This document shows, one piece after another, positions 1-64,000 of a stretch of 64,000 nt of DNA. The DNA lies in NCBI GenBank assembly GCA_014621425.1, contig JAANBB010000044.1:62001-126000 (forward strand), read 5' to 3'. The stretch comes from Cylindrodendrum hubeiense. Lineage: Eukaryota > Ascomycota > Sordariomycetes > Hypocreales > Nectriaceae. The notes beneath the pieces are model-generated. The model saw nothing but the letters and a program-made list of their open reading frames with translations. It was not told where the DNA came from and searched no databases. The position numbers were made by a program, and so were the translations under genes. How positions within the stretch are numbered: position 1 is the first letter of the stretch; the number at the start of each line of letters is the position of its first letter.

Positions 1-1
1 T

Positions 2-757
2 CTGCAGGAGCGGTTTCGCGCCTGGGGCCGGATATTGGCACTCGACAAGAACGACGCGGTGATGGCCATCTCGGACAATACGCATGAGTGTTATCATGAG
101 TTCATCAGAAACATGGACTATTTATTCCAGGAGCTAAACGACGCGGCTCTGACAACCTTTTACACTTCGGAAGCCCGATTTGGTTTCGAGGACCGTGTCG
201 ATCGGATGGTTGAGAATTTGTGGAGTCTGCTGCCAATTCACATGCGGAAACTCACCAAGGAGTGTTGGTATCGAGCTGTCTTGAACGCGGACTGGACGGA
301 TGCCTCCGGTGAGGTGTATGGTACACTGAAATCGAGGTCCCTTGTTTACAAGAGCGGTGATGATGCATCGATGTTGGAGAGTATTCGGCGGAAGGCACAA
401 GCCGACAAGGATATGAGAGCAAAGGAGGAGAAGAGCTTGACAATAAGCCCAGACAGCGAGTACAAATCCAAGATTGCATTTGCCCTGGGAAAATTGATGA
501 AGAAGCTTCACACCATTGCGCGGCTGCACGAAGGCTTCAATTCGCAACCGGTCCCCGTCTTCAGATCATCCACCGACGACACGACGAACGACGATGGTTC
601 ATGGAGGTCATATGTTTTCGGCCTGTACGTGAGTATTACGGGAGCTACAGTCAGACGAAGAACACCGCTATGGAAGGAGATCTGCGGCACTATCAGCACA
701 CAGAGTACTGTTCTTCCATCCACCGCTACAGTTTTGGGGTTGGCCTTTGGAAGGTAG
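2..757 (+). CDS. 5'-truncated hypothetical protein
   Basis: An open frame enters from the left edge (first readable residues LQERFRAWGRIL) and runs to a stop at 755-757. The true start is outside the window. The composition is helical and charged, with no membrane segment. The opening words (ERFRAWGR followed by a helical stretch ending in YLFQEL) resemble the N-terminal HeLo or STAND-type helical domains of fungal incompatibility proteins, but I cannot assign it to that family with confidence. From about 600 onward the frame loses helical character and a GTACGTGAGT donor-like site lies at 626, so the real transcript probably splices there and the last 40 or so residues may be intronic. Function unknown. 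Confidence 0.45.
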   Translation: MQERFRAWGRILALDKNDAVMAISDNTHECYHEFIRNMDYLFQELNDAALTTFYTSEARFGFEDRVDRMVENLWSLLPIHMRKLTKECWYRAVLNADWTDASGEVYGTLKSRSLVYKSGDDASMLESIRRKAQADKDMRAKEEKSLTISPDSEYKSKIAFALGKLMKKLHTIARLHEGFNSQPVPVFRSSTDDTTNDDGSWRSYVFGLYVSITGATVRRRTPLWKEICGTISTQSTVLPSTATVLGLAFGR

Positions 758-920
758 GCCTCTGAACTTCTTTGCAAGGGTGATATTGAACCTAAGCTTT
801 AGAGGTTGGGATTAGCCAAGAGAGGGCTGATCTCGTCAAGATGTGTCACACGCAGTTGGAGGTAGACATGGGAGCAGCACGCAGAGTGGACTCGGTCTTC
901 ATCCCCTTCAGCACTATGGA

Positions 921-2094
921 TCACTCCTGCACGCCCTGGATCAAATTCTTGATGCCTTCGCCCCTCATCGTCTTTTCCCAGGCCTCCGTTGCACTTTCAA
1001 ACGGCACAATGCTGCTTATCAACGGCTTGACAGACACTTTGCCTGAGCCCAACAAGTCGAGAGAGATGTCGTAATCGCCCGGCGCATAGCGAAAGGAGGT
1101 CTTGACAACCATCTCCTTCTCGCACATGGCTCCCATGGGCAGCGTCTGGTCCGGCTTTCCCATGCCTATCTGCACGAAGACGCCGCCTGGTGTTAACGCA
1201 TAGATGCCGGTTTGAGCCGACGACTCGACTCCGGTGCATTCCAACACCACTTCTACTCCGTCGTCGAGATTCATTTCTTTTTCGAATCTCGCCGCATTTT
1301 CTTTCGGTGTCGAGTCGAGGGCAGGGACGAAAGTGGCACAGCCAAGAAACTCCTTTGCGAATTCCAGTTTCTTCTCGTTGATGTCAGCGATGAAGACGGC
1401 TCCAGCGCCAAACGCTTTCGCCGTCGCGGCGACGAGCAGGCCAATCGTCCCGGAGCCGAGGACGAGGACATTTTGGCCGGGCCGCACATCTGCAAGCCGA
1501 ACGCCATGGACTGCAACGCTCAAGGGCTCCACAAGCACAGCCTCCTCCAAGCTCAGAGAGTCAGGGATCTTGTAGGCAAAGTCCTCTGGAATCTTGAAGT
1601 AGCGGGCGAGTGTGCCGTGAGTGTGAGGAGGATCGGCGGCGAACTGCATCTTGGGGCAGAGGTTGTACTTCCCCGCTTTGCACCGATTGCAGCGTCGGCA
1701 CGGGAAGCCCGGTTCGATGGCGACGCGATCGCCTGGTTTGACGGTGGCTACTTCTGAGCCGACCGAGTGGACGATGCCCGAGGCTTCGTGGCCCATGACC
1801 AGAGGCTCTTCCTCGGAAACCTTCCTGGTCACGCCGCCATGCTTCCAGAAATGGACCTAATAGGGTCAGCGCTGGGTCGCGCGACCGCGGGGTGGAGGTC
1901 AACTTACATCGCTACCGCAGACACCAACATACGCGATACGAATCAAGATATCGTGGGGGTCTGTGATTTCGGGGACCGGTCGGTCCTCGAAGCGAGCTTT
2001 ACCGGCACCGGAAAGGAGGCAAGACAGATTCTGGGAGAGTGATCAGCTGTGTCGTGGGTCACTTGGGAACTGGACTGCTGACTTCTGGAGCCAT
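921..2094 (-). CDS. Xylitol/polyol dehydrogenase (zinc medium-chain dehydrogenase)
   Basis: Zinc- and NAD-dependent oxidation of a pentitol or hexitol (xylitol to D-xylulose most likely) in the cytosol, the step that links L-arabinose and D-xylose to the pentose phosphate pathway. Three exons are read: 2094-2083 (MAPE), 2030-1908 (to VGVCGSD) and 1856-921 (from VHFWKHGG), with introns of 52 and 51 nt. Catalytic zinc ligands are visible: Cys in GVCGSD, His-Glu in GHE and the Glu of VEP. The structural-zinc cysteines are present in CRRCNRCKAGKYNLC. The Rossmann motif GSGTIG is followed by Asp in ADINEKK, which favours NAD over NADP. Total length is about 350 residues, normal for the family. The first 12-nt exon rests on a GTCAGC donor and is the least certain part. 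Sorbitol or L-arabitol dehydrogenase are alternatives that sequence alone does not exclude. Confidence 0.85.
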
Positions 2095-3269
2095 ATTCAA
2101 TCAATATCTTATAATGTCTTAGTTTAGAATTGATAATGATAATTTCTTCTTTGTACTGAAAACCATGGACATCGATTGTCAGTTTAAATATGCGCCCTTG
2201 CGGATGCCTCTACTCCGATGACCCCGCGTCTCACGTGTGGCTTGCTTCACGATTACGGGGTGATATCGACGGATGGTAAGACAACCGGGTGGTGACGTCT
2301 ATAAAATGTCGATCTTGATAGTTCGGTCTCTGTCATAGCTTGGGTTAGATTGGCAATCATTGTCAGCCGTATCAGAACCAAGTATTATGTTAAGTCTACA
2401 TTTCAATCCCCGAGCCGATGTGATCGCGAATGGCATCGTCAGAGATTCGTCACAGATTGATCAATTTATATCGTAAAAGCACCTGGAATTTCAAGCGTAA
2501 TATGTTGGATAATTATCCCTATAATTCCTTTGCCATTGGGTTTCGACGCAGAGTTGCAACAAACCCAGTCCAACATTATCGAGCATCGGAGCGCACTGCT
2601 CCGATGCTGCATGGCCAACAGCCGGTCCATGGCTGCCTAAAACAACTACCGGTAGTACGTTCATCTTAACCGTTTTAGGGCCTAACTGTCCGTAGCGGCT
2701 TATGTATCCGATATCCATCCGTGTCTACCGTGGCTGTGGATCCACCCATTCCGCCAACTGAGGCGTCACAAGATCGATCACCAGCTGTCTATCTGGCAAA
2801 GGGTCTTCGCCGCATCCTCTTTGCCAAGTCTACTCACAGTCCACTCAGACAGCTTTAAGGCAAAATAAACCTTGCAATCGCATTTGAATGACTACCAAAG
2901 TCGTCATCCCGCGGGAGTCTATGACAAGGTACCAACCCTTCCCTGCGGCACCCTGTCTATCGGCCATTGTAATATTGTAACGACAACACCAAGGTCTTCC
3001 ACGCCGGGATTGATTTTCTTTAGTTCACATAGGAGACTGTGCTTCATCTCTATCATTTAAGCTAATGATACCCTTGCATTCAAGATAAAATATGCTATAC
3101 ACATAAGATCGGTACATTATTGCCCCGCTTTGCCCTAAGACCGTGAATTCGACCGTGAATTGATTAGGCACCGGTCCCTTTATAACTGCCCTGACAAAAC
3201 CCTTCATCTCGATCTCAATATTTGACTCAATCTTCACCACAACCTTGAACATCAACATCCGATATTTCA
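2095..3269. other. Intergenic region, divergent promoters
   Basis: This lies between the dehydrogenase (minus) and the next gene (plus), so it should contain both promoters. A TATAAAA-like word lies near 2300. No convincing coding sequence, repeat or RNA gene was seen. Confidence 0.5.
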
Positions 3270-4766
3270 ATGTCGCCTGCTCCAATAGTCCACGCCACGT
3301 TCTCTGTAACATCGGGCCACCTTTGCTATGGCGACTTAGAGAACATTCAGGTCGGCGCCTCGACCGATCTCGTCCACGGACTCCCCAGCTTTCCCGCCTT
3401 CACAGGCGGTACTGTCATGGGACACGTGTTGAAGTTCAACGTACCGGCAGAAAATGGAACATGGGCTGCTTTCCAACTCCTAGGCGTCGAGCCGCAGAGT
3501 GGCCCTGAACTCGTCACTGTCGAGTCGCGGCCTATCCGCGGATGGTTCGTATGCCATATGGATACCGACCCAGTCCAGGAGATTGACAAGATCCTTCGCG
3601 TATCTGGCTCACCGTACGAGGAAGACAGCGGAAGCAGGCTGAACAACGACAAGACAAGGGAGGAGGGCGTGCTCGTAATCAATCGGTATGATTGGGGGTA
3701 TTATGCCCACGAGCGAGAAGGGGATGACAAACTAGAGACATTCGAAGACTATGATTTCTCGCTTAACGAATCAGTCGGTCTCGTCGACTACAAACATGCA
3801 AAGGACCAGATCTCGCAATGGAAGGACCAGCATCCACGTGAGAGAGCTACCTCGGATGACGGAATCTGGCTGCGCATTCCCGATGGCGAGTACAAGTTCG
3901 GCCGGTTTGGATACAACGATAAGCGAACTGCAGCCTGCTCCTTCATATTCTTCACAACCAACACCTACTTCACCAAAACGGCTCTCGCCGGAATGCAGCA
4001 CTCACTACGAAAAGACGAGACCAACGAAGAACGCTTTGAACGTAGATTACATGAAGGATTTGATTTCTCCGGAGTAGAATCGATGCGCGAACGGTACACT
4101 CCCCTCACCGACCCGACCAGCACCTCAATCTACCCGCCACCGGATCAATTGCTAGGACCTTACGACCCCAAAGAGCACATCTTTCGGCCTCAGGACATAG
4201 AGGCTATTCATCTCAACTATCCGCACGCACCGCTTCCTCCAATTCCAGGCTACACATACCCACCACGGGTCCCGGCGCCTTTCGTCGAGCTTTGGAAAGA
4301 GGGCACGTTCGATGTCTTGAACGAGTTTGTGCTGGCTTACCTCGAGCACTCTGTCCTTCCGCTTTTGCCAAGTGAGTCACTTGTGTCCTTGGCAGAAACT
4401 TTGTTCCCCAACCATGCGACCAACAAGCGGGTTGACCGATTTGATGCCATTCTCTACACTACCTTCATCGAACCATGTCCACAACCAATCCCTGGCTTTG
4501 AGCCGGGGTATTGCGAAAGTAGGACCAAGGCATTTCTAGCTGCACACTCCAGCCATGACTCTAACGGTGCTTCCGATATTGTTCTGGCTGCAATCTGCCG
4601 AGACATCACTGCTAGGCTCGCGATGATTGTAGACTATTCCACCAACGTTTCGAAGGACAATAATCGTAGCATGATAGTCCCTTCTGATATAAGGTGGTCG
4701 ATCTATAACGGAGAACCACTCGATACACTGGGGTACTCGAGAGTGTTCTGGCTGGGGCGACCCTAG
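3270..4766 (+). CDS. Conserved-looking hypothetical protein, 498 aa
   Basis: A single uninterrupted frame of 498 codons starts at an ATG in a good context (caATGTC) and ends with TAG. I do not recognise the family. There is no signal peptide, no transmembrane segment and no obvious catalytic motif; the protein is acidic, rich in Asp, Glu, Pro and Tyr, with proline-rich stretches around residues 290-345 and a C-terminal part that looks globular. The smooth codon use and the length make it a real gene rather than a chance frame. The last 35 or so codons are partly duplicated 0.75 kb downstream (see the repeat entries). Confidence 0.75.
   Translation: MSPAPIVHATFSVTSGHLCYGDLENIQVGASTDLVHGLPSFPAFTGGTVMGHVLKFNVPAENGTWAAFQLLGVEPQSGPELVTVESRPIRGWFVCHMDTDPVQEIDKILRVSGSPYEEDSGSRLNNDKTREEGVLVINRYDWGYYAHEREGDDKLETFEDYDFSLNESVGLVDYKHAKDQISQWKDQHPRERATSDDGIWLRIPDGEYKFGRFGYNDKRTAACSFIFFTTNTYFTKTALAGMQHSLRKDETNEERFERRLHEGFDFSGVESMRERYTPLTDPTSTSIYPPPDQLLGPYDPKEHIFRPQDIEAIHLNYPHAPLPPIPGYTYPPRVPAPFVELWKEGTFDVLNEFVLAYLEHSVLPLLPSESLVSLAETLFPNHATNKRVDRFDAILYTTFIEPCPQPIPGFEPGYCESRTKAFLAAHSSHDSNGASDIVLAAICRDITARLAMIVDYSTNVSKDNNRSMIVPSDIRWSIYNGEPLDTLGYSRVFWLGRP
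4667..4714 (+). repeat. Copy A of a 48-nt duplicated segment (in the 3' end of the coding region)
   Basis: The segment starting TAGCATGATAGTCCCTTCT lies in the last codons of the unknown gene. It recurs at 5423-5470 with the first 19 nt identical and most of the remaining 29 nt matching; several of the differences are C/T or G/A transitions. Confidence 0.8.
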
Positions 4767-5159
4767 ACCGCTGCTCGGTTTCCTCTACCAGCATTTATTG
4801 TAGCTGTAAGAGATAGAATTCTTGCAAGACAACAGATCTGCCCGTATTTTATATGTTTGTATTCAGATATAAATTATCATTTATTTGTTGTCATTATATT
4901 TTAAAGAGACATCCATAAGTCACAGCCCAGGCGACCTCCACTGGCATCCGCGAGACAATGAGGCCTTGCTTTAATATCTTGGCTCAAAAATAATAGTCAA
5001 ATCAATGCCGACCTACTCACTACAAAGCCCGGTTTCATCGGTTGCATACATGGTGTGTGGCTGTGTTTGTGATTGGCAGGGAGCCACTTTGTCGGGCCAA
5101 CTCAGAGTTCTAGATTGCAGCTCCAGCGATATATGCCATCCAAAACGGCCTTAGGTTTT

Positions 5160-5420
5160 GCAGGATATCAGCCCACTATTTATAGATATCGAAAGAAAAG
5201 CAAGATGATACATATATTATCTTCTTTAAATCATATCTACAGATAATCTTGAGTTTTAATCTGTAATATTATACAAATTATGTTAAGAAACTTATAATAA
5301 TATATTTTAATCATGGTTTTACTAATATTTCTAATACTATTCCGATTATAATCCATTGAGATATAACTATAAGATTTATAACGCTTTAATTATATTATAA
5401 AATCTGTAAAGGACACCTGT
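5160..5420. other. AT-rich tract
   Basis: About 260 nt composed largely of A and T, rich in TATA/TAAT words, without an open frame. It contrasts sharply with the flanking sequence. In Pezizomycotina such islands are commonly repeat-induced-point-mutation (RIP) remains of transposons; no element can be recognised here. Confidence 0.5.
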
Positions 5421-5422
5421 CA

Positions 5423-5470
5423 TAGCATGATAGTCCCTTCTATTATAAGGCGATCGGTCTGTAACGGAGA
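5423..5470 (+). repeat. Copy B, degenerate relic of the upstream gene tail
   Basis: Non-coding copy of 4667-4714, located directly after an AT-rich tract. Homology fades on both sides, although AGGACA also occurs a little upstream in both copies. It is best read as a decayed remnant of a larger duplication of the upstream gene. Confidence 0.7.
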
Positions 5471-5930
5471 AGGAGATGCTGGTTGTTTTACGGGGCCCGC
5501 TCGGCTACATGACAAAGTTTACTGTTGATCACAGAACCCAGTCAAGGCTCAGTTATTAGAAGCACGTAGAGGGGCATATTATCGTGTTTCCCCACTCCTA
5601 TACACTATTGAAAACATCCAAGTCTCCGAGAGTGGTTCGAGGAAGCCCAGTTCGGTTGACACTAGGCATCTTATCCAAGCGCGCAAGTCCAGTTCAAGGG
5701 CTACCTTGTGACGGTTCCAAAATATAAACCCCAACTTTCCGACACAGACGATTGGCCGTAGGCGGAAGAGCGGCACGCTTTACTATAGCGTCGGGAATAT
5801 TCCACCTCTAATGATGGATAATATGGTGGATAATATATATTTGCTAGTGCAACCTACTCTATTCAGCTTCGGAACGGCCCTCCGTTGAAATGGTGACCTT
5901 ATACCCCGCTCACTGGTCCGCTCTCCAACG

Positions 5931-5998
5931 TTGCGCACGAATAGGGCCTCTTGTCACACACATAGTCACTTCATACGGGCTTTGCGCACGAATAGGGC
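5931..5998 (+). promoter_or_regulatory. Two 17-bp direct repeats in the arabinofuranosidase promoter
   Basis: TTGCGCACGAATAGGGC occurs exactly at 5931-5947 and again at 5982-5998, start-to-start spacing 51 bp, roughly 210-275 bp before the arabinofuranosidase ATG. Position, identity and spacing suggest binding sites for an activator, but the word is not a sugar-regulator consensus known to me. Confidence 0.5.
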
Positions 5999-6132
5999 AT
6001 CGTGGAATGGGGCCTCGTGGCATACGCAAGACTGCTATCGTCAACGGAGCTGTTCTGCTTCGGTGGACATCAAAGCTTGTCGTCGAAAGGTTCAAAGCGT
6101 TCACATGTCTTAGTATGTAGCTATTGAGCAGA

Positions 6133-6139
6133 TATAAAA
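6133..6139 (+). promoter_or_regulatory. TATA box of the arabinofuranosidase gene
   Basis: TATAAAA lies 67 bp upstream of the ATG at 6206, a typical distance for a highly inducible fungal secreted-enzyme gene. Confidence 0.5.
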
Positions 6140-6205
6140 TAGCACCAGAAAGACAACGCTCTTAGGATTGCCTGTCCCATCGTTCCTCTATTCAAGTGAT
6201 CAGAT

Positions 6206-7726
6206 ATGTTCCCACAAGGCAACTTCGGACGCGGCTGCGTGTTGGCTCTAGGCCTTGCTGTCACAGGCTCCCTTGTCGCCGCTGGGCCCTGCGACCTATA
6301 CTCCTCGGGCGGTACGCCCTGCATCGCCGCGCACAGCACCACTCGTGCCCTGTACAGCGCCTACGCCGCCCAACTCTACCAGGTGCGACGCGGCTCCGAC
6401 AGTACCACGACCAACATCACGCCGCTGTCGGCTGGTGGTGTCGCCAATGCCGCCGCCCAAGACACCTTCTGCGCTAACACGACGTGCCTCATCACCATCA
6501 TCTACGACCAGTCCGGTCGCGGTAATCACCTCACCCAGGCACCGCCCGGCGGCTTCCAGGGCCCGGAATCCAATGGCTACGACAACCTGGCCAGTGCGAT
6601 TGGCGCGCCGGTGACGCTGAACGGCCAGAAGGCGTACGGCGTCTTCGTATCGCCCGGCACCGGCTACCGCAACAACGCGGCCAGCGGCACAGCGACAGGC
6701 GATGCGGCCGAGGGCATGTACGCGGTCCTCGACGGGACGCACTACAACGGCGGCTGCTGCTTCGACTACGGCAACGCCGAGACCAACAGTCTCGATACGG
6801 GTAACGGCCACATGGAGGCCATCTACTACGGCGACAGCACCAGCTGGGGCTCTGGCGCCGGCAGCGGCCCCTGGATCATGGCCGATCTCGAAAACGGCTT
6901 ATTCTCTGGCTTGAGCTCTGGGAACAACGCTGGCGACCCGTCCATCACCTACCGGTTCGTGAATGCCGTCATCAAAGGAGGGCCGAACCTGTGGGCAATC
7001 CGCGGCTCCAATGCGGCATCCGGCTCGCTGTCGACGTACTACAGCGGCGTGCGTCCATCAGCGTCTGGCTACAACCCCATGAGCAAGGAGGGCGCCATCA
7101 TCCTCGGCATCGGCGGCGACAACAGCGTCAGCGCCCAGGGCACCTTCTACGAGGGCGTCATGACCTCGGGCTATCCGTCCGACGCCACCGAGAACTCGGT
7201 GCAGGCCAACATTGTAGCCGCCAAGTACGCCACCACGTCGTTGACCAGCGGCCCGGCCCTCACCGTCGGGTCCTCGATTTCGCTGCGCGTCACCACGGCC
7301 GGCTACACGACACGCTACCTTGCACACACCGGCACCGCCGTCAACACCCAGGTCGTCTCGTCCTCCAGCACCACGGCCTTGAAGCAGCAGGCAAGCTGGA
7401 CGGTTCGCACCGGCCTGGGCAACAGCGCCTGCTTCTCGTTCGAGTCCGTCGACACCCCCGGCAGCTACATAAGGCACTACGACTTCGCGCTCCTGCTCAA
7501 CGCCGGCGACGGCACCAAGCAGTTCAACGAAGACGCCACTTTCTGCCCGCAGGCCGCCCTCGCCGGGGCGGGTAACTCGATTCGATCCTGGAGCTATCCC
7601 ACCCGCTATTTCCGCCACTATAACAACGTGCTCTACGCCGCGAGCAACGGCGGCGTTCACACCTTCGACCTCGCTACCTCGTTCAACGACGATGTAACGT
7701 GGGTCATCAGCGCCGGCTTTGCTTGA
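6206..7726 (+). CDS. abfB: Secreted alpha-L-arabinofuranosidase B, GH54 with CBM42
   Basis: Releases terminal L-arabinofuranose from arabinan and arabinoxylan outside the cell. The intronless frame encodes 506 residues, the family's usual length of about 500. A signal peptide occupies about residues 1-26 (hydrophobic core LALGLAVTGSLVA) and the mature protein begins near GPCDLYSSGGTPC. The GH54 catalytic domain spans about 27-345 and the arabinose-binding beta-trefoil CBM42 about 350-506. By comparison with Aspergillus AbfB the nucleophile is Glu229 in ADLENG and the acid/base is Asp305 in GIGGDN; their spacing of 76 residues equals that of the reference enzyme. The paired cysteines GGCCFDYG typical of GH54 are present. 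Codon use is strongly GC3-biased relative to neighbours, as in highly expressed genes. The TATA box and two 17-bp repeats lie upstream. Confidence 0.97.
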   Translation: MFPQGNFGRGCVLALGLAVTGSLVAAGPCDLYSSGGTPCIAAHSTTRALYSAYAAQLYQVRRGSDSTTTNITPLSAGGVANAAAQDTFCANTTCLITIIYDQSGRGNHLTQAPPGGFQGPESNGYDNLASAIGAPVTLNGQKAYGVFVSPGTGYRNNAASGTATGDAAEGMYAVLDGTHYNGGCCFDYGNAETNSLDTGNGHMEAIYYGDSTSWGSGAGSGPWIMADLENGLFSGLSSGNNAGDPSITYRFVNAVIKGGPNLWAIRGSNAASGSLSTYYSGVRPSASGYNPMSKEGAIILGIGGDNSVSAQGTFYEGVMTSGYPSDATENSVQANIVAAKYATTSLTSGPALTVGSSISLRVTTAGYTTRYLAHTGTAVNTQVVSSSSTTALKQQASWTVRTGLGNSACFSFESVDTPGSYIRHYDFALLLNAGDGTKQFNEDATFCPQAALAGAGNSIRSWSYPTRYFRHYNNVLYAASNGGVHTFDLATSFNDDVTWVISAGFA

Positions 7727-7921
7727 GTGCTGGTATAAACCCTACGAAGGTATCGACGCACCTCGCGTCGCACCTATTGCATCTCGTACAAATTAGTTCC
7801 CTTCTTTCACTCGTTCTCTATCATTTACATACTTAAATAGTAAAAAGAGGTGAAATAATGTGCAACTCAATTTTATTACAATGCCGGATAAATTCCCATT
7901 GCCCTCGTCCTCGGTGAACGG

Positions 7922-8446
7922 CTAGCCAAAGTCGTACTGTACAACAGCTTCTGCAGACTCTAAATAGAGACTTATTACAACGTCTCCGAGTCTAATATCT
8001 TGTACGCCTTCAATATCGTCCTCTTCTGAGTACTCATTCGACTCGACATTGTTTCGTTCCTTGTCGCTGTGACTCTCGCTTCCCGTGTCGTCTAGGCTTG
8101 GCTCCGGAGATTTATCGTGATTGGGAGGCAATGGAGCCAAACCTAGCTGGGACGGGAAGCGAAAGTCACAGCGTATCGACTTTGATTTTCCATCATCACG
8201 TTTGCTGTTCTTGGCGTCGCTGTTATCCTCGAGGCTAAAATAGGATGCCCCACCTCCAATACCAACCATCATTCCAAATCTGACAGCTCTGAAGCTACGG
8301 AATATATCTTGAGAATAGGCTGCTGGAAGCACTGGGTGTTCCTCGTCTAACATTGCCCATGCGGCGACCAACTCCAGGTTCGGCAAAGGGCATATCCACG
8401 CGACAGTATAGTCATCGTACGTAATTTGTTGAGGAATTTCGGTCAT
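7922..8446 (-). pseudogene. Relic of an NLR-type PNP/UDP-phosphorylase N-terminal domain
   Basis: The 174-residue frame begins with DDYTVAWICPLP and LDEEHPVLP, continues with RFGMMVGIGGG, then DIRLGDVVISL and VVQYDFG, which are the consecutive signature blocks of the nucleoside-phosphorylase-like domain at the front of fungal NACHT/STAND proteins. The block normally found between the first two motifs (about 50 residues, including the HNVVIA-like strand) is missing, a low-complexity acidic and serine-rich insert of about 75 residues separates GIGGG from DIRLGD, and the frame stops directly after YDFG where an intact protein would continue to a NACHT or repeat domain. No downstream domain was found on this strand. 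I therefore treat it as a decayed fragment; a short expressed protein is possible but less likely. Confidence 0.75.
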
Positions 8447-9761
8447 ACTCAGCCTCGTGGAAAAAGTTCATATTAGGATCTAATCTATTATAATCGTCAG
8501 AAATTAGTCAGTTTATTCATAAAGTGGCCATGACCTACCTGTGATAGATGTCCTGCAATGCTGAAATTTGTATCTACTCGGAGTGCTGGTGGGAAAAAGA
8601 GTGGTACGATTACCTGGCGCGGGGTGAACTCTACACTTGACGATTGGCGGGTCACATGTTGGCGGATCAAGCTCGGCTAAAGCGGTTATTCAGTTGATAT
8701 AATGGGTATTATATAGATCTGTAGGATTGGATATAAATTTCTACTGATACAAGAAGCGGCGAATAAGCGTCCTAATCAATGAACAGTTTCTCGATGATTA
8801 TAAACAGGACTCTACGTTTACAGCTCGACGATAGAGTAAGGCTTGTGATAAAAAGCTGTATATGTGGCAGATATATTTTGAACTGCCCCTTTGCCCCAGT
8901 TTGTTGAAGAGGTCATCTTAAAGCTTGTGCTGATAAAGCTCCCGTTGTCGTTCGTTTGCCGTTTTGCCGCTCCAACAACGTATAATATCCAAAGGGGCTT
9001 TCGGTTCTCCAGTATCTCAGCTCAGCCATCGAGACTGCCGAAAAAAGACAAATGCGATACAGAAATAACTGTAGTGGAGAGCAACAAGCTTATCGCTGGG
9101 CTCGGGTTTGACCCGAATATTACCTACTCACTGGCCGATACTAAATGGACGATCCTCGAAAAGATAGGAGAGCTGGTGAGAATGCCCACTTGCAAGGGGC
9201 ATTCTCTATGACGGGGGATAAAACTCCACATAATTCAATTTCTTCGCACTGACTATGCTGGTAGGCGTGGGATGCAGCATGACTTTCGTTTTGGCGACGA
9301 GACGTTTGATTCTGCCGTAGGCTTCTTTGTGTTTTCGTCTGAGCGCTACGTATTTGAGCTGACGAAAGACTCCAATGTTAAACTGGTTGAACACGTTGTC
9401 AGCCGCGATATTGACCGCATCCACCATGATGCAGATACTTTGAGGCGGGTATGGTGGGGTCAACAGGGGCGTTGTTAGCGAGGCGGCCGCTCCCTGTTGC
9501 GGTATCAACGAGTCCAGGTTTGGGCGAGGGCTCCAAATACAATGAGGAAACTGCAAACTCCTGCCCGAGCAATAAATCTATGGCAAAGTTACCTAGCCTA
9601 TGCTAATTCCTGTTGCTATATGATAAGGAGACTGGCATGTTACTCATCGAGCTGGACTACTCAGCGATGGTAGCATGCTGCGGCTGAGGCCCATATTTCC
9701 TTCGGGAGAATTCTGGGCCCTGGGAGGCGCGCCCCCTTTCCTCATGAGACAAGGCCAGCTG

Positions 9762-9788
9762 AGACGGCACAGACGGCACAGACGGCAA
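9762..9788 (+). repeat. Tandem repeat of AGACGGCAC, about three units
   Basis: Three consecutive units AGACGGCAC, AGACGGCAC and AGACGGCAA. Non-coding. Confidence 0.7.
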
Positions 9789-9957
9789 AGGCCCAATGCA
9801 GAAATTTAAGCCTTCAGGCCCATGCATGCATCGAGTAAGTCTCATCGCGCTACGTTGTACAGCATGAATCACTGGCGACGCGTGATAGTTTACTAATGAA
9901 AAAAGAACAAGCCGGCTCAATTGTTGAAAAGTGAGGCTGCACTAATAAGCTACGAAC

Positions 9958-9975
9958 AGGTAGGGCCCATTCCAG
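9958..9975 (+). repeat. 18-bp direct repeat, copy 1
   Basis: AGGTAGGGCCCATTCCAG is repeated exactly at 10302-10319. The flanks are also related (GCACTA then GCTA before, ACTGCACT-like after), so this is a diverged repeat of about 60-70 bp. Confidence 0.65.
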
Positions 9976-10301
9976 GAGCTACAGCGCATTGGCGAATACC
10001 CTCATCCCCAGATCTTTAGGCTGGCAGCCCCCAGAGTTATCATCTTCCCGTTGTAATCTAAGTCGTAACGGCCTTCCAGACTGTCGATCATCCTGATTCT
10101 TATTTATCCATGGTCCGAACTCACTCTCTCTTCAATCCGATTGAATATGGACTAGTCGTGTCTCCTGCAGTTGGCTGGTATTCATAAGGTTTCAAGTCGC
10201 AGTGGGTGAACTCAATTGCTATTGGTGTCTCCAATCTTTGGCTGCAAAGTGGCTTCTAGGCTCATGAGTACTGGAAATTGCCGTTGCACTACATCGCTAA
10301 A

Positions 10302-10319
10302 AGGTAGGGCCCATTCCAG
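10302..10319 (+). repeat. 18-bp direct repeat, copy 2
   Basis: Exact second copy of 9958-9975, 344 bp downstream, in the region before the MFS gene. Confidence 0.65.
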
Positions 10320-10611
10320 AAAATACACTGCACTAGCTTATCTCGTCACTCGTACAATAAGGAATGCCGCCTCTGTCTCATACAAAGTGAGTAGCGTTGC
10401 AAACATCAAGTTAGCCTCCGTTCAATACCATAAATTGTGTCTAGTCGCCGCTCACGTCGGCCTACAGTCTACAATGAATATCATTTAATCGGCGTCTCTG
10501 CCGTCGCCTCGCATCTCGACTGGAACTTCCCGCCCGCGCCTGTTCTCCGCGACCTCCAGCAATTCAGCAGAAAAACGTCAATAAATTGTGCCATTTCGAC
10601 TGGTAGCAAAC

Positions 10612-12486
10612 ATGAATTATCAAAATATTGAGCTGGAATCCTGGGATTCCCCAGACTGGGTCCCTGGCACGGTGATAATGCGTGATCGTAGGTCGCCATT
10701 TGGAAATCCCTGTCTGTTTGTCCTTCATAGAGGAATGGCAAGCTGATGTATCTGCCGAGACAGAAACCCGAGAATCTGGCAAGCTAGTCCTTGTACCTCA
10801 TCCAAGTAGCGACCCCAATGATCCACTGGTACGTAGATGATGGTCCTTTGAGGAATACGTGACTGCTGCTTATGAATGGAATAGAACTGGTCCAAGCTTC
10901 GAAAGGCCGTTAATTACATCCTCGTCTGCTACTTTACCCTCATGACATTCATCCTTGTCGACATTGGAACCGTTGCCTGGGGTCCCGTCAGTGTGGAGCT
11001 GGGCATCACGTTCAAGGACCTAAATAACTCACTTGCCTCCAATCTTGCTGGCCTCGGTTTTGGGTGCATCTTTGCGATTCCGCTGGCGTACAGGTTTGGT
11101 CGTCGTCCCGTTTACCTTGGTTGTATCCTGGTGCAGCTGGCTGGAGCGCTTTGGCAAGCTAAGACTCAGAACGCCGGCGACATCATCTGGTCCAATCTCA
11201 TATGTGGCCTTGGTGGTGCCGCACTTGAGGCCATTGTCCAGTTAACCATTTACGATCTTTTCTTTGTTCACCAACGAGGACTCATGAATGGAATTTACAA
11301 TCTGGTGGTCTCCATAGGCGCCTTCCTGTCCCTGATACCAGCGGGTTACATCGTCGAAAGCCAGGGCTGGAGATGGATTTGGTGGTGGACACTCATACTA
11401 ACTGCCGCTGGCGGGTTGGCCTTCGTCTTCTTCTTTGAAGAATCCAAGTACGTCAAATGCGAGGTTGGTCTGAATCCCACAGCCACGAACAATTCGCAAA
11501 ACGAAGACAACAAGTCCGAGAAAGCAATCTTCGACAAACAATCTCCTACGGAAACAATCACAACTTCTGAGACCTCCGGTAGGCAGTACGAGATCAAACC
11601 CATCTCTCAGCGCCTCGCTCTTTGGACCTATAGCGAGACACCTTTCATCTCGCACGTTATTTTACCAATCAAGCTGTTCTTCATGCTCCCTGCTGTTGCC
11701 TATTCATCGTTGGCCTACGGCACGCTGCTATCGTGGTTTTCAATCGTTATTAGCACACAGTCAACTTATCTACTGTACGATCCCTATAACTTTCCGGCTT
11801 CAAGTGTCGGTCTGTTCAATGTTTCGACTTTCATTGGCACATTGATCGGAATAGCCTTGGGTGGCCCTTTGAGTGATTGGTGGATTGTCTTCATGGCCGG
11901 TCGCAATAAAGGCATCTACGAGCCCGAGTTCCGTTTGTGGTTGGCAATCCCCGGGATATTGCTTATTCCTGGGGGTATGTTGGCCTTCGGACTGCCACTG
12001 GCTGAGGTATGTAGCCTAGTATACTATGGCCCTTGTGTTGAGATGCTAACCATCTCTCAGGGGAAAGAATGGATTATTCTAGCCGTTGGAGCAGCGATAT
12101 TTGGTGCGGGATTCGGCATGTTAGCCACGGTCATACTGTCGTATTTGACGGATTGCTATCAAGACGTGAGAAACCCTACTTCCCACTTTTCCGGTTCGAT
12201 GATTATTTCAGCTAACGTATCTTCATGTGTGGCATAGGTTGTGGGATTCGCATTCGTCACCGTGGCATTATTCAGAAATGCAATTTCAATGGCCATTGTG
12301 TTCGCGTTGACACCTTGGATCGAGGCAATGGGCTTGCGAAACATGTTCATCGTCGCCTCCTGCCTTGCCTTTGCTGTCAATTTATTGACTATACCCATGA
12401 TTATTTTTGGGAAGAGGGCAAGAAAGTGGAGTGCGCCATACTACAAATCGATCGCTATTACTGTGCCCGGTAACACAATGAAGTGA
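10612..12486 (+). CDS. MFS transporter of the DHA1-like family, five exons
   Basis: Plasma-membrane proton-coupled transporter; substrate unknown. Proposed exons are 10612-10671, 10733-10828, 10885-12006, 12061-12175 and 12238-12486. Across exons 2-3 the protein reads PHPSSDPNDPL/NWSKLRKAVNY, the standard fungal entry into the first membrane segment. The loop motif YRFGRRPVY (motif A), about twelve hydrophobic segments, and a charged central loop between helices 6 and 7 (around NNSQNEDNKSEKAIFDKQ) are visible, as is GWRWIWWW near helix 6. The 54-nt intron 12007-12060 has no stop and keeps the frame, so a naive frame reads through it; its GTATGT donor, GCTAAC branch site and CAG acceptor identify it. 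The first intron (10672-10732) is the least certain. Total about 545 residues, normal for the family. Confidence 0.85.
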
Positions 12487-13302
12487 AGTTTGAAGGTACT
12501 GAGGCGGTAGTGGGGAAATTAGCCTGCTAATCACATTCCATCTTCGGAGAAAGTTTATCATAGCGGTTCAAGATTGAGCCCTTGGTGGTATGTAGTCTCC
12601 AGTATAATTCAGCGGGGTAATAAGTGCCTTTACTCTCTGACCTTTCGCACCTAGCATTGTTGATGGCTATTGATGTACCATTTGGCCTGGCCTTTGCGCT
12701 GGTGATGAGATAAGAAGAATGACTAGGAGGGTACGCTTTCATTCAAACTGATTCAGGAAATGTGAAGAAGCTGGACGACACCATATCTACAGTGTGCCAA
12801 GCGGCGTATGTTACATGAGATGGAAGCGAATTGTCTTCATTAATTAATGTACTTCATTAATGTACTTCATACAGGGTTACCATGGACGTATTACCCAAAA
12901 CGGCAGTACAAGCCGACAGGCGGGTGTGTCGGATGTCACGTGCTTAGCGTCCCACGAGATTTCTCTTTGCGCAATCGTAATGGATCCAATCCAGATGCCC
13001 CTCACCTAACACACTATCGACTGCATCCTTCGTGTAGCACGATGAAGACGCGTACGCCTTTGACGTCAACTTCATGACCAAGACCTTATTCCACTATTTC
13101 TATTGGCTTCCATCAACCGACAACATCCTATACTGCCTCTGGGGGGTCTGGAGGGCCTCAGCTCGATGTGCTAGGGGCGGATAAATCCCGCATAGATTCA
13201 GCTTCCTGGGCACAACCTTCGCTGCTTAGAGGTAAGCACCTCCCTCCCACCTCGTATGTCGGGCCAATCATGACTAATGAACGTAGACATCTCAATCCAG
13301 AT
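12487..13302. other. Intergenic region with a 13-bp tandem repeat
   Basis: No gene seen. ATTAATGTACTTC is repeated twice in tandem at 12843-12868. Weak upstream exon signals for the next gene (GTAAGC near 13231 and GTAG near 13286) are compatible with a 5'-leader intron. Confidence 0.5.
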
Positions 13303-13860
13303 ATGCGGTCACGGTTCGCCTTGACAACAGTGGTCCCTATCCCTGTCAATGTTCCTGCCCAAAGCGTTCTGGAGTTCGTGCAGACCAATGCATTAGTTTT
13401 GACTCAAGTTTGTGAAGCTCCTGTCTATGACGAGCTCCCCCCTGATCCTCCCCTTATTGCCGATGACCCATTTTTCGGGCCCTGGGATAAGACAACACAG
13501 ATATTTAAGATCTCTGGGGCTATCTACCTTGCCCCTGGTCTCACCAAAAATGCTACGTGGGGTGCCATCTATCAGCTCATGCCTGACGGTGTTAGACTCC
13601 GGTCAGATGTGAATGCTGGCGTCCTCTCCTGGTCAAAATGGACTGTTCGTCGACGTCAGGATGGCACATCCAGTACGGGCTCCGAGTCCAGTAGCCCGAT
13701 GTTCAATATAGAAGAGTGGGAGTTATTTGGAGATGTTGTGATTGAGGCTAACAGTCTTTTAATGCCGTTCGCTTCATTCTTCCTGCGTGGCGTTATACGA
13801 CAACTTGGTGACCGATTTTTAGATGGAGCAATTAAGGCATACTATGATAATACGAAATAG
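13303..13860 (+). CDS. DUF7053-like conserved fungal protein
   Basis: Function unknown. From the ATG at 13303 the protein (about 185 residues) opens with RFALTTVVPIPV, has WDKTTQIFKI and the central block GLTKNATWGAIYQLMPDGV, followed by SWSKWTVRRR. This layout (START-like beta sheet with an N-terminal TTV.P.P strand) is what I know from the fungal DUF7053 family. The frame is open further upstream without an ATG until 13270 (MTNERRH), which is an alternative start; an upstream coding exon spliced across about 13231-13286 is also possible. No signal peptide; the C-terminus has one amphipathic segment (MPFASFFLRGVI). Assignment is from memory of the family pattern. Confidence 0.65.
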   Translation: MRSRFALTTVVPIPVNVPAQSVLEFVQTNALVLTQVCEAPVYDELPPDPPLIADDPFFGPWDKTTQIFKISGAIYLAPGLTKNATWGAIYQLMPDGVRLRSDVNAGVLSWSKWTVRRRQDGTSSTGSESSSPMFNIEEWELFGDVVIEANSLLMPFASFFLRGVIRQLGDRFLDGAIKAYYDNTK

Positions 13861-14084
13861 AAAGGGGTCAAAGGACATGGATTCCGGGACCAAATATCTC
13901 ATCTTAATCACTTAAATTCATTGCCTGAGTTCTGTAAGCTAAAAAACTTGTGACTATTCTTGACGTCGTCCAAAGGCAGCCCAGCAATACAAGGATGATC
14001 ATCAAACGGAGTATATATCTGAGCTTGTGCATGGTGTGATAGCTAGCAGTTGGTCCAAAATCGTGTGAAAACTTGGCTGTATTT

Positions 14085-14630
14085 CTATTTGAATGTGAGG
14101 TTGGCGTTCTTGAAAGGAATCAACGCCAGGATGACAGCCTGAGTGTAAAAGCCCGCTCGATCCACGACACCATCCGTTAGGAGTCCAACTGAGCCGGTTT
14201 TTCTCTTCGAGTCTACCCTGCCGAATATTTTGTCATCCGCATGCCCCAGTTCCATACCTTGACGCAAAAGCTCGGCTGACTCTTCTGGAAGGTAGTATGA
14301 TGCGGTTCGTGCTTTGCCTGTTCGTCCTTCCCTGCTGACAACCACGATCCAAGCAAAGTTGAGAATTGAACCATCACGATCTTCTACTCCACCTTCTATC
14401 CCTACCCAGTAATCTGCATCCGGAAGAACATCTTTGGCATTTTGTACGCGATTCATGGCTCCACGGAGCGTTTCTTCGTCCGAGAATGGTTGATCGGGCA
14501 CGCCGGAAGCGACACTGATCCCCCTGACATCATAATTCCCAGGAAGCAATTGCACAAAGCCATCTTGAACTGCTTTAATTTTGACTGGATTGGTGGAAGA
14601 TACCACAATAACCTTCTGAAGTGCCGACAT
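14085..14630 (-). CDS. Inosine/xanthosine triphosphatase (YjjX/DUF84 family)
   Basis: House-cleaning hydrolase that removes non-canonical purine nucleoside triphosphates (ITP, XTP) in the cytosol. The intact 181-residue single-exon protein begins VIVVSSTNPVKIKAVQDGF, the family's substrate-binding start, and contains DEETLRGAMNRVQNAK, the metal-site block YWVGIEGGVED, the WIVV strand and KTGSVGLLTDGVVDR near the end; all are hallmark blocks of YjjX-like NTPases. Length matches the family (about 170-185). It sits about 5 kb from the pyrimidine-catabolism genes, which may be coincidence. Confidence 0.9.
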   Translation of the reverse strand: MSALQKVIVVSSTNPVKIKAVQDGFVQLLPGNYDVRGISVASGVPDQPFSDEETLRGAMNRVQNAKDVLPDADYWVGIEGGVEDRDGSILNFAWIVVVSREGRTGKARTASYYLPEESAELLRQGMELGHADDKIFGRVDSKRKTGSVGLLTDGVVDRAGFYTQAVILALIPFKNANLTFK

Positions 14631-15676
14631 GGTGAAGAAATGGAAGTGAGGGGGATGGAGGGTGGACGTCCCTAGGGCGCGAGTTAGTACGAGTGTCGCG
14701 GTTTTCTTTGTGAATCAACTTTACTTTATATTTCTCCACATTAAGGATTATCTGAAAAATTATCAGCAGATGTTTTGAGGCTCATGGAGCGCGAACAAGT
14801 CGACTATTATTCTCACCGGCGTGACTCAACGCACCAGCACAGTGCGGGGTATCCGTGTGCTGTCGCGGCATTCCGATTTGCGCCTAACATGTAAGGCAAC
14901 ATGCGCCATCACTGAGACAGACTTTTGCTACCAGGAGCTAACCCTGGCAATGCAGCGATAACGCTACCAAGCTCGCAGTTTTTGTTGACTTTGTGTCATG
15001 TGAGACATGACATTAAGGGAGTCTTACAATTGGTCGGCCGCCTCTAGAAGACACGCTAGGTTAGGTTTAACATCAGACAGACGAAAGCCTCTCAGTGATG
15101 ATGTAAAGAAGCGGCCGGGTTAAATAATATACGCAGTTATGCAGGTGGGTTATGAACTAAAGGCGGATCCAGCCCTGACGATAATTCCACAGCGGCCCGT
15201 TCCGACCAGGTTCATCCAGCAAATGAGGGTCCCAACAGTTGGGTGGGCATACCCTGTAGGGGGCGTTTCCATGACCGCCTTATGCGTCCCGGAGTAGTTT
15301 AGTTCCTCAATTCGAATGTGGAGTGCGGGATCGTAAGACTGCCAAGACTGCTCCCTCTTTTACAGTCCAATTGCCTGGATTGTTCAGTGTCAGGATGCCA
15401 AATGCTGCAGCTGTTGTCGCAAGGTAGGCGCTCCTACTCCGTACATAGGGCTCCGTACGTAGGGCTCCCATGTAGGGCTTCATGGGCCCTTGCAGTTTGG
15501 CCCCCAATAGCCCCCAATTTCTCATATGCTGCATGAAGGCCTGAGGCATCACCTTAAAATGAGAAGAGGTTACTGTCGCTTTGATTTCAAACCGGGCTGT
15601 GTTTTTGATCCGAACGCAATCGTACAACAATACACTCGTTAAGCCTGTATTCCTTCGGGGATGAAAACACAGAGCC
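14631..15676. other. Intergenic region
   Basis: Between divergently transcribed genes. No coding sequence supported: the reverse-strand frame 15307-15843 mainly shadows the following gene's start and has no motifs. Contains the short tandem array at 15446-15484. Confidence 0.5.
15446..15484 (+). repeat. Degenerate 12-14 bp tandem repeat, three units
   Basis: Units TAGGGCTCCGTACG, TAGGGCTCCCATG and TAGGGCTTCATG follow one another, about 190 bp before the next ATG. Confidence 0.6.
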
Positions 15677-18600
15677 ATGGCCAAAACATGGGTCATAACC
15701 ATGTTACTAGTCACGGCCGCTCCCGCTGCGGTCGCGGCTAACGATAGTTTATCCGACTTCTCCAACGACTTCGCAACAGATCTCGGTCCGCTTCTCGCCC
15801 TCTTCGGCGATGCCATGACGAAACAGTACCTCAGCGAAAGCACCTCGTTTCTCGACTATCTCATCTTCGCCATGGCCCCAATCGGCATTATCACCGCCAT
15901 AGTGTCGACTATTCGCGTATGCGGCCACTCGTCTCTCCGCGCTTTCGTTGGCAGGTCCCAGGAAGGCGACGGAGTCATAGAAGCCGAGCTGTGCACCTCT
16001 ACGAGCCGAGACGTCTGTGAATTATTCAACAGGGGCGGCATCGCGCGCGTTCTCGGCAGGCCTAGCATTCTTGAACTTGTGTACGACCCCTCGAGAGCGT
16101 CAAGCGCCACTGGCAACTCGGAGGGTGCAGAATTACACCTTTCTCGCAAGTACTTTGAGGAAATCAACTCCTCTGACGATTGGGAAAGAGTCAACGGCTC
16201 AGTCTTTGAGCGAACTAGCAAGAAGAAAGCCTTGGCTGAAGAGTTTGCACCAAATGCGAACCTCTCGCTCAACGTTGGCATAATCAAGCAGCCGAAATGG
16301 GTGTTTATTGCTATTGCTGCCACTGGTGTCATTCTTCAAGCTGGTGTTCTTATCCTCGCTGGCGTCGGCGTGTGGATGCTCAAATGGAATCTCAATGACG
16401 CAAGAGATTCCGCGTCAAAAAATTACGCACCAAGCATGTTCATTTCGGGCACGGTTGTCATGTGTGCTGGGATGTGGGCCTGCGCATATCTCATCGGGCA
16501 GACCACGCGCGAAGTTCGCTTCCGCCGACGTGGCAAGAAGCCTGGAGCAGAACTCTCGCGGCTCTTCTGGCTTCAGCCGGGGCCTCAAGTCATCGGTGAT
16601 CAAAATTTCGATCCCTACGGATATGTCGAAGATACTAACCTCGCTCCTCATGAGCTCTGGATGACATCACGAAAGCATTTCAACGAAAGGCTGTTCGAGA
16701 TGAACACTGTAATAGCCATCTCGGCCGTAACGATTGGATATATTGCTCAATTCATCGGCCTGCGAGGAATGAAAGCTTGGGTTGCTTTGGCCCAACTTGC
16801 AATTACACTTGTTATGAGCCTCCTGCGCGGTTGCCTCCGCATGCAGCGCCTCGGCAAAGAGTCCAACCAGCTGGGCGATATCCCAGACCTTGTCTCTGGT
16901 CACGAGTTGGACTGGTTGTCCTTCAAGATAGCGCAGCAGAAATGCAAATGGCATATCACCGGGGTGTGCGACGCCGTGTCTCAACCGGCAAGTGACATAA
17001 AGGAGTCAGCCCAGGGTTCCAAATACGCTTCACATAACACCAAGTCGGACATTACGGGTGCTCCATTATCGCCTGATTCAAATGCCCCAACGCCCCCTTA
17101 CTCTGATAGCTTGGAAACACCCGACACCAAGACTCCGATATTATCTACCTCTCAAGTTACCGAAGAGCCCAAGACAGACGATATCCAGCACCTACTTCGG
17201 ATTCGAAAGCGACTCGCGCATTTGACGGGCCATAATCCACTTGAAGAGCTCTCCTCATCAGAATACCAGCAGTGGAAAGACAATGATATCAAAGTCCGCG
17301 TTAAGGCCAAGCAGATCGCGAATGCTATTTGCCGAATCGCCGAAAAGGCGTCTCTTAAATCGCATCCCTCGGAAATCAACCTTCGAATTCAAGCCGCTTC
17401 TCACAAAATCAATTCAGAGGGCCATTCAAGCCAGTTTATTGATATTCTACTCAGACAATTTTACCCTTCATCCCAAAGCAGTTGGACTATAGATGCTTCA
17501 AAAATCGAGGCGATATTGGGGCTCTGGGTATGGACCATGACATATGATGCCATTCTCCAGAAAGATGCTGATGCATCTCAACACGCGGCAAAAAAAGTTC
17601 TGATGGAGAGGATTGTTTCCGCAAGCCCTGATGACCGCGGTTGGTCTGGTAGAGCAAGCAAAGCTCAAGCAGAGCTCAATCTGTGGCTGGGACCCAGTGC
17701 AGTCAAATTCCACAACAAAACCCTCCTGGTCGATGCTCAGGAATGCTACAGCTTTGCTTCTCTATGGAGGTCTACTTCCAAAGATGACACCAACAAAGAA
17801 GCTTGCTGGGAGAACCTGGCTGACGATGCCAAGGTCCTTACCTCGCGTCTCCATCGATTTTGCGGATGGACTTCGGTTCATCAAGCTGACAGGGAACCTC
17901 AAACTGGTCGCAAGCTGCGGGTTCAGCTTATGGAACTTGGTCACACGCAAAAGTCACTTCTTGACGTATGCGCCCAAGAGCTTTTCACGACACTTATCAT
18001 GTCGCTTACCAGCCTGTTGACCTTCGGCGAAGCGATCATTGTTGAGAGTGCTGGCACAGCACGACTGGAAAACCCAGTCGTGGACATGATAGCAAAGGAG
18101 TTTGTGGAAAGCGGCCTGGGGTCGTATTCTGAAGCCCTATTCGGCATTATACCGGCGTTGAAGGGAATTTTATGGTCTCCAAGCCCCAGACAACTACTTG
18201 CTTTGGTCATCGAGACAGCCGAAAACTATCGACGGAACCAGGAATGGAACCGAGCGGACACCCTCTTGCGATGGGTTACCAGCCAATTTTCATCGGCTGG
18301 GGAAAGCCATGGAGTCAATTTTGAGCAAGTTGCGCGAGAATTCGAAAAACGCGGAATCCTCGACGAGGCCGATCAGTTCGTTTCATCCCCCGCCTTGAAG
18401 ACTCAGCCCAAAATCCTGGCAGCTCATTACGGTGGTAAAGACGTCACAATTCTAGCAAAGTGGCAATTTTGTCATGGCGAGGAAATTGTGATTCCAACTC
18501 ATGAGATCCCATTTATCGACCCGTGGTTCAACACCCGGAAGTCCCTCAGCGTGATCTACCGCTTCGACGACGGTGAAATTCGCGGCGTTTCAGTTCCAGA

Positions 18601-18937
18601 GCGTGCCGACAATCGAACGTTCAGGCTCACTGTTGATCGCACAGACGAGGAGTCCGAGAAGGCGGTGTTCGTTGCCGCGAATCACCTTCCTCCAGTCTCA
18701 GCTCCCGTGCATATTCATTCGGTCATTTGGGGACTTGAGCAAATCGACGACAAGGAAGTTTATGATAAACTCTATGACGTATTTGCCACAAAGAAGACCA
18801 TCCTTCTCAATAATAACTTCTTTAAAAAAGACGGTTGGTTTGGTATTCAGAAGTCGGCTGCTATTATTTACTCTTTTAACGGGACTATGAAGTGTATTTC
18901 AGGTAGAGAAGATACCCGTTTGATGTTTGCCTACTAG
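15677..18937 (+). CDS. Large membrane protein of unknown function, 1086 aa
   Basis: A single-exon frame of 1086 codons from an ATG in a good context (agccATGG). The first 21 residues look like a signal peptide (VITMLLVTAAPAAVAA). Hydrophobic segments follow at about residues 61-80, 208-235, 252-274 and 342-385, giving four to five membrane spans in the first 390 residues. The remaining 700 residues are soluble: a low-complexity Ser/Thr/Pro linker around 415-480, then a helical region and a final beta-rich part from about 850. The opening block (DFATDLGPLLALFGD, then KQYLSESTSFLD) belongs to a family I recall as the membrane-anchored N-terminus of large fungal proteins, sometimes with ankyrin repeats; no ankyrin repeat is seen here. 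Role unknown. Confidence 0.8.
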   Translation: MAKTWVITMLLVTAAPAAVAANDSLSDFSNDFATDLGPLLALFGDAMTKQYLSESTSFLDYLIFAMAPIGIITAIVSTIRVCGHSSLRAFVGRSQEGDGVIEAELCTSTSRDVCELFNRGGIARVLGRPSILELVYDPSRASSATGNSEGAELHLSRKYFEEINSSDDWERVNGSVFERTSKKKALAEEFAPNANLSLNVGIIKQPKWVFIAIAATGVILQAGVLILAGVGVWMLKWNLNDARDSASKNYAPSMFISGTVVMCAGMWACAYLIGQTTREVRFRRRGKKPGAELSRLFWLQPGPQVIGDQNFDPYGYVEDTNLAPHELWMTSRKHFNERLFEMNTVIAISAVTIGYIAQFIGLRGMKAWVALAQLAITLVMSLLRGCLRMQRLGKESNQLGDIPDLVSGHELDWLSFKIAQQKCKWHITGVCDAVSQPASDIKESAQGSKYASHNTKSDITGAPLSPDSNAPTPPYSDSLETPDTKTPILSTSQVTEEPKTDDIQHLLRIRKRLAHLTGHNPLEELSSSEYQQWKDNDIKVRVKAKQIANAICRIAEKASLKSHPSEINLRIQAASHKINSEGHSSQFIDILLRQFYPSSQSSWTIDASKIEAILGLWVWTMTYDAILQKDADASQHAAKKVLMERIVSASPDDRGWSGRASKAQAELNLWLGPSAVKFHNKTLLVDAQECYSFASLWRSTSKDDTNKEACWENLADDAKVLTSRLHRFCGWTSVHQADREPQTGRKLRVQLMELGHTQKSLLDVCAQELFTTLIMSLTSLLTFGEAIIVESAGTARLENPVVDMIAKEFVESGLGSYSEALFGIIPALKGILWSPSPRQLLALVIETAENYRRNQEWNRADTLLRWVTSQFSSAGESHGVNFEQVAREFEKRGILDEADQFVSSPALKTQPKILAAHYGGKDVTILAKWQFCHGEEIVIPTHEIPFIDPWFNTRKSLSVIYRFDDGEIRGVSVPERADNRTFRLTVDRTDEESEKAVFVAANHLPPVSAPVHIHSVIWGLEQIDDKEVYDKLYDVFATKKTILLNNNFFKKDGWFGIQKSAAIIYSFNGTMKCISGREDTRLMFAY

Positions 18938-19921
18938 TTTAGACTTCCAATAGAGCATATCTAGGGTATAGTAGCCACCGTTGGAGGAATGGCCACTGAC
19001 TAGTATGGGGATATATTTATTAATAAGACGAGTGACTGACATTTTGCGATGCCAGAGCGACCGTGTAGAAGTGACGCTTGCCTCAAGAAGAAACTTTCGT
19101 TATCTACTAATGAAGCAATGGGAAATGATCGTAGCACAACACCAAAGTAAATACCCTTCCACGGAAATTCCCAGTCGCGTCGATAGCAAGTCTCCCTGGG
19201 TCAGATGTGCTCGCGGCCACAGCTGGAGCTATCGGCTACAACAGCTTGATACAAGGCTCGATGGGATAGAAAGTATCTCATTAGGTGCTTGAGCTGATGA
19301 ATTGATGGTCTTCGCGTTGGCAAGGCGTTGAAAACCGGATGTACCGTGATGAAAATCCCGATCTCATGACTCAGGCGCGACTAACAGCAAAGAAACTCGA
19401 GGAAAATACGAATTAATACAAATAATACAGAATTGAAAAGAGGCTCTGTCTAGGAAGGCTTGGGAAGGTCTCGTTACTCCACCGAGCTATCCTTCAAGAA
19501 GATATCTGTCTGTTGTTGATGCTTGGTAATCTTCCAACCCTCCGGTCGAAGACCTTCCCTTTATCCGCCCCCCGAGCGGCCCCACATCTCCGGCCTTGCC
19601 TGAAGCGGCAATCCCTCCCTCTTCCTTGGCCATGGATGAACGTTGGCGCGTACTACTTCTAACCTTTCTAGAGCTCTACTGTTTCAGCATTGTCTTTAAA
19701 TCTCTGTGCTCAAAATTCTGCTGCTCAACTACGGGTTTTCTCATGGGAGTTTAGTCAAAGCAAATAGTCCACGATTTGATGCCCCCGGTCACCTGTTTAT
19801 TGTGTACGTCCTGCACTTAAGGGCATACCTCGAAGTTGCATTTTATATATTTCGAATTCATCATGATGTGTTATTGCAGATCAGATTATTTTGTTGACCC
19901 ATTAATCTTCGTATCGCAGCC
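18938..19921. other. Intergenic region between convergent genes
   Basis: Nearly 1 kb between two gene 3' ends. Only short motif-free frames (18981-19292, 19706-19897); nothing else recognised. Confidence 0.5.
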
Positions 19922-20866
19922 TTATGGAAGACAAGCCAATGCTTGGTTCAGTATTTCAAACAGCCGTTCATCGTCCCCGTGGCGAACCCAGAAGACATTT
20001 TTCGGTCGAGTAGTAATTCCCCACCAGTCAGCCACCGTCATTCCAAGCGTAAGCTGAGAGGTCGTTTCCACCTCAACGTTGATCAGTCGCCCTTGAAACA
20101 TCTCTGGCTCCAACAGAAACAGAGGCACACATGGACCATGAAGAGGAGCGCCATTCCAGCCATATTTCTTGAGGTCGAACGACTCGGAGAAGGTTAGCAT
20201 TTCGGCCAGGGCGATGGCACAATTTGTTCCAAGTTTCTTCATTGCATTAAGGCGTTCTCGCGTAGAAAGCATCTCATGCGTCACATCGAGTGGCAATAGC
20301 GTAAGTTTGACACCGGAGCCAAAAATCCCCTGGGCGGCTTCGGGGTCGACATACACATTGAACTCTGCCGTAGGTGTAATGTTTCCAACTTCGAAATACG
20401 CCCCAGCCATTGCGACAACCTCCTGTATGCGAGCCGCAATATCAGGTGCAGTCAACAGAGCTAGAGCGAGATTTGTCAATGGAGATAATGAGCAAATCGT
20501 CACCGTCTGCGGAGGTTCGCTGCGCAGTGTTTCGATGATGAAGTCAACACCTTGTTTCGTAGAAGGCTTGATAGTCGGAACTGGCAACGTTGGGCCGTCC
20601 ATTCCCGTCGGGCCATGAACGTGATCAGCAATCACAAGATCGCGCTTGATTGGGGTCGAGGATCCGGCAAAAACAGGAATTTCGGGGCGTCCAGTGAGCT
20701 CCAATAGCTTGAGAGAGTTTTCGAGTGTATAGGAAAGATCAATATTGCCGGCAGTTGCAACAAGACCCATGACTTCGAATCTGTCTGGCAGTCCAAGCAT
20801 CAGCATAATAGCTGCCGCTTGATCCTGACCGGGATCCGTCAAAATGATGACCTTGCGAGGCGCCAT
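19922..20866 (-). CDS. Inosine-uridine-type nucleoside hydrolase
   Basis: Hydrolyses ribonucleosides to base plus ribose; in this neighbourhood uridine to uracil is the likely reaction. The single exon encodes 314 residues, the family's normal size. Recognisable blocks are the N-terminal metal loop (TDPGQDQAA), VATAGNIDLSYTLEN, the adenine/uracil-side block ICSLSPLTNLALAL, the AEFNVYVDPEAA motif, and TLGMTVADW with the C-terminal Asp ligand. The usual metal loop is DxDPGxDD; here the first Asp reads as Leu and the last as Gln, while the middle two Asp remain. That could weaken calcium binding or mark a subfamily. First gene of the putative uracil cluster, minus strand; its upstream region has GATA words. 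Confidence 0.88.
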   Translation of the reverse strand: MAPRKVIILTDPGQDQAAAIMLMLGLPDRFEVMGLVATAGNIDLSYTLENSLKLLELTGRPEIPVFAGSSTPIKRDLVIADHVHGPTGMDGPTLPVPTIKPSTKQGVDFIIETLRSEPPQTVTICSLSPLTNLALALLTAPDIAARIQEVVAMAGAYFEVGNITPTAEFNVYVDPEAAQGIFGSGVKLTLLPLDVTHEMLSTRERLNAMKKLGTNCAIALAEMLTFSESFDLKKYGWNGAPLHGPCVPLFLLEPEMFQGRLINVEVETTSQLTLGMTVADWWGITTRPKNVFWVRHGDDERLFEILNQALACLP

Positions 20867-21746
20867 GATGAAGCAGATGATATGTAGCGCATGTACAGTA
20901 GTTTAGTTGGATGTGTGAGAATCTGCGCTAGATGCGGGTAAATCGACGGTTCAAGATGGTTTTAGATTGATGATCCAGAGCTCTAGCATCAATAAATAAT
21001 TTTAGCTAGACCACCAGGGAGGCAATTTAGCCTAAATCTCAACTTTCGGTGAACACATATTACGATATCCCCACACAGGAGGCGGATTACACACTCCCTC
21101 GATGTGCCTCTATGAGGCCCACTATGAACAGATAGGGAGCAGTACGGTTATCTGCTTATCTTTTCTTGGCAACTATCTGCACCCCCAGCCTAAGCTCACT
21201 TTCTGAAGCCTGACAAAAGTCCCACTCACCAATTATCCAGTACTAAACTTACTCATTGGAGGTGGTAAGATTCCTAAACCTGACTACAGCCGTTGCAGTT
21301 CTTGCTATTCAAACTTGGTCCACATTTGAGGCTTCGGTCACGGGCTATCCTGGCAGCTTTTGAGGCCATCGGCAAGAAAAAGTAAAAGCGAAGGTCCTGC
21401 GTCAATGAGACTGTGACCCCTTGCAAGAGGATATCAATTCAAGAAAATTACAACTTCAACCGTCCAGCTACTTTGATGAGATTTAATCTTCTTGGTTTAT
21501 CTGCTAAGCTCACCTACCGAAAGGTATGAGGAATCTAGATGGATAACTATGGCGACGTAGTTGGCTCATGAGCCAAACTAGGCAACAAATACTCAATTGT
21601 TCACTGTTTGTATTTAAAAGTCTTAGCAGGTTTTACCGCGTTGATAGGTTGTAGTATTTGAAGATCCACAAAGCAGCTTCGCCGATGGCCTTCCTGCAAC
21701 ACGTTCCGCACTTCGCAGTTGCTATCGCGCATGTTTAGCGATATGA
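20867..21746. other. Intergenic region upstream of the nucleoside hydrolase
   Basis: About 880 bp, holding the nucleoside hydrolase promoter and the 3' flank of the amidase. No gene seen. GATA words are listed separately. Confidence 0.5.
21130..21161 (-). promoter_or_regulatory. Three HGATAR sites upstream of the nucleoside hydrolase
   Basis: AGATAG at 21130 and TTATCT (AGATAA on the other strand) at 21148 and 21156. The last two are only 8 bp apart. Paired sites of this kind bind AreA/NIT2-type nitrogen regulators. Confidence 0.45.
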
Positions 21747-23708
21747 TTAAGATGCGACTTCATTTTCAAGCAATCTTCCGATTTCCTCTGCAATAGCCAT
21801 GACCCTTTCTTCCGTCAATCGCCGCCCAATAATCTGGACTGCTGTCGGAGCACCTTCATAAGCCTCTGGATCATCTATGTCAAACCATCAGTCACTGTGT
21901 AGAACATAAAAACATATCAACCTACACTCAGCCTGCACCAAGTTGTCGATCTCTGTCAATGGTTTGAAAGCTGCATTTTTAATATCGATCGTCTTATCAG
22001 CGAATGAGACGGGCACAACAACGCTCGTGAAGTCTAGAAGATTGACCGCACTTGCATATCCATAGTACTTGAACTGGTCATGTCGTATGGCAGCGGTGGG
22101 TGTGATTGGGGCAATGATGGCATCCAATTCTACGCCATGTTTCTTCTCAAATGCCTGAATTGCAGCTAGGTATTCGCATTGGTATTTCCACTTCTCCAGT
22201 TGCGCGTCCCAAACCTCGTTTATGTCAATCTTGGACATAGATGGGTCGATCAAAGCCGAGATGTGCGGAATGGCAGGCTCTCCAGAGGCCTTGAGCGTGT
22301 CGAAAATGTCCTAAACAAGGTCAGTGTACGTGTTAATGGAGAACTAAAGAACACGTACAGTTCCTCCGTCGGAGGCATAAATCCTGTTGATTAGTTCAAC
22401 GGCATGTGGATGCTTGTAGGGCTCCCAAGCAATTACCGAATGCCCAGCGTTCCGCACCTTCTCGACAACCGTCTCGACGGCCCGGATAATAGGTGGATGA
22501 GGAAGAACCTGTTGAATCAGTCAACCATCCATAACACAAGGGACGTAGTACCAACATTGCCATCGCAGGCGTAGAACCCGAGAGTCAATCCACCAGATGC
22601 GATTTTGGACTTCACTGCGTCCTCTTCCGCCTGTCTCCACGGCATCGGAATGACCTTTGAGTCATGAAGCCACGGCTGCTGTTCCAAAACTGAAGTCATA
22701 AACAGCCTCATGTCTGCTATGGAATGACAAAGCGGCCCACATACACTGTGGACCGTTTCTTGCCCCTCCATGCTGTTTGCCATCTTGGCGTATGGGAGGC
22801 GCCCGTGACTTGGTCGAAGACCGTAAAGGAAATTGAAAGCCGATGGAACTCGAATTGAACCGCCTATTTTTGTCAATCCCGGGATATTCTATTGCCTTAT
22901 TCAAGAGTTTGAGCTTACCAATATCGGTGCCAACGCCAATAATACCACCACGAAAGCTGACCAAAGCGCCCTCGCCGCCTGAGCTCCCTCCGCAAGACCA
23001 ATTCTTGTTTCGGGGATTCACTGTTCTGCCGATGATGTTGTTGAATGTTTCGCAAGCCATCAAACTTTGGGGAACACTGGTTTTGACGTAGAATACGGCT
23101 CCAGCCTGATGAAGTAAAGTGACAAGAACCGATTCGTCCGTTTCATACTTGCCAATCCAATCGACGTATCCCATTGTGGTTTCGAGGCCCTAGCCGAAGT
23201 CGTTAATTAGATTACCTTTCAGTAAATATTGACGTCCTCTGTGAAATCTTTCCATACCTTGATGCGAAATTGATCCTTCAAAGAAATAGGCAAGCCGTGA
23301 AGAGGTCCCACCGTCTTCTTGTTTTGAGCATAATACTCGTCAAGTTCCTTCGCTCTCGCCAAGCCTGTTTCCGGAAAGAACTCCAGAGAGCAATTTACCT
23401 ACGCAATACTGAGCATATTTGCATGTGTCAAAGCTAGGGAAGATCCGTACCAGTTGATGCGCCAATGCAGCTCTCTTGCAAAAGGCCGTAGTCACTGCAA
23501 CAGATGTGAGATCACCGGCAGCTATTTTCTTCACAATATCTGTAGCCGATGATTCAGTGATGGCCAGTTCTTCAGCAGTCAAAAGGCCACTCTCTTTCGG
23601 ATACGCCATCGCGGAGACATCATCTTGTGGCATTTCAATACGCCATTCAGTTGGGATGGCTGCATCGATGCGACTTTTCTTTTCCGCAGCAATCGCCTTC
23701 CACTCCAT
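21747..23708 (-). CDS. Amidase-signature enzyme (acetamidase-like), seven exons
   Basis: Ser-cisSer-Lys hydrolase of an amide or ureido bond, probably cytosolic. Exons read as 23708-23451, 23398-23258, 23189-22919, 22863-22552, 22508-22359, 22310-21926 and 21874-21747; all join in frame. The start MEWKAIAAEKK is typical of fungal AmdS-like enzymes. Catalytic Lys lies in LPISLKDQF, the Gly/Ser-rich signature in CGGSSGGEGALVSFRGG with the nucleophile in VGTDIGGSIRVP, and the C-terminal block is AYEGAPTAVQIIGRRLTEE. The complete protein is about 550 residues, as usual. The last intron uses GTAGGT after GAG-T; any other donor breaks the frame. Its position beside uracil-degradation genes suggests a substrate such as an amide or ureido intermediate, which is inference. 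Confidence 0.88.
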
Positions 23709-23873
23709 TTTGCAGCTCTTTCGGGATGGCAGAGGGGATATTACAGCCGTATCTGAGCTCTGCAGCAAAGAGTTAATAGTACTATGGGTAGAATGAGGCA
23801 AAAAAATGGAAATTATGTGTCACACCTCCAAAGGCGGGGTTTGCTTCATTTATACTTGGTTTCTTATCCGGAC

Positions 23874-23931
23874 AGATTGCGGGGTTAACATGAACTGGCG
23901 TAGATTGTCTTGCTTATCAATCTGACTATCA
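23874..23931 (-). promoter_or_regulatory. Amidase promoter: AGATTGCGG word and two HGATAR sites
   Basis: AGATTGCGG at 23874-23882 is identical to a word in the UPRT/PRPP-synthetase promoter at 36168. TTATCA at 23914 and CTATCA at 23926 are reverse-strand TGATAA and TGATAG. Confidence 0.35.
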
Positions 23932-24307
23932 CATATGCATCTCAGCCCGGTCCGGCTCAAATACTGTATCTGCCCAGACATTTGGATGAAGCCCAACGGT
24001 AGCCTGATATGTAACACCAACGATGAGAGGCAGATGAGGCCGTCAGTCTGTTTTAAGCATGCCACTAAAAATGGTACATGAACTAGCCTCGATTCCGGGT
24101 ACAAACTGGTATTGAAGCGAGTTTAGGTAATGGCAACTTCGTCTGGGTCACGATTTGAGTCATCCGCGCCTTGGCGTCTCCAAAAAGAAATTTGGTTCAT
24201 GTTTAATGAGTGGCGGCGAAAGACACAAGCTCATACTTCGGACTGACAATGGTTCTTCTGATACAGGCCAAATTTTATTGTGATATATAAAACCATCATT
24301 GCTTTTC

Positions 24308-25939
24308 TCAGGTCTGCGTCGGCATCGAAGTGTCTGCCTTGGTGTCCACGACATCCGCACTGCGCCACAATGCCGTAACCGTCTTGAGCTGAGTGTAAAA
24401 GTCGACTCCAGGTTTTCCATAAAACGTGCTCGTACCACCCCCAGCAACACTCTTCTTGTTGCCAGTAAAGCTGAACATGGGCAATGGCACTGGGATCGGA
24501 ACATTGATGCCAACTTGCCCAACCTCAATCTGTCGTCGGAAGGCCTCAGCTGTGGGTCCTGAGTTAGTAAATACCACAGTGCCATTGCCATATTCGTTTT
24601 TGTTGACTGTCTCTATGGCCTTGTCCAGAGAATCAACCGTCATGCAAAGAAGCACCGGCCCGAAAATCTCCTCACGATAGCATCTCATCGATGCCTTCAC
24701 ATCCGAGATGATGACCGGCGCTACCCAGTTTCCATTGGGATAGTTAGCCGGCTTGTAACCACGGCCGTCGAGTATAACCGTTGCGCCCTCCTCCTCTGCG
24801 CTTTGGACGAGAGCTTCAATGCGCGTCTTGCTTTCCGGACTGATAACAGGGCCTAAATCGGCGCCTTTCTCAAACCCAGCGTTGACTTGCAGGGATTTGG
24901 CACGTTCCACCAGTTCAGGTAACCAATTCTTCGCTTCCCCCACCATCAAGAGCACACTAACAGCCATGCATCTTTGCCCAGCTGCGCCGAACGCCGCACC
25001 AAGAATGGCATTTAGGCAGTGGTTTTTGTCGCAGTCTGGCAAAACCACCGCATGGTTTTTGGCGCCTAAATTAGCCTGTACACGCTTCCCGTTGGTTGAG
25101 GCCTTGGAGTGGATGTACTCTCCAGCTGCGTTGCTCCCGACAAAGCTGACAGCCTTGATAGCGGGTTGATCAAGGATAAAGTTGACAGTTGGGTGGGCAC
25201 CGTGGATGATATTTACCACACCATCGGGGAATCCGGCTTCTCGACAGAGCTCAGCAATAATTATAGCAGTTCCAGGAACGCGTTCTGATGGTTTGAGGAG
25301 CAGAGTATTTCCAGTGATCGTAGCGATCGGGAGACACCACAGAGGGATCATAGCAGGGAAATCTATCAAGTCAGCATGGCTTCGGTGAAAGGCTTTGATG
25401 AAGCCGATCTTGGGGCTGGTCAACTTACTGAATGGGCACACTGCTGCGACCACACCTAGCGGCTCGCGGTAGGTCCTTGTCTCCATGTCCTTTGCAACCT
25501 CAAGGACTTCGCCTTTGAGCAGTTCCGGTGCGGCACAGGCGGCTTCAGCAACCTGCAACCCTCGAAGCACATCTCCCTTAGCATCAACGAATGTCTTGCC
25601 CTGTTGTCGTGTAATCCTGGCTGCCAATCGATCCATATTGCTCCGCAGTAACGAGACAAACTTGAACATGATTTGCTGGCGAGCCATCACACTCTTCGCC
25701 CGCCACAGCGGAAATGCCTTCTCGGCCGATGCCAGAGCGGCGGCCAGTTCCTCATCGGTGCTCTGTGGAACCCTAGAGATCAGGTAATTGGTGGCAGGGT
25801 CATGGACGTCGAAGAACTTGGTGCTCTTCGATTTGAGGAATTTGTTGTCGATGACATACGGTATGTCTTCAACCGTTTCGGGTTCTTCGTGCGTCGTTAC
25901 GGATGGTAACGGCGGAGACTCCAGTGGTAGCCCAGCCAT
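24308..25939 (-). CDS. Methylmalonate/malonate-semialdehyde dehydrogenase (CoA-acylating), paralog 1
   Basis: NAD-dependent oxidation of a semialdehyde with CoA to acetyl-CoA or propionyl-CoA. Two exons, 25939-25429 and 25362-24308; the 66-nt intron 25363-25428 has no stop and is a multiple of three, so a naive frame wrongly inserts 22 residues between CPF and PAMIPLW. Visible: the substrate/CoA loop PAMIPLW, NAD fold VSFVGSNAAGEYI, the family signature NLGAKNH with Asn where hydrolytic aldehyde dehydrogenases carry the general-base Glu, the catalytic Cys in [17 protein letters not shown], and VGQVGINVPIPVPLP with the FSFTG block. Length about 520 residues, normal. The N-terminus is acidic and does not look like a mitochondrial presequence, unlike housekeeping enzymes of the family. 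Divergent from paralog 2 across a 789-bp promoter. Confidence 0.92.
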   Translation of the reverse strand: MAGLPLESPPLPSVTTHEEPETVEDIPYVIDNKFLKSKSTKFFDVHDPATNYLISRVPQSTDEELAAALASAEKAFPLWRAKSVMARQQIMFKFVSLLRSNMDRLAARITRQQGKTFVDAKGDVLRGLQVAEAACAAPELLKGEVLEVAKDMETRTYREPLGVVAAVCPFSKLTSPKIGFIKAFHRSHADLIDFPAMIPLWCLPIATITGNTLLLKPSERVPGTAIIIAELCREAGFPDGVVNIIHGAHPTVNFILDQPAIKAVSFVGSNAAGEYIHSKASTNGKRVQANLGAKNHAVVLPDCDKNHCLNAILGAAFGAAGQRCMAVSVLLMVGEAKNWLPELVERAKSLQVNAGFEKGADLGPVISPESKTRIEALVQSAEEEGATVILDGRGYKPANYPNGNWVAPVIISDVKASMRCYREEIFGPVLLCMTVDSLDKAIETVNKNEYGNGTVVFTNSGPTAEAFRRQIEVGQVGINVPIPVPLPMFSFTGNKKSVAGGGTSTFYGKPGVDFYTQLKTVTALWRSADVVDTKADTSMPTQT

Positions 25940-26728
25940 GATGGTATGGGACGATTGCGTCGCTGGTAAATGGAAAACAGATTAACGGTGATAAAAACCC
26001 TTAATTCCAGGCGTCAATGATGCAGGATGAAATTCTGGGCATTATCGACAGGATTGAACGATCGATCGAGTGTGGTTTTAAAGTCCGATAGCCCAACCGT
26101 ACATGCATTGCAGTATTGTATCAAGATCATACTTGATTACCGTGATATCCACTTCTCAATATTCACACCCAGTACAGAATGACGCTGCGAATCGCTTCTG
26201 AATCCCTTAGCAGCATGTTCTACTCCATTTCCCTTCAATGCACATGGTTCGATCAGTAACACGTTGTGGTAAGCCAGAGATAAGATTGCGATATGATTGT
26301 GACAGGGGCTAGAGGCGTGGAATTAAAAAAGTCGCTGATAACGGAAGGTGATAACAAAAATCGATAACCAACGCAGAGCAGATAAGGCACGTTGTAATCG
26401 TAGCCAATTAGCCCGAAGAAAACAGAGAACTTGGCACTAGAAGCGCACACAACACGGTGTGGTTGTATCCCTCGAGTCGGTGCCCCGCGATTCCGCCATT
26501 TGTTTCTCGTCTGGAGACGGGTCTTGCGCCCAGAGTTCCATCTTAGCCGTGCTCACTTCTGCTCCAGCACACTCTCCACCACCTGATACCGACCCTATGG
26601 GTAATTCTCACTGTCACGGTCAGCAGCTGCGGGGTCAAGGGTTTTAATTAGGCATTTGAACACATCCAGCTTCCTGTGGCACCAAAGTGCTTCGAAATCC
26701 CCTCAAAGCCGTCAGCTTCGTTCTGGCC
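25940..26728. other. Shared divergent promoter of the two semialdehyde dehydrogenases
   Basis: A 789-bp region between head-to-head paralogs. No gene seen. Its main feature is the GATA cluster described separately. Confidence 0.6.
26278..26385. promoter_or_regulatory. Cluster of five HGATAR sites
   Basis: AGATAA at 26278, TGATAA at 26336, TGATAA at 26349, CGATAA at 26362 and AGATAA at 26380, all on the plus strand and four of them within 50 bp. By chance about one site per 340 bp is expected on both strands. This fits binding by an AreA-type nitrogen regulator of both divergent genes. Confidence 0.6.
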
Positions 26729-28813
26729 ATGGCCAGTCACTCCAGCCAAAGCTCAATCGCGGGCCTGAGCGGCGGTAAGTTGTTCTCTTCATTTTAGTTG
26801 TTGTAATACCATTGAAATAGTGCTAAGCTTTGGATCAGGTCCAATGTCACATCATGGATACAGCGAGGTTTGTCGGAGTCTCTCTCAACCTTCGCCCAGG
26901 TTGAACCTTAACTCCTACGCCTCATACTGACATATTATCAGAGCTCATTCTCGGATTTTAGCGGATCTTTCACCATAGATCCCGGCGTCTCGCATAACTT
27001 TATTAACAACTCGCTCGTCTTATCCAAAACCCGCACCTGGACCAAGGTCCATGATCCAGTCAGCTCAATTCTCAATCGCATTATCGCGGGTTGTCGACTA
27101 ACAATGACCATTTCTAGGCTACACAAGCCTTCTTAACTAGAGTTCCCGAGTCCACCGTTATGGAGGTGCAGCATGCCGTTGCTGTGGCATCGGCAGCACA
27201 GCCAAACTGGGCCTCAACTTCCTTTCAGGCTCGAAGACTAAAACTGTTAGACCTGGTCAATATTTTGTACCAAAATGGCCCCCGCATTGCAAGTTATCCG
27301 CGTACTTGAACTTCCAAGGGGCAGTTGCTAACCTCTAATTAAAGATCAACTGTATCATAGAGGAAGGTGGCAAGACTATGCAGGATGCAAAGACAGAGTT
27401 TGACAAAGGCATTGACGCCATTCTTACTGCCACCGCAATCGGTAGCGAGATGATGGGAACTTATTCTTCGAATCACCCGGTCAGGATACACACCTTCCAC
27501 GAGCCTGTCGTATGTTTAGCCTCCTCAATATCCTTGCCAATTTCTGTTCATTACTAATATTATTAGGGCGTCTGTGTCTCTGTCACGCCTTACAACTTCC
27601 CGTTCATGATACCGCTATGGTCTGTTCCACTAGCTATTATGACGGGAAACACCGTCGTCTTAAAGCCGTCCGAGAGGACACCCACAGCCGCCATGATCTT
27701 GGCAGAGAGTTTTCTCCAGGCCGACTTCCCTCCAGGAGTATTTAATGTGGTTCACGGCGGAGCCAGTGCTGTTAATGTTCTACTTTCTCAACCTGCCGTT
27801 ATGGCGGTCAGCTTCGTAGGGTCCGACATCGCAGGAGAACGTGTATGTGAACATGCTCGAGCGAACAGAAAGCGGGTACAAGTTGAAACTAGCGGCAAGA
27901 ACCACGGAGTGATTATGGAGGATTCAGACAAGATTTCAACACTGTACGCGATTGCAGGAAGTGCCTTTGGCGCAGCGGGCCAAAGATGTATGGCTTTGAG
28001 CTTGGTAGTATTTGTTGGATCGGCCAATGAATGGCTTCAAGACCTTGTGGAAATTGCCCAGTCTCTCGTTGTTGGCTGCGGCACCAATCCTGAAGTGGGC
28101 ATGGGACCTCTCATAAGCGCATCTGCAAAAGAACGAGTTATTAGTATTATTAACAGCGCGGAACAAGAAGGCGCCAGAGTAGTTTTGGACGGGCGATACT
28201 GCTCTGTGGAAGGATATCCTGATGGCAACTTTGTGGGCCCAACCATCCTGACCAACGTCAAAACTTACATGCAATGTTACCAGGAGGAAATATTTGGGCC
28301 TGTTCTTATCTGTCTTGAAGTGGAGACGTTAGATGAGGCCATTGATATCATTAACGAAAACCGGTGTAAGTTATTTCCCCATGCAAGCACGTCCGCCCTT
28401 CATTCTCCTTGCTTTCAATCTCCACTCTCATGCTCACTGCTCTCGTTGTATAAATTCGCATGAATGCATAATTAACGAGCATAGATGGCAATGGGTGTAC
28501 ACTATTTACCTCAAACCCCAAGACCGCCCAGACTTTCCAGCAGGAAGTGAATATCGGCCAGATCGGCATTAATGTTCCGGTTTTGGGTAAATTGGATAGT
28601 CTCATTTGGTCTCGGTGCATGCTGATAATCATTTAGTTCCGTCGGGCCCATTACCTCGAACGAGCAATAAAGATTCGTTCATCGGCGGTAAGTAGTATGT
28701 CCTCAATCATTAATTGCTCATCAGGCTGATGCATCCTCATAGATATCAGTGGGCAAGGACGAATATGGCAATTCTTCACAATGACGAAGACTGTGACGAC
28801 TTTATGGCGCTAG
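26729..28813 (+). CDS. Semialdehyde dehydrogenase paralog 2, nine exons, with a Glu at the general-base site
   Basis: Member of the methylmalonate-semialdehyde dehydrogenase family. Exons read as 26729-26774, 26839-26867, 26942-27058, 27118-27288, 27345-27509, 27567-28365, 28485-28586, 28637-28687 and 28743-28813. Joined, it shows [50 protein letters not shown], the catalytic Cys in [37 protein letters not shown] and the C-terminus TKTVTTLWR. Two oddities: the 27289-27344 intron fits only as a GC-AG intron (GCAAGT donor, GCTAAC branch), and the block that reads NLGAKNH in paralog 1 is ETSGKNH here, placing Glu where CoA-acylating members have Asn. About 520 residues. The gene is intact under this model; the first two small exons are tentative. 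Confidence 0.82.
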
Positions 28814-28944
28814 AAATTACTTCTTCAAATCAAGAAAAGCTGTTTTATTTCATTTTGCACTTCGAGGGGGGCAATATTCAATCCGAAGTGCTACCTATGT
28901 ACCATGTTGAGCCTTGTCTGTAAGCCTGTCTTATTGGTGTCGTT

Positions 28945-29622
28945 TCAGTTTTTTCCCGTACCGAACAGGCGGTCGCCAATATCCCCAAGACCCGGCTTCA
29001 CGTAGCCATGGCTGTCGACTTCCGGGTCAACAGCTCCCACGACGAAGCGAGAAGACTCGGGCCATACTCGACCCGCGTTCTCCAATCCAATTTTGCTAGC
29101 CAGAAGTGATACAAATGTAACTTCACTTAGGCCCCAGTCCCTGTAAAACAGATCAGTCTCTCTCTCATAAGTGGGAATGATACTGGATGAGTGGGATCTT
29201 CATCTAAGGCAAACGTACTTCAGAATACTAATGACCGCTGAGGCGGTGCCACCAGTCGCCAACAAGGGATCCAAGACATAGGCGTGTGTGATCTTCGGAC
29301 TTTTTGGTGGAAGCTTGTTGTAGTATTCGATTGGCTGCAAGGACTTTGGATCCCTAAATAGGCCTAGATGGTAGACGACCAGGTCTGTATCCGCAGGCAA
29401 TTGTGATGTAAATGGCTCGCTCATCACTATTCCTGAACGGAGAACAACCACAATGGCCACTTTCTCGCCAGGAACAATTGGCTTGATGGCATCTTTGGCA
29501 ATCAGCTTGGTGAGGTCGCTTGCAAGAGCATACACCTCAACGGGTTTTAGCGATTGGTCGCGGAACGTTGCCAGTTTTGACTCAAACTCTGAATTTGAGC
29601 TGATCACGACGTTTGTTGCCAT
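28945..29622 (-). CDS. Uracil phosphoribosyltransferase, bacterial Upp type
   Basis: Makes UMP from uracil and PRPP. Two exons, 29622-29220 and 29140-28945, with a GTACGT donor and CAG acceptor. Blocks seen: VVVLRSGIVM (usually LRAG), GLFRDPKSLQPIEYYNKLP, the PRPP-binding loop VLDPLLATGGTASAV, LLASKIGLENAGRVWPE, VVGAVDPEVD and the uracil-binding end GYVKPGLGDIGDRLFGT. Length about 200 residues, normal for Upp. The pattern YRDP/EPVEYYNKLP is that of Upp-type enzymes, not of the Fur1-type enzyme 5 kb away. The gene ends about 130 bp from the 3' end of the semialdehyde dehydrogenase and is divergent from URC4, sharing its promoter. Confidence 0.92.
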
Positions 29623-30173
29623 GGTTGGGATAAAAGTTGGGAGTTTTTAGGCTTGCCGAGAGGGTGGACCAAGAAAATGATCTGGCGACTGATATCGTGT
29701 AAACTTACAATAAAAGTTGTGAGGACGACATTAACGATACAACTGCTTGATGAAAATTGGTTGGAATGTCTTGTTCCAATATACTAACAATTAACAGCAG
29801 TTTCACGATATGACGGTGGCTTATCTCAGGTTGCATCCCTGTGCTGGGCCAGTTGCGATGTTCCGTATCATGGCATAATCGTTATCGTATGCCAAGTGCT
29901 ACGCTCACCCCTCAATGGGAGATAGAAGCATGCACTCAGTGATCGCGATAAGGATTAATTGGGCTAACCACATTGTTCGATGAGTGGATACCGCAGTACC
30001 TTCGACTTGCGATGCTCGCCAGCAGACATCGTGTGTAAGTTGTGATCATGAGAAGGAAATCCCGATCGTCGTCCGTATTCTTGATATTCTTTTTTCTCGA
30101 ACCTGTCTTTCCACAATATCCAGATTAAGATTATCCTTGAACATATTCTGCAGCTGCGATTAATTTTGCTGCA
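29623..30173. promoter_or_regulatory. Divergent promoter of Upp-type UPRT and URC4
   Basis: A 551-bp region with HGATAR words at 29821 (TTATCT), 29882 (TTATCG) and 29946 (CGATAA). This density is only modestly above chance, so the sites are suggestive. Confidence 0.4.
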
Positions 30174-31692
30174 ATGGATACCGACAGAGAATATTTACTG
30201 TCCCTCCAGGCTGTTCGAGCCAACGCCAGCAAAGTCCTCGACGCTGCAAATAATGGCGAGTTGATTCACTTTGACTATGACGATCAACGCATGGCTGTCG
30301 TCGCCGACTTTGTCACCGACGTTATCAAGGTTAGTCGCGAAAAAAAATGAACTCTAGGACCATCATTATTTAGTCCCTACTGGAGTGATCCCTTCTATTA
30401 GAACATATCGTCTGATGCAAACTCTTCCAGCGTGACTTCGGTCCAGATAAATTTGATCAGATCCCGCCGCATGGACGGTGGCAGCATTTCGACGTTGGAG
30501 GCATTGCACGCGTGGACGCGCTTTGCGCCCAGTGGAAAAAGGAAGGCTGCGAAGATGTGAAGGAAGTCACTCGCCGGCTGATAGACTTGTTTTTCGTGTC
30601 AGTTCTCCTTGATGCAGGTGCTGGTGATCACTGGCGGTTCAAAGAGCCAGACACGGAAGACTTCTACACCAGGAGTGAAGGCATTGCTGTGGCGTCGCTG
30701 CACATGTTTACGGCTGGAGCTTTTGCATCGGATGCATCCAAAAAATGCTCTGTTGATGGTAATCCTCTCCTGGTCACAATTATCTTGTAGCTCTACTGAT
30801 CAGATGACATAGGAGCCGGGCTATCAGCACTAGATGATGACACCTTCATCCGATATTTCCAACTGTCCTCGGAAAACCCCATGGTCGGTGTCTCATCTCG
30901 AGTTCAATTGTTGAAAGATGTGGGAGCGTCTCTCTTGAAACTCCCGGAAATCTACGGACCATCAGGTCGCCCAGGAAACATAGTTGGTGAGTTGGCTTCT
31001 CGACACGGTTCATTCATGATCAGACATTTTACTAACTTCGTCGACTTTGAGATTACCTCACAAGCTCCGACGTCGACTCTAAGACTTTGGACTATGAGGT
31101 TCTTTGGTCATGCTTGCAACGTACCCTGATCCCCTCCTGGCCAGCAAACCGTACCCGAGTCAAGGATCAGCCCATTGGTGATGCATGGCCGCTCGAGATT
31201 CTCAGTCTGAGAGCCCAGAGAGATAATGACACACGTCCTGGAACCACGATCCAGCCATTCCATAAACTAACACAATGGTTGGCGTATTCTCTGACGGTGC
31301 CCTTTACAAGGGTCCTTGGCTATAGTTGGGCAAAGGCTGACCTGGGAACTGGTCTGCCCGAGTATCGGAATGGCGGTCTCTTTGTGGATTTGCAGGTCCT
31401 GCGCCTGAAGAAGCATGATTTGGAGCAGGGTCAAAAGATGTCAGGCCAGACACTTCCACAGTTCGATGCAACGTCGGATGTGATAGTTGAGTGGAGGGCG
31501 ATGACCGTCGCATTGTTGGATCAACTATATGGCATCATTTCTGACCGATTTGGAGCACTGGGAGTCAAATTGAGCATGGCGCAAATGTTGGAGGCTGGTA
31601 CTTGGAAGTCGGGTCGTGAGTTGGCTGCGACGAACAGACCAGAAACCAAGTCGAGCCCAATTCTTGTAAACGGTGACGGTACTCTTTATTAG
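30174..31692 (+). CDS. URC4: URC4-like uracil catabolism protein (DUF1688)
   Basis: DUF1688 protein required for uracil use through the URC pathway; its exact reaction is not settled. Four exons: 30174-30329, 30431-30758, 30813-30986 and 31052-31692. The protein starts MDTDREYLLSLQAVRANA, the domain's opening repeat of Ser/Arg/Ala helices, and contains GRWQHFDVGG, LFFVSVLLDAGAG, WRFKEP, RSEGIAVASLHMF, then in the last exon PIGDAWPLEIL, FHKLTQWLAYSLTVP and GLPEYRNGGLFVDLQVL, all signatures of DUF1688. Length is about 430 residues, as expected. Some 660 bp separate it from URC1 downstream on the same strand. Confidence 0.93.
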
Positions 31693-32352
31693 TTGATAAA
31701 TACGACTATCAAGATACTTATCATGAGCAAAATGATGTTTAAAATAAATGATATTATTTAGTTTTTTGCAAAATCTAGAATTGATCCTCAAACCTCAGTT
31801 CACCCATGTCTGTGTTGAATTGAGCTACTACCTACCCTACACCAACTGTCAGCTATTTGCGGAATCTGACCCTAGGCTCCATTTTGAAGATCCCTCGTCA
31901 GACTGTCATTTGCAAATGTGCAGCTCTATTCGTATTCGGCCTGGTGTGACGTTAGAAGACGGGTTGTGAACTCATGCACCGGTGGCAATCGGCAGTGTGC
32001 GATCTGGATGAAAGATTGCTGGCGGAGAGCGCCGGGGTCTCTCTGGCTGTCACGGTAGGGGTGCACATATGACGCTCTAGAGGCGTGTGTTGGGCTAATC
32101 GAGGCGTGCTTCGCGTTATCGCTCTCCTGGAAGTCGATAATAATCTGCCGCTAAGTATTTTTGCCAAACACCCAAAACCGTATCTGATCTCGATTGTCTT
32201 TATCCTGCAAATACGATGCGGCTTGGGACGCAGTGACGCTCTTATCACGTCCAATACCTTATCGGACATCGCATCACGGCACAAGCCAGCAATTCCTTGA
32301 CCAGTTCAAGACTTCAAGTATCCCATAACTAGCGCTTCTGTCGTCCGTCAAA
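31693..32352 (+). promoter_or_regulatory. URC1 promoter region
   Basis: 660 bp upstream of URC1 without another gene. HGATAR words on the minus strand are at 32116 (TTATCG), 32242 (TTATCA) and 32259 (TTATCG). Confidence 0.4.
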
Positions 32353-33957
32353 ATGTCAATCAACACTTCATATTCCATTGATTCAGAGCCTCCAGCCCCC
32401 ATTCGAAGTGGAGGAAAACAAGTCAAAATGGCCGCCGTACCAGTCCCCAGCACCAATGGTGCTTCTGCCCCATCTAGTGAGCCATGGGCAAACCCTCTAA
32501 GCAAGCGATTCCAAAGTCGTATTATTGTGAGTTCAAAGACCCATCTTATTCCTTCACGAGAGAAACACGAGCGCTGATGCCATACCGATACAGCTCACGA
32601 CTTACCCTGGGCAAAGCGTTGTTGATCCTGTCACCCTGAACTGGGGCGCCGCAGACCCTGAAGAGCGTGGACCTGTTGTCGTTTCTCGAGCAGGCGAGAC
32701 ACTCAAGAAGCGCAATGCCATCGGCGCCCACGGTGGAAGTTACAGCGTGTACAACGCTCTCGCCATTGCCAGCGGGGATCTTCCGCCCGACTTTAAGCCC
32801 GATTTCCGAAACACACAGCCAACATTTGATTTCCCAATGCAGCCAGCCTGGAGTGACCCATCTAAAATCGTCTCGATGGATCCCTTTGGCCATAATATCG
32901 CTCGATACTACAAGACACATCTCGACTCAGGACTTGATATCCGACCAACTATTGCCATTACTCGAGCACACATGCGAGTCTCAGAAATTGTTACATCAAT
33001 TGAGAGCGGTCAGCTCCAAGTGGATGGCAATGTGATTATCAACAAAGAGGGCGATGTGAGAGTAACCAAGGTCGCTGTAGAACCCGTGTGGTTTTTGCCC
33101 GGCGTTGCTGCTCGATTTAACGTTGACGAAGGAGTTCTGCGCCGTTCCCTATTTGAGTTCACTGGTGGAAGTTACCCTGAACTGGTAACGAGACCGGACG
33201 TGAACGTCTTTTTACCTCCTATTGGTGGCTTAACTGCTTATATCTTCGGCCCGCCTGAACGTGTATCGGACCCCAGTGTTAAGCTAGCGCTTCGAGTGCA
33301 CGACGAATGCAATGGCTCGGACGTTTTCCAATCGGACATCTGCACATGCAGACCGTATCTAGTGTATGGCATCGAAGAAGCCATCAAGGAAGCGCAAAAT
33401 GGTGGATCCGGCGTCGTCATCTATTTCCGCAAAGAAGGCCGCGCACTTGGAGAGGTGGTCAAGTACTTGGTGTACAATTCACGAAAGCGAGGTGGCGATA
33501 CAGCCGATCAGTACTTTGCGAGAACCGAGAACATTGCCGGAGTTAGAGATGTAAGTGCTACGAAGATCTCAAGAGCAACCCTTTGACTAACTTTCATAGA
33601 TGCGATTCCAAGCGTTGATGCCGGATATTCTCCACTGGCTGGGGATCAAGAAGATCGATCGGATGTTGTCCATGTCCAATATGAAGCATGATGCTATTGT
33701 GGAGCAAGGGATTCCTATTCTCGAGCGCGTCCCGATCCCCGACCGTAAGACCACATCATACCCTACGATTCTTGATGTCGTCAGCGTCAAATTGCAATGC
33801 TAACTTGCTCGCAGATCTCATTCCCTCAGATTCAAGAGTAGAGATCGACGCTAAGATCAATGCTGGCTACTTTACTGATGGCAAGAAGTATACAGACGAA
33901 GAACTCAAGGAAGTCAAGGGTCGTGGATGGCAGAGCTGGGAAGATGTGGCTCATTAG
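32353..33957 (+). CDS. URC1: URC1-like GTP-cyclohydrolase-II-related protein
   Basis: A paralog of GTP cyclohydrolase II that in the URC route is thought to open the pyrimidine ring of a uracil-derived nucleotide. Exons: 32353-32526, 32594-33550, 33600-33744 and 33815-33957. The zinc triad of the family is intact as C-X10-C-X-C in ECNGSDVFQSDICTC. The following catalytic block reads YFRKEGRALGEVVKY, equivalent to the REGRGIG motif of true cyclohydrolases, and the long N-terminal region (AIGAHGGSYSVYNALAIA, SMDPFGHNIARYY, RPTIAITRAHM) is the URC1-specific extension absent from riboflavin enzymes. Length is about 472 residues. It is downstream of URC4 on the same strand. The alternative, a riboflavin-pathway enzyme, is unlikely because of the extension and the context. 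Confidence 0.93.
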
Positions 33958-34971
33958 GCGCATAGAAAATTAGCCTGTTTGGTTTCTAGACACATAAAAT
34001 TAAATGTGTCGTCCTGCTCGAGTTGGATAATGTGTATTAAATTATGGCATGCATTACTGTCTCTATGTTAGTGAGATTCATCCTCAACAAGTACCGCAGA
34101 ATCACAAAGACAATCTCAATATTAATTATATTCTTTTATTTGTTGATTCATGGAGCCTGATAGTTAAAGTACGCCATTACCTATGCTAAGAAATCATACC
34201 CCAAGTCCTAGGTACCTTGATTGTATTTGTGAGCGAAGAAGACTACCCTTTTGGATGCACTTTTCACAGTCTACAGAATTTTCGTACATTTCAAGAGCAG
34301 GGTATCTCAGATACTGACATTTAAATTTCGTGATACATATCAGATCTGACATGTGACGGGTGGTGTGCCCCTGTGGCCGGCTTATGTCCAAGCACTGCAA
34401 TTTTAGCATTTGAAGGGGAGTTGAGGTGTGACGTTAGCCTGAACTGGAAGATAAGAAAACTGACCCACCTAGGTGCTTTATCTTATCTCGGCCAGAGGGG
34501 TGGATGTTCAGCGCAGACGGAATTATGCGCTCAAATCAGCTTCTGCCACCCAGATAACCATTTTCTATCTGTCTTGATATGGATATTTTCACACCGTTCT
34601 CTGCTATCTTATCAGCAACATCACACCCTCATCTTAACGACACACCTCATGACTGGCCAAAGATTGGGCGCCTAAAGTATTCAAGCGCGACAGGCTTCGC
34701 AACCAGCAAACCTTCCACAGAGCAGCAAGCATCGCAACAGGTTGACATGCAATTGAGGCTTTCAGAGGAGGCAAAAAGGAGAATAGACAAGGTGATGACA
34801 ACCTGTTGCAACGAGAAAGAGTCCAAAAAGCAGCTGAAGGAATTATATTCAAGCTAGGGATTCGTATTCGATACACGTAGGGCACAAGCTGGACGCTCTT
34901 CAATGCGTGAAACCCACTGTTAATTGATACATTCAAAGATACTATGCGTGATACCGCAACTTCAACCTTGC
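33958..34971. other. Intergenic region between convergent URC1 and the Fur1-type UPRT
   Basis: About 1 kb. It holds only a 92-codon plus-strand frame at 34579-34857 (ATG start, charged helical C-terminus, no recognised domain). That frame could be a small gene but has no support beyond length; I do not call it. Confidence 0.45.
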
Positions 34972-35891
34972 TCAATCAACTGTTCCGTAAAATCGATCTC
35001 CAAAGTCACCCAATCCAGGGCTGATATGGCTGTTCCTCGTTAGCTAGGTGGCAAGCATGAATGGGAAAACAGTGGTAACTTACTTGGATGCCGTTAGCTC
35101 CTCGTCTAATGCCGCTGTGACTATGTGCAATTCTGGGAAGCGGGAGCCGAGCGTGTTTAATCCTTTGCGGGACGCCACCAAATTAATAAAAAAGATTTGC
35201 TCTTCTGGTACACCAGCGGCCTTGATGATGTCGACAGCCATGCATGCAGAGCCCCCGGTTGCAAGCATTGGTTCTAGTATGAACACTGCTAAAGGGGCAC
35301 AACTATTAGCTTGGGCGTGGCTCGTGTAACAGACGGCCGAAGTCTACCTTTTCTCGTCACATTCTTGGGGAATTTCGAATACAGATGTGTGGGAAGACAT
35401 GTTGACTCATCCCGCTGAATCAAAATCTTTCCATAACTCAACGGCCCGCTGAAACTGAATTAGCATGACTTCGTTTCCGAAGCAGCTCAGGTGTAGCGTA
35501 CGTGTAGGTCCTCCGCAACGCATTTTCCATGCTGGCACCAGCACGGAGTATGCTCACTCCGCAGACTTCTTTGGCTGCCAAAGCACCCTGGAAGGTGGCC
35601 CCTGTCGGTGTTGTGACATCCTGAGCCTCGACTGGCAGCAGATTCAAGGCTGGAAAGGTAAACGTCAGTGGCGAGCTTGAGATGCAGAGAAAGAGAGTTC
35701 ATACCTGCCGCCATAACTAGAGTGGACACTCTTTCGACAATATCGGCGAATTTCGTGGAATCCGTTTTCGCATCTCGCAGGATTGTCATCAGTGTTTGCA
35801 GATGGTTGTCCTGAGGCAAGATGGTCACGCGACTAGAAGTCGGTGCATCAACCACACTCATTTTAACACTGGGGATCTCCGATGACGGCAT
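34972..35891 (-). CDS. FUR1: Uracil phosphoribosyltransferase, Fur1 type
   Basis: Converts uracil and PRPP to UMP. Five exons join in frame: the first ends in LVMAA, the next encodes LNLLPVEAQDVTTPTG and CGVSILRAGASMENALR, then GPLSYGKILIQRDE followed by LPTHLYSKFP, then the PRPP loop FILEPMLATGGSACMA, and finally HISPGLGDFGDRFYGTVD. The CGVSI.RAG and KILIQRDE blocks identify the yeast/animal Fur1 class, distinct from the Upp-type gene in the same cluster. Start is taken at the ATG at 35891 (MPSSEIPS); the ATG at 35861 (MSVVDAP) is equally possible. About 220-230 residues. Divergent from the PRPP synthetase, which makes its co-substrate. Confidence 0.9.
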
Positions 35892-36459
35892 TTCTTCTTC
35901 CAAATTTCTTTCCAGAGAATTTCCAGTCGTGATGTCTCAAGTTGAAAGATGTTTGTAATGTCTCGACTGAAGACATGACAGAGTTCAATTCCCCGCACTG
36001 CTTGATGGTTCTTATCGTCACAATCATTATCTCGGTAGAAAGGGTACACTTTGGTGGCGTGTGGGTCTGATAAGACCCCTTCTTCCATTATCAGCTCAGC
36101 TCCGACCTTAGCGATAAGCCCTCAAGGGCGGGGTGCTTCATTCCTCTCCATATCTTGGCGATCGATAAGATTGCGGAAGCGTGTATCTATGGGTGATCTT
36201 TCCAATCAGTATGAGCAGGTTAATCAAGACATGGGCAGGTGAACAATCAACATCTTGGGTATCACCCGACGTGAGTGGTTTGTTGCTCATGACAAGGGAC
36301 ACGAAACGCTGCAGATGTGTGTGGTTACAGAGACAGGGTAAGGTGACAGAAAGCTCAATTGAGACCAATTAGAAAGCATGAATAGTGCCTGATGCGCAAT
36401 CACGATGAATTAAATGTTGCATGCATTTACCTACCACAGTCGTTGCACTCTAATTAATC
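35892..36459. promoter_or_regulatory. Divergent promoter of Fur1-type UPRT and PRPP synthetase with four HGATAR sites
   Basis: TGATAA at 36068, TTATCA at 36088, CGATAA at 36112 and CGATAA at 36163 lie within 101 bp. The last one forms GATAAGATTGCG (36164-36175), which also occurs at 26279-26290 in the dehydrogenase promoter. Confidence 0.55.
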
Positions 36460-37771
36460 ATGACAAATCCCGGAATACGGTTTCTGGCTGGTGAGCCATC
36501 ACTCGAGATGCTTGCTTCTCTGATCTGTATCTTATTTTGTAAACCGCAGGAAGCAGCCATCCCGCGCTTGCACAGCTTGTGGGCGATAGGTCAGTCACTT
36601 CCGACAGGTCTATCTTCCCAAGATCAACCCCCTCATGGCCAATAACCAAGGCTAATGAGCAATTCCAATGCAGTATCGGATATGCAACAGGATCAAAAGG
36701 TCTCTTGAGCTCAAAATTCTCCAATGGCGAGACTATGGTTACCATTGGGGAGTCGGTTCGCGACGTTGATGTCTTTATCTTACAGACGGCCTCAGAGTCA
36801 GTTAATGATGCGCTGATGGAGCTGTTGATCGCAATCAGCGCTTGCAAGATGGCTTCTGCCAGGCGCATAACCGCAGTTCTACCATGCTTTCCATACGCTC
36901 GGCAAGATAGAAAGGACCGGAGTAGAGCGCCAATTACGGCAAAGCTTGTGGCCAATATGTTGGAGGTGGCAGGATGCAACCACGTAATAGTAAGAAACCC
37001 CACCAACATTGAAAACAAGAGATACTTTGATCACTTACCGTCTCCTCTCACTAGACAATGGATTTACATGCCTCTCAAATCCAAGGATTCTTCAACATCC
37101 CGGTTGATAAGTACGTGGTCGTTTCACTTTGCACAAGAATATCAGCCAACTAACTTTCCGTCTTTTTAGTGTTAGATGAAGACAGTCCATACTAGGAGGA
37201 CTCTGCTAAGTTAGATATAGCTCTATGCGGAAAAGGTCATGATTGAGTATATCAAGCGCGAGTTCGCGGTGACAGATTTAGTGATGGTTTCTCCAGATGC
37301 TGGAGGGGTGAAACGGTACACTTCCTAACACTATAATTCCTCCATCAACGAATCTGCAAACTAACTTTGCCCAGAGCCGCAACCATAGCAGACAAACTAT
37401 CGATCGACCTCGCAATAATCCACAAGGAGCGCAAAATAGTAAACCAGGTCAGCCGTATGATACTGGTTGGTAACGTTGCTGGGAAAACGGCCGTGATAGT
37501 CGACGATATTGCAGACACGTGTGGCACCCTTTCGACGGCTGCAGGCTTGCTCAAGGAATCAGGTGCAGAGCGTTGCATTGCAATCGTCACCCATGGGTTT
37601 CTCAGCGGTCCATCTGTGACAGTGATTGAGAGCAGCGACCTGGAGTACCTGGTGGTCTGCAATACCCTGCCGCTTCCGGAACATGCCCGCTCTTGTTCGA
37701 AAATTCGACAACTGGACGTGAGCTACCCCATTGCCGAGGCGATTCGCAGAACACACAATGGAGAGTCGTGA
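36460..37771 (+). CDS. Ribose-phosphate pyrophosphokinase (PRPP synthetase)
   Basis: Makes PRPP from ribose-5-phosphate and ATP. Exon 1 gives MTNPGIRFLAG; a 66-nt-scale intron leads to SSHPALAQLVGD; a third exon contains FSNGETMVTIGESVRD, CFPYARQDRKDRSRAP (the flexible loop) and AKLVANMLEVAGCNHVI; next TMDLHASQIQGFFNIP (divalent-metal site); then LYAEKVMIEYIKREF and VSPDAGGVKR; the last exon has IIHKERK, the PRPP site VIVDDIADTCGT and ends EAIRRTHNGES. All catalytic blocks are present. The junction near 37110-37220 is not clean: the obvious GTACGT donor at 37111 leaves the frame one base off at the LYAE exon, while a GTTGAT donor restores it but loses three residues (VDN). Either the intron border is unusual or the copy has a small lesion. 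Confidence 0.85.
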
Positions 37772-37992
37772 GTAAAGCACTATGAAAATAAAGACGATGA
37801 AGCGGCTCTAACTTCTGTCTAGGATATCCATTCTATTCTCATAATACGTTACTAGTGTAAAATCGGACTTGGCGATGTCATGGTCGCAGGTGAACATCAA
37901 CAGCCAGTTTTCCACTTGGCCTCATCTGAACCAACCTGGAGTCTTGATCTAAATGCCTATTATTAATATTAAATCTCAACCCTTTGATGCTC
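37772..37992. other. Short 3' intergenic region between convergent genes
   Basis: 221 bp between the PRPP synthetase and the MOSC fusion; likely both polyadenylation regions. No feature recognised. Confidence 0.4.
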
Positions 37993-39705
37993 TTATACCT
38001 GATCACAATCAATTTTTATTCGCCCCTTCCCGCGACTCACACAACTCAACATAGTAGTCTGCTTTTGCCCCTCATCAAGTGCGATACCATTGTGAACAAT
38101 ATCGCCTCCGCAATGTTCTACCATGCATGTGCCACAATTACCCACGAGACACGATGAATCCACATCAAACCCCGCCTCAACCAAAACTTCCAAAAGCGAC
38201 TTTTCCTGAGGGACTGCCAGGATTCTGCCAGTACGCTTGATCTCGACTTCAAATGGTTCCCCCTTGCCAACTGAAGGCCCGCCAAAGGATTCGTAATGCG
38301 TACGTGAGCGCGGATACCCGCGCTTTGTTGCCAAACTTTGACAAGCCTCGAGAAGTGAAGATGTACCGCAAACGTAAATCTTTGTGTCGAATTTCATATC
38401 GTTGCTTGACTTGGGAATGACATTATGAGGATTGAGGCGTTGACTTTCGTCCTTGGCATAGATGGTAGTGTGGTCGGGGGGAAGTTGCTGGAGATATGCG
38501 GCATCACGCCGACTACGCACGGCGTAGTGCACCTCGAACTGAGTAGTCGAGCCCATGAGTGTCCTGATTTCAGGAAGAAAAGCAGTGATTCCAATGCCAC
38601 CGACGATGAATATGTGCTTCTTTATGTCCTTAGACTCACCATACCACTGTTCTGTCTCGGTTTGGTTCCCCTTTGCCGCCTGGATGATATCTCCAACATT
38701 GAGATTGTTGTGCAAGTAACGTGACCCTCCCCGTGAGTTATTGTCAAGAGCTACCCCGAGCTCAAACTCCTTAAATGTACCAGATACGACTGAATACGCT
38801 CGCGAAAAGCATGAATCCGGCCCAAACTTTATTCGCACATGTGCAAAAGGGGGGAAATCCACGTCTGCCGCCTCCATGCTACCGTCGGCATCGGTGAAGA
38901 CAAATCTTTTGACCCTCGATGACAAAAGTGTCTTCTTGACAAGTTTAAAGGACCGCCAAGCTGTGGGTGTCAGGTCCCCAACTAGCCGACCATCCATATC
39001 TTCAATCCCCTGGGTCAGTCGAGTTCTGAAAATATCAAGCAGCTCTGTTCCAAGAGATGGAAGCTGGCTAAGCTCAGCCAACGCCTCTGCATTGCCTGTG
39101 TCGTGATAGAGGAAGTTTTGAACCCGTGACAGTGGCCAGGAAGGGTTGATGCGCTCGATGAGTTCGATTTTGTCGCCTTCTGTCACATATCCTGTCTTAA
39201 GAACCCGATAATACCACCCCGTCCGTCCTGAGGTCTGAGACGAACTAGATGCCTTCTTGTATTCGAATCGGTGGTTGAGCTTGAAGCAGGGCTGTCTAGG
39301 TTGTGAGACTTCAATAATGACTTCTTTGCCCAAGCGGTATTTATCCCCTACACAGACATTGCCTTCGTGCATGTGTGCTGCAGAGATGTTCTCGCCAAAG
39401 CCACCAGGCTTGAAGAGATGCTCACGGCCTGGAGCCTCATCGTTCCAAGTCTGGTAGTGACTCGAGCAATATTGGTGAACGGCCTTATCAATCCCACCGT
39501 GGAATTCAAAAGATTGCTCATCTCCAAGCAGGCCTAGCTCTGTCATCTGGACTGGGCCTTGCTGTGGTTGTTTGTTGATTGCCGTATGGATTCTAGCAGG
39601 GCCAAATGGCTTGACCGCTCCTAGTCGTAGACTAAGGATGACATCCTTTGGGGGTAGTGGAGCAACAGTTGTTTGGGCTTCCGACTGAGAGCTGCTAGAA
39701 GCCAT
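37993..39705 (-). CDS. MOSC domain-flavin reductase-[2Fe-2S] ferredoxin fusion
   Basis: A 570-residue single-exon protein. Residues about 25-185 form a YiiM-like MOSC domain (FHGGIDKAVHQY, GGFGENI, VGDKYRLG and the conserved Cys in QPRQPCFK). Residues about 250-470 are a ferredoxin-reductase module with FSRAYSVVSG for FMN/FAD, GGIGITAFLPEIR for NAD(P), and the C-terminal YVCGTSS. Residues about 485-570 are a plant-type ferredoxin with CLVGNCGTC (C-X4-C-X2-C) and the fourth Cys in MLSCVS. It should pass electrons from NAD(P)H to a molybdenum-cofactor or N-hydroxylated substrate site. The reductase layout matches phthalate-dioxygenase-reductase-like proteins. No signal or membrane segment. Its place at the end of the uracil cluster suggests a role with nucleobase derivatives, which is inference. 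Confidence 0.9.
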   Translation of the reverse strand: MASSSSQSEAQTTVAPLPPKDVILSLRLGAVKPFGPARIHTAINKQPQQGPVQMTELGLLGDEQSFEFHGGIDKAVHQYCSSHYQTWNDEAPGREHLFKPGGFGENISAAHMHEGNVCVGDKYRLGKEVIIEVSQPRQPCFKLNHRFEYKKASSSSQTSGRTGWYYRVLKTGYVTEGDKIELIERINPSWPLSRVQNFLYHDTGNAEALAELSQLPSLGTELLDIFRTRLTQGIEDMDGRLVGDLTPTAWRSFKLVKKTLLSSRVKRFVFTDADGSMEAADVDFPPFAHVRIKFGPDSCFSRAYSVVSGTFKEFELGVALDNNSRGGSRYLHNNLNVGDIIQAAKGNQTETEQWYGESKDIKKHIFIVGGIGITAFLPEIRTLMGSTTQFEVHYAVRSRRDAAYLQQLPPDHTTIYAKDESQRLNPHNVIPKSSNDMKFDTKIYVCGTSSLLEACQSLATKRGYPRSRTHYESFGGPSVGKGEPFEVEIKRTGRILAVPQEKSLLEVLVEAGFDVDSSCLVGNCGTCMVEHCGGDIVHNGIALDEGQKQTTMLSCVSRGKGRIKIDCDQV

Positions 39706-40431
39706 ATTGGCAGGTGAGTAAGATGATGACTGGCCGAATCTGTAACTTGGGTGCTGAATTTGACAAGAGAATTCTTTGAAAAGACTGGAGATCGTCCCCT
39801 CTGGAAGCTCATATACCGGAATAAATCCAAAGGATTATGAAGGCATCATGTGGAGTGACTTGATCTAGCCAATCATTCCAAATGGGATGCAACGAGGGAG
39901 CTTGAAATCAACTATTTTGGGTTAGGCGCGATCGCAAGTGTGGTCAACATTTATTCATAGTGTCAACATTTATTCACCGTGGCAAACTAAATAAATGCGA
40001 TAATAGCAGTATGGGGCCCAGGTAAGTAATAACATTCAGGTCATGTGTGAGACAATAGTCATAAGTGATGAGTATTTGGGATCAAATCATTAATAACAGA
40101 TTAATAATTCGTTGCGGAAAGCAATTCATCTTCAAAGTACATCAACCGAGTAGCTATGAAGAGTGATATAATTTACCACTCTAATACCATACATTGAGAT
40201 GAACACAAAGGTTAGTCAGGCAAAAACAACTGTACCCATTGACGGTAAATTTACTAGATTTAAGATAGTAGAATCAATCTTAATTAAATCCCAGAAAATT
40301 GAATTATCAGTATATCAATCTTGTAGATAATGAATACTCTAAATATATGAGATATATAATGAGTTAATAAACCATTCCATAACAGAGCTTGGGCCTGAGC
40401 AATAGCAGAAATATACCTGTATTTGACTCTC
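39706..40431. other. Intergenic region upstream of the MOSC fusion
   Basis: 726 bp, AT-rich toward the right. No gene or clear repeat seen. Confidence 0.45.
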
Positions 40432-43400
40432 CTAAATACCAAAATGAATATAAGGGACCCAGTTTGGTAGACTACACTCCAGCTTATTATAGAATTCGAC
40501 GTCTCTTTGACCTGGCAGCTTAATTTTCCCCAGGCCTTGCTCTTCAATAGCCACTTGAGTCTCTTTCATAGTTTCAGCTGCCTTCCGACCCTCAGGTGCT
40601 CCGCTAGAAATATTATCCGCAACCCATTGGTCCCGAAGACTTCTGATAGCATGATGCAGTCCTTCACTCACTGATTCATCTCTCATTCCTCGATGTTGCA
40701 TCCATTCGTAGGTCTTAGTTGCAACATCCACGCACACCTTGTCTTTCACTTCCCAGAGCGTACCAATCACATGTTGAAACCCAGCGAGCTGACAGGCGCC
40801 GATGAGGTGAAGTCCTTCATCTACGAAGTCTGCGTGCCCTATTCGGCCCGTTCCACAGGCTGAGAGATATGCAAGGAATGATATTTTGTTGCGGTTGTTA
40901 GTGTAGCAAAGACGTGCAACGGTTAAGGGATTGTCTTTCCAGTCCTCTAGCAGTAGAAGGCTTTTCAAGGGATCAGAATGATGAGTCTCCCCGTGACCAG
41001 CAAAATGAAATATTTTACAACCGTCCAACGCGGCTAATACATCTTTCTGGACTGGCAAAGGCTTGCTCACTTGCAATGCCGAAGATTTGCAGATGTGTTC
41101 TAAAGCGTTAATCTCGTCCGAGGCATAAGCTAGGTTTCGTTGTTCTGGTGTCGTATCCATCGCAACGAGAACAATCTTCTCTGGGTGTGATGTCTTCATC
41201 AGTCGGGATTGGCGAGACCGACCGTGCAGTATTGCCTTTACAGATATACTGTAAGACGATATCACCCGGTCAATGACAGTACATGATGTGGTGTAAGAGT
41301 GATAGCCCGCCGCATGAATCGGAAATCTTGCTAGGAGTCCCGTGGGAATCCACCATACGTGGGGCCAGCAGCCTTCAGCAGGAGTGTGTTCAAATCCAAG
41401 TGTCTCAAGAACTGGCTCGCACAAGGTTCTCCAAAGCCATTCGAGGGTCGAAGGCTTGCCCATATCGTTGGCACTATAACTCTGAGCGACTTTGAGATCG
41501 ATGTCAGGGAATGCCAAGGCCCGGATGCCAGTAGATTGAATAATAAATGCATCGCAGCGGTATTCGCTGGTGTTGATAATGACCACTGGACCAGAAGCTG
41601 CAACACTCATGATTTCGACTTCAGAAGGAGCTAGAAGAAACCCTTCAAAACCAGACAAAGCACGAATTTTCTGAATCAATGCGTCAAGCTTTTGGCCAGC
41701 TTCATAACGAGAGTCCATTTGTCCTTGTATTATCATTTGTGGCGTATCAATTTGATCTCGGAGATCAAGAAACTCGATTGCTAGCTGAGGGTGAGTCTCC
41801 TCAAGTTGGGAAAGATCAATGCGTAGTTCATTCATGGATGACAAGATAACACCACGTCCAAGCTCAAGAAGCTGAACTGCAACAAATGGTGTCTTTCGAG
41901 CGTTTAATGCCATCGCCGCTGCATCGGAAGCAAGCCCGGCGGCTTGTTGAAGCAAGAATTGCTTGTCCGAATTCTCAAGCGATCTCAGGACCAGTAGAGG
42001 AATCAACGAGAGGGTTTTTGAAGCAGCCTCATATGCTTCTTCCCACCGACCACCTCTGGCGTGTATGGAAACCAGGTTTATACCGGGTTTTAAGCAATCT
42101 TGAATCGGACATGATTTGTCGCTGAGTGCTTCTTCGTTTATCTGAATTGACCGCTCTAGGTCCTTGTCATCCCCTAGGACACGATAGCGTTCTGCATATC
42201 CGACACCAAGGCTTGCAAGTCGGAATGTTCGATCTGGGTCTCCATTTGGCGTTCGATCGACTCCTTCTTGTTGGAATTGAATGGAGAGCTTCAGATCCGA
42301 CAGATCGCCGGATATCTTCCATTTTGTCTGATACCCAACTCCTACACCGTGAAGCTGAACTGCCCGGTCTGGATCATCTTCCGCAGTGATGGCCAATGCC
42401 TCTTGATCAAGCTGAAGACTGTGGTTGAGGTCTTTTACATCTCCCATTCTCTGGTACCGATGCTCATAGCCAACTGAAAGACTGCGAAGCCGGGTTGCGC
42501 GCTCAGGATCATCTTCCGGTGTCAAATTGAGTGCACTCTCTTTCAGTTGAATAGAGCGGTGGAGGTCGGCTTGATTCGTCCGTGGATGCCTGTCACCATA
42601 TCGAATCCCAAGGCTTACAAGTTGTTCCGCACGCTCCGGACTTCCTTCTGGCACTAAAGCCAATGCTTCTTCTCCAAGCTGAATAGATCGATCAATATCT
42701 GACAGAGCCCCTGTCTTTAGGTACCGATCTCTGTATGCATTCCCAAGGCTGGCGAGTCTTTTTGGCTTTTCTGGATCGTCCATTGGTGTTAGATCGGCGG
42801 ATGTTTTATAGTGAGCAATAGCCTCCTCCAAGTCATCTAGGGCACCTTTTCTTTGGTACATATTCCCATATCCGATGCCAAGTTTGTGGAGTTGAGCTGC
42901 CCGATTCGGATCATCTTGTGGTAGTTCATCTAGCGCCTCCTCATTGAGTTCGAGGGACCTTTCAAGGTCTGCTAGAGTCCCAATCTTCAGGTAGCGTTGC
43001 AAATGGGCTCCCCCAAGTCCACTAAGGCAGAACGCTCGAAAGTAGTCGTCTCTCCATCCGAGATGAAGAGATTCCTCCATAGCTTCGATACACTTATTCA
43101 GGTGTTCTAAACTCCTTGTTTTTTCGTATTTGTCGAGATAACTAGACCCGAGATTGTAAAGTCGATCCGCTCGCTCGGGGTGGTTATCGGGTGTTATATC
43201 AACCACTTCTTGACCGACCTGAATTGACTTATCGAGATATTCAATCTTTGCCTCTGCCTTGAAGACATCCCAGTATTCGAGGGCCAGATTCACAAGTCGT
43301 TCTTCTCGGTCGGGGTGTTCCAGTGGCGTTAAATCCACTGCTTCTTGGTTAAGTTGAAGTGAGCGTTTCAAATCTTCGATGGAATTTTCTTTGTGATATT

Positions 43401-43467
43401 TATCCCAAAACTCAGAAGCGACGCTTAAGAGTCTTTCGGCTTCATCCTGTTGCATTATAGGATCCAT
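40432..43467 (-). CDS. TPR-CHAT protein (caspase-like protease fold)
   Basis: A single-exon protein of about 1011 residues from the ATG at 43467 (the frame extends 7 codons upstream only through a non-ATG codon). The first half is roughly ten tetratricopeptide-like repeats of about 42-45 residues with the recurring pattern LxSLGxxYxxRYxxxGxxxDLxxSIQ and linkers of the type LTPEDDPERA. The second half is a CHAT domain, a clan-CD cysteine peptidase fold related to separase and caspases: the putative catalytic His is in IFHFAGHG and Cys in LSACGTG, both intact, followed by GFQHVIGTLWEV. It has no membrane segment. The family is common in basidiomycete and some ascomycete genomes; the targets are unknown. 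It is next to the uracil cluster but probably separate from it. Confidence 0.92.
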   Translation of the reverse strand: MDPIMQQDEAERLLSVASEFWDKYHKENSIEDLKRSLQLNQEAVDLTPLEHPDREERLVNLALEYWDVFKAEAKIEYLDKSIQVGQEVVDITPDNHPERADRLYNLGSSYLDKYEKTRSLEHLNKCIEAMEESLHLGWRDDYFRAFCLSGLGGAHLQRYLKIGTLADLERSLELNEEALDELPQDDPNRAAQLHKLGIGYGNMYQRKGALDDLEEAIAHYKTSADLTPMDDPEKPKRLASLGNAYRDRYLKTGALSDIDRSIQLGEEALALVPEGSPERAEQLVSLGIRYGDRHPRTNQADLHRSIQLKESALNLTPEDDPERATRLRSLSVGYEHRYQRMGDVKDLNHSLQLDQEALAITAEDDPDRAVQLHGVGVGYQTKWKISGDLSDLKLSIQFQQEGVDRTPNGDPDRTFRLASLGVGYAERYRVLGDDKDLERSIQINEEALSDKSCPIQDCLKPGINLVSIHARGGRWEEAYEAASKTLSLIPLLVLRSLENSDKQFLLQQAAGLASDAAAMALNARKTPFVAVQLLELGRGVILSSMNELRIDLSQLEETHPQLAIEFLDLRDQIDTPQMIIQGQMDSRYEAGQKLDALIQKIRALSGFEGFLLAPSEVEIMSVAASGPVVIINTSEYRCDAFIIQSTGIRALAFPDIDLKVAQSYSANDMGKPSTLEWLWRTLCEPVLETLGFEHTPAEGCWPHVWWIPTGLLARFPIHAAGYHSYTTSCTVIDRVISSYSISVKAILHGRSRQSRLMKTSHPEKIVLVAMDTTPEQRNLAYASDEINALEHICKSSALQVSKPLPVQKDVLAALDGCKIFHFAGHGETHHSDPLKSLLLLEDWKDNPLTVARLCYTNNRNKISFLAYLSACGTGRIGHADFVDEGLHLIGACQLAGFQHVIGTLWEVKDKVCVDVATKTYEWMQHRGMRDESVSEGLHHAIRSLRDQWVADNISSGAPEGRKAAETMKETQVAIEEQGLGKIKLPGQRDVEFYNKLECSLPNWVPYIHFGI

Positions 43468-45209
43468 GTTTTGTCTATCCGCTTCCAATAAGATGAAAAG
43501 ATTGCGTATTATGAAAGGTGTCTTGGTGTCTCTGCCCTGGACAACAGCCTCGCGTGAAAAGTCTATTTTTTGAGTGTTAACAGTACAATCTTCGATGAAT
43601 GTTTGTATCAGGATGATGGCTTACGTTGAAGTTGTAATTCATGTATTGGGCTTTCAGTTCATCCCTTCGTGTCTAGGGCAAACATCTGTGACTCCCTTTG
43701 AGTTTAAACATCAACAAATACCTCTCTGAAATGCCTAGACAGCTGAACTGTAGTAGCAATGAGCGAGTGTGTCCAAATCTGGCCAAGTTCCCTTGCGAGC
43801 CAGACACAGTTGCAATGTCGACAGTGAAATGCTATCATAAAATGTAGGGCAGAAGCAGACTGTCTGACGTGGACGAGGTGCAGGCTGTGTAATGGTGTTC
43901 GCGTGATCGGGAGGACACTAGACTCCTCCGGTGATATTGTTGGCTTAACTTCCACAACACACGGTTCTCAGCTTGACGTTGAATCAAGCTGTTCATTGAC
44001 TCGCATTCTGATCAATTGTTTACGTAGCAGTATCGTGCGGGGAATATGTTGTCTCATGGATTATGTGTCAGGCTGCAGGTCACATGCTAGCTGCCTAACA
44101 AATTAACTCGGCAGATGACACAAAAAGGCCTCAACGTGGAAATCCAGACGGTGGATAGCGGCCACACTTCTTTTTTGTTATTCAGTTGCTGATCATACGC
44201 AGAGGGAAATCGTTGTAGCTCATCAGCTTTCTGAGATTATGTCACGACCCGTGTCAGGTGAAGTGTCGCAGTCCGCCGTCCGCTGCCCAGCGACTCATCG
44301 AAGCATGAGAATGATCCGGAACGGATCATAAATTTACCGATTATATCGTTAGCTTACAAAACTGCAAGGCTAGCAGTTTGATTGTTGAATTGCTTTGACC
44401 GTTTCATAATACAGTAAACGGAGTTGATGTGACTCTCTTATTTTGGGTAGGCACAGATGCTTTCGTTTATCGAGATTAGTAGAAAAGTAGGTCCGGTATT
44501 ATCCGCAATGGACACTGGACTGAAACACAGTACCTCGAATAAGTATCTAATTCTTCACATTTTCCATCAGAAAAAGCCCTCAGTAGTTCAGAGGAATTGT
44601 GTTAATCATCAATCTCATCTCCTTTAGACCTGAGCTGGGTCTTACCTACCCTAGAGTCAAACACTTGAAATCTTGTACGTGTTAGCGTCGGCCTGTACCA
44701 TTATTATCCTGATTGTAATCTTTGGCTTTTGGATGAATTTCAACATGATCAGGCACAACTAAAAATCGATGGTCTGCACAGGATACTTTGTTAAAGTCGT
44801 TGAGTGCAACCAAGGCTTGGTGGCAAATGCCGGGCGCCTGTCCGGACTAAGGTCGTGCGCCGATGGGACCGGCGTGAGTGGGGCAGAGGTTCCAATGAAC
44901 GGACACGGAGCTCAGTTTGCATCCCTTTGTTTAAGGTGGCAAGATTTGGCTGATTGAAGTCCGACCGACGGAACCCACCGGAGCGAGTTTTCGACCGACC
45001 CGGCCTAGAAAGGTCCCGTCCACATTCCTGCGCTCAACTGTCATTTCTATACATTGCTGTCTAGGTCCAAAGTAATTGGTAATCCATGCCTTGAATTAAC
45101 CTTAAAGATAGCTCAACGCCAACCGAATTATCCCATTGATTGAGCCGCAACCCAGATCCACAGCATTGCAGTCTAGAATTTCCTCTCAGCCAGATAATTA
45201 TTCACCGCC
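43468..45209. other. Intergenic region, 1.7 kb
   Basis: Divergent promoters of the TPR-CHAT and flavin oxidoreductase genes. Only short motif-free frames; no repeat identified. Confidence 0.5.
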
Positions 45210-46654
45210 ATGGCGACACTCCAGGATCCCAAAGAGTTGGCTTGCGGGTTGACGCTGCCGAATCGGTTTGCAAAGGTGAGATGATCGACTCGCTATGCAG
45301 CTATAGTACTGACTTTTCGGCCAGGCCGCAATGGCAGAGAAGATGGATGACGGCTCAAATGTTCCCAGTGACGCCATCATCAGGGTCTACAAAGAATGGG
45401 CTAAGGGAGGTTGGGGCTTGATTATCACGGGTTCGCTTCACCTTTACTGGCCGTGCATTCTGTGTCTCACTTGCTAAAGTCAACAGGAAATGTCCACGTT
45501 GACCCCGCCTATCTGAATACGAATGGCGATCTTTCCGTCGAGAGTGCAAGGCTCTCCGATCCAACCTACATAAAAGGGTGGCAAAAATGGGCCGATGCAT
45601 GTGCGACACCGACTGTCCTCCAGATCAACCACCCAGGCAGACAGTCTCCGCGATCAGCAGGGACTCGTGGAGCTTTTGTCCAAGCAGTGGCACCCTCGGC
45701 AATCCCCCTAGACTTTGGTCCTGGCCTGTTGCAGAGATTGCTGCGAACCGTCGCGTTCGGTTCGCCCCGTGAACTCACAACGGAAGAGGTTGAAGGCGTG
45801 ATTGAGAAGTTCGTTCAAGCTGCCAAGCTGGCGTACGACAGCGGCTTCAACGGCGTAGAGGTCCATGGCGCACATGGCTATCTCCTGGCTCAATTCATGT
45901 CCAGCCGTACCAATACTCGGACAGACCAATATGGCGGCTCGGCTTCTAAGCGAGCGGAACCCGTTGTCCAGATTCTTAGTCGGATCCGGGCTGCGACCTC
46001 TCCATCCTTTTGCATTGGACTCAAATTGAATTCCGCAGACGTGAGCCATAGTGGCGACACTATCGAAGACTTTATCGAACAACTCCAGCTATTTGTGGAT
46101 TGTGGCATCGACTTTCTTGAGATTAGCGGTGGAACCTATGAGAACCCAACAGTAAGCAGCTATTTGACTATGCGCCTGACGGAACGGACCCGAGCTAATG
46201 AGAGCAATGTAGATGTCGGACGGTGTTGCCAACAACAATGCTACCACCAAAAGCTCGAGTACTGTGCAACGTGAGGCCTTCTTTCTTTCTTTCGCGTCAA
46301 TTATTCGCGAACGATTTCCATCTCTGCCGCTTATTGTGACCGGGGGCTTCCGGACCCGAGGCGCAATGGGAGACGCGATTGAAAGTGGCCAATGTGATGT
46401 CATTGGGATCGGTCGCCCAGCAGCGTTGGCTCCCAACGCTCCTACCGAGATGCTCAACACCAAGGACTTGACTTTGAAGCTTCAGGCGCCGAGCATTGAG
46501 ATGGGATGGTTGAAGAAGTACCTACGCGTGCGAGCGCTGGGGGCTAGCACAGAAAATGTAAGTGATGATCCTTAATCCCTGTGGATCAGTGTGCTAATTT
46601 GGAAAATTGAAGAATTGGTACGCCGCTCAAATTCGTAAATTGGGACTGCTGTAA
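45210..46654 (+). CDS. NADH:flavin oxidoreductase, Old Yellow Enzyme family
   Basis: FMN-dependent ene-reductase-like enzyme of unknown substrate. Exons: 45210-45275, 45325-45430, 45487-46152, 46213-46557 and 46613-46654. It shows the N-terminal LPNRFAKAAMAE, the FMN strand WGLIITGNVHVD, LQINHPGRQSPR, the catalytic-site block VEVHGAHGYLLAQF, RTDQYGGS and the C-terminal phosphate-binding TGGFRTRGAM with IGIGRPAA. The HGAHGYL block places it in the bacterial-like (2,4-dienoyl reductase/XenA-type) branch rather than classical yeast OYE. About 405 residues, normal. The last exon encodes only WYAAQIRKLGLL plus the junction residue and closes cleanly with TAA. Confidence 0.9.
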
Positions 46655-47209
46655 GGCTTTTCAGCAATTACGAAGATCTATGTCTAGACGTGTGCAGGGA
46701 GTAGAGGTCACAGCTTCAATCAAATTGTAGAATGCTGTGACGTAGATGGATGTCAAATAGAGAATGTTTCTTTTCGCACGCACATCAAGTATTCTTCTTA
46801 CATATTAAGTACCAAATGAGATAAAATAATTATTTTTAACATGAGGAGTAAAATGTGCAAAATAATTGAATTATCAGAGGGTTTGATTTTGGCTATTGGG
46901 TGTCGGAGATAGCACAATTTATGAATCTTACAATTTCTGATCTGCATGCAAATAGCAATTTGTCTACGTGCCAATATCAATACGTCACATAAGTGTTTGA
47001 GTGAGTTGGGAAAGAGAGTCTAGATGGTTGTTTATAAAACTGGGTAACGGATAAAATTATCTTGGTAGTAGATAGCTTGAATTATTGAGCGTAGTTAAAT
47101 TTTATCACAACTCAACTACAAGCATCGTACTAAATCATAACAAAAAGCTAGCAATAATGCTACACCCAACAAAATATTTTATTCATAAGACGGTTGGCAA
47201 GTCAATTAC
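46655..47209. other. AT-rich intergenic region between convergent genes
   Basis: About 555 bp, AT-rich, between the 3' ends of the oxidoreductase and RNase genes. No feature recognised. Confidence 0.5.
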
Positions 47210-47725
47210 TCAGCTGGTACCAGTGCAACCAACGAAGTTATTTCCGCTGGCACCGGTGTGGGTAATAGCACCGGCATACCCGCAGCTAGTGCTAATGACA
47301 ACGCGGTTGGCACCAGGAGACCCTATAACAGGAATTAATTGATTAAACTCAAAAGACAAAGCCAAAATCACAGTGAGACATACCGCCGGTGTACACACCG
47401 CTTGTCAGTATTGGGAACTCCTGGTAAGGGCCACTGACGAGAAAGTCGAAGCCTTCATAGTTGTTGTAGGTGTGAGGGTAGGTTGAAGTACCAGCAGTGT
47501 CCCCCGCCTGGTAGTAGGAGCAAGCAGCGTTTGCGGCAGCACGGACCTGGGCAGCCGTGAACGAGGTTGAGCCGCAAGTTGTAGCAGACTGGCGGGTCTC
47601 GATAGGACTACCAACGGCAACGCTCAGGAGAGAAGCCAGAGGAAGGAGGGCCTAAGGGAATGGTTATCATCGTGTTCAATGTGTGTTTGTGTGGTGTAAT
47701 CTGAACTAACCTTGAGGAAAAACAT
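47210..47725 (-). CDS. Secreted guanyl-specific ribonuclease, F1/T1 family
   Basis: Extracellular RNase cleaving after G. Three exons: 47725-47711 (MFFLK), 47651-47394 and 47332-47210. A signal peptide covers about residues 1-19 ([18 protein letters not shown]), with a possible propeptide ending in ETR. The mature domain of about 105 residues shows the T1-family catalytic set: Tyr and His in [13 protein letters not shown], Glu in QEFPI, Arg in ANRVVIS and His in [15 protein letters not shown]. Four cysteines are placed for the two family disulphides. It resembles Fusarium RNase F1 more than Aspergillus RNase T1. It could support phosphate or nucleotide scavenging; a link with the uracil genes is only a speculation. 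Confidence 0.93.
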
Positions 47726-48238
47726 TTTGCCAAATAAATTTAGATAAAAGTTACTGCTGGTAGGTGGAACGAAGGTGGCAGCCTGGGAGGGACTTCGGCG
47801 ACACTATATACCACGACGGTTATAGATAAGAGACAATTTAGTTACCATATGGGGGATTATATGCCGTGCCCTAATAAGGCCCTGGATAGATACCGAGACC
47901 GAAGAACGACCCGAATAGATACCGAGACCTAATATGGCAGGCAATTTCCAAAAGGCCCAACTTGTGGCAGGTGGCTCATGGTATCGGTGTGATTGGCTTT
48001 GGAAAGTGAAGTCAGGAATAAAAACTAAAACAAAGCACCTGCTAAAAACGGCCATAGAGCCGGCAAGTTGGAACCGGAGCCAGTCACATACGATGCTTAC
48101 ACTGCGGGGCGGGTCGGCACCGTCGGGATCGGCAGATGGATGGGGAAGGCTGTTTCACTACGGCCCCCATGTGTTTATCTTATCTCAGTTAATTGGTGAC
48201 AGCCGCCACTAGCACGGTATTCAGCAGAACTGGCCATC
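47726..48238. other. Divergent promoter region, RNase and DUF3632 genes
   Basis: About 510 bp. Two near-identical words GATACCGAGACC recur near 47888 and 47917. A GC-rich stretch (GCGGGGCGGG) lies near 48100. No gene seen. Confidence 0.4.
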
Positions 48239-49213
48239 ATGCCCAAATCATACGTCGCCGTCATCAGTTCTCTCCCCCGCGCCTGCCACCGTGTCTTCCG
48301 GCCACTACCGACTTTCTCCTTTCGACAAACACCCCTCACCTCTTTGCCGTACCTTTCATCTCACCACATTCCTTGTCAACGGTATTGTTTCTCTACCGCT
48401 ATGGCCGACATCACCAGCGCCTTCATCGACGGCGCGATTTCCTCCAAGGAATCTGCTCAAAAACTTGCTGCCCCTGCCCGAAGCGCCTTTGAGAAGGATG
48501 GCGACCTGGCCAAAGTAGAGAATGAGCTGGACAGCCTTTGGTCAGCTGTTCTCACTGCTGCCGAGGAAACCCCGCACGAGCAGCAGGACAGACTGGTCGA
48601 GATTGTTCGCGCTATCAAGGAGATGCCACAGCCTGTCCATGAGAGTAAAAAGCTTGAGATATGGGGAGAAGAGCAGAGCTGGGATCAACTCCCACTCTTT
48701 GGTGCAAAGGCTCGAGAGCGCCTGGATACTGGTATTATCTCCCACAAAAATGATGAGGAGATTATCGACTAACGTGCACCATTAATAGCTCGAGAAAAGT
48801 CTGGCGCCGCCTTTATCAACCTTAATGCCTTCTTTGCTCGTATAACAGCTGCCGATATCAATGACTTCAGCCTGTTCGCCGTCTGGATCCTTCGCGAGGC
48901 GCTTGAAGACCCTGAAGAAGACGAAATTGTGAAAACCACATCGCCAGAATTGCTACAATCTGCTTCTATATGGCTGGTTTATGCGTCTGCGCCACTGGAA
49001 AAGTTGAGTAGAGAACAGAAGCAGTTTGATGGGAAGATGGCAAAACCTGGAAAGAGTTTGTCAATGTTTAATGGCACTCCTGGTTGGAGGGGCTTCTGCC
49101 AAGACAGGTGGAATACTTGGCTTGATCGGCTTGTGTCTTTGAAGAAGACTGAGATAACAACAGAGGCGCAGTCTTTGATCAGCCAGGTATTGGGCAAGGC
49201 ATCTAAAGTGTAA
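48239..49213 (+). CDS. DUF3632 family protein, possible mitochondrial leader
   Basis: Function unknown. Two exons: 48239-48731 and 48789-49213, joined by a GTATTA donor, ACTAAC branch and TAG acceptor so that LDTA/REKSGAAFINLNAFFARI reads through. The second exon has the DUF3632 pattern AVWILREALED and GTPGWRGFCQDRWNTW. The first ATG gives a 54-residue leader rich in Arg, Ser and Pro with almost no acidic residues, which resembles a mitochondrial targeting sequence; the internal ATG at 48402 (MADITSAFID) is the start usual for the family. The family is widespread in Pezizomycotina and often multi-copy. Confidence 0.8.
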
Positions 49214-52200
49214 AGACGCTCTTTTGCATGGTGATCATGTGACGATCGGCCTTGCCTGACGAGCCAATAGAGGGTCTGGTTGGTTTATGCTGGCAGGTGG
49301 GATCGGATACGCTGCAGAGAGCAATTTAGGTCACGTCTGGTAATGTCGAGTAAAGGATTGTGGTAACCGAGTTGTATTCATGGCTAAGAAGCGTAGTCCT
49401 AATTCAGTGTGCAATGTGAGTATATATATACGCCTAGTCGTATCAAAGATCGTGTGAGCTGTTGGATCTTAGTACAAAGTAGGACGGGCAGGTTATTGCA
49501 GGATCAGACGGCCTGGTTTGATCATGCGCTGTAACCGCCGGGGGCGAGCATAGAAAACCCGCATGTTGTAATTCTCTTTCTACTGGCAGGATCAATGATC
49601 ATCCCAATCCTCCTAAGCTAGTGAATTATTTGCATGTGGGCAGATGGAAAGACTTCAGCCGATTGATACAATGTGTGGATCTGCTTGCCTAGCTTTGTGT
49701 TGGATAGCATAATTCTGCCCTGAGCTACGCTTGGAGTGGGGTGGCGTTGTGTAGTACGCAAAAGGATGCGAGTACTTTGCCGGTTTGCTCATTGTCTAAA
49801 ATTAGAGGCATGAGCTGGGAGAGATGAAATGGAACAGATACTGGCTGAATGGTAAAGCAAAATGTGATTGAGAGCGGGCTGCTATTTATTTATCATTTAT
49901 TAGGTCATTTAAGCATCTCTGGCCTCCAACCAACTGGTAGGAGGTCTGTAACAGTCGACGAACAAAACATCACCAATCTAGGTCATCGGACCCACCAGCC
50001 CAGACCGATCCTTGGGTCTGAGCCAGTAGAGAAGGCGCTAATTAAACGAGGAGGAGTTAGCGCTTTCATAACGAGGCAAACATGAGGCAAATATGGGGCT
50101 AGACTTGGGTAGACCAGCGGGGCTGAAGCGGCAAGCAAAAAATGAGAAAATTAGCCCCCCAAGCCACCAACTGATGTGTAAGAAGGAAGACCAGACAGCC
50201 GTGCGGAATGGTCGTTGGCACTACGCGGGAAACAATTGTCCAAAAAATCATGTGACTCACTTGGCACATGCAAGCAAACAACATGGCAGACAGACATAGT
50301 ACATAGACATGATGAGGACAGATACGAGATCATTATATTCCAACTTCCCTACCTAAACTACCATAATCAATACCAGGTTTCTACGATTTTCTGATCAATT
50401 AATGTACAAAGCTCAACTCGGATGACTCGATAAAAAAGAACCTCAAACTTAATTTAACCTAGCGACTTCAAGGTTCGAATATTGTTACATCGCTCAGCTA
50501 CTGCCGGAGTGTGGCCATGTGTGTGAGGGATTCCCGTGATTGTACTCCAAGATTGGGTCGGTGTTGTTTCTCAACAACGGCGTCATATCTTCCTGAAATT
50601 GATGCCTAATGGCCCATGATGAATATGGAAAATTGTTCAACGAGTTGCTAGATGGGAAAGTTGGATCGAATAATGGCCTGTTTTGCGAAGGATACGAGTG
50701 GATGAATCATTAGAAACTACTTCCCTGTGCAACATGACCTACCCTACATCCATGTTCCGACCTTAACTGGAAACCACTCCTACAACGATGACCATCGTCA
50801 TGGGGGGGACTACCATCCAGCTTAGCTGCGCCAGCCATTTTAGCTAGGTAATCATATCCGCCACCTTTCAGCCACAAATCCAAGTAAGACCATCACTCGC
50901 CTCCTACACAGTGATTGAAATATTGAGAAAATAAATTCAGTGATTCACATTCACAGCAAGCCAAATTAGTAGTGTATAGTTACGCATTTAAAGTTACTGC
51001 TCACTAGTATAGTGTCTAGTCAGCTATGTGGTGGATTATCATCCCTCTCATTCTGTGCATAAACGAGGGTAGAGAATGGAAAGAATAAGTTTTAATTGAC
51101 GGTAGGTTTTAAGATTGAAGTCATTCAAGCTAACTTTCCGAGTCATAGTTTTAAAACAGAAAGCTCATGCTTGGATCGGCCTCCAGTCACCACACTTTCC
51201 ATAGCCCAGACGGCTTTCAAGGCCCCACTACCGTCGAGTCACACGTCGCACATTTGATGTGTGCGCACTTTGGGCATTGGATTGGGTTAACGATCGAGTC
51301 CTGGTTGCATTGGCACTACATCATTGTTAGCCAACGAAGTAATTACATGGTAAGGAAGGCTGAAGAGATGAGAAATCGACTGACACAAATCCACACTGTT
51401 TTTCCATCACTCTGATCCTGCATATCTTAGTGTTGGTCTCATCACTGACGGAATTAATGCTCATACAATATGAAGCTTCGATGCTAAGAGCGAAAGCCTG
51501 CAGAGGAAAACTCGAAGGGGGGGAAACTCGGTGGACTTGGTATGAAGAGTGAAGTAAAGGTCGGAAGAGTCCATGGTCGGGAGCGAGTTTCGATTGGAGG
51601 AGGTAGTGTTCTAATGGCTGGAGGTGTTGAAGACGAGATATTCGAAAGAAACACCCGGATCTTAATGCATTATAAATTTCGTAGACTCAGTCTCTGTTAG
51701 AGGCAATGGATTCCCAAGAAGCGGAAACCAACCCTTCCACCCAACGCCTGAGTTTGCCGTGAGCATTAGCGGCAACGGGCAAACATTTTCTTATTAGACT
51801 ATGCTCATTCTGGATTGTTTGATCGATTCAGCTTCTGCGTCCAATAGGAAGGGGCCGCTTTCTGGCCTGGTGTTAAGAATCATGCTAAGAAGTGAGCAGG
51901 ACATGGCTAAGCAGTGTACCAAAAGACTGGGGATTTCATCCGCCGGTGAACTAACCCAGGATCTGAGGCATGGGTTCTTACACGAAGATGATGCTGCAGC
52001 GACGAATTGCAAGGTGCTAGGGTCATTGAAGCGAGTCGGACTCCTGGCGTTGGTGATGGCGAGCGTCTGGCGCTGTGTATAAGTGGACTCGGTTTAGCAC
52101 TGATGAAGCATACTGGGATCACTAGTGAGCTGCTATCCATTGAGACAGTCCAATAGGAGGGTTAGAATCCCGCCTCATTGTTTGATGCTCCGATTTCATG

Positions 52201-53799
52201 ATCTAATTATGTTCGACAATGTTTGTTAACAGGGAACTAGGAACCGCCCCCCCTTGAAGGCAAACGTCTACTCCACCTAGGACTGGCGAGAAATGGGGAG
52301 AGAAGTGGGCTATTCGAGTCGAATCAAGAGCCCCTCCCGCTAGTCTCGAGACCTAGATTGATCTATGCTTTAGTCCTGGCTACACATATGGAACAAACAT
52401 CGAATGCACCGAGAGAAAGAAGTGTTACTGTGGCGAGCGAACAAGCAGCTACCGCACCTAGGGTGAGCTCGAAACGAAGAGAGAAGTACGCTATCCCTAC
52501 TGAGTCAAGAACACCGTCTTCTAATCCCCGGAGCTACGCTAGCTTCTTATCTTTTGTTGGCCCCATCGGAAAATGATTCTTGCCTCGCAAGGTGGCTACC
52601 TGTTAGCTGAGGAGGGCAAAAACTGGCAAGCTAACTGCGGGTTCCATTTCTCTGGCACTGAATTGACGTTGAAATGCATCCGATCTTGATATACCTGTGC
52701 AAAGCCATGAATAGAGTGATAGCCTGATCAGAGGCTCGTAGGATGGGCAGTGGCCCGACCAAGCGGACGGGGCCTGTAGCGTCCGCGACTTTGGCCCGAG
52801 CAAAGGGACCCACCCTCCATGAGAAATTCCCATGTGGTGGGCCTAGCTGACATGACATCCCGCGGCTTTACCCGGGCAAACATTTTCGTATTCGGCGATG
52901 AAGTTATTTGCCGAACTATGAAAAGAGGAGAAAATACTTCCGTTATGTCTGTGGGGGTCGGGGCGTCGCTTAACGCGGGCGCGACACCGGATCCCATCGT
53001 TGGTGGCGTTGACAGGGTACACTGAACTTGAGCCTTCTGTTGTTGGTCGCTACAAGTCAGCAGGGTATTCAGCCTGGCAAGAAGCTAGTGCGAGCAAACA
53101 TGTTTGACCCAATCTCCGCCCCCTGAAGCTAACCCTGACTTGACCAGTGCGTGTGTGAGCAAGCGCCCGGCCCGGCAGCGATGGACTCGACCGAGGGCAT
53201 CGGGTCGAGCAAACATCGCTAAGCAAGTTGCCTGCCTTCGCTTCGAGAATGCGCATAGACGTACGAAAGAACAGACGCGCAAAAAAGTAAATCCGAGATG
53301 ATGTCCCCAACACCCGTTCCCCAAGCCCGGGAATCTACCTGTCACACCACCTCTCTTGTCTTTCTCTTCAAGTGCCCTGTTCAAACATCTTCATCATTCA
53401 TCAAGACATTCCCAAGCCCGGAAAAGCCCTTCTTTCGAGCGGCGGTGAAGGGGAATTGGGAATCATAGAATCTATAGAACTGCAACCAATAAGACTGTGC
53501 GACCGTTTTGAGGCCTCGGGGTGGTTTCATACTTGAGGATGCGCCAATCTCCCCGCACGCCTATGCGCCAGCGCGTAGTCGCTGGCATTTAAGCGCCCAT
53601 GACCCGCCATTACCAGGCCGCGTCGTTTCATTTGCCATGTGCCCAAGTTTTGAGAATGGGCCCTCACAACATGCTGTGCCGGAAGCGCTGACATGGCTGC
53701 GTCTTATTTCCATAAATATAGCTACCAGGCTTCAGAATCATGTATATCAACACCTTCATTGCCGTTTTCTACCCATAATTGTCAAATCAACCACCCGCC
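49214..53799. other. Gene-poor region, 4.6 kb
   Basis: No frame here carries a recognisable motif or convincing codon use. Several weakly related words occur (see 52275 and 52456), and the composition is neither strongly AT-rich nor coding-like. It may be a decayed transposable-element site or simply long intergenic DNA; I cannot tell by eye. Confidence 0.5.
52275..52516 (+). repeat. Weak diverged direct repeat
   Basis: Segments beginning ACCTAGG at 52275 and 52456 share GAGAGAAGT, GCTAT and TCAAGA in the same order over about 60 bp, at roughly 60% identity by eye. Tentative. Confidence 0.3.
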
Positions 53800-55928
53800 A
53801 TGGCTGATGTTCTCAGTCTGATCTCAGTCGTCTTCACTTTTGGACAAGGCTTTTATGAACTCGCCCAAATTGTAATTAAAACGAAACGGATAGGAAAGGA
53901 TGCTGCCAATGAGATTGAAGGATATCGCCTTGATATACAGATGCTAAAGGAGAGGATCAAATGGCTGAGTGGGCATTATGTTATCCTGCCATCGCAGAAC
54001 AGCACCGTGTCATATGACTGCCTTCACTGGTGTCACAAAACATTGGAATCGGTCGCTGAACTTTTGGATGACTTCTTCGTGAAAGTTACTAATCCTAACG
54101 AATTAAGGCGACACATTTCTTTTATCAAGCTTGCCTTCACCAACGATCTATCTGACTTAGAAAGACGCCTAGGTAGGCTTCATACGCGTGTAGAGAGGTT
54201 GCGTGATTATAACCTGGCCAATCCAAGGTCAGTAAATCCATGTCGACTTTTCTATACTTGACTTATTCTCAACAGGGCCAATCAAACTCTCGAGGTCACA
54301 GCGGGCTCTCGGCAAAGAGCTGAGAATGATCATATCTCAAAGCCGGCTTGCATAAACGAGAATGTGCATTCCACCCAACAAGTCACTACTTGCAGGCAAC
54401 AGGTGCAAATTGTCCTACCGAACCGCAATGCTCAGGATATATCCTACATTCAACATCCGTATCGCTGTGTTCTAAAGGACTCACAGAGATCTTGGGATGA
54501 AGGTTGGACTATGTTTAACATCCACTACCCTAGGTGGCTCTCGACTAGAAGATGGAGCATAAAATTTCGCAATGATCCTAACGGCCTAAATCAGTTCAAC
54601 TTCAGGCGCTACAACATGCAGCCCAACGGTTCAGAAATCTTCCTGATCGTGGGGAGGGGTGATCTGAATGCAATGCGACTACTTTTTAAAAAGAAACGTG
54701 CAAGTCCTTTCGATCGGGATGAGCAGGGGCTTTCATTGCTTCACGTAAGTCATCTAATTGTCCTGGTAGGAGTATTAACTGGAGCGAATTTAGTATGCAT
54801 CATGTTCAAATCAGCCATTAATATGCCGAGAGCTATTAAACCAAGGTCTTGGCGACTGCATAGATGAGGTGACAGCCAATAACTTGTAAGTATCCATCAT
54901 CCTTATGAAGAATACGCTTCCTGACCATTTCGAATAGTACACCGCGACAGATGAGTCTTTGGACTTCGTTAGTCATGGGTTCAAGCAAGCAGCCTGATGA
55001 CGAAATGATTCGGATGTTTGAGAGCTGCTCTGGAGATTCGCTACACTACGTGTCCGAAACGTTTTTCTGGCTTGGTTTATGTCGTGCGCCCGCTGATATA
55101 AATGTTATATCATGGTTCCAGCGGAAAACTGCGCCCATGTTTTTTGACCAACCTCTGAATGGGCTTCTACATGCTGCTAGACTTTACGTTCTTGAATCTC
55201 AAGTCGGAAAACATCCACACCCGGATGTTTTGTTGTTTCTACTAGCTCAGAAGAAACTTCACGAGTTTGCAGAAATTGCTGATTCTACCCAATCCAGGCA
55301 ATATCTTTTACACACTGTTGCTATTGGTTTCGGTCGTTATCATCGTGATCATCGAGATCATCGGCCCGCTCTCCTAGACCGGTTCCAGGTGAACAAAAAC
55401 GATCACGGCTTGGAACAGTGGAAGGAGATTACTCGCCTTATCGTCCGCAGCTCAACACCAGATGAGATGCACTGCGTGCAACAAATTCGACTAGAACGGC
55501 CAATCCGAGCAGATCCACGAATTCTTCTGCCAGAATGGACGGGGACGCCATTGATATCTGTTTTGCGAGCAACATTCTTGGATCACTTCCCTGCTCGTTC
55601 TAGGGATGTCGAACGATACGGGTATCGGTTTTGGGAGGAAGCCGTGTCATCTGTCATGAAGCAGTGGCTTCAACAGATCGTGGACAGCGGCATGGATTTG
55701 GTCGAGTATGGGGAAGGAGAGAACAAATCCATGCGCAATCGGAAAAAGACTGAGCCAAAATGCGGAGACTTCACAGTCACAACGAGTTATTGGTCAGCAA
55801 CAAAGAAGATACATGTTAAAGAGACTTTGCCAGTTAGTCTCATCCGTTTTGACTACGGCGCTACTGCCGAGGATTGGGTGTTTCATTGGGACGTTGATGA
55901 AAAGAAGCTTGTGGGTGGATTCTGGTAG
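53800..55928 (+). CDS. STAND-type N-terminal helical and ankyrin-like protein, four exons
   Basis: Unknown function. Exons: 53800-54227, 54276-54744, 54794-54895 and 54938-55928. The start MADVLSLISVVFTFGQGFYELAQ is the amphipathic opening typical of fungal STAND/HeLo-type N-terminal domains, followed by a helical coiled region to about residue 140. Across exons 2-4 one ankyrin-like repeat is assembled (SEIFLIVGRGDLNAMRLLF, DEQGLSLLHYAS, then CIDEVTANNFTPRQMSLW). The C-terminal 310 residues have no recognised domain; the short repeat HRDHRDHR is notable. About 660 residues. Similar proteins are usually linked to non-self recognition, but nothing here proves that. Confidence 0.75.
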
Positions 55929-56373
55929 ATAGCGAACGACAGAAGTGACTGGATCTGATTAATACTGGCTCGATCGGGTGAAGGGTAAATAACTGTTAAA
56001 GTGTTAATAGAAAGCGTTACAATTGGCTTGGCCACAAACTTTGCTCTCGGCGGGTTAAAAATCGTTGATATATATCTCAATGGGATCACAGGAACATAGA
56101 ACTGTGATACGATTTCCCCTTTAGGGATAGTTAAAGAGGCGACAGTGTAGTTTACGAAACTTAGCAAAACCAAAACATGACAGCTCAATTTGCAATATAG
56201 TTTGACCTGTACATTCCTAAGTTATGGTCCTAGTAACGAGTAAGGTATGCACAAGGCTGTGGGACAATGGGATGAAGTGCGCACTTTAGGGTGTTTTCAT
56301 ACATTACGTTTTAATCTACTAAGTTTCCAGCGAATATCTTGCATTGCCGAAGGGTACAAAAGAAATAATACCT
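55929..56373. other. Intergenic region between convergent genes
   Basis: 445 bp, no gene; presumably two 3' untranslated regions. Confidence 0.45.
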
Positions 56374-57897
56374 TCACAGCTTTCCTTCACGCCGGTAGTT
56401 TTCAACCCGATCCATAATCTCGTCGCAGTCCTTCCATATTCGTTGTCGATTGTGTAGGCCTTTGAACTGATTGTTGGCAAGCTTCGCTGAAAGAGCTAGT
56501 CGGACCTTCCGCCAGTCGGTTGTGTGAGCATTCTGGAGGATCCTTGACGTTTGAACAGATTTTGTCAGAGAGCTAGGGTCATTCCGCCGGACTTCTGATT
56601 GCGATTCATCGTTGGCGTGCTCCATTTCTGAGACAAGTGATCCATCGTCACTTGACTCGACTTGCCCCTGGTGAGATTCTACAAATGCCCGCAGTTCCTT
56701 GGAAGTTTTCGATGCCCATTTTGAATAATCAAGCTGAGACCAGGCTTCCCAAACCCAAGGCCACTCTTGAATAATAAGGGCGTGGAAAACACCATCAGGT
56801 ATGTGGCGAAAGGAGCGTGAGCTAAGTTGCAGTTTCCCGATATCCTCAAACGCCAGTTGCAGAAGAATCATGGTACGGACTTCCTGTGGCAGGCATGAGA
56901 ACGGATCCACAACTGTGGGTTCGTGGTGTGGTTGCTCAATCTCATCCACGGCGACGGTCTCGGCAGTGGCCTCGTTTTGCTGCGCCAAGGCGAACAGGGA
57001 GTCCAGCCCTGGAACATAGCATGGATTCGCAACCACATGTTCGGTGCCCGACCTGTGACTCCAAAACTGTCCACGAGCCTCAATTACTGCAGGATCCCTT
57101 GGGAACTGGTAGAAGGACGTCTCGTTCGCCTCCAGCTCCCACCATCCTGTCAACGCCTCTACATCGATCTTTCCATGTCGCCACAGTGAGGCTTGTTTGA
57201 AGACTTCCAGGCAGCTTGGATGGAACGGAAGTGCATATTCCGTTCTTAGACTCTCATCCAAGAGGAAGTTCTCCGCTTTGACAGTCTGACAACTGTGGCG
57301 CGCAGGGAAGACTTCGAGATATGGTCCATCTCTGCTTGGCATGTAATCACTTAGGCCGCTCAGAAAGAATGAGCCTGATTTCTCGAACTCCTCATCGCCA
57401 TGTTCCGGCTCCCAATTTTGGGGCTTGCGAACTAGGCACTGGACGGTGTTGCATCCCTTCATCTCTTGGACAGAGATACTCTGTCCGAGGTAGCCGCCTC
57501 CTGCGACAAGTGTGTAGGAACATTCTGGGCCTGCAATATGCTCCAGGTCGTAGGTACTGCCAATCCCGCGGAAACGTCTGTCAATCCCGTCCGCCGGAAG
57601 AGGATCCGGATGCTCTGGGAACAGTCTGCCATGTCGACTGCTGCTCTCGGCCGATACCGGCTCGTCTGGGTCTGCGTAGCCCTTAGGCGGGAATCCCCAG
57701 CGGTTGCGACGCGGCCTGAGCGCAACCATGCAGCCCGGAGGACATCTGCTTCCCGAGTAGTGCTTACTTCCAACGTAGGTGCCATCGAAATAAGTCGAGG
57801 AGCTCCATGCGGCGGTCCGGGGCTCAGACGGAGTGCGAATGCGTCCGATGTTGAAACTGACACCACAAATGTGGCAGTGAACCTCGGAGTATCCCAT
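56374..57897 (-). CDS. F-box-like protein, 507 aa
   Basis: Probable substrate adaptor of an SCF ubiquitin ligase. The ATG at 57897 begins MGYSEVHCHICGVSFNIGRIRTP, a Cys-containing N-terminus common in large fungal F-box families, and a central F-box-like segment reads DPFSCLPQEVRTMILLQLAFEDIG followed by KLQLSSRSFRHIPD (the core is split here only for reading). The C-terminus is acidic then basic and ends NYRREGKL. Single exon; no membrane segment. Substrate unknown. Confidence 0.82.
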   Translation of the reverse strand: MGYSEVHCHICGVSFNIGRIRTPSEPRTAAWSSSTYFDGTYVGSKHYSGSRCPPGCMVALRPRRNRWGFPPKGYADPDEPVSAESSSRHGRLFPEHPDPLPADGIDRRFRGIGSTYDLEHIAGPECSYTLVAGGGYLGQSISVQEMKGCNTVQCLVRKPQNWEPEHGDEEFEKSGSFFLSGLSDYMPSRDGPYLEVFPARHSCQTVKAENFLLDESLRTEYALPFHPSCLEVFKQASLWRHGKIDVEALTGWWELEANETSFYQFPRDPAVIEARGQFWSHRSGTEHVVANPCYVPGLDSLFALAQQNEATAETVAVDEIEQPHHEPTVVDPFSCLPQEVRTMILLQLAFEDIGKLQLSSRSFRHIPDGVFHALIIQEWPWVWEAWSQLDYSKWASKTSKELRAFVESHQGQVESSDDGSLVSEMEHANDESQSEVRRNDPSSLTKSVQTSRILQNAHTTDWRKVRLALSAKLANNQFKGLHNRQRIWKDCDEIMDRVENYRREGKL

Positions 57898-58765
57898 GTC
57901 GCCCCGGTTATGCAAGTAGCGTCAAGCAGATAAATGGATGTCGGTTTGCATATGCGTCTGCAGGTCGAAATTAGAGATGCGATGACTTATGAAACCCTGG
58001 CGATCAGATGCAACGATGCAGAACTATCGCGGCCGCCGGCTAAGCGAGAAATCAGCTCATCGTGTTGCCTGGTCAACGATTCGCCACGTATGTGTTGACA
58101 GCGCGAAAACCGGGACCACGATGCATCTGCACTTGCGCTCTGCACTTGCGCTCTGTACTTGCACTGCCTTTGCGAGTCATAGAAAGAGCTTTCTTACTGA
58201 AAAGAATATGCTAAATGATGACCCCGGCACATACATATATCCCTGCCTGCTCACTCAAGTCGCATTATCTATTCTTGTCGCCGGGAGCGAATAATGCCGC
58301 ACATCGATCGCGGCCTTGGCGACGATCCTCTTAGCGCAGAATCGAACCGCGTATTGAGCAGCGTTATTTCCGGACACATTTCCGGGCACAGAGGACTGTA
58401 ACGTCACCGCGGATGAACAATGGATCTTGTAGGCTCACCACTGACGAGGGAATGGTTGACATGAGTTAGTTAAGTATCTATCTCTATCTATGAAAGTCCC
58501 ACCACCAGGGCAGAGGCCACCGGCATGTGTATACTCATTGGAGATGCGTATGCCGATGGAGCAATGTTCGGGGGGTTTCTTCAGACCTCGGCCTAAAAAC
58601 GAAAGCGTTCACTTGAACGGATGTTGTTACATCACAGAGTAAACAGTTGGAGCCAGTATTTTTAGCAGCAGTAGTAATATATGTACAAATACTAATATGA
58701 AGTTACTTCTTCCAAAAATAATACACAAAACGCCCAATAGGTTGTCCCTCAAGACCTATCTAAAA
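57898..58765. other. Intergenic region with a 13-bp tandem repeat
   Basis: 868 bp upstream of the F-box gene and downstream of the PKS. TGCACTTGCGCTC is repeated twice exactly at 58128-58153, with a third imperfect unit to about 58167. No gene seen. Confidence 0.5.
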
Positions 58766-61700
58766 CTACTCCTCTTCTGCCAACGCATTCTGGCTGACGA
58801 GACTGCTCTTCTCGGCAATCTTGTAACCCAGCAGCTGAAGCGAAGATGCCTGCAGAATCTCAAACACCGGCACATCGGCCTTGACCTCGCGCAGTAGCCA
58901 GTTCCTCACCTCGACTGCCACGAGCGAGTCTACTCCATACACCGACGTCGGGCTTGCCGCATCGATGTCCTCCAGCGCAATCATCAGTGACTTGGAAAGC
59001 TTCTTCATCAGAGCATCCAGAATCACCATTCCCGCGTCCTCTACAGACAGAGATTCCTTGACCTGTTGTGCCAACGATGGCCCGGCGTTGGCGTTGCGGT
59101 CGACTGTTCGCGCCCGCATGTTGTGCAGATGCGAGAATACAGGATCGCGGAACCAGTGAGGCACATCGCCCTGGCTCTGGTCGAAGTGAGCCTGGGTACC
59201 GACACCAGTAACGATCTGGCATCGGTCCTTCGTCCTCTCCATAGCGATGTTCATCATCTCGAGGAACTCTTCCTCCTCAATCTGTAGGAAGCCCCATCGC
59301 GCCAGGTTGCGCTCTGCAGCGCCCTCGTTCTCTGCGACATAGCCGACAGACTTAATCATGCCGAGATCGATGACAGCTGCGGGTAGGTTGCGAGCAACTC
59401 GGTAGTGGGCAAGCGCATCTTGGAACGCATTGGCCGCTGCGTAGTTGCCCTGCGAGGTATCGCCGACCATGCCAGCTGCACTGGCCAGCATGATGAAGAA
59501 GTCCAAAGGCTGGTCCAGAGTCGACTCGTGGAGATTCCAAGAGCCGTGGACCTTGGGACGGATGACCTTGGTGAATACCTCATGAGACATGTTTGCAAAA
59601 ATTCGGTCCTAGAGGAGGATAATTATTAGCGTGGATCAGCAGTTCGGTTGGTGATAAAGACTCACCTCCAACACCATAGCAGCTTGGATGACACCGCGAA
59701 TTGGAGGCAGACGTTTCAATGTCTCTTCCATCTTCGCCTTCAGATCATCTCCATTGGTGAGATCGCAGGCCATAGCCTCGACCTGGACTCCCACATCCTG
59801 AAGATCGCCAACCAACTTCTGCGAGTCCTCGTTCGTGGCTCCTGAACGAGATAGTATGATCAGGTTCTTAGCGCCTTGAGAGGCCATTCGGCGTGCAAGA
59901 CTGCGACCGAGTCCTCCAAATCCTCCCGCAATCACGTAAGTAGACTCGGGATCCAGGCGATATCCCGTCTTCTCCCTCGGCGCAACCTATTTAAACTTGT
60001 TAGTGACTTTGACGATGTACAAAAACGTATCTGACTTACCGGTACGATATCATCTGCCTCAGGCACGAGTACAATCTTGCCCATGTGTTTTCCGGCTTGC
60101 ATGTAACGGAAGGCCTCCTCAGTCTTGGAGAATGAGAATATGGTGATGGGAGAGACTTTGCCGATGTTGCCGTTCCTCAGAAGAGTCATGACATCTGACA
60201 GCAACTGAGCTCCCAGTGCCTTGCGTTGTCTGAAGATGACGGTCAAGTCGACAGACGCAAGAGTGACATTCCTGATGAAAGGAGCCATGCCGAGACGCGT
60301 GTTATCTTCAATGTCCTTCTTTCCGATCTCAATGAAACGACCGAAAGGTGCGATAACAGACCAACTAGCCTTCAGCGCATCTCCGGAAAGACAGTTCAGT
60401 ACGATATCGACTCCCTTGCCACCTGTCATTCTGCGAATGCCTTCGACAAAAGTAAGGTTTCGGCTGGAGAAGATATGATCCTCAGGGATGCCGTAAGTGT
60501 TCATGATGTGCTCCTTCTTGTCCTTGGTACCGACCGTGACAAAGACCTCGGCACCGTAGAACTTGCAAAGCATGATTGCTGCCTGTCCGACACCACCGGC
60601 AGCGGCATGGATCAAGACTGTCTCCCCCTTCTTGATGCGGGCTTGCTCGACAAGTCCGTAGTATGCAGTGCAGTACACGATGGGTAGAGATGCAGCAACC
60701 GAAAAGTCCATATCGTCAGGAATTGGCTGGACCAACGCGGCCGGGTTATGCACGACGTTGCAGTAGGCGCCCAGAGTCCAGGTACACACTCTGTCGCCAA
60801 CCTTGAGATGGGATACCTCGGAGCCAACCTCGGCGACGACACCACTGCATTCACAGCCCAGGAAGTCATCGACCAGCTGACCCATGCAAACCATGATATC
60901 ACGGAAGTTGAGACCCACTGCGCGCACGTCAATCTTGACGTAGTCGGAGGGCAGCGGGGCCAGAGCCACGGGGTCGTCGACAAATCGCAGCGTGTCGAGC
61001 AGACCAGGCGTGGCAATCTTCAGAGTCAGGGGACGTCCGGACTGGTTGAATGGTTCCATCTCATTGGTAGCGTTATTGGATCTGCTTTGGCCGGCGATCC
61101 TGGCGTTCAAGTCGGCTGCCTCGATGCAACGCTTGATGTAGACGAGGCCGTCCTTCTCCGAGAACTCCTGGTCACCAGAAGTGTCCGCGGCGGTCTTCTG
61201 GATGATAGAGAAAAGCAAATCAACGCGCTCCTTTGCCGACAATGGGCTATCTGGAGACAAGTCAAATGTCGTCAAGTGGGTGCCTTCGTGCTCTGCACGG
61301 AGCGTTCTTGCGAGACCATGCATCAGTGCTACCTCTGGGCTGCTGGCTCCTCGAGAACCACCTTGAGTCAACCACAGAAGACTCTGTCCTTGCAACAAGA
61401 TGGACTTGAGAGTCTCAAATTCCTTCGGGCTGACGTCTTTGAGGAGAGGCTGGGCCAACTCTGCGACAGAAATACACATCTTGCCAGCGACATCTTCGTC
61501 GCCAAGCTGGCTGAAGGGCTTCGTTGTAACCGCCACGCCCATCTCCGAAAGCCGGGCTTGGAGGGCCCCGACAAAAGCGTCCTCACTGCCAACCACATCG
61601 CCAGTTGCGATCGTAACCGGGGGCAGAACGGCCTTTCCGGCATCCTCTTGCTCAGGCTCAATTGCTTCAGCGACCATCAGGCGACCGGTCTGATCGCGTG

Positions 61701-64000
61701 GGTTCTGGTGATCCGGTGTACTGGACTTGAGATCTCCAAACCCGTTGTTCTTGAGAATGGACACCCAAGTTTCCTCGTCCATTGTTGGGCCCCATTGACG
61801 GAAGGATTCTTCCGACATCCACCATCCGGGAAGGTTGCCGAAAGGCAGGAATACTCGGTTGAGGACATGTGTGATTTCCAGAAGCAAAAGCTTGCCGCCA
61901 GTCTTAAGCATCTTTCGCGCGTTAGCGATGGTGGTGTTCATGTTCGTGGTTGCGTGCAGAACGTTGAAGGCAATGATGACGTCGAACTTCTCGTCCTCGG
62001 CGAAGCCCTGGCCGTGGGGGTCCTGCTCAACGTTCAACTTTCGGTAGTTGATGAGGCCAGTCCAGTCACTGAACTTCTGCTCGGCCTTCTCGAAAAAGCC
62101 GGCAGAGATATCAGTGTAGGTGTAGCTGGAGAATCGGGGATAGGTACCACCGCCGCCACCCAGGGCTTTGAGGATGGGCACCGTCGCTCCTCCAGTTCCA
62201 GCACCAATTTCGAGGTACTGCAGCTGTGGGGACTTGTGAGACAGCATTTTGATGTATCGCTGGAGATGGGCGTAGGATGTGGCAATTCCCAGAGAGTTGG
62301 CGTAGTAGTTGTAGAGGAGTTCATCCTCAAGCATCAATGCCAAAGGCTCGATCTCGTTTCGGAGGATGCGAGGCAAGTTGCGTCCCATGAGACAGAGAAG
62401 CTGGCCCTCGTAATCGGTAGACTCGATTTTCTTGATGAGCGTGTCCATCTTCTCTTGCATTTCAGGGGTGTCGAACTGCAACCACTCAGGAGTTTGATGC
62501 TCGATTTCACCAGCAACAACTTGCTCGCGGTGGTGCTTCATGTAGCGGTAGAACTTTTGATGGTGGGGTTGAATGACCTGGTCATCTGTGACGCTCTGCA
62601 GAGCCTTGTCGTAGAAGTAGGACGCGACCATCTCAAGTGTTGCAATGTACTCGGAAGGTGTGTCCTCGACTCCAGTTGCGGTGAGATCGGCCTCGAGTTG
62701 CTCCTTGGTCATGAAGTCCAGGTCAGGCTGCCATTCAACATCGAAGCACAGCTTCTTGATTTCGTCGGCGTCACTGTTATCGTCACCAGAGTTGCTCGAT
62801 GTGAGGGCTGTGCAAGTAACACCCTGGATCCTGACAACAGGAGGGGATTCATCGTCGTCCCGGACAGTGATCTTGGCCGTGGCCTCTCGGAAGCCTACGA
62901 AAGCGGCCTGAGAAAGTGCCTTGAAAGAGTGGCCAGCCTCACTGGAGATCTTGCTCGAGACGTACAGCTCCTGGATAAAGGTAGGCATGTAAGGCTCCTT
63001 GATATTCGCAGCGGCGTGTGTCAGGGCTGGGAACAGGGTCTGCAGGAAGGTATCCATGGTAGCTGGATGGACGAGGTGCTCATACTCGTAGTTGCACGGC
63101 ATGCAACTCTTGGTGTCAGGAACTGTCAGCTCACCCAGAGCTTTACCAGGTCCGTAACTGAGTCCGGTAATGTTGCGGAATGTTGGGCCATATTCCAGTC
63201 CTGCCTTGGAAAGATCATCATAAATCTTGTCAGGCGTAGCGACTGTTTGGCAGAATTCCTTTGCAGTCTCAAACTCTTGTTGGTGTACAGAAAGCGACTC
63301 CCTTGCTTCCCTGCCAGCATCCACCTCGCCGGTCGCTTGCTCATAGTTGATAGCAAGCAGACCTCGGCAATGCTCATTCACACCCGATGCGGTATGGGTG
63401 AAGACTCTGAACTCTTTCCAGAGATCCGAAGAGGACCTGCTGCTAGAGTTGAATGGCCTGACGTGGAACATGACTTCAATGCCAAGCTCAGTTTGGGGGA
63501 CAACCAGGGCTCTGCTGATGAGCATCTCAGAGATGGTGTAGCCAACAACTCTCTCTCGGTCCAAGGTAGGTGTCATCTGCTTGGCAGCCTCCAGTGCCAT
63601 CGACACATATCCCGCAGCGGGATACACGATAGAGCCTTGTACCTGATGGTCCTTGACCCAAGGCTGCTCCGAGACACGGATGAAGTTCCTCCATCGAGGC
63701 TCCGCGGGATTCCAGTCGGCCACCGGGGCGCCGATGAAGTCGTTACGCGGAGAGGGGCGGAATCGGTACTGCGAACTGAGACGCGACTCGGCCCAAAACT
63801 TCTTGCTGTGGTTCCAGGGATACGGAGGCAGGTCAACCAAAACCTGGGGCGTAGGGCTAGATTGCTCTGGCTCGTTAACCTTCTGAAGCTGCGCCGGCAT
63901 ACCACGGGCCCAAAGAGCGGCCACAGCCTCAAGCGTCGTCTCACAGGCGTCCTTGTCTCGGACAAGGGCCGAGTAGTACGGCATGTTGCCATTCTTCTGG
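58766..64000 (-). CDS. Highly reducing polyketide synthase, C-terminal part
   Basis: Iterative type I PKS; the N-terminal ketosynthase and acyltransferase lie beyond the right edge. Exons: from beyond 64000 to 60040, 59986-59666 and 59608-58766, with 53- and 57-nt introns. Domain order on the minus strand: dehydratase with His in WVKDHQVQGSIVYPAAGY and Asp in HPATMDTFLQ; C-methyltransferase with an intact SAM motif LEIGAGTGGAT; enoyl reductase with GLNFRDIMV and the NADPH loop AAAGGVGQAA; ketoreductase with VIAGGFGGLGRSLARR and the catalytic Tyr in GNYAAANAF; and acyl carrier protein with the phosphopantetheine Ser in YGVDSLVAVEVRNW. All visible motifs look functional, so methylated, fully reduced chain segments are expected. 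There is no thioesterase; the protein ends LAEEE just after the carrier domain. Product unknown. Confidence 0.95.

Follow-up and report, generated by a model that had tools for sequence, protein, structure and literature searches.

A putative expanded uracil-degradation cluster with its own PRPP synthetase in Cylindrodendrum hubeiense

The URC route degrades uracil to urea and 3-hydroxypropionate, according to an excerpt of PMC3869809, and an excerpt of PMC7530994 still counts multiple uncharacterized steps in it. Does a group of ten genes in Cylindrodendrum hubeiense (Nectriaceae) represent an enlarged form of this route, or only its core among chance neighbors? The genes lie at positions 19922 to 39705 of the 64,000-nucleotide stretch of DNA analyzed here (the window). 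A first-pass annotation had proposed a ten-gene uracil and uridine degradation cluster, looking to Pezizomycotina for comparison, a guess that the origin of the DNA supports. We found all ten genes intact at this location. Their spliced models, obtained with an in-house Viterbi gene finder and by manual modeling, read without a stop, all introns being GT-AG except for one GC-AG intron in g4, and each protein scored above the Pfam cut-off for its expected family. In order and with their strands, the genes encode a nucleoside hydrolase (g1, -), an amidase (g2, -), two members of the (methyl)malonate-semialdehyde dehydrogenase (MMSDH) family (MMSDHa, g3, -; MMSDHb, the second MMSDH of the cluster, g4, +), an Upp-type uracil phosphoribosyltransferase (UPRT) (g5, -), URC4 (g6, +), URC1 (g7, +), a Fur1-type UPRT (g8, -), a PRPP synthetase (PRPS) (g9, +), and a MOSC protein (g10, -), with g3/g4, g5/g6, and g8/g9 as divergent pairs. 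An Rfam scan of the window gave zero matches at the gathering score.

The core of the cluster is the known URC set of URC1, URC4, and UPRT. URC4/Urg3 (DUF1688; 30174..31692) matches PF07958 over its full length with 543.6 bits and is deposited as G7Z17_g3552 of C. hubeiense; our 427-aa model differs from the deposited 432-aa protein (P0001) by five residues at one splice site. Searching PDB with URC4 returned nothing up to E = 1, and no relatives of it were found in viral contigs. Separated from it by 735 bp, URC1/Urg1 (32428..33957) is a GTP-cyclohydrolase-II-like protein with PF12471 (GTP_CH_N) and PF00925 (GTP_cyclohydro2) domains; its stop-free model is of the Urg1/PRK07198 type and reaches 637.6 bits against NF005536 (cut-off, 403). 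It is 59% identical, over 404 chain residues compared, to PDB entry 7eev, which we take to be the UTP cyclohydrolase reported in ACS Catal in 2021 and cited in PMC12507026. URC1 is probably a UTP cyclohydrolase. Two PF14681 (UPRTase) proteins are present. The 199-aa g5 protein (28945..29622; 143.3 bits) passes NF001097 (127.6 bits; cut-off, 114), falls below the cut-off of TIGR01091 (120.2 bits versus 208.35), and has a PRPP loop and uracil motif that align to 1v9s; the 232-aa g8 protein (34972..35891; five exons; 228.8 bits) was labeled Fur1-type by eye. The same trio recurs in bacteria: of 80 bacterial URC1 loci, 77 have URC4 and 66 have a UPRT no more than 3 kb from URC1. The proposal of a URC-type uracil cluster around these genes holds.

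Similar sets have been described in yeasts. The Lachancea kluyveri pathway likewise comprises URC1, URC4, and a UPRT (URC6), with ribosylurea and urea as intermediates (excerpt of PMC7530994), whereas the cluster described here combines two UPRTs and two MMSDH-family proteins with a PRPP synthetase from a distinct clade. L. kluyveri is described as having a urea amidolyase (URC3, URC5); in C. hubeiense, a urease alpha domain was found elsewhere in the genome. Schizosaccharomyces pombe carries the same three families as neighbors in its uracil-induced urg1-urg2-urg3 locus (excerpt of PMC2174524). The S. pombe operon also includes a uracil transporter and a zinc-finger factor (excerpt of PMC3869809), which are accessory features of an S. 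pombe-type urg locus rather than URC-defining ones; Pfam detected no such domain in the ten cluster proteins. Of the seven flanking proteins that were scanned, one, encoded at 10942-12237 and thus ∼7.7 kb outside the cluster, is an MFS transporter. Neither a PRPP synthetase nor an MMSDH is named in the excerpts of PMC2174524 and PMC3869809 that describe the urg locus.

The PRPP synthetase is the first candidate for a genuine addition to this core. The 317-aa g9 protein (36460..37844) has both domains (PF13793, Pribosyltran_N; PF14572, Pribosyl_synth), the flexible loop, the PRPP loop, and the DLHASQ motif. Its model includes a 1-nt exon at 37170; a pseudogene had been considered, and the apparent breaks disappeared once two more introns and this exon were modeled. 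In a tree of chosen rows, 25 cluster-type sequences (24 rows plus the window copy; P0123, P0125, P0159, and P0166 excluded) were separated from 33 housekeeping sequences by a single branch (100/100), and 26 alignment columns carry clade-specific changes.

The semialdehyde dehydrogenases, both of which contain the Aldedh domain, are the second. MMSDHa (24308..25939) is a canonical CoA-acylating MMSDH with 659 bits against TIGR01722, and MMSDHb (26729..28813; 522 aa, nine exons) is a divergent family member that also exceeds the cut-off of 448.5 (509.8 bits). MMSDHa pairs in the tree (98/80) with an MMSDH from a second URC4-MMSDH neighbor pair of the same genome, at C146, which consists of a URC4 paralogue and that MMSDH. 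MMSDHb falls in a clade of 38 chosen rows (37 plus g4), apart from 29 canonical MMSDH rows (26 plus 3), at 100/100. MMSDHa keeps the conserved Arg of the VLRGLQV-type motif, presumably a substrate-binding residue. At this site g4 has Lys, as does its 94% relative P0241, and P0276 has Gln; nearly all other B-type rows covering the site have Arg, and the idea that the MMSDHb clade as a whole is marked by Arg loss was therefore rejected. Because this near-universal Arg is Lys in g4, activity of g4 on malonate semialdehyde is unsure, and we therefore file it in the MMSDH sequence family only, as a putative malonate-semialdehyde dehydrogenase.

Lack of conserved adjacency in related genomes had been named beforehand as an observation that would speak against the cluster. 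For PRPS and MMSDHb, the comparison favored it. Among the matches listed (the best 120 of ∼8,000 scored for each family), and with same-contig location inferred from equal contig sizes and locus tags, not from reading the DNA, cluster-type PRPS shared the contig of URC4 in 10 of 12 testable fungal rows and MMSDHb in 17 of 21, compared to none of five housekeeping PRPS rows and neither of two canonical MMSDH rows from species also represented among the URC4 rows; several of the contigs are megabases long, and multi-strain species may contribute different assemblies. The count used 105 of the 120 URC4 rows (those left out include six of Aureobasidium and one of Trichoderma ceciliae), 58 MMSDHb rows (six others from the same stretch of the list were set aside), and the 25 of 120 PRPS rows that were cluster-type by score and identity, excluding P0123 (labeled Culex), P0125, and P0159 (no contig). 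Among these listed matches, linkage to URC4 failed in 2 of 12 rows for PRPS and in 4 of 21 for MMSDHb, and PRPS and MMSDHb were not on one contig in three of nine. Stylonectria carries PRPS (g4961), URC4 (g4965), and MMSDHb (g4967) on one 63.5-kb contig. Close locus tags of URC4 and of PRPS or MMSDHb were seen in several species. Predicted fusion proteins also point to gene adjacency: P0268 and P0283 join an MMSDH to a UPRT, and P0269 joins one to a PRPS domain. The cluster was not inherited as one block, since the window copy of URC4 does not group with that of Stylonectria in a 55-row tree, whereas the PRPS tree groups the two species, and since the linked URC4 copies do not form a single clade, requiring at least nine changes in the same URC4 tree.

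Bacterial loci gave a different picture for PRPS, which was found near URC1 in 0 of 80 (tblastn at 1e-6, flanks examined), so that the pathway there runs without a linked PRPS. In four of the 80, the gene immediately upstream of URC1, on the same strand, encodes an MMSDH; the other 76 lack one. One might then suppose that the functional unit is only the core (URC1, URC4, and one or two UPRTs), with PRPS, the MMSDHs, nucleoside hydrolase, amidase, and MOSC protein as chance or shared-chromatin neighbors. This core is what the excerpts of PMC3869809 and PMC2174524 describe and what most bacterial loci show, and PRPS, nucleoside hydrolase, and amidase are missing from all 80. We nevertheless consider this explanation unlikely, given the excess of linkage over the controls among the matches listed, the dedicated PRPS and MMSDHb clades, the bacterial MMSDH-URC1 neighbors, and a promoter motif common to the cluster. 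The expansion beyond the core is, in part, real, namely, for PRPS and MMSDHb; MMSDHa has its URC4-adjacent relative at C146. The annotation's inclusion of PRPS and of the dehydrogenases as cluster parts is supported.

The shared motif is GATAAG, the binding motif of nitrogen GATA factors. Chosen for testing after it had been noticed by eye, it was the most enriched hexamer in the cluster promoters, with 14 sites against 2.7 in shuffles, a number reached by none of 1,000 shuffles and none of 5,000 random block sets. Its density was 2.9 per kb in the seven promoter-bearing gaps; in other noncoding DNA, 85 kb in total, it was 0.35 per kb. Two sites lie in the divergent g3/g4 gap (25940..26728; sites at 26279 and 26381), two between g5 and g6 (29623..30173; 29820 and 29947), three upstream of URC1 (31693..32427; 31717, 32241, and 32258), and four between g8 and g9 (35892..36459; 36011, 36069, 36113, and 36164). 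The promoter gap of the nucleoside hydrolase gene holds one and that of the amidase gene two; the gap of the MOSC gene has none. Such sites suggest that the genes would probably be induced once good nitrogen sources are exhausted.

Support for the peripheral genes is uneven. The intronless nucleoside hydrolase gene (19922..20866) encodes 314 aa matching PF01156 (IU_nuc_hydro; 286.5 bits). Its nearest solved relatives in PDB are pyrimidine-specific RihA enzymes (best match, 3g5i; 5.7e-64), but it scores below the narrower NCBIfam RihA equivalog cut-off (269.8 versus 433 bits), and we therefore call it RihA-like only. None of the 80 bacterial loci has a nucleoside hydrolase near URC1 (tblastn at 1e-6, flanks examined); from its sequence, the protein is a plausible pathway member. 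The 546-aa amidase-signature hydrolase (21747..23708; PF01425, Amidase, 389.9 bits) has the "fatty acid amide hydrolase" 6kvr as its best PDB match. A urea-degrading role was considered and rejected, the best solved relatives being fatty acid amide hydrolases and biuret and allophanate hydrolases scoring far lower. The amidase was likewise found near URC1 in none of the 80 bacterial loci by the same search; these observations do not support its membership, yet its promoter gap does contain GATAAG. The 570-aa MOSC-reductase-ferredoxin fusion (37993..39705) contains PF03473 (MOSC), PF03475 (YiiM_3-alpha), and PF00111 (Fer2); its flavin-reductase middle part, for which no Pfam match exceeded the cut-off, is assigned from PDB matches to phthalate dioxygenase reductase, other matches being to YiiM. 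It has a 42% paralogue at C16, and a MOSC protein occurs in a single bacterial URC1 locus of the 80, more than 6 kb from URC1, which, like its GATAAG-free promoter gap, does not support a role in the pathway. Both remain putative members. A 92-aa open frame (34579..34857, +) with GATAAG just upstream at 34450 and 34482 matched no Pfam family, and no second copy of it was found in the genome; it could represent an eleventh gene or be spurious. The ten genes do lie together, but the description "without an unrelated gene" was too strong.

YiiM and YcbX reduce N-hydroxylated bases. This allows a second reading, in which the target for breakdown or detoxification is a modified pyrimidine, such as a nucleoside antibiotic or damaged base, instead of plain uracil: the amidase would take off a side chain, the MOSC-reductase would reduce an N-hydroxylated base, and the hydrolase would free the base for disposal by a duplicated URC set. 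Besides the extra amidase and the YiiM-like protein, the further URC1, URC4, UPRT, MMSDH, and PRPS copies elsewhere in the genome fit this scheme, since the window set could then be specialized. It is still improbable, somewhat more so than a core-only unit, because PRPS and MMSDHb recur with URC4 in other fungi, GATAAG sites suit nitrogen supply, and the amidase is missing from all 80 bacterial URC1 loci and the MOSC protein is present, far off, in only one.

We consider it likely, from the sequence evidence taken together, that this is an expanded URC cluster that obtains nitrogen from uracil, and probably uridine, via a phosphoribosyl carrier. The nucleoside hydrolase would release uracil from uridine; a UPRT would, by family function, couple it with PRPP to UMP; and general kinases would convert UMP to UTP. 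URC1 would open the pyrimidine ring of UTP, as the literature on its relatives indicates, and the product would break down to a C3 aldehyde (malonate semialdehyde or a related compound) and to ribosylurea, the latter probably as its 5-phosphate, a step drawn partly from the literature. URC4, whose substrate is ribosylurea according to an excerpt of PMC7530994, would then release urea and, if that substrate is phosphorylated, ribose 5-phosphate. Judging from its conserved linkage, the cluster PRPS would convert ribose 5-phosphate to PRPP and so close the cycle; on family and linkage grounds, one or both MMSDHs would convert the C3 semialdehyde to acetyl-CoA; and a urease encoded elsewhere would convert urea to ammonia. 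The earlier assignment of PRPS to the cluster stands, but its role as a mere supplier of PRPP is sharpened, recycling of pathway-released ribose 5-phosphate being more likely. That PRPS instead serves nucleotide salvage, with the cluster mainly making UMP for RNA synthesis and URC1/URC4 burning off the excess, is very improbable, for although the two UPRTs and the PRPS belong to families of salvage enzymes, this leaves the URC4-linked MMSDHs and the GATA-motif promoters unexplained, and the genome has other PRPS genes.

Among the CC-licensed PMC papers listed, judged by title and beginning of the abstract, we recognized no URC cluster with a PRPP synthetase, which does not imply its absence from print. 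C. hubeiense appears to carry an extra, complete gene set for uracil degradation that includes an enzyme of its own that could remake PRPP and some of whose partners co-occur in other fungi. The broader proposal, of a nitrogen-regulated URC cluster of Pezizomycotina in which dedicated PRPS and malonate-semialdehyde dehydrogenase paralogues close a phosphoribosyl-carrier cycle and which has moved between fungal lineages, seems to us evenly balanced. The literature excerpts leave unsettled what becomes of the ribose phosphate and the C3 fragment in the URC route, and the PRPS and MMSDH-family proteins that accompany URC4 across fungi are candidates for the enzymes acting at its two ends. If the proposal is true, PRPP would act as a recyclable handle, with uracil going in and urea and acetyl-CoA coming out, and catabolism would have acquired a specialized paralogue of a biosynthetic enzyme, which would be unusual for the PRPP synthetase family, known for biosynthesis.

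All ten genes claimed in the first-pass annotation at 19922-39705 proved to be intact when a gene finder was trained on the long open frames of the window and its models were corrected by hand, and the expected families of all ten proteins were confirmed by Pfam. The cluster introns are of the GT-AG type, with the sole exception of one GC-AG intron in the gene for the second (methyl)malonate-semialdehyde dehydrogenase (MMSDHb, g4; 26729-28813). The model of the PRPP synthetase (PRPS, g9) requires a 1-nt exon at 37170 between two introns; these introns, of 59 and 50 nt (37110-37221), have a twin-intron-like arrangement. The URC4 protein (g6) is 99% identical to the deposited C. hubeiense protein G7Z17_g3552 (P0001), which is five residues longer than our model owing to a difference at one splice site. 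Directly adjoining the cluster, a CHAT-domain protein with tetratricopeptide repeats is encoded at 40432-43642. Farther along the window, at 58766-63984, inspection by eye suggested a portion of a large reading frame resembling a polyketide synthase.

The core of URC1, URC4 and a uracil phosphoribosyltransferase (UPRT) is the known uracil catabolism (URC) set. URC1 (g7) passes the NCBIfam model NF005536/PRK07198 and shares 59% identity with the chain of PDB entry 7eev, which is labelled GTP cyclohydrolase II and which we take to be a UTP cyclohydrolase. URC4 is a full-length DUF1688 protein, and a PDB search by sequence found no solved structural relative of it. An excerpt of PMC12507026 cites 2008 work for the URC pathway. 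Among passages from other papers, one describes Schizosaccharomyces pombe urg1, urg2 and urg3 as adjacent genes induced by uracil (PMC2174524), another reports that Lachancea kluyveri URC4 breaks ribosylurea down to urea (PMC7530994), and a third names 3-hydroxypropionic acid as the other product besides urea (PMC3869809).

We ran the ten cluster proteins by tblastn (1e-6) against the best 80 of at least 570 confirmed bacterial URC1-relative loci, obtained by a scan of genome contigs; contig ends interrupt many of the 80, and the counts are lower bounds. URC4 was present in at least 77 of these loci, every time within 3 kb of URC1, and a UPRT in at least 68, 66 of them within 3 kb. An MMSDH occurred in at least four, all within 3 kb and in the same-strand order MMSDH-URC1-URC4-UPRT (L079, L095, L118 and L126; by record titles Pseudobacteriovorax, a Polyangiaceae bacterium, Corallococcus and a Bacteriovoracaceae bacterium). 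A MOSC protein was found in at least one, more than 6 kb away, and PRPS, nucleoside hydrolase and amidase in none of these 80, often truncated, loci. Inspection of the 80 loci by eye also pointed to a gene resembling uridine kinase close to URC1 in 4 (e.g., L075:3352-3993) and, in 14, to ABC permeases of the nucleoside type no more than 5 kb away.

In other fungi, genes were counted as linked if they came from the same species and the longest contigs of their proteins were equal in size; locus tags were often available in addition. Among the matches listed, PRPS of the clade of g9 (cluster type) matched URC4 in 10 of 12 rows, MMSDHb matched URC4 in 17 of 21, and PRPS matched MMSDHb in 6 of 9, leaving nine failing rows (two, four and three, respectively); in the control, housekeeping PRPS (0/5) and canonical MMSDH, the type of g3 (0/2), never lay on a URC4-sized contig. 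The contigs range from small ones (Fusarium pseudocircinatum, 21,964 bp; Stylonectria, 63,548 bp; Clonostachys rosea, 87,618 bp) to others of several megabases. Provided that tags number along the genome, near-consecutive locus tags would place the cluster genes close together in Stylonectria (g4961/g4965/g4967), Cladophialophora (CLAIMM_03579/03582), Penicillium (N7523_000774/000779 and N7462_011475/011478), Sarocladium (NLU13_9331/9332) and Cosmosporella (115660/115680). Three predicted fusions of MMSDH, with UPRT in P0268 and P0283 and with a PRPS domain in P0269, are most likely gene-model errors spanning neighboring genes. This fungal comparison covered URC4, PRPS and MMSDH genes, and it supports the anticipated conservation of the neighborhood in related genomes for PRPS and MMSDHb with URC4. 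In the data compared, the amidase (g2) and the MOSC protein (g10) showed no conserved link. Since, moreover, the nucleoside hydrolase (g1) would fit the pathway by its family and a single GATAAG site only, the functional cluster may run only from g3 on the left to g9 on the right.

Of all hexamers, GATAAG showed the strongest enrichment in the seven gaps that contain promoters, relative to the rest of the window. Having been spotted by eye before the enrichment test, it occurred 14 times in 4,848 bp of these gaps, against a shuffle mean of 2.7, and 14 was reached in none of 1,000 shuffles. Control noncoding DNA of the same genome held 30 sites in 85,109 bp, and none of 5,000 random block sets reached 14 (maximum, 10). 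Six of the seven gaps carry at least one site, the exception being the gap upstream of the MOSC gene. Where genes converge, which is the case in three gaps, the motif is missing from two and occurs three times in the other, ahead of a 92-amino-acid open frame (34579-34857). This frame, with two GATAAG sites directly upstream, had no Pfam family, and a second copy was not found in the same genome. A title in the reference list of PMC6950533 gives HGATAR as the target of AreA.

Among the rows chosen for the trees, one branch (100/100) separated 25 cluster-type PRPS, including that of the window, from 33 housekeeping enzymes, and the window PRPS retains the catalytic motifs. P0123, a PRPS labeled Culex quinquefasciatus, has a score (502 bits, with 58% identity) that falls among those of the cluster-type enzymes from fungi. 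Similarly, 38 B-type MMSDH, the clade into which g4 falls, were separated from 29 canonical ones, including g3 (100/100). In a putative substrate-binding motif, g4 has Lys at the position of the clade's usual Arg, a warning about its likely substrate.

The same genome holds a second pair of convergent neighbors, URC4 and MMSDH (L010-L011; C146:179014-182203), about 70% and 73% identical, respectively; the 990 bp preceding this URC4 contain three GATAAG sites. The MMSDH of this pair (C146:180610-182203) is sister to g3 (98/80). On contig C197, a second URC1 lies about 2.5 kb from a UPRT gene, and C98 carries a third, more distant URC4-like gene (42%). These further copies make the cluster of the window an additional set. 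URC4 copies of known linkage form no single clade, and the window URC4 groups among Nectriaceae copies, yet the window PRPS pairs with that of Stylonectria; the cluster was thus not passed down as one block. Talaromyces proteolyticus and Xylariales sp. PMI_506 (P0072/P0094, P0129/P0121) pair with a support of 100/95 for PRPS and a weaker 94/64 for URC4. Because this pairing contradicts their classification, transfer of the cluster between fungal lineages is possible.

A passage of PMC10061894 ties the Aspergillus MMSDH ald6 to loss of 3-hydroxypropionate through malonate semialdehyde, and a urease alpha domain is encoded elsewhere in the C. hubeiense genome. From gene presence, integrity, linkage, clades, the promoter motif and this urease domain, we infer a whole route in which uracil and PRPP would yield UMP and then UTP, URC1 would open the ring, URC4 would set urea free, PRPS would return ribose 5-phosphate to the cycle, and MMSDH would convert the C3 semialdehyde to acetyl-CoA.
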